Under the pieces are notes generated by a model. That model saw only the letters and a list, made by a program, of their open reading frames with translations. It was not told the origin of the DNA and did not search any database. The position numbers were made by a program, and so were the translations under genes. Of a stretch of DNA of 64,000 bases, positions 1 through 64,000 are shown in pieces. The DNA is from Thelephora terrestris (Eukaryota > Basidiomycota > Agaricomycetes > Thelephorales > Thelephoraceae): contig WIUZ02000014.1 in NCBI GenBank assembly GCA_015956445.1, positions 124,001 to 188,000 on the forward strand, written 5' to 3'. Every line of letters starts with the position of its first letter. Positions within the stretch are counted from its first letter, which is position 1.

Positions 1-415
1 TTGCACGCAGAACATCATCTCGAACTTCTTCATCAACGGCGTTCACCCGAAGGGCGACGACACCGTATGTCCTATTGACTCGGACGGTCCACCGCTCTTC
101 CCCAGCAAGGGCGTCGGGGCTTCGGACATCAGGAACGCGATTTCGAGTAACAGCGATAGCAGCTCGGGATCAGATTCCCAGGACCTTGCCAACCTCAAGG
201 CTCAAAAGAACAATTTGTTCATCGCGGTTATCGCTTTGGCTGCGGCTTGCGGGATCTTGCTCGTTTCCCTCATCGTTTCTTGCGTCACCGGGAGGCGAGC
301 GCGAGGGTACAAGCAGGTTGGTACCAAGGGCGCGCTTGCGCACAAGGTCGAATTTACCGGTTATGATACCGGAAAATCGTACTCTGACCCCTACGACCGC
401 GATTCCAAACACTGA
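1..415 (+). CDS. C-terminal end of a secreted, membrane-anchored protein (TAP-like hydrolase tail?)
   Basis: The open frame enters from the left edge and stops at 413-415, so only about 137 C-terminal residues are present. It begins CTQNIISNFFINGVHPKG and continues to DDTVCPIDSDGPPLFP. This resembles the closing C...YF.NGTLP..GTVC pattern of TAP-like alpha/beta hydrolases (tripeptidyl aminopeptidase family S33). A Ser/Asp-rich linker follows, then one hydrophobic segment (FIAVIALAAACGILLVSLIV), then an Arg/Lys-rich tail ending YDRDSKH. The layout suggests an extracellular enzyme with a C-terminal membrane anchor and a short cytosolic tail. The catalytic part lies outside the window, so the family call is an inference from the tail; the membrane anchor is clear. 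Confidence 0.5.
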   Translation, partial: CTQNIISNFFINGVHPKGDDTVCPIDSDGPPLFPSKGVGASDIRNAISSNSDSSSGSDSQDLANLKAQKNNLFIAVIALAAACGILLVSLIVSCVTGRRARGYKQVGTKGALAHKVEFTGYDTGKSYSDPYDRDSKH

Positions 416-914
416 GAGAACGGTGGTTTCGGGCTGAGCCTCTGCTCTTCCTTTTTGCCCGTTCTCGTTCATCGGCGTCGATACTGATTTAGCTTCGAAA
501 AGGCCTACGTTGCTTTTCGAAGGCACTTATTTTCACTTCTTGTAAACCGCCAGTCTCTCACCCCGCTGCCTACGAGCTCTCTATGCCTGTTACGTCATCC
601 TCACGCATTTATGCTTTGATCTTCCTTCTACAGATGGACCTTTTTTTTGCTCGGTCGTTCGGGTTTAAACGTGTTCAACTCTGGATTCTTATTGTTCCTC
701 TCTCGAGAATGATTATTTGACGATCGCTCAAGGCCTTGGATTCTTTCCCCCCGAGATTCATCGACGCAGGTGCCAAAATGTTCTGGATCCTGTTTGAGTG
801 CAAGCCCGCGCGCAGAAATCATCCGATTACAACATGAGAAAATACGACATTACTGCGCCTCCACTCTCAGCAATGAAGGTTACAGGTGACAAGAATAGAT
901 AAGTTATATGGCGT
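416..914. other. convergent 3' intergenic region
   Basis: This lies between the stop codons of two converging genes. It is T/C-rich and probably holds the 3' UTR of both. I see no gene, tRNA or repeat in it. Confidence 0.5.
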
Positions 915-1531
915 TTAACGGGATTGCATACGTTCGAGAACCTGCTCGATTGTTTCCTGGACCTCGAACTTGCTGAAGGAGGCACCTAGAACATCTGGAG
1001 GCAGAACAGAGAGTGGAGTAGACGATTCCTCGTCAGACGGCATAGTATCTTGGATGATGATCACTCGGCCCTTGGGAGGTTTGCGTTCCTTCACCGGCCA
1101 GGGACCGGTACTAGGAGGCGTTGGGGGAGGTGTCGGAGTTTGGTTAAAACGGGGGGAGTTGTTGGGGCTAGAATCTGAGGTCGAAGGTGTGCGTTGAGGG
1201 GAGGGTGGTCCCTCAGAGTCGGGAACCTGTAAGGTGGGTCAGCGGGCGCCTGATGGGTGCGTGGTAAACGTCTCTTGCCTCGTGGGGTTTGATGAGTTCG
1301 TGGATTGAATCGACCAGCGTTTCGTCAGAGTGGTTACTGTGTTCGTAAGGGCGTTTTTCGGGCTCCTGCCTGCTGTTGTATTCGTAGACCCCTACTAGAA
1401 CCTATGACGGCAAACCAAGCTGGGACCAGTAAACCTGGGATGGGCGGGATGGGACTTACGTCGTAGAGACTGACGGCAACACAGCCGACGGCGAAGGCGA
1501 CGGTGGTGGCAAGGAGGAGCCTACCGGCCAT
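915..1531 (-). CDS. small single-pass membrane protein, unknown
   Basis: The start ATG is at 1529-1531 and the first exon encodes MAGRLLLATTVAFAVGCVAV, a signal-anchor-like hydrophobic segment. A GTAAGT donor follows SLYD, and a CATAG acceptor resumes the frame as VLVGVYEYNSRQEPEKRPYE. A second intron near 1230-1280 (GTTTAC or GC-type donor, CTGAC branch site, ACAG acceptor) leads to a Pro/Ser/Thr-rich exon that ends with QETIEQVLERMQSR and a stop at 915-917. The product would be about 180 residues: one N-terminal membrane helix and a mostly disordered soluble part. I do not recognise the family. It is divergent from the PQ-loop gene. Which donor is used for intron 2 is uncertain; both keep the frame. 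Confidence 0.5.
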
Positions 1532-1838
1532 CTGGGGGAGGCACTAAGCGCGACAAATAAGAGTAGTGTAGAAGGGAAAGATGGGCGCTGGTGAGCGCTG
1601 GTTTTCGACTTAAAAAATGGAGAACACGCGAATGCAAGCAGGCAGATCAAGCAGACAGGAGACTCAGGTAACCGTTTCAAGTTCCAGCCGGCCAGCGACT
1701 CGCCCACAAGTCGCCAACACGTACTCCCCACGCACGCATGCGCAGGTGAAATCTTCGAGGGACTCGGATGACGTAAGCTGCAATGGGCTCTAAAGCTGCT
1801 GTCAGATCATTTCCTTTTCTGGAACGCTGCAGAACCTG
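1532..1838. promoter_or_regulatory. divergent promoter region
   Basis: This 307-base gap separates the divergent starts of the small membrane protein and the PQ-loop gene, so it must hold both promoters. I see no clear TATA box or repeat. Confidence 0.4.
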
Positions 1839-3218
1839 ATGTTCACCACGACCTGCGAGCCGGTGAGCTCTCGTGCTTTGAGACTTTGTCGTGTCTTTGC
1901 GTTAACCAAGGGCTTGACTAGCATCATGACAGGTTCACAACCGCCCTCTCGACTTTCATCTGCTTCGGCCTCGTAGTGTCGTACCTGCCCCAGGTGAATC
2001 CAGCCTCCTGCCGCACGACTGCGCTCGCACCTAACGCGTCCCATCTTCGCCCTATAGCACCTGCGGATCATTTTGGCAAAGAGCTCGGAGGGTTTCAGTC
2101 CCTGGTTTCTTTTGCTCGGGAGCACGTCGTGCGCATCCGGAATGCTCAACCTTTTCGTGAAACAATGGGATGTCGTGAAGTGCTGCAAGTACATCGTACG
2201 TAGCACGCCCCATTTGCGCGACACCAGTATCTGATTAATCAGCTTTTAGACCGTTGGATCTTGCCTCGAGTCGTCCCTCGGTATTATCCAGACTTTCATT
2301 CAATGGCTCTTTTTCACAATCATGTATGTCATCCTCTACTTCTTGGACTGGGTTGTCTCCTGACGCACCGAACAAAGTCTAGTGTTGTATATGATTTATT
2401 ACCCACAGCATCTCAAGTACATTGAGGTCAACGCCGACGACAGACGTGACAGTGAACATGACGCACTACCCAAGATCACCAAAGTCAAGACGGACGACTG
2501 GTGTCTATCTATTATTCTTTCCTGGGTCGTCTTCGTCCACATGTGAGTTGCCGCCATGCATGAATAATGTCAGGAACGAAACTTGAACAACATCAGTATA
2601 TTCGTGATTTTCGTCACGTTCTATCTTCTTGGAACAACTATACCCGATGAACCGTCGACGCGATTGGACATTTGGGCTACATTTCTCGGTGTTTCGTCAG
2701 CTACTCTTGCTGCATTTCAATATGCCCCCCAGATCGTCCACACATACCGATCGAAGCTCGTTGGGGCTCTTAGCATCCCTATGATGCTCATTCAGACCCC
2801 GGGAGCTGTTTTCATGGTGCTTTCTATCGCTTTGAGGTGGGTCAATCGATCAAACAGACCGAAATTCGATCTGACGAGTTTATAAAGACCGAGCACCAAC
2901 TGGACGAGTTGGGTAACCTACGCGGTTGCAGGGATTATGCAAGGCATGCTCCTCGCTATGTGCATCATCTGGAAGCTACGTCAGAGTAAACTGGCCATTG
3001 ACGACTTTGGAAATCCCCTTCACGCTGGATATGATGTGGTTGGAGGTGTCACCGTCTCCGGAGCGAACACAGACTCTGGAGGAGGATCGCATCCTTCCAC
3101 CCCCGCGGGCTCTGATGTCGGCGAGAGGCTCCTGAGTCCTGTGACTGAACCTTGCGAAAGGACACCGTTGTTACCAAACCCAGATGCATCGCAAAGGAGA
3201 TGGTGGCAGAGGGGTTAG
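1839..3218 (+). CDS. PQ-loop repeat membrane protein
   Basis: Seven exons are readable: about 1839-1862, 1922-1993, 2058-2195, 2250-2331, 2378-2542, 2597-2836 and 2888-3218. The protein starts MFTTTCEPHHDRFTTALSTF. The first PQ-loop is SYLPQHLRIILAKSSEGFSP followed by WFLLLGSTSCASGMLNLF. The second is in FQYAPQIVHTYRSKLVGALS, with further membrane segments after each and a hydrophilic, Ser/Gly/Pro-rich tail (ERTPLLPNPDAS; the PLL may be a vacuolar dileucine-type signal). PQ-loop proteins are seven-helix transporters or cargo receptors of lysosome/vacuole and Golgi membranes; the substrate of this fungal subgroup is not known. The start was chosen because exon 1 puts CEP in phase with the first helix. 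The intron before 2378 uses a CAAAG acceptor. Confidence 0.88.
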
Positions 3219-3431
3219 GTGTTCTTCCTTTCGCCACCGCACACCTTGTACAATATGATAGGCATGGCTTTTATTCATAATCCCCGTTTGATTTATCTAA
3301 GTCGCACGCGGAGAGCGCGACCATTGAGCTGCGGAGCCAATTATTTGAACTTATGCGGACGGATGATCACTCGTGTGAATTTTTTTGGGGGTTGCGGCTC
3401 CCACTTCCGGTTCCGTCATCCCGCGACCTCC

Positions 3432-4197
3432 ATGCGCTTCGCTACACGGTCTCTCTCCTCACTGACACGGTGTAAACCGGTGCAGTATGCACCGAAACGA
3501 GGCCTACGCGTTTTGCAATGCGCTCCGGGGCTGAACCTGCGGCTTAGGGTACCGTTGGTAATTTCGCATCCAAATGAGCCACCGCATGCGTGTCGAAGGA
3601 CGTTTCACACCTCTTTCGGTGAGGCTCTTTTCGTTCTGGGTTGTACTGCTCTAGCCTCTGACTATGACACCCGAATTAGTGGCTAGACACGGACATGTGA
3701 CCCGGCCAAAGCCTGGAACAGGGTAGGCCCTTCTCCAGGTTTCCCGGGCCTCGACCGCCAACTAAAATTTTATCACAGGATCAAAATCCATTTCAAGGAC
3801 GCCAAGGGAGATTTGATCAAAACGATAGAAGGAAACGAAGGGGACGACGTTCTTTCCCTTGCACACGAACACGACGTTGACCTAGAAGGCGCTTGCGAAG
3901 GCTCGATCGCCTGCTCGACCTGCCATGTCATTCTTTCGCCGGAACATTACGACGTGCTGGAAGAGCCGGGGGACGATGAGAACGATATGTTGGATATGGC
4001 ATTTGGGTTGACGGATACGAGTAGGCTGGGGTGTCAGGTGAAGCTGGATAAGAAGCTGGATGGGATGGTGTGCACGCTCCCGGCTGCGACGAGGAACATG
4101 TTTGTCGATGGTAAGATTGCGGTCCCCCCACGCTGACTGCTCCACACCGCTGACTTCTTGTTTCACGAGTCTAGGCAAAAAACCGACGCATCATTAA
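3432..4197 (+). CDS. YAH1: mitochondrial [2Fe-2S] ferredoxin (Yah1/adrenodoxin type)
   Basis: Exons are about 3432-3618, 3680-3722 and 3779 onward. The first encodes an Arg/Ser-rich mitochondrial presequence (MRFATRSLSSLTRC...RRTFHTSF). The core starts PGTGIKIHFKD and carries the cluster cysteines in ACEGSIACSTCHVIL plus a later Cys in SRLGCQVKL, with the DMLDMAFGLTDTSRLGC signature of the adrenodoxin class. It donates electrons from ferredoxin reductase (Arh1) to Fe-S cluster assembly and haem A synthesis in the matrix. The 3' end has two readings: unspliced, the frame stops at 4136 (GKIAVPPR). If the GTAAGA...CTAG intron at about 4112-4174 is removed, it ends GKKPTHH with a stop at 4195-4197. 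I prefer the spliced form because it has CTGAC branch sites and a family-like tail. Confidence 0.92.
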
Positions 4198-4756
4198 TTT
4201 ACTCGCGCTGCGAGTGCCCGTCGCGATCCTGCACTCCCGTTCGGATCCGCGACGTATGCTGCAGAATCAGGGGTATTATCTTATTGCATGTACGTTACGA
4301 AGAAACTTAATACTACCCTTCTTCACTCCAGACCAAGTTTCGAGTGCGATCGTCAGTCATAAGTTCTTGTCTTCTTAAGCCTGTTCAGCGGGACGGACCC
4401 CCTCTGGTAATTCCACTCCGGTTGCACCGAGCGACCAGAGACGTCGGGGACCCCGTTGGTCCATTGCTACTTCGGAGCTCGGGGTGGAACCAATGGAGTG
4501 GGTGGCCAGGGCGCGCAGATGACTTGATGGTCTCTCTCAGCTCTCACGGGAAGATTGTCGGCTTTTGTCGGGTGCTTTGCAATCTTCCCAACATTGACCC
4601 ACACCGACCATCGCCTGCGACCAGTCAGGAGCGTTCAATGTTTGTGGGGGCATCGAGGTTCTCCCCTTCGGCGTTCGCCGTGGACAATTATAAAGCAGAG
4701 TCTGAGACGAGAGGGGCCTCCTGTCCAGCTTCAAATCTCACCATTACTTCATCCTC
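4198..4756 (+). promoter_or_regulatory. intergenic region upstream of the MDR gene
   Basis: This stretch separates the ferredoxin stop from the next ATG. A weak TATA-like ACAATTATAAAGC lies at about 4684-4696, roughly 65 bases before the start codon. Nothing else is supported. Confidence 0.35.
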
Positions 4757-6107
4757 ATGTCGCTCCCGAAGACCGTTAAGGCTGTTGTCGTCCAAGAGGT
4801 GCGCATGCAGTTTCGTGTGTGGTCGCATGGGAAACTCGACGCTTAATCTGGTACAGAACAAAACCACCGTAGTTCAGGAGGTGCCCATCCAGACCCCTGG
4901 AGAGAACGAAATCTTAGTCAGGGTTAGGGCGATAGCCATCAATCCGACCGACTGGAAACGTTTGTGGTTCTTTCTTCCTATAAGTCGGGCGTTCATTCGT
5001 TCTCTCATCGCGCAGGCGCAAAACTAATGACGAAAGCCGGGACTTACATCGGTTGCGACTTTGCGGGAGAGGTCGTTCAAGTTGGGCCGAACCTCAAGAC
5101 TAACGTCAAGATTGGCGATAAGGTTGCTTCGGCTGTTTGTGGAGGGGTCTCCAGGGAGCGAGGCGCATTCTCGGAGTACGCAAAGGCCTTTGCTGATCTT
5201 GCGTTCATCATTCCTGAGGGTACCTGGTCGGTAGAAGAAGCTTGTACCATTGGGATTCCGTTCGTCGTTCGTCAGCGTGACTGCATTTAGAGGTGGCTTA
5301 TGGCCGTGAATCTAGCCTGTACACTTCCATCCAGGCCTTGTATGGACCGAGGACCCTGGGCCTTCCCCAACCTGGTGAAAAGGCTCCCCCCGCCGGTACA
5401 TGGTTCTTCGTCTACGGAGGGTCGTCCTCGGTCGGCCAGTACGCGATTCAGCTCGCGAAATTCTCTGGTTACATGGTTGCCACCGTCGCGTCTCCCCACA
5501 ACTTTGACCTCGTCAAGGCTTTTGGAGCGAATGTCGTTTTTGATGTTGGTGGATCGATCACAGTCCCAGCCACATCAGGTTCGCTGATCGTTCTTCGCTT
5601 TCATTTTGACGTAGTACAAGGACCCCGACGTGATCAGGAAGTTGAAGGAAGCCACTGGCGATGGCGTTCACCTTGCTCTCGACGCAATTTCGCTCCATGA
5701 GACGCAAGCCTTTACCGTACGTGTATTAGCGGAGGGCACAAAAGGCCGGATCATCGTCCTCAATCGTGCGACCGATGAAATCAAGGGGATGAGGAAGGAT
5801 CTCGATGTCGTTCGTACGTCTTATCCGCAAGTGGTCCTAATTTTCCGTTCTAATTCGCCCCCCCTTTGTAGTCACGATAATTTACAGCGCGTTCGGAGTT
5901 CGAGACGGGAACAACGTCCCCGATGACGAGGAACGGAAGAACTTGTCAGGTTTCATCCACGACAAATTGCCTGGACTCGTAAGAGAGGGAAAGATCAAGC
6001 CGAACGCGATCACCAAGTGGGAAGGAGGGCTGGAGAAGGTTCCTGATGCGATTGAGCATTTGGCCGCAGGGAAAGTTAGCGGCGAGAAGATTGTTTTTAG
6101 TTTGTGA
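4757..6107 (+). CDS. zinc-independent MDR oxidoreductase (quinone/enoyl reductase-like)
   Basis: The start MSLPKTVKAVVVQE is followed by a 58-nt intron, then NKTTVVQEVPIQTPGENEIL and VRAIAINPTDWKR. The next exon has AGTYIGCDFAGEVVQVGPN and the usual IGDKVAS. The Rossmann half shows WFFVYGGSSSVGQYAIQLAK (nucleotide-binding GGSSSVG), FGANVVFDYKDPDVIRKLKE and a C-terminus ending AAGKVSGEKIVFSL. It lacks the structural zinc cysteines of alcohol dehydrogenases, so it belongs with the NADPH-dependent quinone/enoyl reductases; the substrate is unknown. One joint is odd: between the end of GIP at about 5260 and AYGRESSLYTSIQ at about 5297, no normal-sized intron keeps the frame. That means a micro-intron of about 20 nt, an unusual splice, or a small lesion. 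Confidence 0.8.
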
Positions 6108-7130
6108 TCTAATCTGAGCGTTGAGAAATGTGCGATAGACAGTGCACACTTCCTGCTCAGTCGAGCCTGAGTACACCGAATACACCACCGGAGACAGTTT
6201 TGTGTGGGCCTGCGATTGTCAAAAGAAGGGCAAGACGGCGTGTTGCATCCCGAAAAAGGCATCGTTGTTACACTCAGCAAAGCAGTGGCTTCAGGGGTAC
6301 TAGTGAACGATTGGAAGCGTAGGTCTTCAAGAAGTCGGGTTGACACCGGAGGGAACGGTCACAGTTACCCGTCCCAACCCCGTCCGGTCTGATTCGTTTC
6401 CATCGCAAAGATACACTTTTGGTTCCAAAAGGATTGTTTCACATAGCGGACGCCTTACATGGGAACGGAGGCTGCGAAAGTCGTTGCTGTGGTAGTCACG
6501 GGAGGCTTCTCTCAAAAGCGAGTTCCTCAAGGAAATTGGCTTCGTCGTCGACGCGCGGGCAAGCAATTTAGCGGCGTCGTCCCCCTAGGTACCGTGCCCT
6601 TCCGAATCGCGTCCTCTGGATTCCAGACTACGGGGAAGGGCCTGGGCGAAAATGGGGTGGTTAATCTGAACGGACGTGTGACGTTTTTTGTATCGGCGCG
6701 AATCGAGTGCCACCCTAGGTCTTTGTTGATCGTATCCAGACTACGCCAGCGTTTGGGCTGTTCATAAGACTGGTGCTCCATTATTTCATAAAGCAACCTC
6801 CGAAGCGTTCCGAATAGCCAGAAACAAGCTAGAATAAACGACTGGCGTACTTGGTACATGTCCAGCTCGGTGTCATCACTTCTCTGCATCCAGATCCTGC
6901 ACGTCCCCAATAATCTTCACGGGGGAGCCCATTTCGGATGTAAGCGTGACTGTAGGTTTGATCTTGCAGCAGGAAATGAATTCGAGTGAGTGCCATTTTT
7001 CGTTAGCGGCGGCCATAACGGTCGTTATTGCCATCAACAAATTCTTCCCACGCGACAACCTCAGCGCTCCTGGCATACTCGTGTCTTCGCATCTGGTCAC
7101 TCGCTGGTCTTTGGCCCCCTTTGATTCAAG
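6108..7130. other. intergenic, no gene seen
   Basis: Open frames occur on both strands (for example 6459-6767 plus and 6527-6910 minus) but overlap each other. They have Arg-rich, low-complexity translations and show no recognisable motif or splice continuation. The right part is the promoter of the CAP10-like gene. I do not support a gene here. Confidence 0.45.
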
Positions 7131-9359
7131 ATGCTGCTGAGCAAGGAGGACAAGCGGGCGGTCATCTTTTACCTGTGCATCTGCGTCGTGTTCATGCAGG
7201 CAGGTTTCTACGCCAGTCGACGATCCGCATCACCGTATTCCGCTCCTCGCACTGACAGCCAATGGACCCTCCCTTTCACAAAGTCCCAAACCGTTCTCAA
7301 GGATCACCCAATCCCTCAGTTGATGGCGGAAGCGGAAGAACACTTCAAGCAGATGTTGTCGCGCCAGAGCAAGTCTTTGAAGAAGGCGGTTGCAGAGTAT
7401 AAGCGAAGGTATGGAAGAAACCCCCCCAAAGGCTTCGATCAGTGGTGGGACTTTGCGCAAAAACACGACGTGAAGATTATCGACGATTATGATGCAGTCT
7501 TTGAGGATCTCTCTCCCTTCTGGGATATGTCGGGGGAAGAGTTTCGCGCTCGTGCGGATGTGGTACGTGAAACCTCACTCCCGATTGGACTCTCGATTAA
7601 CGTTGCTACGTAGGCCGGAGCTCTTCCGAACATCAACGTCGTCCAGATACGAAGCGGAGAGCCGACCGTTGTCAACCAACGACCTGGGTTTAACAAGGAT
7701 GATGTTAGTGTGCGAGCAAAGGGATTTATTTGGATGATCAAGAAGTTTCAACACCTTGTGCGTCGCTTCCATATCTCCACCTACCTTTTACCTAATCCTG
7801 GCCAAAAGCTCCCGGACCTAGACTTTCCTGTGAATACTATGGCTGAAGGTCGAATCTTGGTCCCTTGGGAACACCAGAAGGAGCCGAACCTAACCGTACA
7901 ATACACCGCAGGTTCGTCGTCGGTTTCAATCTCTCCCATTGTAGGCACACTGTAGACCTCAGTTACAGAGAAAAGCGTCCAGCCACCGAGCACTCTGTAC
8001 ACTCCAGATTGGAGGGGCAACGGTGACGTGTGGGAAGCATACCGTCGCACATGCCCTCCCACAACGGCCGCCCGTCGCCTCTTCAACTCGTTGAGAGCAC
8101 CCTCCGTCAATCGCGCTCTCAGCGTTCTTCCGGGCTCGTCTCACCCAGGCGATCAGTTCAGCTTCACCACCGAACTTGATGGAAATTACCCTTTCTGTGA
8201 CAACCCTTGGGCGCATTACCTCCACGGTCATTTTTTCTCGGACTGGAGAACTCTCCCGGTTCTGTTCCCTGTCTTCTCTCCTTCCAAAGCCCCCGGTTAC
8301 AGTGACATTCGAGTCCCGAGTCATTATTATTACGGAACTTCGAGGCGTTACACCTATGGTTGGGACGAAGTGAATCTGGAACTCAAAGAGATCGATCACA
8401 TGGAAACCCCCTGGGAACGCAAGACCGATAAGATCTTTTGGAGGGGTGCTACAACCGGTGGGGGCAGTTCCCCACCCGGCTTCGCACCACAGTACCATCG
8501 ACAAAGGTCCGTGAACATGAGGGGACCCTGTGTGTCGCAAATCTTATGTTTATGCAGATTCGTCCAAATGGCCAGTTCCAGAACAACAAATAAACGGAAC
8601 ATCGTCTTTGCCGATCCACCGAGGTCTTCGAGCTACCATACTGCGGAGGTCTCGATGAATGACCTCAACGACGATATCATGGACGTCGCCTTCGTCAAAG
8701 CGGTTGACTTTTACAATTATCCCGGAGGGTACGAAGGGTACGTCACCGACCATAGGTTTGACGAGGGTGTATTCCTCGGTGATCACTGGAGACACAAGTT
8801 TCTCGTCGATCTGGACGGGATGAGTTACTCTGGGCGGTTCTTCGCTTTTTTGGAGTCGGACAGCGCCGTCATCAAATCGTCTGTCCATCGGGAATTTTAC
8901 TCTGATTGGCTGCAACCGTGGTACGCCTGTTTCTCTATCTACAGGTTATCTCACTTTGCTTATGGCGGCGGTCGTTACGGCCGTTAGGTTACACTACATA
9001 CCCCTCTCAAACTCATACCAAGAGATCTACAACATCCACGCTTTCTTTTCTGGAGCTACAGATGCAACATTACGGGTTGCGAATTCGACGTCTTTGGAAG
9101 TTCCTCAGGAGGAGAGGAGATCCGTTGATGGGGACAGGCGATTGAAGAGGATTGCGAGGGCAGGGAAACAGTGGAGGAAGACGTTCGGAAGGAAGGAGGA
9201 TATGGAAGGTGAGCCGTCTTATCTCTCTTCTCCTGTTGACCGATCGACTGAATGTCTGCGAACTCGGTCGCGATATTGATAGCTTACATGTACCGACTCT
9301 GTCTCGAGTACGCAAGGCTCTGGGCCGACGACCGGGAAGCGATGAGTTTCTCTCTTTAG
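7131..9359 (+). CDS. CAP10: GT90 glycosyltransferase, CAP10-like
   Basis: Seven exons: about 7131-7562, 7614-7757, 7809-7911, 7963-8506, 8558-8920, 8988-9208 and 9283-9359. The N-terminus MLLSKEDKRAVIFYLCICVV is a type II signal anchor, so the enzyme should sit in the Golgi. The family core is clear: NPPKGFDQWWDFAQKHDVKI, then DLSPFWDMSGEEFR, KTDKIFWRGATTGG, and KFLVDLDGMSYSGRFFAFLE with the LxDxDGxSxSxR-type motif, then SDSAVIKSSVHREFYSDWL. GT90 enzymes transfer xylose or similar sugars; Cryptococcus CAP10 is needed for the capsule. The last exon ends YMYRLCLEYARLWADDREAM. The gene looks whole. The CAP10 symbol means family membership, not proven orthology. Confidence 0.92.
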
Positions 9360-10251
9360 GCTGTGTTTTTTGCCTCTCTTTGCTCTCCCATTTTCAACAA
9401 CGCCTTAGACATCAGTGCTCCCCGCTCCCGGTCCTCCTCGTTAGGGACCTTATTCGCTTTTGGGTTATATCGTTAATTATGGACGTCGGTGCCATATACG
9501 CACCGCTACTTGGGTTACTGCTGCTTGTAAACGACTGTATTCCTTAATGAGGAGAGGGGCGAATCATATAAGACTTCACAGCTTCAGGACAGGACGGAAT
9601 GGACGCCTTGTGCCACACCGGAAGAATCTCGTAGCCCCTAGTCCTTGACTCAGGTGACGAAGTTCCTAGGACCGTGTGAGCCCTGGGCAGGTCTGGGGGT
9701 GTTTATACTTAGTTCTGTATTCATGCCACTACCGAGAAACCGGGCAGCCTACATCAGCAAGTCACGGAAAACATGATATAACCTTGCGGCGCTGGTAAGC
9801 GGACCGCTTCCTAGACCTGGGCTTATAATACAGTATAATTCACTGTCTGTTTCCTGGGTGACAATTACAATGGATTAGAACGCGTCACCCGTTCCATCGA
9901 TGGCGGTTAAAACTGATCACACGTTCCTGGCGTTTCCTCGTCCAGATCTTACAACTCAATATTATGTCTCACATGGCTTCTCCAGGGGGATGATAATTAC
10001 GGTATACGGTAGATAATCACGTCTGAGCACTTGCCATTGTCAGGGTGGTTGGTTGCATTGTATGACATCTCAGTGGTACGCTTCTACCCATGGCGGAAGC
10101 AATGGTAATAGTAACCCGCGGTTCGTATTGGCAATGTCAGAGAGCGGTCAGGATCCAATTAACCTTTACAATCGCAAATATTTTTTTCCATTTATATATC
10201 TCTACTTATACACTGGCGTTGTCTCGTGGACGGCCACTTAGTGTTCTACGT
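9360..10251. other. intergenic, no gene seen
   Basis: About 890 bases follow the CAP10-like gene. Base composition turns A/T-richer toward 10.2 kb. I see no convincing gene, RNA or repeat. Confidence 0.45.
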
Positions 10252-10437
10252 CTACTCGAGGACAGCACCCTTCCTCACCAAAATGAATTGCATCTGATGT
10301 TCCAAGCGCTCTGATGCAGGGGGTGCCTCCCAGTCCATGTTTTCTATGTGGCTCTCCGAGTCACTTGACTCATCTGTTGCCCGGGGATAACGCGGCGGTG
10401 ATTTGGGAGAAGCCGCGGAACCACCGTCCGGGGCCAA
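10252..10437 (-). CDS. short acidic Ser/Pro-rich ORF, one half of a diverged duplication
   Basis: This 61-residue minus-strand frame begins MAPDGGSAASPKSPPRYPRA and has acidic TDESSDSESH. It resembles the start of the frame at 10549-11181 (MASKSDSAAAPSSPPCSPWK, TDDKSDSPSH), so the two come from one duplicated sequence. It has no known domain. It may be a gene fragment rather than a working gene. Confidence 0.3.
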   Translation of the reverse strand: MAPDGGSAASPKSPPRYPRATDESSDSESHIENMDWEAPPASERLEHQMQFILVRKGAVLE

Positions 10438-10570
10438 GACCGGTTCCTCGTCTTTGTCAGAGTCGGTGTTGGTCAGGGACGTGATAGTCTGGTTGGGGGA
10501 CCTGGCTCTTCCATGCGATGACCTGCTGCGCTTCTTTGTAGACCTTAGTCACATAGAGTTGGAAGAGAGG
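10330..10570 (+). repeat. diverged direct repeat, unit 1
   Basis: This segment matches about 11075-11310 in the same orientation with many substitutions; I estimate roughly three quarters identity by eye. Shared words include GTGACCATC-like stretches, GGACTTGGCTCTTCC versus GGACCTGGCTCTTCC, and a common GAAGAGAGG end. Confidence 0.55.
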
Positions 10571-11181
10571 CTGCGGGGACCAGGTGGGGTGACTGGCCCT
10601 TGTCCGTTCGGCTTGGCGGACCCGTTCGTAGATTGACGACCCTCCCGTTGTTGGATGTCGGAGATGCGGGACTCAGCACAGGAGAGGATGACATCCTCGA
10701 TATAAATACTGCCCATACCAACGAGGCCCTGAAGTTGCATCGCAGGGCGATGTTGGCCAGCAATGGTGGGCCCGACCATTGATGTTGAGCACGTTGTAGG
10801 GAGCGGTGATGAAGGTTGTGGTTTGGTGGTGGTTCGAGATGGGATAGCCAGGTGGATTTTGAGCGAGCTGTTACTGTACCGCTTGGGCGGCGGCTTGGCC
10901 GTGAACGCGCGACAACGTTCGACTCGCGCAAGATCTGCAGGAAGTCCATCAGGGGCTGTCACACTCGGATCCAGACATGGCAATTCCTCCCTGGCGTAAA
11001 CCAACGAAGACTCTGGAGTGATGGGGTATTGTATGGAGTCTTTCTCCTTGGCCGATGTCGAGGCCACCCGAGACGACTCTGTGTTGTCCGCGTGACTCGG
11101 CGAGTCACTTTTATCATCTGTTTTCCAGGGAGAACATGGCGGCGAGCTTGGAGCAGCCGCGGAGTCACTTTTTGAGGCCAA
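10549..11181 (-). CDS. hypothetical disordered protein
   Basis: A 210-residue minus-strand frame starts MASKSDSAAAPSSPPCSPWK and is rich in Ser, Pro, Thr and Asp. There is no hydrophobic core, membrane segment or known domain. Its N-terminus is repeated in the ORF at 10252-10437, about 745 bases away, so the region is a tandem duplication. It sits between host genes and the Plavaka element and may be a decayed or rapidly evolving gene. Whether it is expressed cannot be told. Confidence 0.3.
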   Translation of the reverse strand: MASKSDSAAAPSSPPCSPWKTDDKSDSPSHADNTESSRVASTSAKEKDSIQYPITPESSLVYAREELPCLDPSVTAPDGLPADLARVERCRAFTAKPPPKRYSNSSLKIHLAIPSRTTTKPQPSSPLPTTCSTSMVGPTIAGQHRPAMQLQGLVGMGSIYIEDVILSCAESRISDIQQREGRQSTNGSAKPNGQGPVTPPGPRSLSSNSM

Positions 11182-11310
11182 GGCCGTTTCTCGTCTTCGC
11201 CAGAATCAGTGTTGGCTGGGAGCGTGACAGACAGGTTGAGGGACTTGGCTCTTCCGCGTGATGACCCATCGTGCTTCTTCCTATCCCTTGGCCACTAGAG
11301 TCAGAAGAGA
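11075..11310 (+). repeat. diverged direct repeat, unit 2
   Basis: Second unit of the duplication described at 10330-10570, spaced about 745 bases. The encoded minus-strand N-termini also resemble each other, so selection on a protein or a recent common origin is possible. Confidence 0.55.
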
Positions 11311-11539
11311 GGTTGCAAGTAAGAAGTAGAGACACGATCCGATCACGCGCTTCGTTCGACACTGGTTTCCGAGTCGTTCGTTCGACACTCGTTTTGATAC
11401 AGTGCCCATGCGATCCCTTACGATTTCACTATACCAAGTGATAGCATTCATGGGACTTTGTGATAGTATCTTGTGTATTGAAAAATAAAACCATATATCT
11501 AAAACTCACGGACACCCAAACAATACTCCAGTTGAACGC

Positions 11540-14494
11540 TCAATACGAATTCCCCATTTCCTCATCGGAGCTCTCCCCGCCATCCAGGGACTCGTCGTCA
11601 TCAACGCCCCCCTCATCGCTATCTTCGGGATCCTCTTCATCATCCTCACCTCTTCCATCTTCCTCACTCTCATCATCTCCAGTGGTGTCTTCTTCATTGT
11701 CTTCTTCATATTCATACATAACTTCGTTGTCGTTGTTGGCGGGAGGAAATTGTTCAAGGTGCCCGATGCCCCCACCAAGATAACGTGTAAACATATCGCG
11801 ATCAACAAAACTGGAGGTAAGTCAGAATTAATGGTGTGGCTTGATTGAGTGGAAACCATACATGTTCACAAAAAAGTTTTCCCAGTCATCTTTCTCGTCT
11901 GCAGGGCGTGCAGTGGTGGGTCCGTCATATGGCATCAGAGCACAGGTACGTCCGGAATGAAATGCCGGAATGAGGTGGGAACCCCGAATCACAAGTTCCG
12001 GGTCTAAGAACCCAAACGCATCATCGTCTGTGACCTCAACGAAGCCAACCTTTGGCAGGCGAGCCACACGGGAGCCAGAGCAGTATCCAGGCTCAGAGCC
12101 GAGCCACCGGACCCACAAGAATTGCATGGGCTGGGCGGAACGTTTTTCGGCTGCTGGATGGGCTGTCGAGACGATCACGTGATAAATCCCAAGCACCTGG
12201 GCATACCAGTACGGATGGGCATCATCGCTCACTTCAGGTGACCGTACCATAGCGTAGCAACGGCTGCTGGTATTGATTGTGTCCCGGTCACGGCGGACGT
12301 CGTATGTTGTGTAATTAACAGAGAATTGTTTTGCTGAATAGATAGTGTTGTGGATAATTCGAACAGAGTTTCGTTCGTCATCTGTGAACAAGTGGGGGTC
12401 ATCGCCGTCAAGGCCTTTCCCAAGAAGCCGACTGAGGAGGTGAATGCGAAGCTTGAAGATGAAGTTCTGGGATCTATGTCAGAGTATGGGCATCACTCGA
12501 GAAGATCACAAGCTTACCTTTTTGGCTGGGTCAGGTGTGTTTGAAAAAGAGGATATCGAAACAGGGTTGTTGCGGGAGTTTGCAATCATATGATGGAGCT
12601 CGGGGGAGTCATCAGAGCCATCACTCCGAGGTGGGCAATCTTCGGCAAGTGTGGGATCATGAGGTTCACGCAAACCAAAGTGATTCTCCCGGCGGTACCG
12701 ACACACAACTTGTGCGGGTGCGTCTTGCTTGTTTGTCAGGCCATACAAACGTTTGAGGAGGCGATGGGCTAGTTCACCCTATAGTGAAGTCACCTAAGTA
12801 TTTGGTGATGTGATAGGGGAAAAACTCACCAGCAGTGTAGAATAGGAGTCTGTGGTGCCAAAGAGTCGAATAGTTGCAACATAATCAGCAAGCGCATGGA
12901 ATTTATATGTATTTAAGTTCAGTATCTTCTTCTTTGAGTGCGGTCCTCCCTTGCGTGCATCAGGTCCATGAGAAAGTTCTACAGTGTTGAATTCTTGTGA
13001 GGTCTTGTCACGAAATTGTCGCATGAGATAACCGAATTCCTTTGTGACCGCCTCAAGAAGTTCCAGGGTAGAGTCGGTTTGCTGCCTGAGCTTCGCAAGG
13101 GCATGCCATTCCGCTGCTTTGTACAGCAGCCGGAGCAGCATTCTGTTGAACGGTTCGGGGAGAAGGCCTTCAAACGTGGGGATAGAGCACTGCTCAAGTC
13201 GAAAATTGTTTCAGTACCCAGAGAAATATGTTGAGGAAAACAATGTACGCACCTGGAGAATATCTTCGAAGTCACGGGCTGCGAGTTTTTTCATCTCCGA
13301 AACATTGTTGTGAAATCGGCGGATTGTGAATCTGCCAAACGTAGGAACCTGACGGAACCTGTTTCATGTATCAGCATACATGCCCCGTCTTCTCATTATA
13401 CATGCCTTGTGTTCAGCTCATCTGCCAAAGCACTTGGTCGGTCTGACGCTGCGTGAAGGACACGAATCAGGTGGGTAAACAAGGTCTTCCAGACACCGAG
13501 CTCGAATTCGTGCATGAGGTCGACAACCATCATTCGGGAAATATCAAATTTATTTCCAAGCCGATGAAAGAAAGCGTTCTATTCCATATCTGGTTAGGAA
13601 TTTCCAATTGGCAACAGCGAAGCACACTTACAACAGTAGGCACCGAAGATGTTGACTTTAGCACACCGTCAACGCCTGTGCCAGCCACGGCCTGTCCTGA
13701 CTGATAAATGATCCTCCGTGCCTGTTGCACCTTGTCAGAAAGGTATCGCCGGACCTGCTTTACCCTGAAGTTAATATCCCAGTAGCGACCCATGTGGTCG
13801 AGCTTCGTTTTTGGCATCAAACATCGTGGACATGGACATAGCCCGTTGTCATGAACTGTTGCCAGGAGGACCCTGAAAGATGTCAAAACGAGTCGTCTCA
13901 ATGAGATTAAACTCACTTTTCCGGGTAATCTGCAGAATAAGTGAATATTCGTGGGTAAATCCGCCGTTTGATCCCATCATGACATGTGATGACAACTCCG
14001 TATGTCATGGCGTGAATGAAGTCATCGTCCAACATGTACTTCCAGATCGCTTGCATAAGCTCACGCCGGCAATGAGCCATCAGTTGGTTTCGTTGGGTCT
14101 CCCAGTGTGGGTGCCAACCTGCAATCCAACTTTCAAATGAGTCAGGGAGCTGAAAAACACATTAATAAGAATTGAGACACCAGATGTCAGAGAGTAAGCA
14201 CTGAGGGAATATATGCGAGGTGATTGCAGGCACCAGAGGATGGCTGTGATCGTATATATTTTGAGAGGTTTCCAAAAAACAGGTAGATCGGCCACAGCTT
14301 TGCAGTTCCAAAGTTTGTGAGATGTGTTGAGTCGGACCAAAACATGAGAGCTGCAACAACTTTCTCGAGTTTACACCCTGGGTCATTGGGTGGAGGTCGT
14401 GAACAGTTCTGTACACGACGGTGCTCCTCGATGAACGCATCGGAGTGATATAATTCACCATATACACGTTGCTCCACCCCTGTGACCGGTGAAC
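11540..14494 (-). CDS. Plavaka transposase, central and C-terminal coding block
   Basis: Reading the minus strand, the exons give in order QRVYGELYHSDAFIEEHRRV, KVVAALMFWSDSTHLTNFGT, AKLWPIYLFFGNLSKYIRSQ, CPCPRCLMPKTKLDHMGR (zinc-knuckle-like cysteines), VVDLMHEFELGVWKTLFTHL, FTIRRFHNNVSEMKKLAARD, LYKAAEWHALAKLRQQTDST, ALADYVATIRLFGTTDSYST, then HPYWYAQVLGIYHVIVS with LWVRWLG and DDDAFGFLDPELVIRGSHLI. It ends after MFTRYLGGGIGHLEQ with a strongly acidic Glu/Asp tail. These are the landmarks of Plavaka transposases. Several short introns (for example near 11790-11850) separate the open frames. The order is complete, so this block looks well preserved. Confidence 0.85.
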
Positions 14495-15586
14495 AGGGGC
14501 TATGAGGGCTATGGTCCGATGGGGAGAAGATGGGGTGCCCTGTCAACGTCGATGAAGGTGGTCCTTAGTCGTACAATGCCTCCTAGCTCCGTCGGGACAC
14601 GTAGGGAACTGTGGGAAATGTAGTGAAACGTCGGGAACGTCGGGAACATCGGGAACATCGGGAACGTCGGGAACGTCGGGACGTGTAGGGAGAAGTAGAT
14701 ATCAAGAGGGAGCTAAAGATAACTAAAGATAACAGAAGGGAATCAATGAAACAGACAAAGGAACGATGAGGGAAAACTTCGGGACGACGATGAGAACTTC
14801 GGGAGGTCGGGATCTTCGGGAGGTCGGGATCTTCGGGAGGTCGGGATCTTCGGGATGACGACAGGACGCTAGAGACGACGACGAGAACGCAGGGACGCAG
14901 GTATGACGACGAGAACGATAGGGAAGACGCAGGAGACTATAGGGAGACGACGACGACGAGAGGAGAACGATAGGGAGAGGAAAACATGAGAATCAGTCCC
15001 CTGGATTGGTCTGTGGTGAGTCTATCGAATACAGAGGCTTATATACTAATCTAGGAGGCTCTGAGAACATAGGAAGCAAGAGGGAATGAACCAAATGATG
15101 TCAAAAGACCTAATGACGAGTCTATGACATAGGGAGGGCGAGGGATCGAAGGGAACGACCAAGGAAAGAGATGTGGTTGAGAAATGAACCAAAAGGGAAT
15201 GATCGAGCATAGGGATCGAGAGATCGAGGGGAATGGTGTAGGGAGATATCGCGAAGGTATAGGGAAGTCGGGAGAAGGTATAGGGAGGGGTCGCGAATGG
15301 TGTAGTGTTGGGAGGGATATAGGGAGGTCGGGGGGGGGGGGTAGTGAGAGATAGGGAGAATACTAAAACATCGGGAAGGTCGCGAAGCATCGGGACGAGT
15401 AGGTTAGTATAGGGAAGGGAGTAGTGAGGTAAAGGGAGATATACGGGTATGTAGGGAAGTATAGGGATGCATAGGGAGGGGTAGGGAGGTATAGAGAGCA
15501 TAGAAACGTCGCGAAACGTCGCGAAGCATCCCGAGGGAAAGGGACGTAGGGAATGTCGCTGACGAGTACTCCAGAGAATGAAGGCA
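14495..15586. repeat. purine-rich tandem-repeat block inside the Plavaka gene
   Basis: About 1.1 kb of G/A-rich sequence is built from variants of TAGGGA, GTCGGGAAC (9-bp units near 14630-14700) and CTTCGGGAGGTCGGGAT (near 14790-14870). It lies exactly between two neighbouring transposase segments. Both edges carry a similar 14-mer: TGTGACCGGTGAAC at 14481-14494 and TGTCACCGGTGATC at 15587-15600. No intron with matching phase fits well, so it looks like an inserted or expanded satellite-like tract. Confidence 0.7.
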
Positions 15587-16065
15587 TGTCACCGGTGATC
15601 GGTGCATGAGGGAAAACGGGGTAAGATGAAAGTGGCGTGAAAGGGGATCCTGAAACGCTGCCTTGATAACATTCAGAATTTTTCGGTAATGTAGACCGGG
15701 AACTGAATATGGACGTGATGCCATCGAGTCGCTTAGTTTCCCTACAGGCACCTCAATAGTGACCGAGGCGACCTGGAATCCGTCGTCCAGAAGGCTTGAT
15801 TTGTTTGCGGCATCAAGGCGTCTGTTCTCTCGATGAGAGTTGAAGTTACTGAGATCCTCAGCGCGAAAATCAGGTGCATTCAGGACCCCACCGACCAATC
15901 GATCAACCTCGCCTTCGGATTTCAACCGGCTCCCGGTATTCATCCACGACATCAACCTCCAAATTGACATGTTGGGAAATGGCCAAGGGGGTTTGTGGTT
16001 TGCCTCATCAGATACCGGGGGAGGAGGGGAAGGTGTATGAGTACTGAGGTTTGAGAGGTTGCTGG
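15587..16065 (-). CDS. Plavaka transposase, N-terminal-middle coding block
   Basis: The minus-strand frame reads WPFPNMSIWRLMSWMNTGSR, EVDRLVGGVLNAPDFRAEDL, VASVTIEVPVGKLSD and HFHLTPFSLMHRSPVTG. This is the segment that normally precedes the QRVYGELYTSDAF motif of Plavaka transposases. It is cut at 16066 by copy 1 of the two-gene family and resumes upstream at 20806. No internal stop is visible. Confidence 0.8.
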
Positions 16066-16170
16066 TGTCACGAACGCATGACATAGTAGCCAAGATCGCA
16101 CAAATAGTTCAAGACATTGGTCTTATTCGTAGTAGTAATAATACAAAGGCGAACAGGAGGAACTACCAAT

Positions 16171-16851
16171 TCAAACAAGAACGAACGGGTCGACATCGCA
16201 TGAACAAGGCTGAGGGAGAGGACAACGGTGAGCGAAATGGTGAGGGTTATAAACACTCTCAGGACAATAGGACCACTCTCGCGTCGCCGGATCCTGCCAA
16301 CATTCCCTACACCCCAACATGTCATGAGAAAGACTCTCATACATCTCTCGACGCACGTCCAGCAAGGCCCCGCTCACTAAGGAGAACCCATAGCGGTCTT
16401 GGAGACCCGCCACTTCCACCTTCAACTTCATCTTCACCTGCCGTGACTTGTCGGAGGGACGACAACGTTGACCAGAACGAGTCATCGGACTCTTGCGGGT
16501 CTTCTTCTTCTGGGACCTCTCCACCATCTGGCGAACTGGGGCAGGACTCCAGGGAGGGGATGGAGGGAGAGGAATGCCCTGATCCTGGTGGTGGCGAAGG
16601 GATGACTGGGGACTTGCAAGGGGGGTCGGTGCAATAAGCTCCCCGACATTGGTGTCCGAAATATCGGAAGAGAGACGCCTGGAAAGGTCCCCAATGTTCC
16701 AAAGCAAAATGAGAGAAGTCATCATTCAGACTGTTCATGATGACGTACATGAGATCCACCCGCTTCTCCAACTTCGCAATTCGATCCTCCCTATCCCTCT
16801 CCATGACGTCCAACAAACGAACGGCCCCAGGGTGTTGAGCCCGGACCACAG
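16171..16851 (-). pseudogene. gene-1 remnant of copy 1
   Basis: The minus-strand sequence matches the distal part of gene 1 of the family: the LEKRVDLMYVIMNSLNDDF and FALEHWGPFQASLFRYFGHQ region, the Ser/Pro-rich part and the Cys/His-rich end (GCRECWQDPATREWSYCPES). The proximal part is absent because the foldback element adjoins it. Treated as a fossil piece. Confidence 0.8.
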
Positions 16852-18262
16852 GCAGTAGTCCTTATTAAAAACATTAATGTTTTAGGAGTTTTTGTCGCAA
16901 ATTTGAATGATTTTTCTCATGAGTTTTTGAATGGCCTGAGGGGGAATATTTTACTCATAAAGTTTTAATGGAAATTATGGGGGGGACTGGGACCCAGCTT
17001 ACTGGGCACTGGTGCTCCCAATTAGGCAGGTGCCGACAGTGTGGGTGGCCCGGGAGAGTGGATTGCTTATATAATAAAAATTAAAAAATTCCAAAAATTA
17101 TTAGAAAATTCCCACGGGTGTCAGGGAGGGCAGAAAATGAAAAATGGACTGTGGGAATTTCCGATCAAAATTTCCCAAAAAGGAAATTTTTGATGGCTTA
17201 CATAAGCAACTCAAAAATGATTTTGATATTGAATTTCCTTTTTGGGAAATTTTGATGGCTGACATAAGCGGGTCATGTGACTGAAAAAAGTGGGTGTTGC
17301 TTATGTAATCAGGTCATGTGACCAACCAAAAAAGGAAAGTTTTGATGGCTTACATAAGCGTCTCAAAAATGCTTTTGGAGGGGTCTTTCCCAAAAAGGAA
17401 ATTCCTTTTTAGGAAATATTTGATGGATTACCAAAAAAGGAAATTTTGATGGCTTACATAAGCAGCTCAAAAATGCTTTTTGCAAAAATTACCAAAAAAG
17501 GAAATTTCCATTTTAGGAAAGAGTTTCCAAAAAAGGATATTTTGATGGCTTACATAAGCAACTCAAAAATGATTCTGGCAAAAATTACCAAAAAAGCAAA
17601 TTATATGCTAGAAAATTCGGAAAAATGCCAGAAAAATCCTAAAAAATACTGAAAAAATTCCCACACGTCTAGAAAGTGCCCAAAATGGTAAATTATTCCC
17701 AGAAATATTCAAAAAATTGTTTTTCTGGCTGGAAAAATCAGGAAAAAATTCCAGAGTATAGATAAATATTTTATAAAAATTGTTCCAATTTTTTTGGTCC
17801 ATTGAATAGCCCATAATTTTAATATTAATATATTTTTTGCCCAAAAAATTCATAAAAATCCCCAAAAAATAGATGAAAATAGGAAAATACAAATATATCT
17901 GTAATATTCATTATATCATGAAGTACAGACCAGTTTGTGGTCATAAACTAGCCCTAAACCTAGTCCTGGACCTAACTTAACCTAACCTAGCCTAACCTTA
18001 ACTCTAACCCTAACCTAGCCTAACCCTAACTCTAACCCTAACCTAGACCTAAACCTACACCTAACCTAAACCTAAACCTAACCTAACCTAACCTAACCTA
18101 ACCCTAACCTAACCTAACCTAAACCTAACCTAACCTAACCTAACCCCAAACTTAACCTGCCCTAAACCCAGCCTGCCCCAAACCTATCCTAGCACCAAAC
18201 CTAAACCTAAACCTAAACCTAACCTGCCCTAAACCTAACTCTGACCTGGCCTAGTTCAGCCT

Positions 18263-18293
<31 letters not shown>

Positions 18294-18755
18294 TCTTATT
18301 CTGTCTTACCTACCCTAGACCCAACCTAACCTGAAATAGTCAACTTAACCTGGTCCACCACAGATCACCCAACCTAACCTAAAGTGGTCTACCTGACCTA
18401 GACTGATGCAACTTGAGTTTATCTCTTCTAATCAGCTGTTATCCTATCTGGCCTTAATCTAGATACCATAGCTAACCAACATCTAACCCAACCTCACCTG
18501 GCTCACCAGCAAGTAACTGGGCTACAGGAACACACCGTGAGCTGCACCATCCCATATCCTATATCCAACTGTCACTCAAACACAAGAACTGTGGTGGACC
18601 TACAAGTTAGTGGACCCATAAGCCCACAGACCCACAAGTATAGGCTGTTCACTCAGTGGAAACATCTGTTATCCATCCTCACTCATGTACCACCCTCACC
18701 CTGTGTTCTGTGCCAGACTGCAACTTCACCACAGCTCATGTTCAGCCACCTAGCT
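16852..18755 (+). repeat. left arm of the foldback element
   Basis: 1,904-base arm. From outside in, it has an A/T-rich leader, a zone with about six copies of GATGGCTTACATAAGC followed by AACTCAAAAATG-like sequence (17190-17570), an A/T-rich zone with many AAAATTCC words, a CCTAA-type array, a short (CTTAT)n run, and unique sequence up to the loop. Confidence 0.88.
17950..18340 (+). repeat. telomere-like CCTAA array, left arm
   Basis: Degenerate head-to-tail CCTAAC, CCCTAAC and CCTAAAC units run from about 17950, followed by (CTTAT)6-like repeats at 18263-18300. Basidiomycete telomeres are TTAGGG. These units are irregular (mostly TTAGG/TTAGGT on the other strand), so this is telomere-like, not a true telomere. 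Confidence 0.75.
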
Positions 18756-18828
18756 AAACCCATGTACAATCAGGTCTACAAATCCATGGATCCATAACAA
18801 GTAGTCTATCACCCTGACTTGCAGGTTC

Positions 18829-19290
18829 AGCTAGGTGGCTGAACATGAGCTGTGGTGAAGTTGCAGTCTGGCACAGAACACAGGGTGAGGGTGGTACATG
18901 AGTGAGGATGGATAACAGATGTTTCCACTGAGTGAACAGCCTATACTTGTGGGTCTGTGGGCTTATGGGTCCACTAACTTGTAGGTCCACCACAGTTCTT
19001 GTGTTTGAGTGACAGTTGGATATAGGATATGGGATGGTGCAGCTCACGGTGTGTTCCTGTAGCCCAGTTACTTGCTGGTGAGCCAGGTGAGGTTGGGTTA
19101 GATGTTGGTTAGCTATGGTATCTAGATTAAGGCCAGATAGGATAACAGCTGATTAGAAGAGATAAACTCAAGTTGCATCAGTCTAGGTCAGGTAGACCAC
19201 TTTAGGTTAGGTTGGGTGATCTGTGGTGGACCAGGTTAAGTTGACTATTTCAGGTTAGGTTGGGTCTAGGGTAGGTAAGACAGAATAAGA

Positions 19291-19321
<31 letters not shown>

Positions 19322-20732
19322 AGGCTGAACTAGGCCAGGTCAGAGTTAGGTTTAGGGCAGGTTAGGTTTAGGTTTAGGTTTAGGTTTGGTGCTAGGATAG
19401 GTTTGGGGCAGGCTGGGTTTAGGGCAGGTTAAGTTTGGGGTTAGGTTAGGTTAGGTTAGGTTTAGGTTAGGTTAGGTTAGGGTTAGGTTAGGTTAGGTTA
19501 GGTTAGGTTTAGGTTTAGGTTAGGTGTAGGTTTAGGTCTAGGTTAGGGTTAGAGTTAGGGTTAGGCTAGGTTAGGGTTAGAGTTAAGGTTAGGCTAGGTT
19601 AGGTTAAGTTAGGTCCAGGACTAGGTTTAGGGCTAGTTTATGACCACAAACTGGTCTGTACTTCATGATATAATGAATATTACAGATATATTTGTATTTT
19701 CCTATTTTCATCTATTTTTTGGGGATTTTTATGAATTTTTTGGGCAAAAAATATATTAATATTAAAATTATGGGCTATTCAATGGACCAAAAAAATTGGA
19801 ACAATTTTTATAAAATATTTATCTATACTCTGGAATTTTTTCCTGATTTTTCCAGCCAGAAAAACAATTTTTTGAATATTTCTGGGAATAATTTACCATT
19901 TTGGGCACTTTCTAGACGTGTGGGAATTTTTTCAGTATTTTTTAGGATTTTTCTGGCATTTTTCCGAATTTTCTAGCATATAATTTGCTTTTTTGGTAAT
20001 TTTTGCCAGAATCATTTTTGAGTTGCTTATGTAAGCCATCAAAATATCCTTTTTTGGAAACTCTTTCCTAAAATGGAAATTTCCTTTTTTGGTAATTTTT
20101 GCAAAAAGCATTTTTGAGCTGCTTATGTAAGCCATCAAAATTTCCTTTTTTGGTAATCCATCAAATATTTCCTAAAAAGGAATTTCCTTTTTGGGAAAGA
20201 CCCCTCCAAAAGCATTTTTGAGACGCTTATGTAAGCCATCAAAACTTTCCTTTTTTGGTTGGTCACATGACCTGATTACATAAGCAACACCCACTTTTTT
20301 CAGTCACATGACCCGCTTATGTCAGCCATCAAAATTTCCCAAAAAGGAAATTCAATATCAAAATCATTTTTGAGTTGCTTATGTAAGCCATCAAAAATTT
20401 CCTTTTTGGGAAATTTTGATCGGAAATTCCCACAGTCCATTTTTCATTTTCTGCCCTCCCTGACACCCGTGGGAATTTTCTAATAATTTTTGGAATTTTT
20501 TAATTTTTATTATATAAGCAATCCACTCTCCCGGGCCACCCACACTGTCGGCACCTGCCTAATTGGGAGCACCAGTGCCCAGTAAGCTGGGTCCCAGTCC
20601 CCCCCATAATTTCCATTAAAACTTTATGAGTAAAATATTCCCCCTCAGGCCATTCAAAAACTCATGAGAAAAATCATTCAAATTTGCGACAAAAACTCCT
20701 AAAACATTAATGTTTTTAATAAGGACTACTGC
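18829..20732 (-). repeat. right arm of the foldback element
   Basis: Reverse complement of the left arm, starting AGCTAGGTGGCTGAAC next to the loop and ending GGACTACTGC. The mirror TTAGG array lies at about 19245-19635. I saw no arm-to-arm difference in the parts compared through encoded frames and direct reading. Confidence 0.88.
19245..19635 (-). repeat. telomere-like TTAGG array, right arm
   Basis: Mirror of the left-arm array. Taken together the arrays read CCTAA on the left and TTAGG on the right, the orientation of the two ends of a linear chromosome, with about 0.9 kb between them. Confidence 0.75.
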
Positions 20733-20805
20733 GACCCGATACCCCACATCCTTCCGCTAATCCTCTAGCGCCCCACAAACAGTAAGCAGGCCCACAACCC
20801 TGACA

Positions 20806-21380
20806 GCCGGGATCGACAACTGAATCTGGGTCGTACGATGGGTGAAACAAGTATTTTCGGAAGAGCCCAAAGGTGTTTGCAGTAGTTGTCAGAGGATTCG
20901 TGACCATGAGGTACACGGTTGGAAGTCGTGGTTTGGGGGGAGCAGGAACAGGGGGTTCAGGAAGGATATCCTGAAAGCGTGCCGGCCGTTTTTGAGTTTG
21001 GCGGGGCAACGTCACAGGGTCGATGGGCGTTGGTGAATTTGGTGTATCGAATGACAGTGGCTGTAGGGGAGGGGGGTCTGGGTAAGCTCCGGGGATCTGC
21101 ATTCCATCCACATCCATTCGGAGCGGTGGTGTATCGAGTGTAGTCATTGCCTACAAAACGATTCAGGAAATCGATGTGCAGAGCACTTTGGATGTCATAC
21201 CTTCTTGTGTGATACCTTCTTTCTTTTTTTGAGCGGTTGTGAGGCCGCCTGTGCCCGAAGTCTTAACATTTTCACCTTGTGTGCTCTCCAGTGTGCACAG
21301 GAGTTCTGGTGCTGGTTAAGGGGACCAGGCGTATCCCAATGTGCTTTGCATGGGAGTACACAGGAGTACCGAGGCTTCAT
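20806..21380 (-). CDS. Plavaka transposase, N-terminal coding block
   Basis: The minus strand at 21195-21380 encodes MKPRYSCVLPCKAHWDTPGP then LNQHQNSCAHW, a C2H2/CxxC-like finger typical of Plavaka N-termini (C..CK..F.TP..L.QH...C), followed by a basic stretch. After a short intron, 20806-21147 encodes a Pro-rich linker and NTFGLFRKYLFHPSYDPDS, another family landmark. The frame is then cut at 20805 by copy 1. The start lies about 250 bases from the divergent DUF6698 start. Confidence 0.78.
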
Positions 21381-21627
21381 TGCCCCATGATTATGGTTGA
21401 GGTGATGATAGTGTTTGCGGGGGAACCTTTTCGTGGGAGGCCTTCAGCAAAGATATCATTGCAAATAATGTCATGCTTACCATGGAAGCGAGCATTCGGC
21501 AATCTCTTAGAAGTTGGTAACTGGGCCGCCGTCATCGCCTTCAGGCGGCCGAGAGGTTGACAACCAGCAAGAGTCAGGAGGATATAAAAGTATATGCTCA
21601 CAACGGGGTCGCTGAAACCATCTACCT
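21381..21627 (+). promoter_or_regulatory. shared divergent promoter of the Plavaka transposase and the DUF6698 gene
   Basis: 247 bases separate the two start codons. A TATA box, GGATATAAAAGTATATGC, lies at about 21580-21597, some 30-45 bases before the plus-strand ATG, and fits the DUF6698 gene. Confidence 0.5.
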
Positions 21628-21697
21628 ATGTCGTCTTCCAGTCAGCCTCCCCAACCAGGAACCCCTGGAGAAGATACTGGTAGAGATGACCGCACGG

Positions 21698-24044
21698 TGT
21701 CAGGCCGACGCGACCTCTTCAGTTCAATAGCACTCTTGCTATCCAAACCTATCACACGCAGGGATCAAACACACAGTTATAGCCCTGTTGCAAACCCAGG
21801 GATATCGGAAGTCTCTTCACAGACTAGATTGGAGAAGAGGAGAAAGAAGGAGACAAGGGTCTTCAGGCACTCTTGCTCTAAGCACACAGCAGTAGAGGTC
21901 ACGGAGAGTCTGATGATAACAAATCTAAGGAGTACAGGCTAAACTACTCTGAGTATATATACTACTTAGATTTGTGATGTGACTGTTACATGTAACTACC
22001 CTAAAGATACAAACACAGACAAACATGGTCCGTGCGCAGCACTGCATGGTCTGTGCGTTACGTGGTGACTAATGCTACAAATTATCAGCTGATAAACGAA
22101 AGTGTGGCGGCCAATAGCAATTTGAGAGCATTACAAAGCAGTTACAAAACATGACGTAGCCTGGGAATGTTTGGAAGGAATGTGGGTATGACTGACTAAC
22201 AGCCAATGGCAAAAGGGGAGCATATGATCCTGAGTCGTGGAAGGGGCGTGGCATTTGGTATATAACCAAAGGGGGTTGGATGACTGGACTTCCAACAAAC
22301 CTCCCTTTGTTACACACTCACAACATGCCTCGTGCCTCTACTCGTAATCCCACTCGTCGTTCCTCCTCGTACTCTCCTGTTCAGGAGAGCAACTTTAACA
22401 TCGACCGCTTCTCCCATGCCCGTCGGGATCCGTCTTGCCCTTATCCCACCTTAGGAGCCATTATGGACCGGACCGCCACCGCCGACCCTAATGAAGGGTT
22501 CTCTGATCTAGGTGGGAGGTCTGGTTGGCATTCCGATTTAGGAAAGCGAACTAACTCCTTTTAGGTTTCAGGGACTTTCTCCAGGCCGCTCGTAGGGTGT
22601 CTCGGCGCAAGTTGGCCGCATCGAGACCAACCCATATGCGAGCGAACTCCTCAATAGGGGTGTTGAGTTCATGACGGAGTCCAACGAGACCTTCAACTCC
22701 GTGTTGGAGGCCAGCGTTCTCCATACGGGGAACGTTGGGTCCATGTTAATGGATGAAGTGGCTCACGTCAACGAGCGCATCGATGGTCGTCGCGAGGAGA
22801 TAGAGGCCTTGGAGAATCGGAAGGAGGATATGCAGGGAGTTATTCACGGACAGGAGGATAGCGTTGTTCGGCAGGGCGCCGACATTGATTTGCTGAAGGT
22901 AAATGTGGGGTCGGGAGATAATTGACTTTTCTAACCCAACATTTCCTTCTAGGGAGAGGTGACTACCCTCAAGGACTTGGTTCGGGCCCTTGTTACCAAA
23001 ACCGGAGAATTGGAGGACGATAAGGTAAGGGGTAGGGGTTGAAGGTTTTTAATATCTTCTAACCCTATTCCTTTTTAGGTTCGCCTTACTCGTCGTATTT
23101 CCGAATTGACCGGAGAAGTCCGGGATCTCCAGAGGAGGTGCAACGAGCCGGAGGTCCGAGTTGAAGAGGAGGAGCCGGAGGTTCTGCATCGGGCTGGGTC
23201 GCCGATCATCCCTAACCGGGCTGAGTCGCCGCCCGCTCGTTTATTGGTCCGTCACGAAAACAGGTTGGTTCCCGTCGACGATGAGGTCATTGAAATCGGG
23301 AGCGACGAATTCTATCAGAACGTAGGAGTCGTCCGTAGGGACACTCCTCGTCCTGAGTTCGTTTCTACTCCTTGGGGTAGTCGCCGTCAATGGCCTGCTC
23401 TGGAGTATGATCCGTACGCCGAGTTCGTTCCTGATAGCGAACCAAACTCTGATACGGAGCTTCCAGATTACGATGATTTGTCGGACATGGACCCGAACGA
23501 GATCCGGGAGCAGAACTGGTTGAATGAGGAGTTGGTGAGATCGGCCTTGGAAGTAGTACAAAGGATCCGAAGAGATATTGATTAGATAACTCTTTTGTAC
23601 TGTTGGCTTCCAATGAATTTTCTATATTGCCTATTGCGCGTGATCCATGAGTCGTAAAGCATAATGGTTTTCATGAGTCCAATCCAAGGGTCAGATTAAT
23701 AAGCCGGTTGACTTCTGCGAGAGGTCAGCGCGCGACGCTTATTAATACATCCCTTGTTGTCGGTAGCCTGAATATCTACTAGTCGTCCAGGGGCAACGGA
23801 GGGCCAGGTAGGGGGGATCTTCTATGAAGGTCCGCCGGTACATGTTCACGTATTATACCTCGGGTCTTCTGGGGTATCTTGACTAGTAGCACGTTCCACG
23901 TATTGGACTTTGGGTCGTTAAGCATAGGGCATACTGCATAATAAACAGTTTATCGCCATGTTTAGGGCAAGTCACCAACTGACTTAGTGGTGATGAGGCG
24001 TTAAATAAAGGAAATGAAAGGGGGTAAACGGCGAAATCATCACA
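21698..24044 (+). mobile_element. element F: TGTCAGG...CATCACA insertion carrying a coiled-coil gene
   Basis: It starts TGTCAGGCCGACGCG and ends GAAATCATCACA. The 5 bases before (CACGG, 21693-21697) recur directly after (24045-24049), giving a 5-bp target duplication inside the first exon of the DUF6698 gene. It is 2,347 bases long. TGT...ACA ends and a 5-bp duplication fit an LTR-type solo end or an integrase-like transposon. It shares no obvious sequence with the 2.31 kb family. One gene is carried on the plus strand behind a TATA box (TGGTATATAACC, about 22255-22266). Confidence 0.65.
22325..23585 (+). CDS. coiled-coil protein gene carried by element F
   Basis: The ATG at 22325 follows a TATA box by about 60 bases. 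Open segments are separated by candidate short GT...AG introns (near 22500-22564, 22900-22952 and 23024-23078). They encode a basic Ser/Arg-rich start (MPRASTRNPTRRSSSYSP), a Glu/Lys/Arg-rich heptad region (ERIDGRREEIEALENRKEDM) and an acidic tail ending at 23585. Element E carries a gene of the same general plan (basic start, coiled coil, acidic Pro-rich tail). No known domain. As part of a possible LTR-kin element it is treated as a fossil; I cannot say whether it is expressed. Confidence 0.5.
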
Positions 24045-25001
24045 CACGGACGCCAACACCGATAAAGGCAGCAGTGGCCGATCAGAGCTGGAGCATGTCG
24101 TTCCTCCCTTTCACAAGGCAAAAGCTACGCTTACCTAGTCTCGCAGAATTTCCCTCGCATTGCGGGAAGTGATTCGGAGTGGTCGAGGGATTTGGAGGCT
24201 CGTGACCCTCTGTGGCACTGTCCGACAACTCGTGAAAGAGAGTGATCAACGGTTGCTGAACTTGCCGGACGATGAGGACGAAGAGGACGACGATGCAGAG
24301 ACACATCGACCTGCACAAGACCCACAGGAACTGGCACAAAGGTGAGAATTGTTTGGGATGTAACTGACCTCACACACACCCCACCCAACAGACGTGACCG
24401 TGATTGGCGTTCGTTCCAGGCTTTGGTAAAGCTCGTTCCTGGACTGAAAAGAAAGATCAGTGAACCATGCGAACTTTCAAGGGTGCTTTACTATACAAAT
24501 GTCAGAAAACTTCGACATAAACCACTCGACTTAGTTGTGACTCACTTTTTTCAGCTCATTGCTGGGGCCAACTCCGCAAGAAGCGACGACATCTCCTGTG
24601 TGAAACCGAAGATTGCTGAGTGGCTCAACACACGGTTGGTAGAAGTACCTGTCGAGCAACACCTTGCCCTCTCAAGGAGGGATGGACGCGGCCTGCAACA
24701 CGACATCACCGGAAGACTGTTGTGCCCAATCAAATATGAATGGGACGATCTTGAGTGAGCACCCGAGTCGACCCGAGTCACCTTTGATCATGTCACCCAA
24801 GACATCAAGCTATGTTGCTTACTTGCTTTCTATGACAGCGTTCGCGCAAAGATTCGTGATGAGGTCGATGGCTACAGCGCATCAACAGACTACTGGTGTC
24901 ATGAACGCGTGACATAGTAGCCAAGATCACACAGATAATTCAAGACATTGGTCTCATTCGCAGTAATAATAGTACAAGGGGAGCTAGCAAGAACTACAAA
25001 C

Positions 25002-25476
25002 TTAAACAAGGACAAAAGGGTCCACGTCACATGCACAATCCTGAGCAAACGGGCAACGATGAGCGAAATGGTGAGGGTTATGTACACTCTCGGGACAATA
25101 CGAGTACACCCGCGTTACCGGATCCACCCAACACTCCCGACATCCCAACACATCATGATACAAACTATCATGCATCTCTCGCTTCACGTCCGACAAGGCC
25201 GCGCTCACTAATGCGAACCCATAGCGGTCTTGGAGACCCGCCACCTCCACCTTCAACTTCATCCGAACCTGACGTGACTTGTCTGAGGGACGACAGCGTT
25301 GACCAGAACGAGTCATCGGATTCTTGCGGTTCTTCTTCTTCAGAGACCTCTCCACCATCTGGCGAACTGGGGCAGGACTCCAGGGAGGGGATGGAGGGAG
25401 AGGAACACCCTGATCCTGGCGGTGGCGAAGGGACAACTGGGGACTTGCAAGGGGGGTCGGTGCAATAAGCCCCGTG
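25002..25476 (-). pseudogene. gene-1 distal part of copy A
   Basis: The Cys/His-rich end of gene 1 (GCRECWVDPVTRVYSYCPES region) and the Ser/Pro-rich middle are on the minus strand. The gene is split here by copy B, with the proximal part at 27800-28233. Fossil piece. Confidence 0.75.
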
Positions 25477-25496
25477 TGTCAGGGTTGTGGGCCTGC

Positions 25497-26120
25497 TTAC
25501 TGTTTGTGGGGCGCTAGAGGATTAGCGGATGGGTGAGGGGTGTCGGGTCTGGTTTTGAAGGGGGTTCCGGGTGTGGAGACGAGGAGAGGAGGGATGTCGA
25601 GAGAGAGAGGTGACTCGGTTTGATAAGGATGAACGGGCGAGTGGTAGTCTTGACAGAACTGATTAAGTTGCTGCACAAACGGTTCGAAGTCTTGGTCGCT
25701 AAGACTTTCGAAGTTGACGAGATATTCTATAACAGAGTAAGGTAATTCAGTTGGGATTTCCCACCAAAGAACGATAATAGCAGGAGAATGGGTGTGGACG
25801 TTAGTTGTAAGATGAACACGTGGGGAGGGGAAGTAAAAGGCTGGACTGATACTGAAGTAGACGGTCGCAAGGACGCTCTCAGTAAGATCCGAATTCCAAA
25901 GGAATTGATGGTCCGCTCCTAATAGAAAAGGAGGAGTGGTGATCCCGGCGTCAAGAGCTGCGAAAGGGCGGTAGTAGGGGAAATGGGTAAGTAGACCGGT
26001 GGTTCGGTTTACTTGAAGACTTCTGATGAGTTTATACTCCCAGATAGATCTCCTAGCGTCAGGGACAACTGGTCGCTGGACTGGGCTAATAGAGGGAAAA
26101 GGATTTGGGGCGCTGAACAT
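25497..26120 (-). CDS. gene 2 of copy B, 207-residue unknown protein
   Basis: The frame runs from MFSAPNPFPSISPVQRPVVP to a stop next to the element end. Landmarks are RRSIWEYKLIRSLQVNRTTG, LLTHFPYYRPFAALDAG, TTPPFLLGADHQFLWNSDLT, SIWEYK/SPAFYFPSPRVHL, THSPAIIVLWWEIPTELPYS, VIEYLVNFESLSDQDFEPFV and QQLNQFCQDYHSPVHPYQTE, then a Pro/Thr-rich tail ending LAPHKQ. It looks like a compact globular domain with aromatic core residues. I recognise no family. A 5' non-coding exon ends at AATAAAAGTAAGCTGAG, and the GTAAGC donor pairs with a CAG just upstream of the ATG. The frame looks whole. Confidence 0.72.
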   Translation of the reverse strand: MFSAPNPFPSISPVQRPVVPDARRSIWEYKLIRSLQVNRTTGLLTHFPYYRPFAALDAGITTPPFLLGADHQFLWNSDLTESVLATVYFSISPAFYFPSPRVHLTTNVHTHSPAIIVLWWEIPTELPYSVIEYLVNFESLSDQDFEPFVQQLNQFCQDYHSPVHPYQTESPLSLDIPPLLVSTPGTPFKTRPDTPHPSANPLAPHKQ

Positions 26121-26260
26121 ACACTGGCAGGAAGATTCCTGCTGAGATGAGTTAGAAGAGGTAAGGCGTGAGGAGAATTCCTCAGCTTACTTTTATTCAG
26201 GTTGTGGGTAGAGGAGTACAGAAGAGATTGAGAATGGGGGAAAGAAGGAGCGAACGCTCT

Positions 26261-26275
26261 TCCTTATATACCCAG
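26261..26275 (-). promoter_or_regulatory. TATA box of gene 2, copy B
   Basis: GGGTATATAAGGA on the minus strand, followed by the conserved leader hairpin AGAGCGTTCGCTCC. The same block occurs in all copies that keep this region. Confidence 0.7.
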
Positions 26276-26439
26276 CTCTCTACAGGAGTCATAATTCTAC
26301 AAGGGACCAAACGTGCATAAACATGGTCTGTGCGTACTTTAGGGTAGGTTTGAATGAGTCGGGGAAAGGGGACTTAGGACGACGAATGGTAATGACTAAT
26401 ATGAAAACAATAGGAGGAGCGACTGATGGAAGTACTAGG

Positions 26440-26600
26440 GGATTTCTTCTGATCGACGGGGATTTCTCTGGATTTCGGAAGTAGTAGAAGTGTGGCGGGG
26501 ATTTCTCCTGATCGATGGGGATTTCTCTGGATTTCGGAAGTAGTAGAAGTGTGGCGGGGATTTCTCCTGATTGATGGGGATTTCTCAGGTTTTGATGGGA
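26440..26600. repeat. GGGGATTTCTC minisatellite, copy B
   Basis: Units of about 60 bases built on GATCGATGGGGATTTCTC repeat two to three times between the two divergent genes. The opposite strand reads GAGAAATCCCCATCGATC, the form seen in copies in the other orientation. Confidence 0.7.
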
Positions 26601-26790
26601 TCGCGATTGGGGTTGAGGGTTCGTTTATCCTAGTTGGGACCTTAGTGGAAAATAGTTATTGTTTTCCCCTTTTGGGGTTCTGTTGAGTCAGGATGTATTT
26701 AAGTCAGGGGGATTAATGATCGTTCCCTCCATCGTCTCTTTTCCACTCCTACCAAACCAACCACTACTCTCCTAAACAACCTTCGATACT

Positions 26791-27694
26791 ATGTCTTCCT
26801 TCGTTGCCAACAACGCCGTGCTCAACGCCGCTGCCACCCCCTTTACCCCGTCCTTCGAGACGGATGCTCCTTACAACGTGGAGCAACACCTGTATGACTC
26901 CCCCGCCAACATTGCCCACGACAACCAGGTTGCCGTCGACTTCCTCACCGCCCACAATGCCCCTGCCGAGTTCTGGGAACAGGCCGGTTACGAAGATCCC
27001 AGACTTTCTGGGCCTGTGGTCCGGGCTTTACACCCTGGAGCCGTTCAGTTGTTGGACGTCATGGAGAGGGATAGGGAGGATAGGATTGCGAAATTGGAGA
27101 AGCGGGTGGACCTTATGTACGTCATCATGAACAGCTTGAATGATGACTTCTCTCACTTTGCTTTGGAACATTGGGGACCTTTCCAGGCATCTCTCTTCCG
27201 ATATTTCGGACACCAATGTCGCGGGGCTTATTGCACCGACCCCCCTTGCAAGTCCCCAGTTGTCCCTTCGCCACCGCCAGGATCAGGGCGTTCCTCTCCC
27301 TCCATCCCCTCCCTGGAGTCCTGCCCCAGTTCGCCAGATGGTGGAGAGGTCCCAGAGGAAGAAGACCCGCAAGAGTCCGATGACTCGTTCTGGTCAACGT
27401 TGTCGTCCCTCCGACAAGTCACGTCAGGTGAGGATGAAGTTGAAGGTGGAGGTGGCGGGTCTCCAAGACCGCTATGGGTTCGCATTAGTGAGCGAGGCCT
27501 TGTCGGACGTGCGGCGAGAGATGTATGATAGTTTATCTCATGATGTGTTGGGGTGTAGGGAGTGTTGGAAGGATCCGGTGACGCGAGAGTGGTCTTACTG
27601 TCCTGAAAGTATTCACAACCCTCACCACTTCGCTCATCGTTGCCCCCTTCCTCAGAACTGTTCATGTGATATCGACCCGTTTGTTCTTGTCTAA
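26791..27694 (+). CDS. gene 1 of copy B, overlapping open frames, unknown
   Basis: Two long plus-strand frames overlap: 26791-27528 (245 residues) and 27140-27694 (184 residues). The first begins MSSFVANNAVLNAAATPFTP and has DAPYNVEQHLYDSPANIAHD, EFWEQAGYEDPRL, then a charged helix (MERDREDRIAKLEKRVDLMY), HFALEHWGPFQASLFRYFGH and a Ser/Pro/Asp-rich end. The second ends with a Cys/His-rich stretch (GCRECWKDPVTREWSYCPES, then NPHHFAHRCP and CSCD) that could bind metal. Both frames recur in the other copies. No known family. The region looks whole; how the two frames are used is unknown. Confidence 0.65.
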
Positions 27695-27799
27695 GTTTGT
27701 AGTTCCTTTTAGTCACCTTTGTATTATTATTACTGCGAATGAGACCAATGTCTTGAATTATTTGTGAGATCTTGGCTACTATGTCACGCGTTCGTGACA

Positions 27800-28233
27800 C
27801 CGTGACATTGGTGTCCGAAATATCGGAAGAGAGATGCCTGGAAGGGTCCCCAATGTTCCAAAGCAAAGTGAGAGAAGTCATCATTCAAACTGTTCATGAT
27901 GACGTACATGAGGTCCACACGCTTCTCCAACTTCGCAATCCTATCCTCCCGTTCCCTCTCCATGGCGTCCAACAAACGAATGGCTCCAGGGTGAGCAGCT
28001 TGAACACGAGGCCCAGAAAGCCTGGGGTCCTCGTAACCAGCCTGTTCCCAGAACTCGGTGGGAGCGTTATGGGCGGTCAGGAATCTAATGGCAACCTGGT
28101 TGTCATGGGCGATGTTGGCAGGGGAGTCATACAAATGTTGCTCCACGTCGTAGGGAGCATCCGTCTCGAAAGACGGGGCGAAGGGGGTGGCGGCAGCATT
28201 GAGCACGGCGTTGTTGGCAATGAAAGAAGACAT
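27800..28233 (-). pseudogene. gene-1 proximal part of copy A
   Basis: Starts MSSFIANNAVLNAAATPFAP and continues through DAPYDVEQHLYDSPANIAHD to FQASLFRYFGHQC, where copy B adjoins. Fossil piece of the split gene. Confidence 0.75.
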
Positions 28234-28436
28234 TGTAGGAGCGGATCTTTGGAAGAGGTGGTACTGGTGTTTGGTGGGAGTGGAAAAGAGACGATGAGGG
28301 GAACGATCATTAATCCCCCTGACTTAAATACATCCTGACTCAAAGGAAACCGAAAGGGGAAAACAATAACCTATTATCCATTAACATCCCCATTAGGATA
28401 AACAAACCCTCAGCCCCAATCGCGATCCCATCAAAT

Positions 28437-28575
28437 CAGAGAAATCCCCATTGATCATGAGAAATCCCCATCCGTCTTCTATTACTACCGTGAAACGAGA
28501 GAAGTTCCCACCGATCGTGAGAAATCCCCACCAGTCTTCCACTACCACCGTCGATCGAGAGAAATCCCCATTATG
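28437..28575. repeat. GAGAAATCCCCAT minisatellite, copy A
   Basis: Imperfect units with GAGAAATCCCCATTGATC / GAGAAATCCCCA.C and TCTTCTATTACTACCGTG-like spacers lie between the divergent genes, as in the other copies. Confidence 0.7.
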
Positions 28576-28888
28576 CTTCTAATGACTCCGTCACTATTGT
28601 TCCCTTATTTCATTTCGTCATTTGTCGTTCCAAAGTCCCACTCCCCTGACTCATCTAACCTACCCTAAACTACGCACAGACCATGTTGACTCATGTTTGG
28701 CTCATTGTAAAATAGTGACTCCTGTAGAGGACTGGGTATATAAGGAAGAGCGTTCGCTCCTTTCTTTTCCCCCATTCTCAATCTGTCACGAACGCGTGAC
28801 ATAGTAACCAAGATCTCACAAATAATTCAAGACATTGGTCTCATTTGCAGTAATAATAATACAAAGGTGACTAAAAAGGACTACAAAT

Positions 28889-29777
28889 TCAGACAAGAAC
28901 AAACGGGTCGATATCACATGAACAGTTCTGAGGAAGAGGACAACAATGAGCAAAGTGGTGAGGGTTGTGAATACTCTCAGGACAATAAGACCACTCTCGC
29001 GTCACCGGATCCTGCCAACACTCCCTACACCCCAATACATCATGAGACAAACTATCATACATCTCTCGTCGCACGTCCGACAAGGCCTCGCTCACTAACG
29101 CGAACCCATAGCGGTCTTGGAGACCCGCCACCTCCACCTTCAACTTCATCCTCACCTGACGTGACTTGTCGGAGGGACGACAACGTTGACCAGAACGAGT
29201 CATCGGACTCTTGCGGGTCTTCTTCCTCTGGGACCTCTCCACCATCTGGCGAACTGGGGCAGGACTCCAGGGAGGGGATGGAGGGAGAGGAACGCCCTGA
29301 TCCTGGCGGTGGCGAAGGGACAACTGGGGACTTGCAAGGGGGGTTGGTGCAATAAGCCCCGCGACACTGGTGTCCGAAATATCGGAAGAGAGATGCCTGG
29401 AAAGGTCCCCAATGTTCCAAAGCAAAGTGAGAAAAGTCATCATTCAAGCCGTCCATGATGACGTACATGAGATCCACGCGCTTCTCCAACTTCGCAATCC
29501 TATCCTCCCTCTCCCTCTCCCGAGCGGCTGCAGGGTGTTGAGCCTGCATCTGAGGCATGGGAAGCCTGGGGTCTTCATACCCGGCCTGTTCCCAGAACTC
29601 GGCGGGAGCATTATGAGCGGTAAGAAAGTTGATGGCGACCTGGTTGTCGTGGGCGATGTTGGCAGGGGAATCATATAAGTGTTGCTCCACGTCGTAGGGA
29701 GCGTCCGTCTCAAAGGACGGAGTGAAGGGGGAGGCAGCAGCGTTGAGAACGGTGTTGTTGGCAACAAAGGCAGACAT
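28889..29777 (-). CDS. gene 1 of copy C, overlapping open frames
   Basis: Starts MSAFVANNTVLNAAASPFTP on the minus strand. The same two overlapping frames as in copy B are open over most of their length, ending in the Cys/His-rich stretch GCRECWQDPVTREWSYCPES and CSCDIDPFVLV. Unknown family, and it looks largely whole. Confidence 0.62.
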
Positions 29778-29974
29778 AGTAGTAGAGGAGGAGGATGGTA
29801 CTGGTGCTTGGTGGGAGTGGAAAAGAGACGATGAGGGGAACGACCAATAATCCCCCTCTGACTTAAATACACCCTGACTCAAAAGGGAATCGAAAAGGGA
29901 AAACAATAACCTATTATCCATTAAAATCCCAGTTAGGATAAACGAACCCTCAGCCCTGATCGCGATCCCATCAA

Positions 29975-30140
29975 AAACCGAGAAATCCCCATCGATCATG
30001 AGAAATCCCCATCAGTCTTCTACTACCACCATGAAACGAGAGAAATCCCCATCGATCACAGGAAATCCCCATCATGCTTCTATTGCTACCATTGATCCAG
30101 AGAAATCCCCATCGAACACGAGAAGTCCCTGAATGCTTCC
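29975..30140. repeat. GAGAAATCCCCAT minisatellite, copy C
   Basis: Four to five imperfect units of AGAAATCCCCATCGATCA plus a TTCTATTGCTACCATTGATC-type spacer, between the divergent genes. Confidence 0.72.
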
Positions 30141-30295
30141 ATCGACTCGTGCCCCTATTGTTCCCGTATGAGTAATTACTATCTGTCGTCCTAAGTCCCC
30201 TTACTCTGACTCATCTACCCTACCCTAAACTACGCACGGACCATGTTGACTCTTGTTTGACTCGTTGTAGAATAATGACTCCTGTAGAGGATTGG

Positions 30296-30375
30296 GTATA
30301 TAAGGAAGAGCGTTCGCTCCTTCTTTTCCCCATTCTCAATCTCTTCTGTACTCCTCTACCCACAACCTGAATAAA
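30296..30375 (+). promoter_or_regulatory. TATA box, leader hairpin and AATAAA, copy C
   Basis: GGGTATATAAGGA is followed by the self-complementary AGAGCGTTCGCTCC, then a C/T-rich start region, and CCTGAATAAAAGTAAGC about 65 bases downstream. A TATA box shortly followed by AATAAA is the order found in the R region of LTRs. Here AATAAA directly precedes a GTAAGC splice donor. Confidence 0.65.
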
Positions 30376-30446
30376 AGTAAGCTGAGGAATTCTCCTCACG
30401 TCTTACCCTTTCTAACTCGTCTCCGCAGGAATCCTCCTGCCAGTGT

Positions 30447-31070
30447 ATGTTCAGTGCCCCTAATCCTTTCCCTTCTACTAGCCCGGTTCAGCGACCAGTC
30501 GTCCCTGACGCCAGAAGGTCTATCTGGGAGTATAAACTCATCAGAAGTCTTCAAGTAAACCGAACCGCCGGTTTACTTACCCATTTCCCTTACTACCGAC
30601 CCTTTGCAGCTCTCGACGCCGGAGTCACTACTCCCCCCTTTTTATTAGGAGCAGATCATCAATTCCTCTGGAATTCAGATCTTACTGAAAGCGTCCTTGC
30701 GACAGTCTACTTCAGTATCAGTCCGGCCTTCTACTTCCCCTCTCCACATGTTCATCTTACAACTAATATCCACACCCATTCCCCCGCCATTATCGTCCTT
30801 TGGTGGGAAGTCCCAACTGAATTACCTTTCTCTGTCATAGAATATCTCGTCAATTTCGAATGTCTTAGCGATCAAGACTTCAAACCGTTTGTGCAGCAAC
30901 TCAATCAGTTCTGTCAAGACTACCACTCACCCGTTCACCCCTATCAGACCGAGTCACCTCTCTCTCTTGATATCCCTCCTCCTCTCGTCTCCACACCCGG
31001 AACCCCCTTCAAAACCAGACCCGACACCCCTCATCCATCCGCTAATCCTCTAGCGCCCTATAAACAGTAA
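30447..31070 (+). CDS. gene 2 of copy C, 207-residue unknown protein
   Basis: The frame is whole from MFSAPNPFPSTSPVQRPVVP to LAPYKQ. It is nearly identical to the copy-A and copy-B products (a handful of differences in 207 residues), which implies recent spread. The ATG follows a CAG acceptor and a short conserved segment (GAATCCTCCTGCCAGTGT). Unknown function. Confidence 0.72.
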   Translation: MFSAPNPFPSTSPVQRPVVPDARRSIWEYKLIRSLQVNRTAGLLTHFPYYRPFAALDAGVTTPPFLLGADHQFLWNSDLTESVLATVYFSISPAFYFPSPHVHLTTNIHTHSPAIIVLWWEVPTELPFSVIEYLVNFECLSDQDFKPFVQQLNQFCQDYHSPVHPYQTESPLSLDIPPPLVSTPGTPFKTRPDTPHPSANPLAPYKQ

Positions 31071-31200
31071 GCAGGCCCACAACCCTGACACAATCTCTTC
31101 TGTACTCCCCTACCCACAACCTGAATAAAAGTAAGCTGAGGAATTCTCCTCACGCCTTACCTCTTCTGACTCATTTTAGCAGGAATCCTCCTGCCAGTGT

Positions 31201-31824
31201 ATGTTCATTGCTCCTAACCCCTTCCCCTCTACCAGCCCAGTCCAGCGACCAGTCGTCCCTGACGCTAGAAGATCTATCTGGGAGTATAAGCTCATCAGAA
31301 GTCTTCAAGTAAACCGAACCGCCGGTTTACTTACCCACTTCCCTTACTACCGACCCTTTGCAGCTCTCGACGCCGGAGTCACTACCCCTCCCTTTCTACT
31401 AGGAGCGGATCATCAATTCCTTTGGAATTCGGATCTTACTGAGAGCGTCCTTGCGACTGTCTACTTCAGTATCAGCCCAGCCTTTTACTTCCCCTCCCCA
31501 CATGTTCACCTTACAACTAACATCCACACCCATTCCCCTGCTATTATCGTCCTTTGGTGGGAAATCCCAACTGAATTACCTTATTCCGTTATAGAATATC
31601 TTGTCAACTTTGAACGTCTTAGCGACCAAGACTTCGAACCGTTCGTACAGCAACTCAATCAGTTCTGCCAAGACTACCATTCATCCGTCCATCCTTATCA
31701 GACCGAGTCACCCCTCTCTCTTGATATTCCTCCTCCCCTCGTCTCTACACCCAGAACCCCCTTCAAAACCAGACCCGACACTCCTCACCCATCCGCTAAT
31801 CCTCTAGCGCCCCACAAACAGTAA
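31201..31824 (+). CDS. gene 2 of copy A, 207-residue unknown protein
   Basis: The open frame runs from MFIAPNPFPSTSPVQRPVVP to LAPHKQ and looks whole, with the same landmarks as the other copies. Its TATA region was separated from it when copy C inserted between promoter and leader, so expression now would start from copy C sequence or not at all. Confidence 0.7.
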   Translation: MFIAPNPFPSTSPVQRPVVPDARRSIWEYKLIRSLQVNRTAGLLTHFPYYRPFAALDAGVTTPPFLLGADHQFLWNSDLTESVLATVYFSISPAFYFPSPHVHLTTNIHTHSPAIIVLWWEIPTELPYSVIEYLVNFERLSDQDFEPFVQQLNQFCQDYHSSVHPYQTESPLSLDIPPPLVSTPRTPFKTRPDTPHPSANPLAPHKQ

Positions 31825-32550
31825 GCAGGCCTACAACCCTGACAACTGGATCAGATGTCTGTATGAAGGAGAAAAGGGGGATCCAGAGGACGTCGAGAAG
31901 GGATTCCTCAAGGGTGACCTTCTCGTAAGGGTACGTTTCTCTACCAAATACCACTCCTTTTCCTATCATAGTCACGGACCTTTCATCCCACAGACATTCA
32001 AGCTCATTTTCACGTCACCATCTTCGGCAGAGGGCAGCTTTGATGTGCCAGACAATTGCGCACGGAGGGGCAAATCCACAAGTGCGGGGCCCCCCAAACG
32101 AGCAAATAATGCTGAGCTCCACGGGATGGATGGAAGTGTTACTCCTCGTGCAATCGCATACTCCGCAGTACAGGTATGCAACCCTTTTTGCCCCGCCGCC
32201 CAACTTACACTTCCTCCAGCTCCACTTCAATCTTACAGATGCTATACATTGGATGGCACATTATAATGGGTTCAGTTACGAAGAATTTTATGAGTTCATC
32301 GTTGACTTTTTCGAGGCCGATGCAACGCCAGAAGCACAGGAGGCATCTACAAAACTTCTCGAGTGGTGGAATAAGTATATGCTTCTTGTTTTGTTTTTGC
32401 CCTACTGCTGCTGACATAGCACTCCTCAGAGCGGTCTTCCCGAGGTCTGCAGCCACACGCGCAGCTGCACCCACATCAGTACGACGAACGTCGCTCGCGG
32501 TCCTACGGCAACAACGTCAGGCTGCTCGCTCGTCTCAGCCACCCTCGTAG

Positions 32551-34295
32551 ATTTTGTAGTCCTCCCGATGTCCGTTTATCCTGCATCAATATTATCGTCC
32601 AATGTGAATCCTACCGTCCAATGTGTGAACCGTGCGATCTCGACGCTCCCGCACAGGTATGGATTCCAGCCCTGCTCGGTTCAAGATCGGGCAGGTGATG
32701 TTTTATCATCCGTCCAGCTGCATCCAATATGGCTGACTACCCATAAATGCATGCATCGTGATGTACCCCCTCCCACACAGCTTCCAACGATGTCTACCAT
32801 CCTGTCAGAGTTTTGAAAGTCGTTTGTTGGCAGATTTCGTTGTGGTCTCTTGCCAGTCACTATCGGAGATATATTGCCGACAACACAGAATAATCTGATG
32901 GGCGGTTGCGAGGTGCCGCCAGCATTCCGAGAGTCGTAGGTGGGTAACTACCGTTGTAACTGGTTATAGCCTATGTCCCGGTAATTGTAGCGCTTGTTCT
33001 AGACTGTAGCGCTTGTGGCCAGGTACAATGGCTTACTGGACTTTCCTTGATCTGCTGATGTATCGCCGTCGAACCTTTTCGATCAATTTCGTTACATTCA
33101 GCGGCCCCCTTCACACTTTCGATGTCCCCTTATCTGTTCCGACAACGACGGCCGTCCCGTTCCCAGGACGTGGTCTCTTCTATGCCTCACACTCTGGATC
33201 GAAGCGGCGCTGCAGTGCTGCCCCCCAGCCATACGTCTACCTGCAAATGGCTACGGGAGGATTCACCGTCTCGCGGCCATGCCGCTGCCACGCAACGACT
33301 GTTGGGGCCGAGATGAAAGATTATACCCGCCCTCTCGACGCAGCTGTATACTTACACCGCTCTAGACTTGCCTCCCCTTGATGTCAACTCAATTGGAGGT
33401 GCACTTGCCCCAGTGCCACTCGATAGATTGTTTTCGTTATGGGAATTTCGGCCTTACGGCGGTATGAATCTCGGGGACCCATCGACATCGTTGAACGATT
33501 CTGATGCTGTCTCATAGCCAATGTTTAATGAATGACTGTTTGGTTAATCGCGTTCAGTGGCCTCGCATGCTTTCGGGTTCTAGGCTACGCGGCACTGCCG
33601 GTCCACCCGGCCAGGTTCTGTGATCCCATGTGGACCATTCAGCTGTTCTGGATTTCGAGCGCACCTGTGCCCCTTCCGTCCATTCGACTGCCGAGCCACG
33701 TCAATACTTCGATCACTGCTCTGGCCACTCGTCGGCCCTGTGCGTTATTGGATAGGCGGTCCGATCCCCATGCACGCGTAGGCATGGTCACAGATGAAGG
33801 TTGAGTGTCCATGGAAGACCTTATCTACGCATCAGCAAGTTGCGAAAAGTCTGCTGATCGAGGCATATCCCATACAAGGGCTTGTAACCCGTTATAATGT
33901 GTTGTAAGCCATTACAAGCTTCCCGGATGACCTTAGCGCCATTCTATGTGATGCGTTATAAGGCTATAGCTTACCCTACCACTTTCATAGGGCTATATAT
34001 TTGATTGTTGGACTTTTCCCGATTTGCTGATGTCACGTTGTTGGTATCTTCTCGTCCCTATAAACGGTCTGCAAATGCTCTTTGCCTCCACGTACGTTCC
34101 TACCATTGCGCGAAGAGCTCAAATACAGAACTTTAGGACCCACAGGGGGTCTGGACCAGAACAACATACAGTAACCTTTTTACGAGGTTCCCCTTGACTG
34201 AGTAGATAGTAGGGTGAATCTGTGCCTACGTCTGCAAGGTCCTTGACCTGGGGATAAATGGTCGAATGGCGGATAAATTCAGTTCAACCTTGCTC
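32551..34295. other. intergenic region, no gene seen
   Basis: About 1.7 kb after the DUF6698 stop. Open frames (for example 33013-33381 plus) are short, Pro/Arg-rich and without motifs. Two stretches look related, around 33040 and around 34007 (TGGACTTT.CC.GAT.TGCTGATG), suggesting an old internal duplication. Several TTATAA/TTGTAAC words occur near 32955 and 33890. Possible remains of the Plavaka far end could not be confirmed. Confidence 0.35.
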
Positions 34296-34315
34296 TGTCA
34301 GGGTTGTGGGCCTGC

Positions 34316-34919
34316 TTACTGTTTGTGGGGCGCTAGAGGATTAGCAGAGGGGTGAGGGGTGTCGGGTCTTGTTTTGAAGGGAGTTCCGGGTGTGGAAACG
34401 AGGGGAGGTGGGATATCGAGAGAGAGAGGTGACTCTGTCTGATAAGGATGCACGGGTGAGTGGTAGTCTTGGCAGAACTGGCTGAGTTGCTGCACTAGAG
34501 GTTCGAAGTCCTGATCGCTAAGGTGTTCGAAGTTGACGAGATATTCTATAACCGAATAAGGTAATTCAGTTGGAATCTCCCACCAAAGTACGATGATAGC
34601 AGGAGAATGGGTATGGATGTTAGTGGTGAGGTGAACACGTGGGGAGGGAAAGTAAAAGGCTGGACTGATACTGAAGTAGACAGTCGCAAGGACGCTCTCA
34701 GTGAGATCTGAATTCCAAAGGAATTGATGATCGGCTCCTAGGAGAAAAGGGGGAGTAGTGACTCCGGCGTCGAGAGCTGCAAAGGGGCGGTAGTAAGGGA
34801 AATGAGTGAGCAAACCGTTGGTTCGGTTTACTTGAAGACTTCTGATGAGCTTATACTCCCAGATAGATCTCCTAGCGTCAGGGACGACTGGTCGCTGAAC
34901 TGGACTTGTAGAAGGGAAA
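34316..34919 (-). pseudogene. gene-2 distal part of copy G
   Basis: Same protein family as the other gene-2 copies (PYYRPFAALDAGVTTPPFLL to LAPHKQ). The gene is split by copy D; the proximal few codons lie at about 40537-40565. Fossil piece. Confidence 0.75.
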
Positions 34920-35024
34920 TGTCACGAACGCGTGACATAATAGCTAAAATCACACAAGTAATTCAAGACATTGGTTGCATTCGCAATAGTAATAGTACAA
35001 AGATGGGAGAAAGGAACTATCGAC

Positions 35025-35928
35025 TCAGACAAGAACAAACGGATCGATATCGCAGGAACACTTCTGAGGAAAAGGGCAACGGTGAGCGAAGTGGTGAGGA
35101 TTGTGAATACTCTCAGGACAATAAAACCACTCTCGAGTCGCCGGATCCTGCCAACATTCCCTGCATCCCAACACATCATGAGAGAGACTCTCATACATCT
35201 CTCTCCGCACGTCCAGCAAGGCCCCGCTCACTAATGAGAACCCATAGCGGTCTTGGAGACCCGCTACCTCCACTTTCAACTTCATCCTCACCTGCCGTGA
35301 CTTGTCGGAGGGACGACAGCGTTGACCAGAACGAGTCATCGGACTCTTGCGGGTCTTCTTCTTCGGGGACCTCTCCACCATCTGGCGAACTGGGGCAGGA
35401 CTCCAGGGAGGGGAGGGAGGGAGAGGAATGCCCTGATCCTGGCGGTGGCGAAGGAATGACGGGGGACTTGCAAGGGGGGTCGGTACAATAAGGTCCCCGA
35501 CATTGATGTCCGAAATATCGGAAGAGAGATGCCTGGAAAGGTCCCCAATGTTCCAAAGCAAAGTGAGAGAAGTCATCATTCAAACTGTTCACGATGACGT
35601 ACATGCGATCCACCCGCTTTTCCAACTGCACAATCCTATCCTCCCGATCCCTTTCCATAAGGTCCAATAGCTGAGCGGTGGCAGGGTGTTGAGCCCGGAC
35701 CACAGGTCCAGAAAGCCGGGGGTCTTCAAACCCAGCTTGTTCCCAGAACTCGGCAGGAGCGTTATGGGCGGTGAGGAAGTCGACGGCAACCTGGTTATCG
35801 TGGGTGATGTTGGCAGGGGTGTCGTATAAGTGTTGTTCCACATCGTAAGGAGCATCCGTCTCAAAGGATGGAGTGAAGGGGACGGCGGCAGCGTTGAGAA
35901 TAACGTTGTTGGCGGCGAAAGCAGACAT
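35025..35928 (-). CDS. gene 1 of copy D, overlapping open frames
   Basis: Starts MSAFAANNVILNAAAVPFTP. The 245-residue and 184-residue frames of the family are both open. It ends with GCRECWQDPATREWFYCPES and CSCDIDPFVLV. No known family. It looks whole. Confidence 0.65.
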
Positions 35929-36134
35929 AGTAATAGCAGATGTTTAAGAGGAGAGTGGTGGATGATTGGTGGGAGTGGAAAAGAGGCGATGGAGGGAACG
36001 ATCATTAATCCCCCCGACTTAAATACCTCTTGACTCAAAAGCAAACCGGAAAGAGAAGACAATAACCCATTATCCATTAACGTCCGAATTAGGATAAACA
36101 AACCCTTAACCCTGATCGTGATCCCATCAAACTC

Positions 36135-36280
36135 AGAGAAATCCCCATCGATCATGGGAAATCCCCACCACGCTTCTACTACTACCATTGATCCAGAGAA
36201 ATCCCCATCGATCACGAGAAATCCCCATCACGCTTCTATTGCTACCACAAAACACGAGAAATCCCCGAACGCTTCCATCA
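36135..36280. repeat. GAGAAATCCCCAT minisatellite, copy D
   Basis: Four imperfect units of AGAAATCCCCATCGATCA with CACGCTTCTATTGCTACC-type spacers lie between the divergent genes. Confidence 0.72.
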
Positions 36281-36430
36281 ACTAGTACCCCTATCGCTCC
36301 CGTATGAGTAATTACCATCTGTCGTCCTAAGTCCCCTCATTCTGACTCATCTACCCTACCCTAAACTACGCACAGACCATGTTGACTCTTGTTTGACTCG
36401 TTGTAGAATAATGACTCCTGTAGAGGATTG

Positions 36431-36512
36431 GGTATATAAGGAAGAGCGTTCGCTCCTTCTTTTCCCCATTCTCAATCTCTTCTGTACCTCTCTACCCACA
36501 ATCTGAATACAA
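36431..36512 (+). promoter_or_regulatory. TATA box and leader hairpin, copy D
   Basis: GGTATATAAGGA then AGAGCGTTCGCTCC, as in copies A, B, C and H. The splice donor region downstream reads TGAATACAAAGTAAGC, so this copy and H have AATACAAA where C and A have AATAAAA. Confidence 0.65.
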
Positions 36513-36584
36513 AGTAAGCTGAGGAATTCTCCTCACGTCTTACCTCTTTCTAACTCATCTTAGCAGGAATCCTCCTGCCAGTGT

Positions 36585-37202
36585 ATGTTCAGCGCCCCTA
36601 ACCCCTTTCCCTCCACAAGCCCCGTTCAACGACCAACTGTCCCTGACGCTAGGAGATCTATCTGGGAGTATAAACTCATCAGAAGTCTTCAAGTAAACCG
36701 AACCGCCGGTTTACTCACCCATTTCCCTTACTACCGACCCTTTGCAGCTCTCGACGCCGGAGTCACCACTCCTCCGTTTCTACTAGGAGCTGATCATCAA
36801 TTCCTTTGGAATTCGGATCTTACTGAGAGCGTCCTTGCGACCGTCTACTTCAGTATCAGCCCGGCCTTCTATTTCCCTTCTCCACGTGTTCATCTCACGA
36901 CTAATATCCACACCCATTCCCCTGCTATTATCGTTCTTTGGTGGGAGATCCCAACTGAATTACCTTATCCTGTCATAGAATATCTCGTCAACTTCGAGCG
37001 ACTCAGCGATCAAGACTTCGAACCCTTTGTGCAGCAACTTAGTCAGTTCTGTCAAGACTATCACTCGCCCGTCCATCCTTATCAGACCGAGTCACCCCTC
37101 TCTCTTGATATCCCTCCTCCCCTAGTCTCCACACCCGGAACCCCCTTCAAAACCCGACCCGACACCCCTCACCCCGCTGCTAATCCTCTAGCGCCCCACA
37201 AA
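36585..37202 (+). CDS. gene 2 of copy D, end altered by element E
   Basis: The frame is open from MFSAPNPFPSTSPVQRPTVP through the family landmarks to LAPHK, where element E adjoins. The last codons of the family (Q, stop) lie beyond E at 40511. Reading into E would add a short unrelated tail. Confidence 0.68.
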
Positions 37203-37265
37203 TGTCAGGGCCACTCTACCCTAACAACTACCAGTGCACTGAGCCGACTCCGCAGAGTACTCACT

Positions 37266-38500
37266 AGTCCAACTAGCTTGTGAGAGAACGTTCACGTCTC
37301 TATTCTTCCGGTAAGTTGTCCGAGGTCACTACAAGTCAGGTCGAAATCCTAAAGAGAAACCCAACCTAAACCGTACTTCGTTCGGTTTAACAAGCAAGGG
37401 TTGATCCCTACAACAGGATTGATGACTCCACCAGTTGATCGACTGGACGCTCGAGGTGTTCTAATATGACTGCTGGGAGTCTATAGTTACGAGGCGCAGT
37501 TGACGCGCAGAGCGGGAGGGAGAGCAGATGGGGGATGTCTTGGATCAAACAAGAAACTCTGACTTGTCCTTAACTGCAACTGGGCTGAGAAGGGCAGAGG
37601 ATTTCCTGAGGTAACAAAACTAAGGTACTACGATACAGCCACAGTTGCTACTTATACTAAAGGAGTGGCCATGACGTCAATACCCTAATATACCCTTATC
37701 AAGTCCAGAACAAAGGGAGATAAGGAGTGTGTGAACGCTAAGTAAGGGAAGCGAGCAAATATGACGCGTGGGAGAATAAAGGACAAAGGGCCTTACTAGC
37801 GTGTGAAGGATTTCATAAAAGATAACGAATGTCCGCATGAAACATAGGGGTAAAGATAACACTAGTCCTAAAAGAAAGAGGGGCATGGGGTCATGAAAGT
37901 TCGTACCTGGGGATCTCACCCAAGGGCCAGGTGTCAATCTCCCTTTACATGGCCTCTGCCAGCTGGATTCGGGAGTAGAGACATTCAACATCCCTTGTTG
38001 TCTGTAGGCGGTAACAGCATCACGGACAAGTGGTAACCTCAACGTACGTCCGAACATGAGGAGGTCGGGCCTAGACTCATGGGACATGAGGGATTACAGA
38101 TTCGCCGGCGTTTCACGCTAACGGCTACTCCACATGCGCTGGGCTAACCAGAAGGATCCTAAGGCGATGCTTCCGAGTAACGGTGAGTCCTTCCTCCGGT
38201 TAGGAGACTGTGATGTGACTGTCCACGTGTGTGATCAGGGTCCAGGGTTGATCGTAATCGTAAAGTCATGAGGGGTCGTAAAAAGGGGTTCGTGATGTCA
38301 TAAAGGGGTCATCAGGGTCTTGAGACCTATTTTTAGTGCGCGCGCATTCTAGGCGTTCCGGAACGAAGTTCTTCCAAGGCCGTCCCGCGGGCCGAGGTGT
38401 CAGCTTGATGTAGTAAGCCAACGATGATGGTACAGGGGCGGAAGTTGATGTGACCCGGACCAATGAGGTTCGTCGAGGTAGGTCACGTGAAGGATCACCG
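37266..38500. other. non-coding left part of element E
   Basis: About 1.2 kb without a supported gene before the E-borne gene. A TATA-like GGCTATAAGAAGG lies at about 38505-38517, some 65 bases before the ATG. This would be the promoter half of the element. Confidence 0.5.
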
Positions 38501-38581
38501 ATCTAGGCTATAAGAAGGATGTCTTCTTGGAGCCATCCTTGATCAGCAACACCAGCAACTTCCCCATCATCTTACCAAAAC

Positions 38582-40183
38582 ATGTCCTTCCCCAACAACC
38601 ATACCTACAAAGTTGCCAATGGTATCTCCACCATCTCTCGCATCGACCGTCGTGCCGCCGCTCGCAAGACCTATGCCTGTGTGGCTGGAACTCCCTATAC
38701 CACGGATGACCAGGTATGGGGGAGACCTAGAGCTTTTGTGCTAGCACTAACGCCTTCCTCTAGGTAGAGGTTCGTTCTTTAGGGCGTTGATGTCTTGCTA
38801 ACGGCTTCTAGATCTTGGAGGTCGTCACGGAAGTGGACGCCGAACGTCTCAGGGAAACGATGCCTCATTTGAAGGGGTTAACCTGGGACGACGAGCTCTG
38901 GGTCCGTACAATTATTGCGGAGAAGGTGGCCTTCCAGATGAGGGGTAGGTTCAGAGAGTTGGAGCATCCGATCAAGAAGGAGCTCTGGTACACCCTGCAG
39001 AGGGGAATCTACGATCAGGACCTGTTGGAGCACGGAGCGACCGTTCCTCGGGCCGTCCGCCATGCTACCGCTTCCACTAGCCTTTTGTGGTCGCTCGTTC
39101 GGGAAGGGGAGAGCAAGGTAGGTTCTCCGTTTGAATATTCGAGTATGACTCTCGACTAATCAAACCGCCTAGGTTGAACGTTTGGAGCGTGAGGTGAAGG
39201 AGGCGAAAGCAGATGTCCTTCGTCTGTCTGCAGAGGGTCTTCAGATGAAGGAGACCTTGGCAGCCTTCCAGCAGGGGACGAACGAGGCGTTGGAGGCAAT
39301 GGTCGCCAACCATCAAGAGTCGATCGCCGGTCTGAAAGTCAGGGATAACAACATCAAGGGAGCGTTGGCCAGGAGGGATGAAAAGGTAATGCCGCTTTCA
39401 TCATTGCTTAAAATGATGAAAGCTGACATTTCCTAGACCGAAGAACTCGAGAACGTGGTGGCTGTGTTGACCGCGCAGGTCGAGTCCTTGCAGGACAAAA
39501 CCTGTAACTGCAAAGAGGGTCCCAAATTGGTTGGTCAGGGGACCGCCGATGTTCCGTTCGAGCTGGAGTACGTCAATGAAGTGGTACTCCCTTCTCCTAA
39601 CCCGTCGTCCTATGCGACACCTCCGATCGAGAACGCGGTTCCTGTTCCGACTCCAGGTCCTGCTTCCACCTTGGCCGCTTCTGACAAGGAGAACTGTGCG
39701 CGCTGCGTCTTGCAGCCGATCCATCAGTTGGTGAAGATCGAGGATGAGGTCATGGAGGTTGACCGAGCCGAAGATGCTCCGAGGGTCGCCGAGGTACGTC
39801 CGGTGACTAAGGGGCAACGATGCAAACGCTCTCGACGCCGTCCTGCTCATCGCATGGCTCCATCGGCTAATCCCTATCCTCGTCCAGTCGAGTCGGATGG
39901 TGACCAGTCTGGTCGAGGTGGGGGACGAGAGTTCCGCTATCGGGTCAACCGTCCCTACCGACAGGTCGAGTCGGAGATCCAGCTTCGCCACCAGCTTCGA
40001 CTCGCAAGACAGGATTCCGCCCAGGGGTCCGACGAGGGAGACGGAGGGTCACTTGCCGACTACGTCGATAGTGCTGTCGAGCAGTCACCCGGTGATGGCG
40101 ATGTGGGACCAAGTGTTCCAGAGTTCAGTGACATCTGGGAGGCTGATCGGTCCGCTCGAAGGCATCTCTTCCTATCGGCTTGA
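38582..40183 (+). CDS. coiled-coil protein gene carried by element E
   Basis: The ATG at 38582 begins MSFPNNHTYKVANGISTISR. Open segments separated by candidate short introns (near 38713-38811, 39117-39172 and 39386-39437) encode a Glu/Arg-rich helical part (KGLTWDDELWVRTIIAEKVA; ERLEREVKEAKADVLRLSAE), further heptads, then a Pro/Ser-rich and basic/acidic tail ending ARRHLFLSA at 40183. The general plan matches the gene in element F. No known domain is recognised. Fossil treatment applies; the segments look well kept. Confidence 0.58.
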
Positions 40184-40536
40184 ACTAGTCGTTCAGCTGA
40201 GTGCCGAAGATGGTGATGCCATGTTCGGGGAGGTCCTAGCGAGGAGGGGCCAGCACTACGATCTCCGAGATGGACACTTAGTGACCTTCAGGCCCGCCGT
40301 AGATAGAGTCGACTTTTGAGGACGTTGTAGAAGCATTTGTATAGCCAGGTTGTTTCGTATTGCCGTGAATGTATGCGCGTTTGTGTGTTTTGAATGATTG
40401 GTGTGAAGGATAAGGAGTGTGAAGCATTCAAAACATAAGAAGTGATAAGAAGAGTTCGACGAAAGAGCGTGTTATAAAAAGTTTAAAAATACCATGTTCC
40501 TGACAACAAACAGTAAGCAGGCCTACCACCCTGACA

Positions 40537-40830
40537 GGAAAGGGTTGGGGGCACTGAACATACACTGGCAGGAGGATTCCTGCTGAAATGAGTCAGAAAG
40601 GGTAAGACGTGAGGAGAATTCCTCAGCTTACTTGTATTCAGGTTGTGGGTAGAGGAGTACAGAAGAGATTGAGAATGGGGAAAAGAAGGAGCGAACGCTC
40701 TTCCCTATATACCCAATCCTCTACAGGAGTCATTATTTTACAACGAGTCAAACAGGGATCAACATGGTCTGTGTGTAGTTTAGGGCAGGGTGGATGAGTC
40801 AGAGAAGTGGGACTTTAGAGCGACAAATGA
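40537..40830 (-). promoter_or_regulatory. start and promoter region of gene 2, copy G
   Basis: On the minus strand it carries the first codons of gene 2, the CAG acceptor and GTAAGC donor region, and the TATA block (CTATATACCCAATCC at about 40706-40720). It was separated from the rest of gene 2 by copy D. Confidence 0.6.
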
Positions 40831-40869
40831 CGAAATGAAATAAGGGAACAATAGCGAAGGAGTCATTAG

Positions 40870-40985
40870 GAGCACAATGGGGATTTCTCGTGATCGATGG
40901 TGGCAATAGAAGGTTGATGGGGATTTCTCATGATCGATGGGGATTTCCCATGATCGATGGGGATTTCTCAGGGTTTGATGGGATC
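40870..40985. repeat. GGGGATTTCTC minisatellite, copy G
   Basis: Units of GATCGATGGGGATTTC(T/C)CATGATC repeat four times between the divergent genes of copy G. Confidence 0.7.
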
Positions 40986-41170
40986 GCGATTGGGGCTGAG
41001 GGTTCGTTTATCCTAGTTGGGACGTTAGTGGATAATAGATTATTGTTTTCCTTTTCCGGTTTGCTTTGAGTCAGAACGTATTTAAGTCAGAGGGATTACT
41101 GATCGTTCTTCTCATCGTCTCTTTTCCACTCCCATCAAACCAGCCACTCCTCCTCTAAACCATTCCTACT

Positions 41171-42080
41171 ATGTCTTCCTTCGTCGTCAACAGCACTCCG
41201 CTCAACGCCGCCGCTACCCCCTTTGACTTTACCCCGTCCTATGAGACGGATGCTCCCTACGATGTGGAGCAACACTTGTACGACACCCCTGCCAACATCG
41301 CCCACGACAATCAGGTGGCTGTGAACTTTCTGACCGCCCACAATGCTCCCACCGAATTCTGGGAACAAGCTGGGTACGAAGATCCCCGGCTTGCTAGGCC
41401 TCAGGTTGAGGCTAAACATCCTGGAGCCGTCCTCCTGCTGGACGCCATGGAGAGGGAATGAGAGGATCGGATTGCGAAGTTGGAGAAGCGCGTGGATCTC
41501 ATGTACGTCATCATGAACAGTTTGAATGATGACTTCTCTCACTTCGCTTTGGAACATTGGGGACCTTTCCAGGCATCTCTCTTCCGATATTTCGGACATC
41601 AGTGTCGCAGAGCTTATTGCACCAACCCCCCTTGCAAGTCCCCAGTCATCCCTTCGCCACCGCCAGGATCAGGGCGTTCCTCTCCCTCCATCCCCTCCCT
41701 GGAGTCCTGCCCCAGTTCGTCAGATGGTGGAGAGGTCTCAGAAGAAGAAGAACCGCAAGAGTCCGATGACTCGTTCTGGTCAACGTTGTCGTCCCTCCGA
41801 CAAGTCACGTCAGGTTCGGATGAAGTTGAAGGTGGAAGTGGCGGGTCTCCAAGACCGTTATGGGTTCGCATTAGTGAGTGCAGCCTTGTCGGACGTGAAG
41901 CGGGAGATGCATGAGAGTTTGTCTCATGATGTCTTTGGGTGCAGGGAGTGTTGGGTAGACCCGGTAACTCGAGTGTACTCTTACTGTCCTCAGAGTGTAC
42001 ACAACCCTCACCACTTTGCTCATTGTTGCCCGATGGCTCAGGATTGCGCTTGTGACGTAGATCCTTTTGTTCTTGTTTAG
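41171..42080 (+). CDS. gene 1 of copy G
   Basis: Starts MSSFVVNSTPLNAAATPFDF and keeps the family landmarks (DAPYDVEQHLYDTPANIAHD, HFALEHWGPFQASLFRYFGH, GCRECWVDPVTRVYSYCPQS, CSCD-like end). The copy is somewhat more diverged than B, C, D and H and looks slightly broken, in line with its older age. Confidence 0.6.
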
Positions 42081-42261
42081 TTTTGTAGTGCGTTTTAACT
42101 GCCTTCGTATTACTACGACGAATAAGACCAATGTCTTGAATTATCTGCGTGATTCTTGTCACGAACGCGTGACATAGTAGCCAAGATCACACAAACAATT
42201 CAAGACATTTGTCTCATTCGCGGTAATAATAGTACAAAGGTGGCTAAAAGGAACTACAAAC

Positions 42262-43153
42262 TTAAACAAGGACAAATGGGTCGACATCACAAGAACAGTT
42301 CTGAGGAAGGGGGCAGCGATGAGCAAAGTGGTGAGGGTTATGGATACTCTCAGGACAATAAGACCACTCTCGCGTCATCGGATCCTGCCAACACTCCCTA
42401 CATCCCAACACATCATGAGAGAGACTATCATACATCTCTCGTCGCACGTCCGACAAGGCCTCGCTCACTAATGAGAACCCATAGCGGTCTTGGAGACCCG
42501 CCACCTCCACCTTCAACTTCATCCTCACCTGACGTGACTTGTCGGACGGACGACAACGTTGACCAGAATGAGTCATCGGACTCTTGCGGGTCTTCTTCTT
42601 CTGGGACCGCTCCACCATCTGGCGAGCTGGGGCAGGACTCCAGGGAGGGGATGGAGGGAGAGGAACGCCCCGATCCTGGCGGTGGCGAAGGGACGACTGG
42701 GGACTTGCAAGGGGGGTCGGTACAATAAGCTCCCCGACATTGGTGTCCGAAATATCGGAAGAGAGATGCCTGGAAAGGTCCCCAATGTTCCAAAGCAAAA
42801 TGAGAGAAGTCATCATTCAAGCTATTCATGATGACGTACATGAGATCCACACGCTTCTCCAACTTCGCAATCCCATCCTCCCGGTCCCTCTCCATGACGT
42901 CCAGCAAACGAGCAGCAGCAGGGTGTTGAGCCTGCATCTGAGGCATGGGAAGCCTGGGGTCTTCGTACCCAGCCTGTTCCCAGAACTCAGCGGGAGCGTT
43001 GTGAGCGGTAAGAAAGTCGATGGCGACCCGGTTGTCATGGGCAATGTTGGCAGGGGAGTCATATAAATGTTGCTCCACGTCGTAGGGAACAGCCGGGGTG
43101 AAGGGGGTAGCGGCAGCGTTGAGCACGATGTCGTTGGCAGTGAAAGCAGACAT
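42262..43153 (-). CDS. gene 1 of copy H, overlapping open frames
   Basis: Starts MSAFTANDIVLNAAATPFTP on the minus strand. Both family frames are open and it ends with GCRECWQDPMTREWSYCPES and CSCDVDPFVLV. Unknown function; it looks whole. Confidence 0.65.
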
Positions 43154-43359
43154 AGTAGTAATGGATAATGAGAAGACGGTGGTATTGGTGTTTGGTGGGA
43201 GTGGAAAGAGACGATGAGGGGAACGACCATTAACCCCCCCTGACTTAAATACACCCTGACTCAAAAGGGAACCGAAAAGGGAAAACAATAACCTATTATC
43301 CATTAAAGTCCCAATTAGGATAAACGAACCCTCAGCCCCAATCGCGACCCCATCAAAGC

Positions 43360-43515
43360 CGAGAAATCCCCACCGATCAAGAGAAATCCCCATCAGGCTT
43401 CTATTACCACCATGAAACAAGAGAAATCCCCATCGATCGCAGGAAATCCCCATCACGCTTCTATTGCTGCCATTGATCCAGGGAAATCCCCATCGAACAC
43501 GAGAAATCCCTGAAT
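43360..43515. repeat. GAGAAATCCCCAT minisatellite, copy H
   Basis: Five imperfect units on GAGAAATCCCCATC with variable TTCTATTGCTGCCATTGATC-type spacers lie between gene 1 and gene 2. Confidence 0.72.
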
Positions 43516-43675
43516 GCTTCCATCGACTCATGCCCCTATTGTTCCCGTATGAGTAATTACCATCTGTCGTCCTAAGTCCCCTCATTCTGACTCATCTACC
43601 CTACCCTAAACTACGCACAGACCATGTTGACTCTTGTTTGACTCGTTGTAGAATAATGACTCCTGTAGAGGATTG

Positions 43676-43757
43676 GGTATATAAGGAAGAGCGTTCGCTC
43701 CTTCTTTTCCCCATTCTCAATCTCTTCTGTACCTCTCTACCCACAATCTGAATACAA
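43676..43757 (+). promoter_or_regulatory. TATA box and leader hairpin, copy H
   Basis: GGGTATATAAGGA, the AGAGCGTTCGCTCC hairpin, a C/T-rich start region and the GTAAGCTGAGGAATTCTCC donor region. Closely matches copy D. Confidence 0.65.
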
Positions 43758-43829
43758 AGTAAGCTGAGGAATTCTCCTCACGTCTTACCTCTTTCTAACT
43801 CATCTTAGCAGGAATCCTCCTGCCAGTGT

Positions 43830-44453
43830 ATGTTCAGCGCCCCTAACCCCTTTCCCTCCACAAGCCCCATTCAACAACCAATTGTCCCTGACGCTAGGAG
43901 ATCTATCTGGGAGTATAAACTCATCAGAAGTCTTCAAGTAAACCGAACTGCCGGTTTACTCACCCATTTCCCTTACTACCGCCCCTTTGCAGCTCTCGAC
44001 TCCGGAGTCACTACTCCTCCTTTCCTTCTAGGCGCAGATCATCAGTTCCTTTGGAACTCGGACCTCACTGAGAGTGTTCTAGCAACGGTCTATTTCAGCG
44101 TCAGCCCGGCCTTTTATTTCCCCTCTCCCAAAGTCCATTTAACTACCAACGTTCACACTCACTCCCCCGCTCTTATCATCCTCTGGTGGGACATCCCAAC
44201 TGAACTACCTTATTCGATTATAGAGTATCTCGTTCACTTCGAACAGCTCAGTGGTCAAGACTTCGAACCGTTCGTCCAGCAATTGAATCAGTTCTGCCAG
44301 GACTACCATTCGCCCGTCTATCCTTATCAAACAGAGTCCCCACTCTCACTTGATATCCCTCCTCCTCTCACCTCTACGCCCGGAACCCCCTTCAAGACTC
44401 GACCCAACACCCGACACCCCTCCGCTAATCCTCTAGCGCCCCACAAACAGTAA
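43830..44453 (+). CDS. gene 2 of copy H, 207-residue unknown protein
   Basis: Whole frame from MFSAPNPFPSTSPIQQPIVP to LAPHKQ. It is the most diverged gene-2 copy at protein level, yet mostly by conservative changes (TNVHTHSPALIILWWDIPTE against TNIHTHSPAIIVLWWEIPTE). This pattern is compatible with selection on the protein. Unknown function. Confidence 0.72.
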   Translation: MFSAPNPFPSTSPIQQPIVPDARRSIWEYKLIRSLQVNRTAGLLTHFPYYRPFAALDSGVTTPPFLLGADHQFLWNSDLTESVLATVYFSVSPAFYFPSPKVHLTTNVHTHSPALIILWWDIPTELPYSIIEYLVHFEQLSGQDFEPFVQQLNQFCQDYHSPVYPYQTESPLSLDIPPPLTSTPGTPFKTRPNTRHPSANPLAPHKQ

Positions 44454-44507
44454 GCAGGCCTACAACCCTGACAATTCTGGATACTATGTCATGCGTTCGT
44501 GACATGC

Positions 44508-44930
44508 TCAAGGCGATTGAACATCATGATCTGAGGACGTGAGTGTAAAGTGATCGGAGATGGACATTGTGCCTGGCTTGTTTACCATTTCTCTGAACAC
44601 AGGATTTTGTAGGAGATCCAGAGGAAGGTCAGCAAAATGGGTGAACAAGGTGCCATCTCGCGCATTTTTCACTTGAAGAATGATGTCTGGGAGATCTTTC
44701 ATGAGGCTTAGGGCTTCGATGGCCACATCTAACACTGAGAGAATGTCATCCCACTCTACGAGTGACTGAGATGTTGCGACCATAGTCGAAAGTACATCAG
44801 ATGCTACTAAATTGTCGAACCCGTTGCGGGAGGGGTAAGTCATTTTCTCTCCCTTTTCATGATCGTATCTCACCTCATGATCTCTATCAAATATGCGGAC
44901 AAGGCCAAGAAGCTCATACATCTTAATCAT
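44508..44930 (-). CDS. hypothetical ORF beside the element nest
   Basis: A 140-residue minus-strand frame begins MIKMYELLGLVRIFDRDHEV and has helical, moderately hydrophobic content (ASDVLSTMVATSQSLVEWDD; ILSVLDVAIEALSLMKDLP). It has no known domain. It stops within the target duplication of copy G, so the end of a longer host gene may have been displaced. It lies 75 bases downstream of the kinase gene and could be a neighbour or a fragment. Confidence 0.35.
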   Translation of the reverse strand: MIKMYELLGLVRIFDRDHEVRYDHEKGEKMTYPSRNGFDNLVASDVLSTMVATSQSLVEWDDILSVLDVAIEALSLMKDLPDIILQVKNARDGTLFTHFADLPLDLLQNPVFREMVNKPGTMSISDHFTLTSSDHDVQSP

Positions 44931-45004
44931 GACAGCTTCTCTTTACAAAATGATGTTACATTGCTTCTAGTACTACCAGACCAAGGGTAATAATTACTAT
45001 TCAA

Positions 45005-46140
45005 CTAAAATGACGTGAATTCCATGAGAATAGTACTATCCTCATGAAGACTCCCACAAGAAGGCAGCATCCAAAATTCTGAACTTTCCTCTAGACAATG
45101 GAGCACATCCTCAATGCTCAGGCGGTTCTGTGGTTCAGGCGCCCAGCAATGTTCCAAAACCTCCCACACATCATCAGCAAGCCACTCCCCCTCAGGTCTC
45201 TCAGGATGGTCACCTCGAACTACCTTTTCAGGAATTTCCGTGTCCTGATATTGATAAAATGGTATATGCAGGCTAAGGATTTCATATATCACCATTCCGA
45301 GAGCATAACAGTCTGAATGCTTTGTTGGACACCAGTCTTGGATTTCTGGATCAAATAGTTCTGGGCTCATCCACCGAGTGGTGCCTCTTTGTGTGCAGGG
45401 ATTTGAAGTTGGTAAGCCAGAGAGAACTGTAAGTCCAAAGTCTGCAATGCGGGCATGGCAAGTTTGATCAACCAGGATGTTACCCTAGGAGATGAATGCT
45501 GTTGATGAAAAAGATCCTTGTCCAGCCTTATAAAACGTACCCCCTTAAGATCCCCATGTATCATCCCTTTGTTGTGCATGTAAATTAAGCCCCTCACAAT
45601 ATCGCTCAACTGCAGAAGCCACATAATCATCGATAAAAACAAGGATTGAAGGAGATTTGGAGCAGAACTAACCAGCTCAAACCGATTCACATCCTGATTT
45701 TCCTTCACAAACTGGTTGATGTTTCCGTTTGGCATCCACTTTGACACCATCATGGCCTCAGTCTCAGTCAGTATCACTCCAACAAGTGGCAAAACATTTG
45801 GATGCCGAAGAGCGTTCCATAACACAAACTCCTTGCAGAATCTCTGGACAGTTATAGCCAGTGCATCAATGATCATGTAAAGAACAAAGGATTCTTGACA
45901 ACCCACGTGGGTAATTGCTCCAATGGAAGTAGAGATCCTCAATGTTTTGATCGCAACCTCCTGGCCCTGATGGGTGTGTTTCAACACATTTGAAGATCCC
46001 CCCTGGTATAGCATGCCATCGGTTTGAATGTCATCAAGTTTGATCTTCAGCGATGTGGGAGACAGGGCATGGCAGCCACACATCTCGCATAACAATTGTA
46101 AGCACCGCTTCCGGATACCTGGTGGTAGAGGGGTACCCAA
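45005..46140 (-). CDS. protein kinase domain 2 of a tandem-kinase locus
   Basis: The N-terminal part is LGTPLPPGIRKRCLQLLCEM, then the P-loop region LYQGGSSNVLKHTHQGQ and the lysine motif VAIKTLRI. After introns it has ALRHPNVLPLVGVILTETEA, MVSKWMPNGNINQFVKENQD, the catalytic loop MIHGDLKG, NILVDQTCHARIADFGLTVL (DFG), TRWMSPELF (SPE) and DCYALGMVIYEILSLHIPFY, ending ILMEFTSF. The HGDLKG form marks the large Agaricomycete kinase family related to TKL/tyrosine-kinase-like enzymes. The P-loop is Gly-poor (QGGSSNV), so activity may be reduced. It may be a separate gene, but the upstream kinase joins it in frame through a GC-AG intron (about 46142-46224), so a two-kinase protein is likely. Confidence 0.75.
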
Positions 46141-46193
46141 TGCCTAATTAAGTGAATGTATAAGACATAGAGACCAGTGAGTTGAACAATTCC

Positions 46194-48207
46194 TCAGAAA
46201 TCAAGAGTGCAATGACATGCCTCATCTAATACATCAACAAACACCTGGGAATCACCTCCTTGGAGAGATTGAACAATATGGGTGGACTCCCAACTCCAAA
46301 GAACCGTCTCAAGGAGATAGGGGAGTTCATCCTGGGAAAAAGAGTGGTTGATCAATTGGTTTGAGGAGTCGACAGCGGTGGCCAGTGAAGCTCTTTCCAA
46401 ACATCCAAATATGGTTTCAACAGTGGGACGGTCTTTTGGTTGGGATGACCAGCACTGTTTCAGAACTCCCCATAGATCATCTGTGAACCACATCCAAGTC
46501 GCTTCCGGCCTTTTTGGGTGCCTGCTGCGGATGTCCTTCTCCATGATGGCAACATTACCGGGAGAGTGGGCAAAAGGGACCTGACCATTGAGCACTTCGA
46601 GTATAACCATTCCCAATGCATAACAATCTGACTCTTTTGTTGACTGACAGTCCTTGAAGCCGAACTCCTCTGGTCTCAAGAGCTCTGGGCTCATCCACCA
46701 TGAGTTTCCTATATCATTTGCAATTGAATCCAAGGCTGTGGGGTCTGTAGGATCTGAGACCAAGGTGAGAAGACCAAAATCTACCAGGCATGCATGGTGG
46801 TCTTGGTCAATCAGGATATTGGCCTTGATAGAAGCAAATCAGGCAGGAGGGTGGATAACAGTGCTTAAGATCATACCCCCTTCAGGTCTCCATGTACCAT
46901 TGCCTGATCATGTATATATGCCAATCCTCTGGTGACATCTTTGAGCTATAAGGAGGGATCATTAATAATCATGGATACAGCTCGCAGTAGGACAAAGAAC
47001 CTACAAGCTCAAATCGACTCACACCCCTGTGCTCCTTGACAAATTTGTTGATGTTCCCGTTGACCATCCATTCAGATACCATTGCAAGGCGCTTGTTGGT
47101 TATATTAACTCCCAAAAATGGAAGCACATTCAGATGGTGGAGGCTCCTCCATGCGATGCGGGCTTCGAATAACCTCTATGCAATCGCAATCAGCACCCAT
47201 AGTTGAAGGTTCTGGAGAATTGCCTACACCCGCAATCTTTTTGAGGTTGTTTGGCTCGACTACTCTCAAAACCTTGACCGCGACCTTGCTACCTTTGTGC
47301 TCGCCCATCCAGACGTCAGCATACCTGCCTCTGTACAGTGGAGACTCTGATGGGTCATAGCAATGCGGGATTAGAAATGATGTTGGAAGCAAAGCCCGGC
47401 GGCTACATATCTCGCTCAAGGCATTTAACCACTTCTTCCGAAGCGATGGTGGGAGATCAGGGAGATTCAAGGCCTAGCGGGTCGAAGGGACCGGTAACGG
47501 TCAAGCATAGAAAATGTGTGATCAGACCAGACCCGAGAGGCAGCTGAGTGCAAGTCGCACCTCGTCCAAAACATCGATGAATTTCTTGGCGCCTCCAACG
47601 TGTAGGCTAAAAACTATCTCGGCCTCATCTCGGTTGCCAAGGGTTTCCTTGATCAGAGGGATGACTTCGGTTGGGGAGAAATTACGAGTGACCAAGCGTT
47701 TGTAGGCTGGAGGGCCAGGGTCAAGACGTAGGGGGGACGATTAAACAATGCATCAACCGAACCATGAGCACCGTCGAAAAAAATGGTTGATAATAAAAAC
47801 AGCAGTGTTCCCCACTGCATTGATGAGAGGCTGAGCAGCAAAAATGGACGTACCGTTCTCATTAGGAGTCTTGTTTGGCGGTGGACCCGTCGTGGGAGGC
47901 TGGGATAAGGGTGCATCCACTCCGCGAATGATTTCCCCCACTAAGGAAAGTGAGGCACGATCTACAAGATAATAAAGCCCAGCAGAAGCCCACCTCCGTC
48001 CTCGTCCACAACGATGCGCGGCTTGTGTGTTTTCAATAGATGTGAGATGTCACTCTCATTTCCCATCTGCAAAAGTGTGAGAGTTGGAAATTCACTAAGG
48101 TCGCGTAGCCTACCACACGAATTCCCGCCAGATCCTTGTGGTGCATCAAGGCTGATTTGGCCTTGGAGTTCTTGCGTTATGGGGGTTAGGTGGTCCAGTG
48201 AAGACAT
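46194..48207 (-). CDS. protein kinase domain 1 of a tandem-kinase locus
   Basis: A possible start is MSSLDHLTPITQELQGQISL at 48207. Exons then give VGEIIRGVDAPLSQPP, a linker (FSPTEVIPLIKETLGNRDEA...KKFIDVLDEALNLPDLPP) and the kinase: LYRGRYADVWMGEHKGSKVA with VAVKVLRV, AMVSEWMVNGNINKFVKEH, MVHGDLKGANILIDQDHHAC, LVDFGLLTLVSD, WWMSPELLRPEEF and DCYALGMVILEVLNGQVPFA. Behind the kinase the same linker recurs (FSQDELPYLLETVLWSWEST...QVFVDVLDEA). It then either stops at 46194 (CHCTLDF) or is spliced to kinase 2. All core residues for catalysis (VAVK Lys, HGD Asp, DFG) are present. Likely role is a cytosolic signalling kinase; substrate unknown. Confidence 0.75.
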
Positions 48208-49400
48208 GGTAAAGGGGAGTTACCTGGAACACATAGGCTGCGATGGCATCCCAACAGTCATGCTCTTCATCCTGGAGGCAAGTATCAGAGTGGAAAAAGA
48301 AAGACGTGCAGAGAACCGTACGTATGGCACATTACGGACGACCGTATCTAGTTCAAAGTTAGCATCGTCAATAGCAGGATCCCACTGTCCTCCGGGGTCA
48401 CCACCACCACCCACAGGCCTAGCATCGGGCCGCGCGATTAACTCAGGAAAGGTTTCCCCTCCGTTTTCTCCCGAACCGAGGTTGTGTGGTCCCGCCCCTG
48501 CCCGGATTACTTTCGGGAACAACCCCTCACGCATCGTGTAATACCGAAGGAAGACACACTGATTGAATTTTGTGGAAAGGCTGTCTGCGGCTCCAGATTG
48601 TAAGGGCGGAAGATCCGGGGGCCTTAGTCGCTGTGGCCCATGTTTGACATAAGGGGTACATTCCGTGTGCCACACTCCCCAAGGCGATGCAGAGGTGGAA
48701 GTTGAACCAAACATCGGAGTAGAAAAAGTCGAATCGGATTGAGCAGAAGGACTGTAGTTGGAGTATGCCATTATCGCGAAGTCTTTGGTCATGTCGAAAC
48801 CGGATACGAGAACGGGTCGCAAGTCATCTCCGTACCCCTTGGCACTAGCGAAGTTAACCCAGGACCTGTAGTGGCGCTTGGTGTACTTTCTGTAATCCGA
48901 GTCCGATTGAGAGTCTTCGTTGTATGTTGGGTGCCTTGTTGTCAGCGCCGCGCCACGATCCCCGATGAGCTCAAATGAGAGTTCTACGTCAGGTTCCAAG
49001 GACCTAGGTGACACTCGCTTGAAAACAGTGGCTGGTGGTCTCAGGGATATAGCACGCACTGTAGGATAGGTACCGTGACACCAAGCCTACCTCCAGCCTC
49101 TCGACAAGTCTTTGCCGCAACACAACCAGGGCCTCGGGGCTGCACTTCTTCGGCTGATCCATCAGCGCCTTGCAATGGTTCGAATGTGCCGGGAACATCG
49201 ACTCCTCTTTCGCGTTCTCCCAAGGGGATGCCAGCGGAGAACAACAAATGGAATCGCCCTTGACGGATGAAGCCCACATCTCCTATGTTGATACGGGTGT
49301 ACTTTTTCGTGGGTGCTGGTTCCCTGGAGTTTCAACCTCCTCAGATATCATCTGCGACTATCGAAAAAGGGATTGCTACCATAAAGCATGACCGAAACCA
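48146..49400 (-). CDS. conserved fungal domain, possibly the N-terminus of the tandem kinase
   Basis: The minus strand has KKYTRINIGDVGFIRQGRFH, FSAGIPLGERERGVDVPGTF, then after a short intron VRAISLRPPATVFKRVSPRS, SWVNFASAKGYGDDLRPVLV, FNQCVFLRYYTMREGLFPKV and IRAGAGPHNLGSGENGGE. The NQCVFLRGY...FPKVLRAGAGPHDLG pattern belongs to an uncharacterised basidiomycete family. The last exons read PYDEEHDCWDAIAAYVFQ. From there a GTAACT donor can pair with the pyrimidine-rich acceptor CACACTTTTGCAG at about 48066, continuing in phase with MGNESDISHLLKTHKPRIVV of the kinase locus. If unspliced, it stops at 48146. The 5' exons (49280-49400) are uncertain. Confidence 0.55.
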
Positions 49401-50167
49401 TGGCATTCCATCTGTCTGTGAAAGGAGACCTTCAAAGTGAGGAGGCCCGCACGATATGTGAACAGGGAATTCAGAAGCTCACTCTTCGTATATCTGCCAC
49501 GCTCGCTGGGCTTTGGGCGCCATAGCATGCCTCAGTTGTGGGATCAGTGATAATCGATAAGGTGTAGGGGGGAAGGGGCGCTACCGAACCTTCTCAGTTC
49601 ATATGTAATATATCCGAAGTGTGCACCGGGCGTGCACTAATCTATTCCCTCCCCATCCGCTTGAGAATGGATTCCAGCCTACACTGACCACGGAATAGTG
49701 TTTCTGACATGTAAAAAAGTCGACTGAAGTGTGACAACTCTTCAAAAACTCCGTTCCGGCCAAGAAGCAACCCACCAGGGGGGCGCTCACAGGCTGGGGC
49801 GACAAAGAAACGTCAAAAACCCAGTCTTCACATCAATATGCATGTGTATGGTTATTGCGAGTACCTTGTGTACAGAACGACATCGTTACGTGGAGAGAAA
49901 CCCCCAACCGCCCCTCATACAAACAAAGAACGAAACGACCGATGGACGATGGACGTACTGGAAAACGAAAAGAAAAAAAATACATACATGAGCTAGGGGT
50001 AAACAGAGACGAGGGGACAGATTGGTTTCTAGAATATAAGAACTTGAGGCCGGCTCTCCAGCACTCTCGGTCGAGATTGAGTTCTTCGGATGACGGGATT
50101 CGTCATTCGGCCATAGGCCTTTAGGTATCGCGGTTGGGGGGGATGGGGTTCGGGCACGAAAAGGGCT
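49401..50167. other. intergenic region
   Basis: Promoter side of the preceding minus-strand locus and 3' side of the deubiquitinase gene. Short A-rich run AAAAGAAAAAAAATAC at 49969-49984. No gene is supported. Confidence 0.45.
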
Positions 50168-53123
50168 CTATTCGTCCCGGAGATCTACAATCTCGAGCGA
50201 CAATGAGTCCTTGATCTGCACGTGTCCCTTATCCGCGTCCTGCACACACAAAAAATGGTCTTGGAATCCAGGTATCCCACGGAAGAGAGAAGGACGTACA
50301 GTGTAAATAGGAACAAGAGGGTGAGGATGGAATGCCTCCTTTTGAGTGCAATCCAAGATCGTCTGTAAACCCGGTGGCTCTGTCAACCTGAATATACCGA
50401 AGCTGTACACAGACGCGAAGGGTTAGAGAACAGAGAAGTCAGGTAGTGGGGTGAGCTCACTTTGGCGTCGACGTCGGTGCACAGACGACGGCAAAAGATT
50501 CCGGTAACATTCTCTGGAAGCCAGAATGGGTGTGAAGGTCGACAGAAGACATAAAACACGACTGGGTCGGATGGGTGTGGATCTGAGAAGAAGAATAAAT
50601 CGTGCCGTTAGGTCCAACAGGAGGGCGAAGATACTCACCCAACCAAGAGTAATCAGACTTCGCTCTTCCGTAAAGTTCATCACCAGTTCTTCCTCATCCA
50701 TCGTACACGTATCGCTCGTAGAATGCTGTTTCGGGATCAACAACGTCGTGACGACAAATTTGCTCTTCTTATCCTTCCCCAACAACAGCCCGCAAGTCTC
50801 CCTATTCCGGGCTGTGTTGACAGCTGCGACGTTGAGGAACCTCGGTAGCGACTCGCGGGGGAGGTAAACGGTCTTCAGTTCCCGGGGTACCTGTTCGCCA
50901 GAAGTTGCAGTGGTGATTCGAGTCTGGTCTACGGCACTCGTGCTTGGTGCCGGAGCTGGAGCAGGTATACTTTGCCTTCTCTGAGCTTGTTGTTGCTCGT
51001 ATGCGTTGATCGGCATAGACGGTTGCGGCAGCAGGTTGTTGTACAAACCCCCCACACCTCCGGGCCCAAGGACACCAGAGGATCCCGCCCCATCCTGGAA
51101 GAGCAAGGAATTGTTGGAGACCGGACCGTTTTCGTGCGGGCGAGCTTGAAACATAGAGTGGAGGGAGGGGACATAACCCTGTCCCATCTGGTGCTGTGAC
51201 ATCAAGGTTGGGTAATTAATCGGACCCGGAGGAGGAGAGGTGGTGGTTACTGGTGATGGGTATGGGTACCTACCATGGCATTCGTGAGTCGTGATGAAGG
51301 AAAAGCCCCAAAGTCTCAGTATCTCACCTATTTGTCAACCTGGTCGATAAAGCAGGATCATGGGATACCGCATGCTGAGTCGAATACCTAATCGGGGCAG
51401 GGAATGAAGCTGGTGGTGGCGGAATGACCACATCATCGCCGTTCTGTTTCTGCGCGTCGACCTCGTTGCTTCCTCTTCTCTGCGGCGGGTTCAGATTCGC
51501 GCTGGCACTCGAACTCGATGTGGAATAAGGGTTATATGGGACTGCCAGCGCCTTCTGGGGTTGGGGTATTGAACCATGGTTCATCGCAGCGCTGGACGAA
51601 CTCGCCGATGTGAAACTTGTATACTGCTGCGGAATCTGCATCGGTGGGGGTGGAGGCGGCGGCGGTTGACTCTGCCCTAGATGGGGTGGGTAAATCGGAT
51701 TCTGAGAAGACGCTGAGACCGGAGCAGGAAGGACAGGCATCACAGGCGGGATTCCATTCGTGTTGAGGTTTGGAGGCGCATGAGAGGTCGCGATCTCCCT
51801 TCTAGCAGCCTGGGCAGCAGCCTCAGCTTCTTGTTGTCTCTGAGCAATCCCGGCGTGTTCCATAAAATATTGGGATGACGAGGAGTACGGTCTCCCGGAA
51901 TTCTGCATCTGGTCGGTCCGTCGCTGGATGGCTTCCTCCGCAGCTCTTCGTGCTTCCTCCTTGCCTCTCGCAGGCGAATCGCGAGCGGGTTGTGGGTGGT
52001 AATCCCGAGGGGGTTCATGTGATCTATCCCGATCCCTCTCTCGTTCTCTGTCCCTGTCTCTATCTCTATCGCGTTCTCTGTCACGTTCCCTCCTGGGTGA
52101 AATCGAGTTCGTAAGTTCTTCTTGGGCGTAGCTGCTATTCCTTGCTCCTTCTCCGGGGTCTCTCGATGTCCCTCGGGGGACGGGTGGAACGAGGACGGCG
52201 GGTTCGAGCAAAACGGCAGGTTTGAGCGAAGGGTCGTTGACGTATTCCGGGTACTTTGTTGCCCATTTATCGTAACGCTCGACGAGGCCAGGTTTGAGCT
52301 TGCTGAGGTTCTCAAGAGTCTCTTGACCGTGCTAGATTGATAAGATTAAGGTTAATCAGAACCCGAGAAGAAATTTAGGCAAGCAAGGAACAAAAACGAT
52401 GAGTGCGATCAGGGTAGTATAAGCAAATGTTAAAATCGGAACGATCCCTTGGAGGTGGAAAGAGGAACAATCACAAGGGCGGGAGTAAAGATGAACCCCC
52501 ACAAGGTGATTAGGACAGAACGAAAAACGCAAGTGCGATATCCGACGTGGCGAAAAGGGTGTGAGTGAGAGACTCACCAAAAGCAGATTACGCCTCTGGT
52601 CTGCGGACAAGAGGGTGTGATGATCCCTGTGCAACGGCATCCAATCCAAGATGATTGTCGAGGCCCTCGCAAGCTGGACGAAGCTCCTCTCATAATCCCC
52701 ATCCTCCGCATACTGTTTACCGGCCTTTCTCGCGAGTTCTGCGCTCCGCAGCCAATGTTTGAGGCTCTTGTTTGGATCCCAAGGGTCCTCGCGAGACTTG
52801 TCGGCGAGCTCGGTGATAGTGGCCGGACGAGTCTTCCTCTCTACACGGGCATCCCAGACCTCCCGCCTCTCTCTACCGGTATAAGGGTCTCTTGCATCCC
52901 TATTCGGACTAGGTTGGCCGGACGAGGTGGAGTCTTTGGAGCCAGAGCGAACGATCTGGGCTGGGCCTGGGTGGCGATGATTGTTGGCGGGATATGGCTG
53001 GTGCTGGTATTGTTGTTGTTGTTGTGGCTGATGGTGAGGTTGAGAAATGAGCTGGGGGTGGTAACTGGAAGGATAAGCGTTTGGGGGATGGCTGGTGCTC
53101 ATGCTGTGGGACGCATTGATCAC
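50168..53123 (-). CDS. sst2: AMSH/Sst2-type JAMM deubiquitinase
   Basis: Exon 1 (52578-53123) has a Gln/His/Pro-rich start and then a USP8-dimer/MIT-like domain ([40 protein letters not shown]), continued after an intron by [21 protein letters not shown] long disordered middle includes an Arg/Asp repeat (about 52015-52095) and a poly-Pro tract. The C-terminal MPN+ domain has [50 protein letters not shown] and [20 protein letters not shown], giving the full JAMM signature [14 protein letters not shown] with the upstream Glu. AMSH enzymes cut Lys63-linked ubiquitin on endosomal ESCRT cargo and need zinc. It ends [14 protein letters not shown]. It looks intact with about five introns. Confidence 0.93.
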
Positions 53124-55013
53124 GGTGACAGTCTAGAGTTCTTCTTTGCTGCGACTCCCCAGATCAAGGAATGAGTCTCGGTAGCGTGGGAGCCACGTGC
53201 CCATCCATTCTCGATACCTCCAAATTGGTGACCCACAATAGGCACGGCACGGCGAGAACATAACTCCCGCACAGTCTGGGATGGCATAAAACATTGCCAC
53301 GGTGAGTGCTTGACCCATGGCGCTGTCAGGTGCATCCTGACAACGCGGCGCCAATCGCGGCCTGATATCTCAAATCTGGGGGGGAAAAGGCCCAGAACGT
53401 GATTTTTCTTCCAGAAATCGCTGGGTATTTTCTTTCGAAAGTCTACCTCTCCGCGCACAGCACGATGCGCCTTATCCGCGAAACGAGTCGGACAGCCATC
53501 TACAGATCTCAGCCTCTGCGAATAATTCGCACCGCGCGTTATCTCTGCGGTCGGGCGATTTTATCGCAACTGACTAGCACGGCGGTGCGCATTGCAACGT
53601 TGAGTTCTCACTGCAGCTTTGTTCCAAAACTCACCATGCACATGCCTTTAACCTTGTGCGGTTTTAATAGCGCCACACGGGGTACCTTTCACGCTTTTCG
53701 TCGTACCACTGGAGCGGGACGCCGGGATTCACAATACACTCGCAACGGGCCAAAGGCGTCAACGCACCCCGTGGCCACGTCACACTCTCAGCACAGCAGG
53801 CGGTACGGGGACAGCAACCAAACCGAGACCGGCGAGCAAGGATAAACAGAATCGCTGAGACCACACTGGTGTCGCAAGCATCCGAACAAGCCACAGGGGC
53901 GTTCCACTCACATCTTCCCTCAAGTTCATATTCAAGAACACTTCTGTAATTCCATACCAGCAACCCCGTATTAATGATCCCCGGAACCCGCTTCCCCATG
54001 ACCGGCACCACGTCCACCAATTTTCATATCCCAAACCTGTGGCTCACACGTTCCGATACCGCGCACCGCTTGAAACCGCCGCCGTAAGGTATATGAGACA
54101 CTTTTCGTTATCTCACCCCCCCTTCGATTCCAGACTGTCGTTTTGTTTGTAGTATGTACTTGATACATACGTACTCCTGCCGTTGACTAACCATCGTCGG
54201 AACCCTGGGTGGTCGCCCCTCTCGGAAAATCACCCTATTGAATACACCAAATGTTCCACACAATCCACGTACATCAAATGTACACCATTAACCTCAACCT
54301 CAACCTCAACCTCAACCTCAACCGACAACACACAAAATCAGCGTATGGAATCAAAGCTTACAAGATCGTGCCTCGCCGGCAAATTATCCCCAATTTCTGC
54401 TGGTTCCCATACCTACGATCCTTATCAGATAAATTCGAGGCGAACGTTCTCGCCAAGTCGTTTACCCGGAATCTTTTCGGTGACTGAACTGGGCGGTCAT
54501 GGGCACCAGACCCCACGATGTGCGCATACTTATTAGTTCCTAGACACAGTGAGCGGAAATGAGGGTCCCCTCGCATTCCACTCGGGTCTCGGGCTTTCAA
54601 AGAGCCGTCTGATAACCAACACTTGAACGTACACGATCAAACGAGTCATCTCCCTGCAGGTTTCAGCACAAACATAGCTTCCCCGGATTCCTCCCAGACA
54701 TATATACCTTTATACACGGGATCATTGTCCACGGAAAACTCGCCTACTATATACCCACCCCTCCACAAGGGCTATCCGAGTTTGTGAGGGTGACGAAAAG
54801 GAAAGGTACAACGACAGCTGGATCTAGAGTTGAGCACAGAAAAAAAAAGGGTAAAATCAAGCCTTGAACGTTATGGACAAGGGAATCTGAAACTGCAACA
54901 GAACGTAAAAATGCAAGAGAGCGGCGGAAAGCATGTAACTATAAACGAGGGTGAGGGGGTTACCAAACAAGATACGCTCGAAATAAATAGTTTCACAAAC
55001 GATTGTGATTAAC
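53124..55013. other. intergenic region between the JAMM gene and the Ser-rich gene
   Basis: About 1.9 kb. The left 500 bases would hold the JAMM gene promoter. Open frames such as 53399-53845 (plus) and 54183-54536 (plus) lack domain features and splice support. The right part, with an A-rich tract at 54839-54850, is the 3' side of the Ser/Pro-rich gene. Confidence 0.4.
54287..54324. repeat. (AACCTC)n microsatellite
   Basis: About six head-to-tail AACCTC units in an otherwise unique intergenic stretch. Simple hexamer repeat, no function inferred. Confidence 0.8.
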
Positions 55014-56744
55014 TTAACGTCTAACGGTCGCCAAAACGGCATTCCACCTCTTCTTGATGCCACGAAACTTCTTGTGACCGCGCCCATCGGCCTGGCCGCA
55101 AGCGAGTTCAGGAGTTTCGGTTGTGGAATGCAAACTCGGCACTGATGCATTCGCCGGTTCCCCGGTCCAGGCAGCAGGCGGAGGGTCAATCGGCATGACC
55201 ACCACCGGGTTCGATTTGTGAATCGTCCCAAACTTTAGCTTCTCGCCAGCAGAGATAGGAGCAGTGGTGATACGCATGACGATCTGCTTGATGCTCTTCC
55301 GCCTCGCCCTGGCTTTATGAGCGTCCTTGGACTTGTCATTACCCGCTCTCATCCCGCTCTCCGGATCGTGGGGTGGGGGAGGCAGTCGACCCTCGTCAAT
55401 CGCCGCAAGGACACTATCTCTCCTGGACGTGGTGCTTCTCCTTGTATCGGAAGTTAAAACGGGAAACACCGACATATTGGGGGGCTCCGATGCAGATGTA
55501 CGCGAATCCGAAACAGAGGCTGGGTCTGATTTGTTGACAAAGGGGGGAAGGGGTGGCACGTTTTCGCTGTGAGCCGAGGACGAAGCGCCGATCTTTGGGA
55601 TCCTCGTCCTAAGAGAACCAGCCCAGGAAGACCGCTTTCGTAGGGCCTCCTCTTTTAGGTTAGCTTCAGTGATTGTGAGATTTGGAGGGTTGTTCGAGCC
55701 ACTGCCATGATTGGGCTCGGTCCGGGTCGTAGTTCCGCTGACACGCCTCGTGCCGACGGGTTCAGTGATCGTGGCCGTGCTCTTGATCGAGCTCGAGCTT
55801 TTCATCTTGGCCAGACTCTCCTTTTTGCTAACCGGCAAGACGACCCCTTCGCCCCTAAGTGCTAAGCGCGAAAACTTTGGAATCGGATTGGTCATTGACA
55901 CCCAATTTTCTGCCGGATCGCGTGAGGTAGATGGAGGACGTGGGTGATTAGATAGACCGGACAGGGGCACGCCTCGTGGTATAGGCTGATTTGGTAAAGG
56001 AGGTAGTGAAGATGAGGTGTTGAGATCATCGCTCGTTCCGCGCCGGTGTCCGTACTTGACGTTTCGATTGGCAACTCCGGCTTCTTCGCGCATCGCGTTC
56101 AGAGCCCATCGGGGGATGGTTGGTATCGGGGGTGCCGTCTGGCTCGTTTGGTCTGTCCGATGGGTACGAGAAGATGAAGTAGAGGCAAGGCTGGTCGTAG
56201 AAGCAGATTGCAAGGCGAGGCTGGACCGTCGTTTGTTGTCCGTTTCGCTGGTAGTCAGGGACGATGTAGAGATGATCGAGAGGCGCTTGGCGAAGTTGCG
56301 AAACCGACTCCCGTCTTCTACCACCTCTTCCTTCCCCTTGCCCAGATCTTTCTCTTTATCATCCTCGCTGGAAGAAGATGAGGAGGAAGAGGTGGAAGGT
56401 GGAGGGGCACTAGTGGAGGTTACAGACGGCGGAGACTGAAACGAAGCGGTGTCCGAATCATAGAGGGACTGGATGGGGCCCACCATATCAGGAGTGGACG
56501 AAATCCTGTTCGGTCTGTATCTCGGCTTTCGGTCCACGTCTTCATCCTTCTTCTCATTGTCAACTTCGTCGGAGGAGAGGGACGGACCGGCCAAGGGGGA
56601 GGATCGCGGTGTCCTTGGTCGGCGGTGGGAATAGGGGGATAGGTAGGTTGGGTTGTTGCGGTTGTGTTCGGACAGGGAGTGAAAAGAGACAGGACGGGTG
56701 ATAGGATTCTTAGCTGGGGGCCTTGAGCCTGAACCTCCGTTCAT
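55014..56744 (-). CDS. disordered Ser/Pro/Thr-rich protein, unknown
   Basis: A single open frame. I place the start at MNGGSGSRPPAKNPITRPVS (56742-56744). The frame runs on to 56963 but that extension looks like a C/T-rich leader. The protein is about 576 residues, almost all low-complexity and charged, with poly-Ser/acidic runs (about 56355-56420), NFAKRLSIISTSSLT and IPRWALNAMREEAGVANRNV as possible short conserved segments, and a basic tail (HKARARRKSIKQIVMRITTA; HKKFRGIKKRWNAVLATVRR). Many RxxS sites suggest a phosphorylated scaffold or nuclear/cortical regulator, but no domain is recognised. Confidence 0.6.
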   Translation of the reverse strand: MNGGSGSRPPAKNPITRPVSFHSLSEHNRNNPTYLSPYSHRRPRTPRSSPLAGPSLSSDEVDNEKKDEDVDRKPRYRPNRISSTPDMVGPIQSLYDSDTASFQSPPSVTSTSAPPPSTSSSSSSSSEDDKEKDLGKGKEEVVEDGSRFRNFAKRLSIISTSSLTTSETDNKRRSSLALQSASTTSLASTSSSRTHRTDQTSQTAPPIPTIPRWALNAMREEAGVANRNVKYGHRRGTSDDLNTSSSLPPLPNQPIPRGVPLSGLSNHPRPPSTSRDPAENWVSMTNPIPKFSRLALRGEGVVLPVSKKESLAKMKSSSSIKSTATITEPVGTRRVSGTTTRTEPNHGSGSNNPPNLTITEANLKEEALRKRSSWAGSLRTRIPKIGASSSAHSENVPPLPPFVNKSDPASVSDSRTSASEPPNMSVFPVLTSDTRRSTTSRRDSVLAAIDEGRLPPPPHDPESGMRAGNDKSKDAHKARARRKSIKQIVMRITTAPISAGEKLKFGTIHKSNPVVVMPIDPPPAAWTGEPANASVPSLHSTTETPELACGQADGRGHKKFRGIKKRWNAVLATVRR

Positions 56745-58326
56745 TTCTACTGAAGAGCTTGGATCAGTTGTGCCATAGCGACGGGCGATAATAAAAGACA
56801 AAGCATACGACAACGTTTGAATGGGAATGTGAGTAGGGTATACACGGGGGAGGGGGAAGGACAGGAAGGGAGAGTAGCTGAAAGGAAGGTGAGGGTTATA
56901 TGCGAGTGAGGGATTCCGCAGACAGGGCGGCGTCCGACAGGCGAAGGTTACCAAACTTGTCATCGAAATTATTGGTCACCGAGCTGGCCAAGATGAGACG
57001 TATCGCACACGGGCGTCTCTTCGACCGACGTCCACGGACCGCACCGAATTTCAGCGCATCGGTGCTTTCAAATCGTTTGGCTCGTGTAGACCACAAGTCT
57101 AACCTGTTCTGCGTTTTAGTTTCAGTTCGCGCCCGTGCAACATCGCGTCGCCTTATCGCTCTTGCTCGACCTTACCAGATATCGCCGTTACACCGTTCAA
57201 AAACAAGGAATGGGCCCGATGATCGTGGCGTCACGTCACGTCACTTCATTCTCCTAATCCGGTTCCGGGATGCTTCCGTTCCTAAATGCTTCCCTCCCCT
57301 TCATGTCTGTCACTTCACTGTGAACGATAACCCTTCGCCGTCCCAAGGATTTTTAGCCCTGCGCTCGCGTACAGGCACGCAAGGCCGGTGCGCTGATGAA
57401 GCAAGAGGAAGTTCTCAGAGAGGGCAACCGGCCGAATTTGGAATGTTGGAAAAAAAGGCGAAAAAAAAAGCGACGATGGAGGATTTCCGCTGTCAAACAA
57501 CGGCAGTGCGGCGGCAACAACTCGATGTCATTTTGTTCAGTTGCAGCGCCCACACTATACTTAGCTCCAGTTCAACCACGGTGGACTCATCTGGAATAAG
57601 ATGACGATGATCGTATGTTGAAATCTAAACTGGGAGAGCAGTCAGGTCAGTGGGCTTATCACGTTAATGACGCAACGGCTTATCAACGCTGCATTCTGAA
57701 GCATACATACGCGATATCTATACGCGAGCACGGAAAGGTGCGAGACCGTCTCTGCGCACTGTACACGCTCCAGGCTTCTCCGCTAGAATCCTCGCCGCGG
57801 CGTTTAGAAATACCTCCCTGCACCGCCAACCTTCCGGTTTCAAAACCGAGGAATCCTGGAATCCCACTTTCACACAACCCACAGCCCACTATCCAAAAAT
57901 ATTCGATCAATGGGACTCTGGCCACAAAGGGCGTCATGAAACTATAAAACAAGCGTCCCATTAATTTTAGCCCACAACCCGTTTTACTCTTGCGCGCGCC
58001 CTGCCCTTTATTTAAACCTGGAGACGTGATCATGCGCAGCTGCGCGTCGCGAACACGTCGTCCATCTGCAAGAATGGAGAATAACGGTCTGCGCGAAGGT
58101 AAGTACGTATGTAAACGTCAACGAGCGGGAGAAGATGTCCAATCAGGGCTTTGATGTCACCAAACACAAGGCCGGATCGGAGAACGGCCCGACGGTTTGG
58201 GGCCCTGAGGTCTAATAATATTTCAAGAACGTCTATGTTAATGAGAGAGCGAGTGAAAACAGCGAGACGGCGATAAAATGGGGGGTGAGCGATATCTATA
58301 CGATCGAAATAGTAGTCCATCATGCA
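56745..58326. other. intergenic region, no gene seen
   Basis: About 1.6 kb between the starts/ends of two minus-strand genes. ORFs at 56900-57604 (plus) and 57683-58033 (minus) have no domain features. GC drops and TATAAAAC-like words occur near 57945. The left part is the likely promoter of the Ser/Pro-rich gene. Confidence 0.4.
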
Positions 58327-60489
58327 TCAAGTAGCAAAGATACCAAGAATTCTGAACGACGGAACGTTCCTATCGCCCTCTTCACCGGCCAGTTCACATT
58401 CCACATAATGCGAACCCCAACTCACACCCGTATCGATCAGTTGTAACCTAAAACACCCGTAGGGTAAAACAAACAGAGATCAGCCAACGACGTCAGCATT
58501 GTGAAACGGCCGTATCGGACTCTCTCTGCGAGATCCAGGCCACGATAAGGAGATAAGGAATTAAGAAGATCGGGCTAGTCCAAATCCGACACCGTCACCG
58601 ACCAAAAAACAAACACTCACGTTGGCGTGGGCTCTCCCACATCCCCAGCGTTCGATACTTGCACTCGCCCCTCGTAATTGTCGTCCACCCAACAATTGAC
58701 AGAGCTACCACGGATTCCGACAACGCTCTTCGGCTCCTTCAAATAATACACTCCGACGTCGCCCGCGCCCAAAGTGACGGTCACCCGCAGTCTGCTCAAC
58801 GGTTGGCTCGAATACCAGTAATGTGATGCGCTCGAGACCGCGTTCGTTCCGGTCGGAGGATGATACGCCGCCCATCCAGTACCCGTGAAGATAGACGTGG
58901 GAAGCGGGTTGACAAGGTCGTTCGCTGACGCGCAGAATGGCGTCGGTTCCTCGTATGCCCTTCTCTCGAGATCTCCAGGACGGGTGTCAATCATCGCGAG
59001 CGGTACCGCCTGGATGTGGCCTCCTCCCGGTGGTTGTTTTCCAGTAATGACCTTGCCTTGTCCTCCCGGGTTATGAGGGCCACCGACCACGATGTCCCCT
59101 TCTTTGTTCTCAGGCTGAGATCCTTTTCTTTGTCCGGCACCACCAAATAGGCCCCGCGCGTCAGTAGGTTGTTTGGAATTGTCAAGCACAATCGGGGAAA
59201 AGAGCGGCGGAAGTCCGTCAAAGGATTGCCCCGTTGCAGCCGCCCAGGCCGAACAGACCTGCGACTGGAAATACGAGATCAGGACGTCTGCCAAGATGTC
59301 GTGACCCGCCGGGTTGGCCAAGACAGCGTCGGCAAAGTATCGATCGACAGATGATTGTTCCTCGATGAATGCAGAGTAAAGGATTGGCTTCGTACTAAAC
59401 CAAAAATGAGACGTGGATCGGCCCCAACGTGAAAAAGAGTCGCACCTTATGTGTGGAATGTCGTAGAACTGAGCGACTACGTTGTGCCAGTGATCGGGGC
59501 TCGCAAAACCGTGTTCACGTTGTATTTGTGGGCTAAAGTGCCCGAGAATCACCACGGCCGGGTGGTCCTGGCGCATAAGGATCGACCGGACGAGTATTTC
59601 GAAGCGTTCCAATGACGAAGAATAACTGGAAGGAACATCAGCAAACGGTGGAAAACAAAAGCAAGCGGGCTCACTCGTTGTCATCCGCATCCAGTTCGAT
59701 GATGATCAAATCCGTCATATCCGGTATATGGTGCGAGCTGCAGAAAGAGTAGTAGTCGGAGTTGGTGCGCCTCATCGCGCCATTCGTGAGTTCTGAAGCC
59801 GGATGTGGGAAGACGGTGTTCCACCAATGGAAGAATTTGGATGGGTAGCAACTCGGTGACAATGGGTCCGTTCCAGCCCCGTGGCAAGCAGACACTACAG
59901 ATAGCAACCCGCCCAAAGTCCGTCAGCGATCAAGGGAGAAAATTGGTCGCGAGTGAAGGCGTGGGATCCGTCAAGCAATGACCCCTAGACACGTAGAACT
60001 GTGTGTGTCCAACAGGGAATGCCATGAGGAGATTCGGGGGAGGAAGGCGCGCAAAAAGGGGAACGAGGGGGAGGGGGGGATATGACGCTTACCTGAACCG
60101 CCGATGACACTGATTGTGACCGGAAAGCCTCCCATAGCCTTGTTGATGACCCTCTGAATCCTAGCACCGCTGCCCAAATGGAGCCTGGATTTCGTCAACC
60201 CCAACGCGCCATACTTCTTGCCCACCTCATCCCCCTCCCCGAACACAGGACAGAACGGAAAAGGCGATCCGGGATGCTGCAGCTCGCTCACGTTCAGATA
60301 ATTCTTGGGTTTAAGATCCGAAGAGAGCAACCGATGTCCGCCGGCCGAAGACGAGGAAGAGGAGCTGAAGATGTAGCGGGAGAGGAGGACGACGGAGATG
60401 ATGAGGGAGAGGATGAGCCATATGCGGTTCGTGACGCCAAAGCTCCGTCTGCTCAGACGCGACTGCTTTTCTGGATCTCGACCGCTCAT
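58327..60489 (-). CDS. CAP64: CAP64-like type II membrane protein
   Basis: The start MSGRDPEKQSRLSRRSFGVT is followed by one anchor helix (IWLILSLIISVVLLSRYIF) and a poly-Ser linker. The lumenal part has LHLGSGARIQRVINKAMGGF with PVTISVIGGS, and after an intron VSACHGAGTDPLSPSCYPSK, WWNTVFPHPASELTNGAMRR, DLIIIELDADD, FEILVRSILMRQDHPAVVIL, GHFSPQ, HNVVAQFYDIPHI and DVLISYFQSQVCSAW. This is an SGNH-hydrolase-like layout (GGS, then N in ELTNGA, then D/H). A beta-rich domain follows, and the last exon (LQLIDTGVSWGSHYVECELA) stops at 58327-58329. CAP64 is one of the Cryptococcus capsule genes, and homologues are widespread in mushrooms. It probably acts in the Golgi on glycans. The gene has about five introns and looks intact. 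Confidence 0.88.
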
Positions 60490-61918
60490 CGTGGAAGGGG
60501 AGCCCTTTGGTGGAGAGATGTGAGCTTGTCCTTTATTGGTCGTCCGGCGTTGCATTCCCAAGAAGACGGACGAAGTAGAGGGATGGCCAACGACGGGCGT
60601 CCCTACGAAGTGCTGCCCAGCGGCGCTTAATTCCTGCGAACTTCTGATCAGGGCCGAACTCTTACCGCAAAAGCTTATTCCTACCAAAAAATAATTCACG
60701 ACGTATCCGAAAAGCTGTGAGCGAAAGCCTTTGCGTTATCTTCGTTATTCGGAAAGGCGAAGTCGTGCTTAAGACACATAATTGACGAGGACATCAATAA
60801 CATCGCGGAAGTAGAGCGTTTTCCTGTCTATCCCCGCCATATGATACGTCGAACACGTCCACAGAAGTGAAAGACATGTCCAAATAGTGCACAATGGACG
60901 GATCTGTGCAACGTTGGACAATAGTCGGGCGTCTGCTGTCCGAGACACTTCCGTTGCAAAGGAAAACACACATCCTTCTTTCATCCTGAGGCATGTTCAA
61001 TGCCTCCCTCAAGAAGAGGATTCTCAATTGGCTTAATAGACCTCTCAGAAAACCCCATCCCCATGTGGCCCCTTCGTCCAATCCAGCGTATACGCTGTAC
61101 ACAAAGGCAAGGGAATACAAAGAGCGAATTCGTCGCCGAGTCCACGTATACAGTGACTACTGACCATAAAACCCGAAACCCACGTACCTGGATAGATTTA
61201 CCGACCTCAAAAATGTACTCCTACAACTTACCGCAAACACGCCAGTCACAACGGACGACGACACTGACAGGCGACGTGCCTGGGTCTCGAACTTCCCCTC
61301 GGAGGGAGGGCAACCGCGGAGATGATTGGTCACACCGCATGACCGCGACACATTCAGACGTGCGCTTGAGATCCCAAACATTCTAAAACGTTCAATGAAT
61401 TCCAGAAAGTGCAATGTTCAATTAGCAATCTACCATATCATAGCACGGAGAGGGGGATGGAAAGGAGGCTGAAGTGCTGAAACGTGTCAACCACTAAAAA
61501 AGTTAGTTGTACAGTGCGCGCGACAGAGTCGGCGAGGATGAGTCCCACTCCCTCACGGGGGACTGGTTACACCTCTTCCCCGACACCGACACCACCTTTC
61601 CCTGAACCCCACCGTTTGTAACATAGGCATGCTTGCCTCTGCACAATAAACTATAGCACCGAAAACAAGGCGGATCCCCGTTGAACGTGAGCACACCTGC
61701 CCATCTGAGGTAGCGCAGCCCAGGTCGACCGCAATGACCTCTAGGCAGTTGGCAACAATAGATACTGGAGACGGAGGTCCAGGTACTTACATGTGATCCA
61801 GTGCCACGAAGTGGGGGGTCCAACGGAGTACCTTTCTGAGGCGCTATCCGAGTGGCCTCAGCCATATCCCAGGTAAGCTGCGTGGGAATCTGGTCTTCAC
61901 CTTCCACATTCCACATCG
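60490..61918. other. divergent intergenic region
   Basis: About 1.4 kb between the CAP64-like gene and the single-exon hypothetical gene, which diverge. ORFs on both strands (60794-61120 minus, 61503-61985 minus) show no motif. It should contain two promoters; no clear TATA box was found. Confidence 0.4.
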
Positions 61919-62770
61919 ATGTCAACTCTTCGCGAACTCGGATACTCAGTGATCCACTTATACCGCATCCTGGTTTGCTGGTCATACGAAGTCCTCATCC
62001 GCTTCGCCTATCGGTTTCTCTACCGTTTCTTCTCACCGGGCACGAAAGCCTATCTAGACCACGAGTACAAAATCATCCGCCATCGCAAGACGCTCACTCC
62101 TCTCACTCGCCTCCGGAAACTCTGCTCGCTCTTTCAGCGTCCAGACGGGTTGTTCTACATCGCTCCACCAACCCATTCCAACGCCTTCAGCCCGGGAATG
62201 ATGCTGGCCGGCTTGTACCGCACACGCGCCGACAGAATCGATACACCCTTTGCTGCCTTCCTCCGCATCGTCCACAACGTGCACCTCCTCTACACCTCCA
62301 CAGATATAACCATCACCCTGTACAACGAGATTGAAAGCTTCTGGGGTCGCGGAATTACCGGTGCCTCCAAGTTCGACTATTTCCTCTTTGGCGGTAGATG
62401 GTTCATCAAGGACATACCGGATCCGCGAGGAGAGTTGAAAAACGACCCGCTCTTATGCGCGATTGCGGCGAGCACTGCGGAGCAGATGGTGGAGGTCTTT
62501 AATTGGCGGATTGGCCTGGGGATCAGGAGGGATTTGACACTGCTGAGGGCGAGGAAGCCATATTGGGACAAAAATCTCGCGCCTTGTGTGATGGAGAGCG
62601 TCCCGGAGTGGTGCAAAGATGTCGGACCGGCACCGGTACAGACCGTTGTGGATTGTGAGCACGGCAAGGACACGGCGAGGAACATGCTCGAGTCTAAAGC
62701 TATTGGACTTTCGCCCAGTTTCAAGAAGCGGAACCTCCTTGCAGACTCGCAGTTCATGTACTTTGCATGA
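61919..62770 (+). CDS. conserved-looking hypothetical protein, 283 residues
   Basis: A single uninterrupted frame from MSTLRELGYSVIHLYRILVC to SQFMYFA. The first 45 residues are aromatic and hydrophobic (IRFAYRFLYRFFSPGTKAYL) and could lie along a membrane. The rest is a soluble mixed fold with LYRTRADRIDTPFAAFLRIV, HNVHLLYTSTDITITLYNEI and ESFWGRGITGASKFDYFLFG. Codon use and lack of stops over 850 bases support a real gene. I do not recognise the family. Confidence 0.65.
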   Translation: MSTLRELGYSVIHLYRILVCWSYEVLIRFAYRFLYRFFSPGTKAYLDHEYKIIRHRKTLTPLTRLRKLCSLFQRPDGLFYIAPPTHSNAFSPGMMLAGLYRTRADRIDTPFAAFLRIVHNVHLLYTSTDITITLYNEIESFWGRGITGASKFDYFLFGGRWFIKDIPDPRGELKNDPLLCAIAASTAEQMVEVFNWRIGLGIRRDLTLLRARKPYWDKNLAPCVMESVPEWCKDVGPAPVQTVVDCEHGKDTARNMLESKAIGLSPSFKKRNLLADSQFMYFA

Positions 62771-63631
62771 CTACTCTGCCATTTTGTAATCTTTTCTCCT
62801 CCGGGACAAAAGCATTGGCGACTTCGAGAATCCTCTCTCTACTCGTTTTCTCAGGGTGGCGCATTTGCCAACTGATGATTTGCACTGGGCACGACTCTCC
62901 AATAACGCCTGCGGCTCGTCAGTGGCGCCATGGGCTTAGCCCTTCTGTGCTATGGGAACCGCGGGGTGCTCGGTGTAGGGGGAGCAATGCAATGATGATT
63001 TTCTTGTCCCTGAGCGCAGGTGGGACCAGGCAAAGGCGGTGGACCACATACATGCCAGCCACTAATGTAAGCCCGTAGATCTTCCCCAGGGTATAAACTC
63101 CAGTCTCTTGAACCAATTCTGACGCGGTGCGCGTTTCCTTGAATGACACAGGCGATGCGCCCGGGTTTCCTACCGATCGGCTGCTTGGGCGTGGGTTGTT
63201 GTACCGAATACCGGACAAGACAAGGTGGGAGAATGTGATCTCATTAACAATGAGCTAGGGAGCGGAAACGCCTGCGAGGTAGCTGACGGTATAATTTCGC
63301 TCCTACCAATTTGCGACCTGACCTCTTAATCCGTGCTCACAGTTCATTTGCAGCACCCTGTGCTTCATCAGGGCGTCCAGCACCATTGTTTGGATGAGAT
63401 TTCGCGTCGCTTGTGGGGTGTCGTTGTTTGACACAGACTCCCGCGATCACTCCTGCAACTGGCCGCGACCGTTCCTCGGCTAATGCTGTGGCGGGACGCA
63501 ATACACTCGACGGGGGTCCGAGGAGTGAGAAGAATGGATACAATTCAACTGCAAAATTAGGTACAACAGGTATATGGAAAACAAAAAATGCGAGCGCCAC
63601 ATATGTACAAGGTATCAGAGCTAATGCAATA
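62771..63631. other. convergent 3' intergenic region
   Basis: About 860 bases between two converging genes. Several short ORFs overlap on opposite strands with no support. An A-rich stretch near 63570-63590 may be part of a 3' UTR. Confidence 0.4.
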
Positions 63632-64000
63632 CTAGAACAACCACACGAAAGCAAAAACGGACGACAACACAGCAAAAAACAACGCGTTCAAAACGACACC
63701 GCTCGCGGTCTTCCCGCCCACAGCTCCACCAGCCTGCGCAAACGACTTGGAGGCGTCCGAAGTAGTATAACCCTGCTCGACGAATTTGTCCCACCTCGCG
63801 ACGGTCTCTGAGGGGAAATAATACGTCGAAGTCGTGGTATACGACCCGCGGTAGACTTCTGGTCCTTCCGCGAGAGTGTTGACCGCGTACTGAGGGTCCT
63901 CGCCTCCCGAGGCGGGGATACTCGCGTCCGTTACGAGACCCGTCTCGTTGTTCCCCAGGATAAACTCGCGAAGGAAGGTCCATGCCTTCAAAACAGCGAA
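63632..64000 (-). CDS. C-terminal end of a secreted, GPI-anchored-type protein
   Basis: The frame enters from the right edge and stops at 63632. It reads KAWTFLREFILGNNETGLVT, GGEDPQYAVNTLAEGPEVYR, TTTSTYYFPSETVARWDKFV, and a small-residue spacer (FAQAGGAVGGKTASG) followed by a terminal hydrophobic helix (VVLNALFFAVLSSVFAFVWL). The spacer plus terminal helix with no cytosolic tail is a typical GPI-attachment signal. The upstream part resembles the closing segment of secreted fungal alpha/beta-hydrolase-type peptidases or carboxypeptidases, but too little is present to name the family. Confidence 0.5.
   Translation of the reverse strand, partial: FAVLKAWTFLREFILGNNETGLVTDASIPASGGEDPQYAVNTLAEGPEVYRGSYTTTSTYYFPSETVARWDKFVEQGYTTSDASKSFAQAGGAVGGKTASGVVLNALFFAVLSSVFAFVWLF

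Follow-up and report, generated by a model that had tools for sequence, protein, structure and literature searches.

Seven related two-gene units were found to span 16066–44504 of the analysed window, a 64,000-nucleotide stretch of Thelephora terrestris DNA, and they are probably solo LTRs of a Ty3- or Copia-like retrotransposon with a gene-bearing LTR. The mobility of such units would itself be ordinary; the new part is an LTR-like unit carrying selected genes.

Units, ends and insertion sites

The uninterrupted units are 2,307–2,323 bp in length. A BLAST search with copy H as the query recovered seven copies in both orientations, in pieces 83–91% identical to H, and the 18-bp terminus has seven matches in the window (with up to three mismatches) compared with 0.05 expected from shuffling. 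Two further units, F and K, are of different families, and copy H gave no BLAST match to unit F. The nine units, with their target site duplications (TSD), are as follows.

Unit X, 16066–20805, plus strand: gene-1 exon 2 intact; TSD GCTGG/GCCGG (4/5 bases)
Unit K, 21698–24044, plus strand: different family, between X and A; TSD CACGG
Unit A, 24897–31844, plus strand: split by B and C, sits in a DUF6698 gene; TSD ACTGG
Unit B, 25477–27799, minus strand: 2,323 bp, within A; TSD CACGG (unit orientation)
Unit C, 28784–31090, plus strand: 2,307 bp, within A; TSD CAATC
Unit G, 34296–44504, minus strand: split by E and H; TSD GAGCA (unit orientation)
Unit E, 34920–40536, plus strand: within G, split by F; TSD GGAAA
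Unit F, 37203–40505, plus strand: different family, inside E; TSD ACAAA
Unit H, 42157–44473, plus strand: 2,317 bp, reference copy, within G; TSD ATTCT

The lengths of B, C and H are as claimed in the first-pass annotation, which had also proposed a nesting order. The placing of B and C in A and of H in G was reproduced, with E also lying in G; the inner unit of "E in D", if it is F, belongs to another family. That annotation made no mention of the 5-bp target duplications, of selection acting on the genes, of the dual-coded stretch or of unit K. Unit X is incomplete, with a 3.9 kb palindrome in place of ~1.46 kb of its sequence.

All seven copies and unit F end in TGTCA...TGACA, while K ends in TGTCA...TCACA. 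Perfect 5-bp target duplications flank six of the seven copies, or eight of the nine units when F and K are counted (the ninth being X), where the chance rate of a perfect duplication is 0.0011 per pair. The integrase of LTR retrotransposons leaves TG...CA ends and a 5-bp duplication. Two features expected of a solo LTR, namely TG...CA ends and a target duplication of 4–6 bp, were found, whereas the terminal inverted repeats of ~10 bp or longer expected of a DNA transposon were not, those at the unit ends being 5 bp in the seven copies (TGTCA/TGACA), 7 bp in F and 3 bp in K.

The DUF6698 domain is split colinearly by unit A, with profile positions 2–61 on the left and 73–157 and 153–203 on the right, and a protein assembled from both sides of A (an intron being removed by eye) matches profile positions 52–203 with an E value of 1.1e-37. 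Unit K probably disrupts the DUF6698 gene too, in its N-terminal portion, and open frames run on across the insertion sites of both K and X. Units X and A were considered as the LTR pair of one element, since they share orientation; however, a perfect duplication of its own flanks A, and the intervening stretch contains K and DUF6698 sequence.

Gene content and selection

The two genes of the unit diverge, gene 1 running towards the TGTCACGAACG terminus and gene 2 towards CCCTGACA. The features of the reference copy H are listed below.

42157–42174, plus strand: left terminus, TGTCACGAACGCGTGACA, a short palindrome
42262–42769, minus strand: gene 1 exon 2, spliced frame; Cys/His-rich C-terminus, CREC...HNPHHFAH...C
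42428–42769, minus strand: two-frame part of exon 2, 342 nt; spliced and intron-retained frames
42770–42839, minus strand: predicted intron of gene 1, 70 bp, GTACGT...CAG; the reading frame stays open when it is retained
42840–43153, minus strand: gene 1 exon 1
43361–43510, no strand: 60-bp minisatellite, 2.5 copies, between the divergent genes
43678–43684, plus strand: TATATAA box upstream of gene 2, read by eye
43830–44453, plus strand: gene 2, 207 aa plus stop

The TATA box lies ~790 bp from the right end of unit H, as read by eye, and an AATAAA-like run is present in units A, B and C only. The first description, of seven copies with one architecture, is confirmed by the BLAST search with H, the terminus matches, the gene directions, the minisatellite and the TATA box.

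Judged from the comparison of copies, the ORFs of the units are real genes and both are under strong purifying selection. Among six copies, gene 2 has a dN/dS of 0.053 with a mean dS of 0.63, and its variable sites fall at 129 of 207 third codon positions compared with 13 of 207 second positions. For gene 1, also in six copies, exon 1 has a dN/dS of 0.15, and the portion of exon 2 beyond its first 280 nt a dN/dS of 0.13. Exon 2 is open for 168 codons in the six copies in which nothing interrupts it, and also in A once B is removed; unit G has a single stop in exon 1. All three indels inside genes (15, 12 and 6 bp, in gene 1 only, with zero in gene 2) are in frame, whereas outside the genes this holds for 2 of 23.

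The 342-nt stretch of gene 1 appears, from its reading frames, to code for two products, one from the spliced and one from the intron-retained form. Within the predicted intron 9 of 70 columns are variable, but in the retained frame none of the 23 second codon positions varies. The overlap is a candidate for dual coding via intron retention within a mobile element.

Unit F has a four-exon gene (38582–40183, 465 aa, modelled by eye) with a coiled-coil-like product, and unit K has one predicted coiled-coil-like gene (22325–23585), the introns of which are only partly modelled. No protein similarity was detected between F and K or between F and gene 1 (best E values of 3.5 and 0.037, respectively), the latter alignment falling on a proline-rich stretch.

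No Pfam family was found at the cut-off for gene 1 (spliced or intron-retained), gene 2 or F, nor for the two exon-bearing ORFs of K that were scanned. Below the cut-off, gene 1 matched RAB3GAP2_C (E 0.037) and F matched four families (best E 0.0084). PDB sequence searches gave no match under an E value of 0.66, and NCBIfam and PHROGs gave none. The original statement that neither protein belongs to a recognised family is thus upheld in these four libraries. No relatives were found in viral contigs scanned with gene 2, gene 1 (both frames) and F, or in bacterial and archaeal genomes scanned with gene 2, although as non-fungal collections these say little. Mean AlphaFold pLDDT was 41 for intron-retained gene 1 and 33 for gene 2.

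Origin of the units

Solo LTRs are the likeliest identity on the basis of the TG...CA ends, the 5-bp duplications, the mid-unit TATA box and the lack of a transposase in the unit. In such an element, U3 would comprise gene 1 in antisense and the promoter region, and gene 2 would occupy the remainder, beyond the TATA box. The full element would have been integrated by a retroviral-type integrase, after which LTR–LTR recombination would have left one LTR. The stop codon of gene 2 is located 20 bp from the right end of the unit, so its transcript would have to continue into whatever follows, and a transcript reading from the 5' LTR into the interior would fit this position. The products may help the element, for example by regulating its transcription, RNA processing or silencing, as coding constraint has been kept across lineages 0.4–1.1 synonymous changes per site apart in gene 2.

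Solo LTRs of Ty3/Gypsy and Ty1/Copia elements have the same TG...CA ends, 5-bp duplication, promoter-like region, and solo and nested state. The present units differ in carrying two divergent genes under purifying selection, with no partner or interior found in the window. LTRs are ordinarily non-coding, according to the available text of one study (PMC4667437), which also describes the sag gene in the LTR of MMTV, where 490 of 527 LTRs are solo and dN/dS is 0.289. That LTR is likewise protein-coding with measurable constraint and mostly solo copies, and may be likened to the units by mode of working only; as far as that text goes, the vertebrate retrovirus has one gene mostly in U3, while the fungal units have a divergent pair and an apparent two-frame stretch. 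In the open-access literature, within the text available, sag was the only case found of a gene inside an LTR. Other candidates were set aside: the Talaromyces case concerned pol ORFs, foamy-virus bel-2 owes its name to a position between env and the LTR, non-LTR ORFs and a host gene within a whole retrotransposon are different things, and the passages on long LTRs mention no genes.

Against a coding LTR, no paired copies or interior were found in the window and all nine units are single, and three families in one window would each need coding LTRs. Flanked by their target duplications, the units have no second repeat in the window, and no primer-binding site, gag, RT or integrase was found there. 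The Pfam scan of the window covered 67 of its 110 ORFs of at least 120 aa (two of these in part). In six frames, no RT, protease or zinc-knuckle motifs were found, and two weak HHCC-like strings both lie outside the units; a tRNA scan of the window found none. At the Pfam cut-off no transposase was detected in gene 1, gene 2, F or the two K ORFs, which agrees with the earlier remark that no movement enzyme is carried. Lone copies do not exclude an interior elsewhere, since in the Podospora crapaud family, on the available text, full copies make up 150 of 1305 LTR insertions and ~89% are solo or fragments (PMC10787394). The crapaud LTRs, at 339–443 bp in the same text, are shorter than the 2.3 kb unit.

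The single state of all nine units, and the failure to find a retroelement interior in the window, would also suit a separate class of gene-bearing unit that never has an interior. Its DNA would be mobilised in trans by an enzyme, integrase-like or otherwise, acting on TGTCA...TGACA ends and generating 5-bp duplications. The position of gene 2 right beside the unit end favours this class. So does a plan common to three families (TG...CA ends, intact predicted genes and a TATA box in mid-unit), given that F showed no protein similarity to K or to gene 1. A Plavaka transposase fragment (14190–14564) lies near X outside the units, though nothing ties it to them. The class is nevertheless unlikely, as the end inverted repeats are short, the units carry no transposase, and at the crapaud rate the chance of no full copy among nine would be ~0.33 by our own arithmetic. 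It is similarly doubtful that TG...CA-bounded cassettes of conserved orphan genes, in at least three families here and without an interior, use the integrase of retrotransposons to spread in trans, and so propagate accessory genes of which one has two frames via optional intron retention.

A chance capture of host genes by one LTR family, followed by amplification, with the benefit going to the host and not the element, would explain why the proteins are intact and constrained; seven divergent, nested and mutually broken mobile copies fit constraint at the level of the element better than a single host function, making capture improbable. In LARDs and TRIMs, which are mostly non-coding, a pair of LTRs still encloses a primer-binding site and a polypurine tract. 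Non-autonomous derivatives of this type, still moving with their enzymes lost, would account for the lack of recognised enzyme genes in the units, but a single gene-bearing unit with no second repeat makes them very unlikely. Termini, duplications and solo state are all ordinary for LTRs, and would suit ordinary solo LTRs with accidental open frames. Such an accident is scarcely credible given the gene 2 dN/dS and codon-position asymmetry, the in-frame indels and the conserved opening of exon 2.

The gene-bearing solo LTR remains the preferred reading, and because its ends and duplications are typical of integrase, an ordinary retrotransposon explains the mobility. The proposed "undescribed mobile system" stands as regards discrete mobile units with two orphan genes, while its undescribed status is not established. 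Because LTRs are viewed as regulatory sequence with no coding role, repeat annotation is apt to conceal ORFs within them, and genes situated in an LTR would persist in solo copies once the remainder of the element has gone. If LTR-like units do carry long-selected genes, their proteins would represent a little-recorded layer of transposon biology.

Seven copies of a two-gene unit and their insertion sites

One unit, with a minisatellite lying between its divergent genes 1 and 2, was found to be present as seven copies within 16066-44504 of the window, and its 18-bp terminus was matched seven times compared with 0.05 matches expected from shuffling. These copies, two units of other families and the further genes of the window are as follows.

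Copies, related units and other genes in the window
16066-20805, plus strand: copy X (partial)
24897-31844, plus strand: copy A
25477-27799, minus strand: copy B
28784-31090, plus strand: copy C
34296-44504, minus strand: copy G
34920-40536, plus strand: copy E
42157-44473, plus strand: copy H (reference copy)
37203-40505: unit F, TGTCA...TGACA, target-site duplication ACAAA, of a family differing from the seven copies
21698-24044: unit K, a third gene-bearing TGTCA unit, target-site duplication CACGG
3687-4133: Fer2, host-type gene
7956-8984: Glyco_transf_90, host-type gene
45008-46838, minus strand: three ORFs matching the protein kinase domain, with two matches to its C-terminal half
50426-51334: JAB, host-type gene

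The three uninterrupted copies are 2,323 bp (B), 2,307 bp (C) and 2,317 bp (H) in length, and the six copies alignable over their whole length share 84.5-90% pairwise identity. B and C are nested inside A, and E and H inside G, with unit F, which has one predicted gene of four exons encoding a coiled-coil-like protein of 465 aa, inside E. Copy X is missing ~1.46 kb and has a 3.9 kb palindrome in place of the lost part. This palindrome (16852-20732), in the middle of X, is near-perfect (57 of 3,881 positions mismatch its own reverse complement), has a G+C content of 38% compared with ~51% in its surroundings and contains CCTAACC-like arrays; it may represent either a fold-back element or an artefact of assembly.

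The units are discrete mobile insertions. A 5-bp duplication is perfect in eight of the nine (A, B, C, G, E, H, F and K), a match expected by chance at about 0.0011 per pair, and four of five bases match in X, the mismatch being C/T at a CG site. The flanks, once joined, behave like empty sites. Removal of F restores the 207-aa gene 2 in E, as removal of E does in G. Copy A splits a DUF6698 domain, leaving profile positions 2-61 to its left and 73-157 and 153-203 to its right; the protein joined over the A site matches profile positions 52-203 with an E-value of 1.1e-37, which is not directly comparable with those of the pieces, an intron also having been left out by eye. An ORF with its ATG at 21628 runs over the K site for ~30 codons before a stop or an unmodelled intron. 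It is plausibly the start of the gene split by A, and K was probably inserted in that same gene. The DUF6698 gene (21628-32557) is apparently a single gene disrupted by the independent insertion of K and of A. At the X site an open frame runs across the joined flanks, the 264-aa piece having no Pfam match; a Plavaka transposase fragment (14190-14564, E 5.2e-12) lies 1.5 kb away. The DUF6698 and Plavaka matches would suit a fungus of the mushroom type. The joined flanks of G contained no long frame.

Coding constraint and the two frames of gene 1

The ORFs of the unit are genes. Codons were counted in six copies (A, B, C, E, G and H, with partial X left out) and dN/dS was obtained by simple counting (Nei-Gojobori type, Jukes-Cantor), the values being approximate as the copies are mosaic. 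Gene 2, whose 207 codons are open in all six copies with inserts set aside, had a mean dN of 0.034, dS of 0.631 and dN/dS of 0.053, with variable columns numbering 31/207, 13/207 and 129/207 at codon positions 1, 2 and 3. For gene 1, dN/dS was 0.15 in exon 1 and 0.13 in exon 2 beyond its first 280 nt. Each of the three indels of gene 1 (15, 12 and 6 bp) preserves the frame, and gene 2 is free of indels; outside the genes, 2 of 23 indels within the unit are multiples of three. Gene 1 is broken only in G, by a stop in exon 1.

The predicted intron of gene 1 is 70 bp in length (donor GTACGT, acceptor CAG) and its splicing shifts the frame, resulting in a protein of 272-277 aa in B, C and H. The intron-retained protein is of 240-245 aa in B, C, E and H, and likewise in A minus B. 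Both frames are open over 342 nt. Within this overlap 22/114 third positions of the spliced frame are variable, compared with 38/56 in the single-frame part (Fisher p 8e-10), and spliced second positions, which are the third positions of the retained frame, vary about as often (18/114); the third:second comparison gave p 0.004. Resampling of synonymous codons in the spliced frame left the retained frame open in 4 of 5000 trials, and within-region permutation did so in 10 of 5000. Intron variation by retained-frame codon position was 3/23, 0/23 and 6/24, and is also limited by splice signals. The sequence patterns support a gene 1 locus which would make two products, from the predicted spliced and retained forms.

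Divergence and mosaic structure of the copies

Without selection, synonymous and replacement changes would be expected at roughly 1:3. Single-copy changes in gene 2 were 7:3 in A, 8:3 in B, 11:4 in C, 4:3 in E, 13:1 in G and 31:16 in H (sum 74:30), while private changes in gene 1 summed to 34:17 in exon 2 (spliced frame) and 27:20, plus the stop in G, in exon 1. These sums are well above the no-selection yardstick, the weakest values being those of exon 1 in E (6:7) and H (2:4). We infer that the lineages remained functional during most of their divergence and that the individual insertions are comparatively young. Copies E and H (34920-37202 and 42157-44473) are 87% alike overall and identical for 326 bp around the promoter, and 245 identical bp are common to B and C; gene conversion or template switching is a possible source of these mosaics.

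Nature and possible role of the units

At cut-off, Pfam gave no match for spliced gene 1, intron-retained gene 1, gene 2 or the F protein. NCBIfam and PHROGs gave no match for the unit proteins, a PDB sequence search gave chance-level matches only, and predicted fold models were too poor for use. No retroelement interior was found by a Pfam scan of 67 of the 110 ORFs in the window that reach 120 aa (two in part), which would miss degraded pieces of <120 aa, nor by six-frame scans of the window for RT, protease, zinc-knuckle and HHCC motifs, in which the only HHCC-like matches were two weak strings located outside the units.

The TG...CA ends, 5-bp duplications, promoter-like mid-region and lack of a transposase of their own are marks of LTRs, and on this analysis we read the units as probable solo, gene-bearing LTRs. 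The main rival is that they form a separate class of unit. LTRs are ordinarily non-coding (PMC4667437). No pairs occur among the nine units. This absence is weak evidence: PMC10787394 gives 150 of 1305 LTR insertions of Podospora crapaud as full copies, from which none paired in nine units has a probability of ~0.33 by our arithmetic. For solo, gene-bearing LTRs the best analogue is sag of MMTV-like LTRs (PMC4667437), which is located mostly in U3, has a dN/dS of 0.289 and lies on contigs of which 490 of 527 looked like solo LTRs.

The spliced gene 1 protein contains a basic stretch and a tail rich in Cys/His. It is tentatively suggested that the products serve the element, the simplest idea being that they may regulate transcription, the handling of RNA or silencing.
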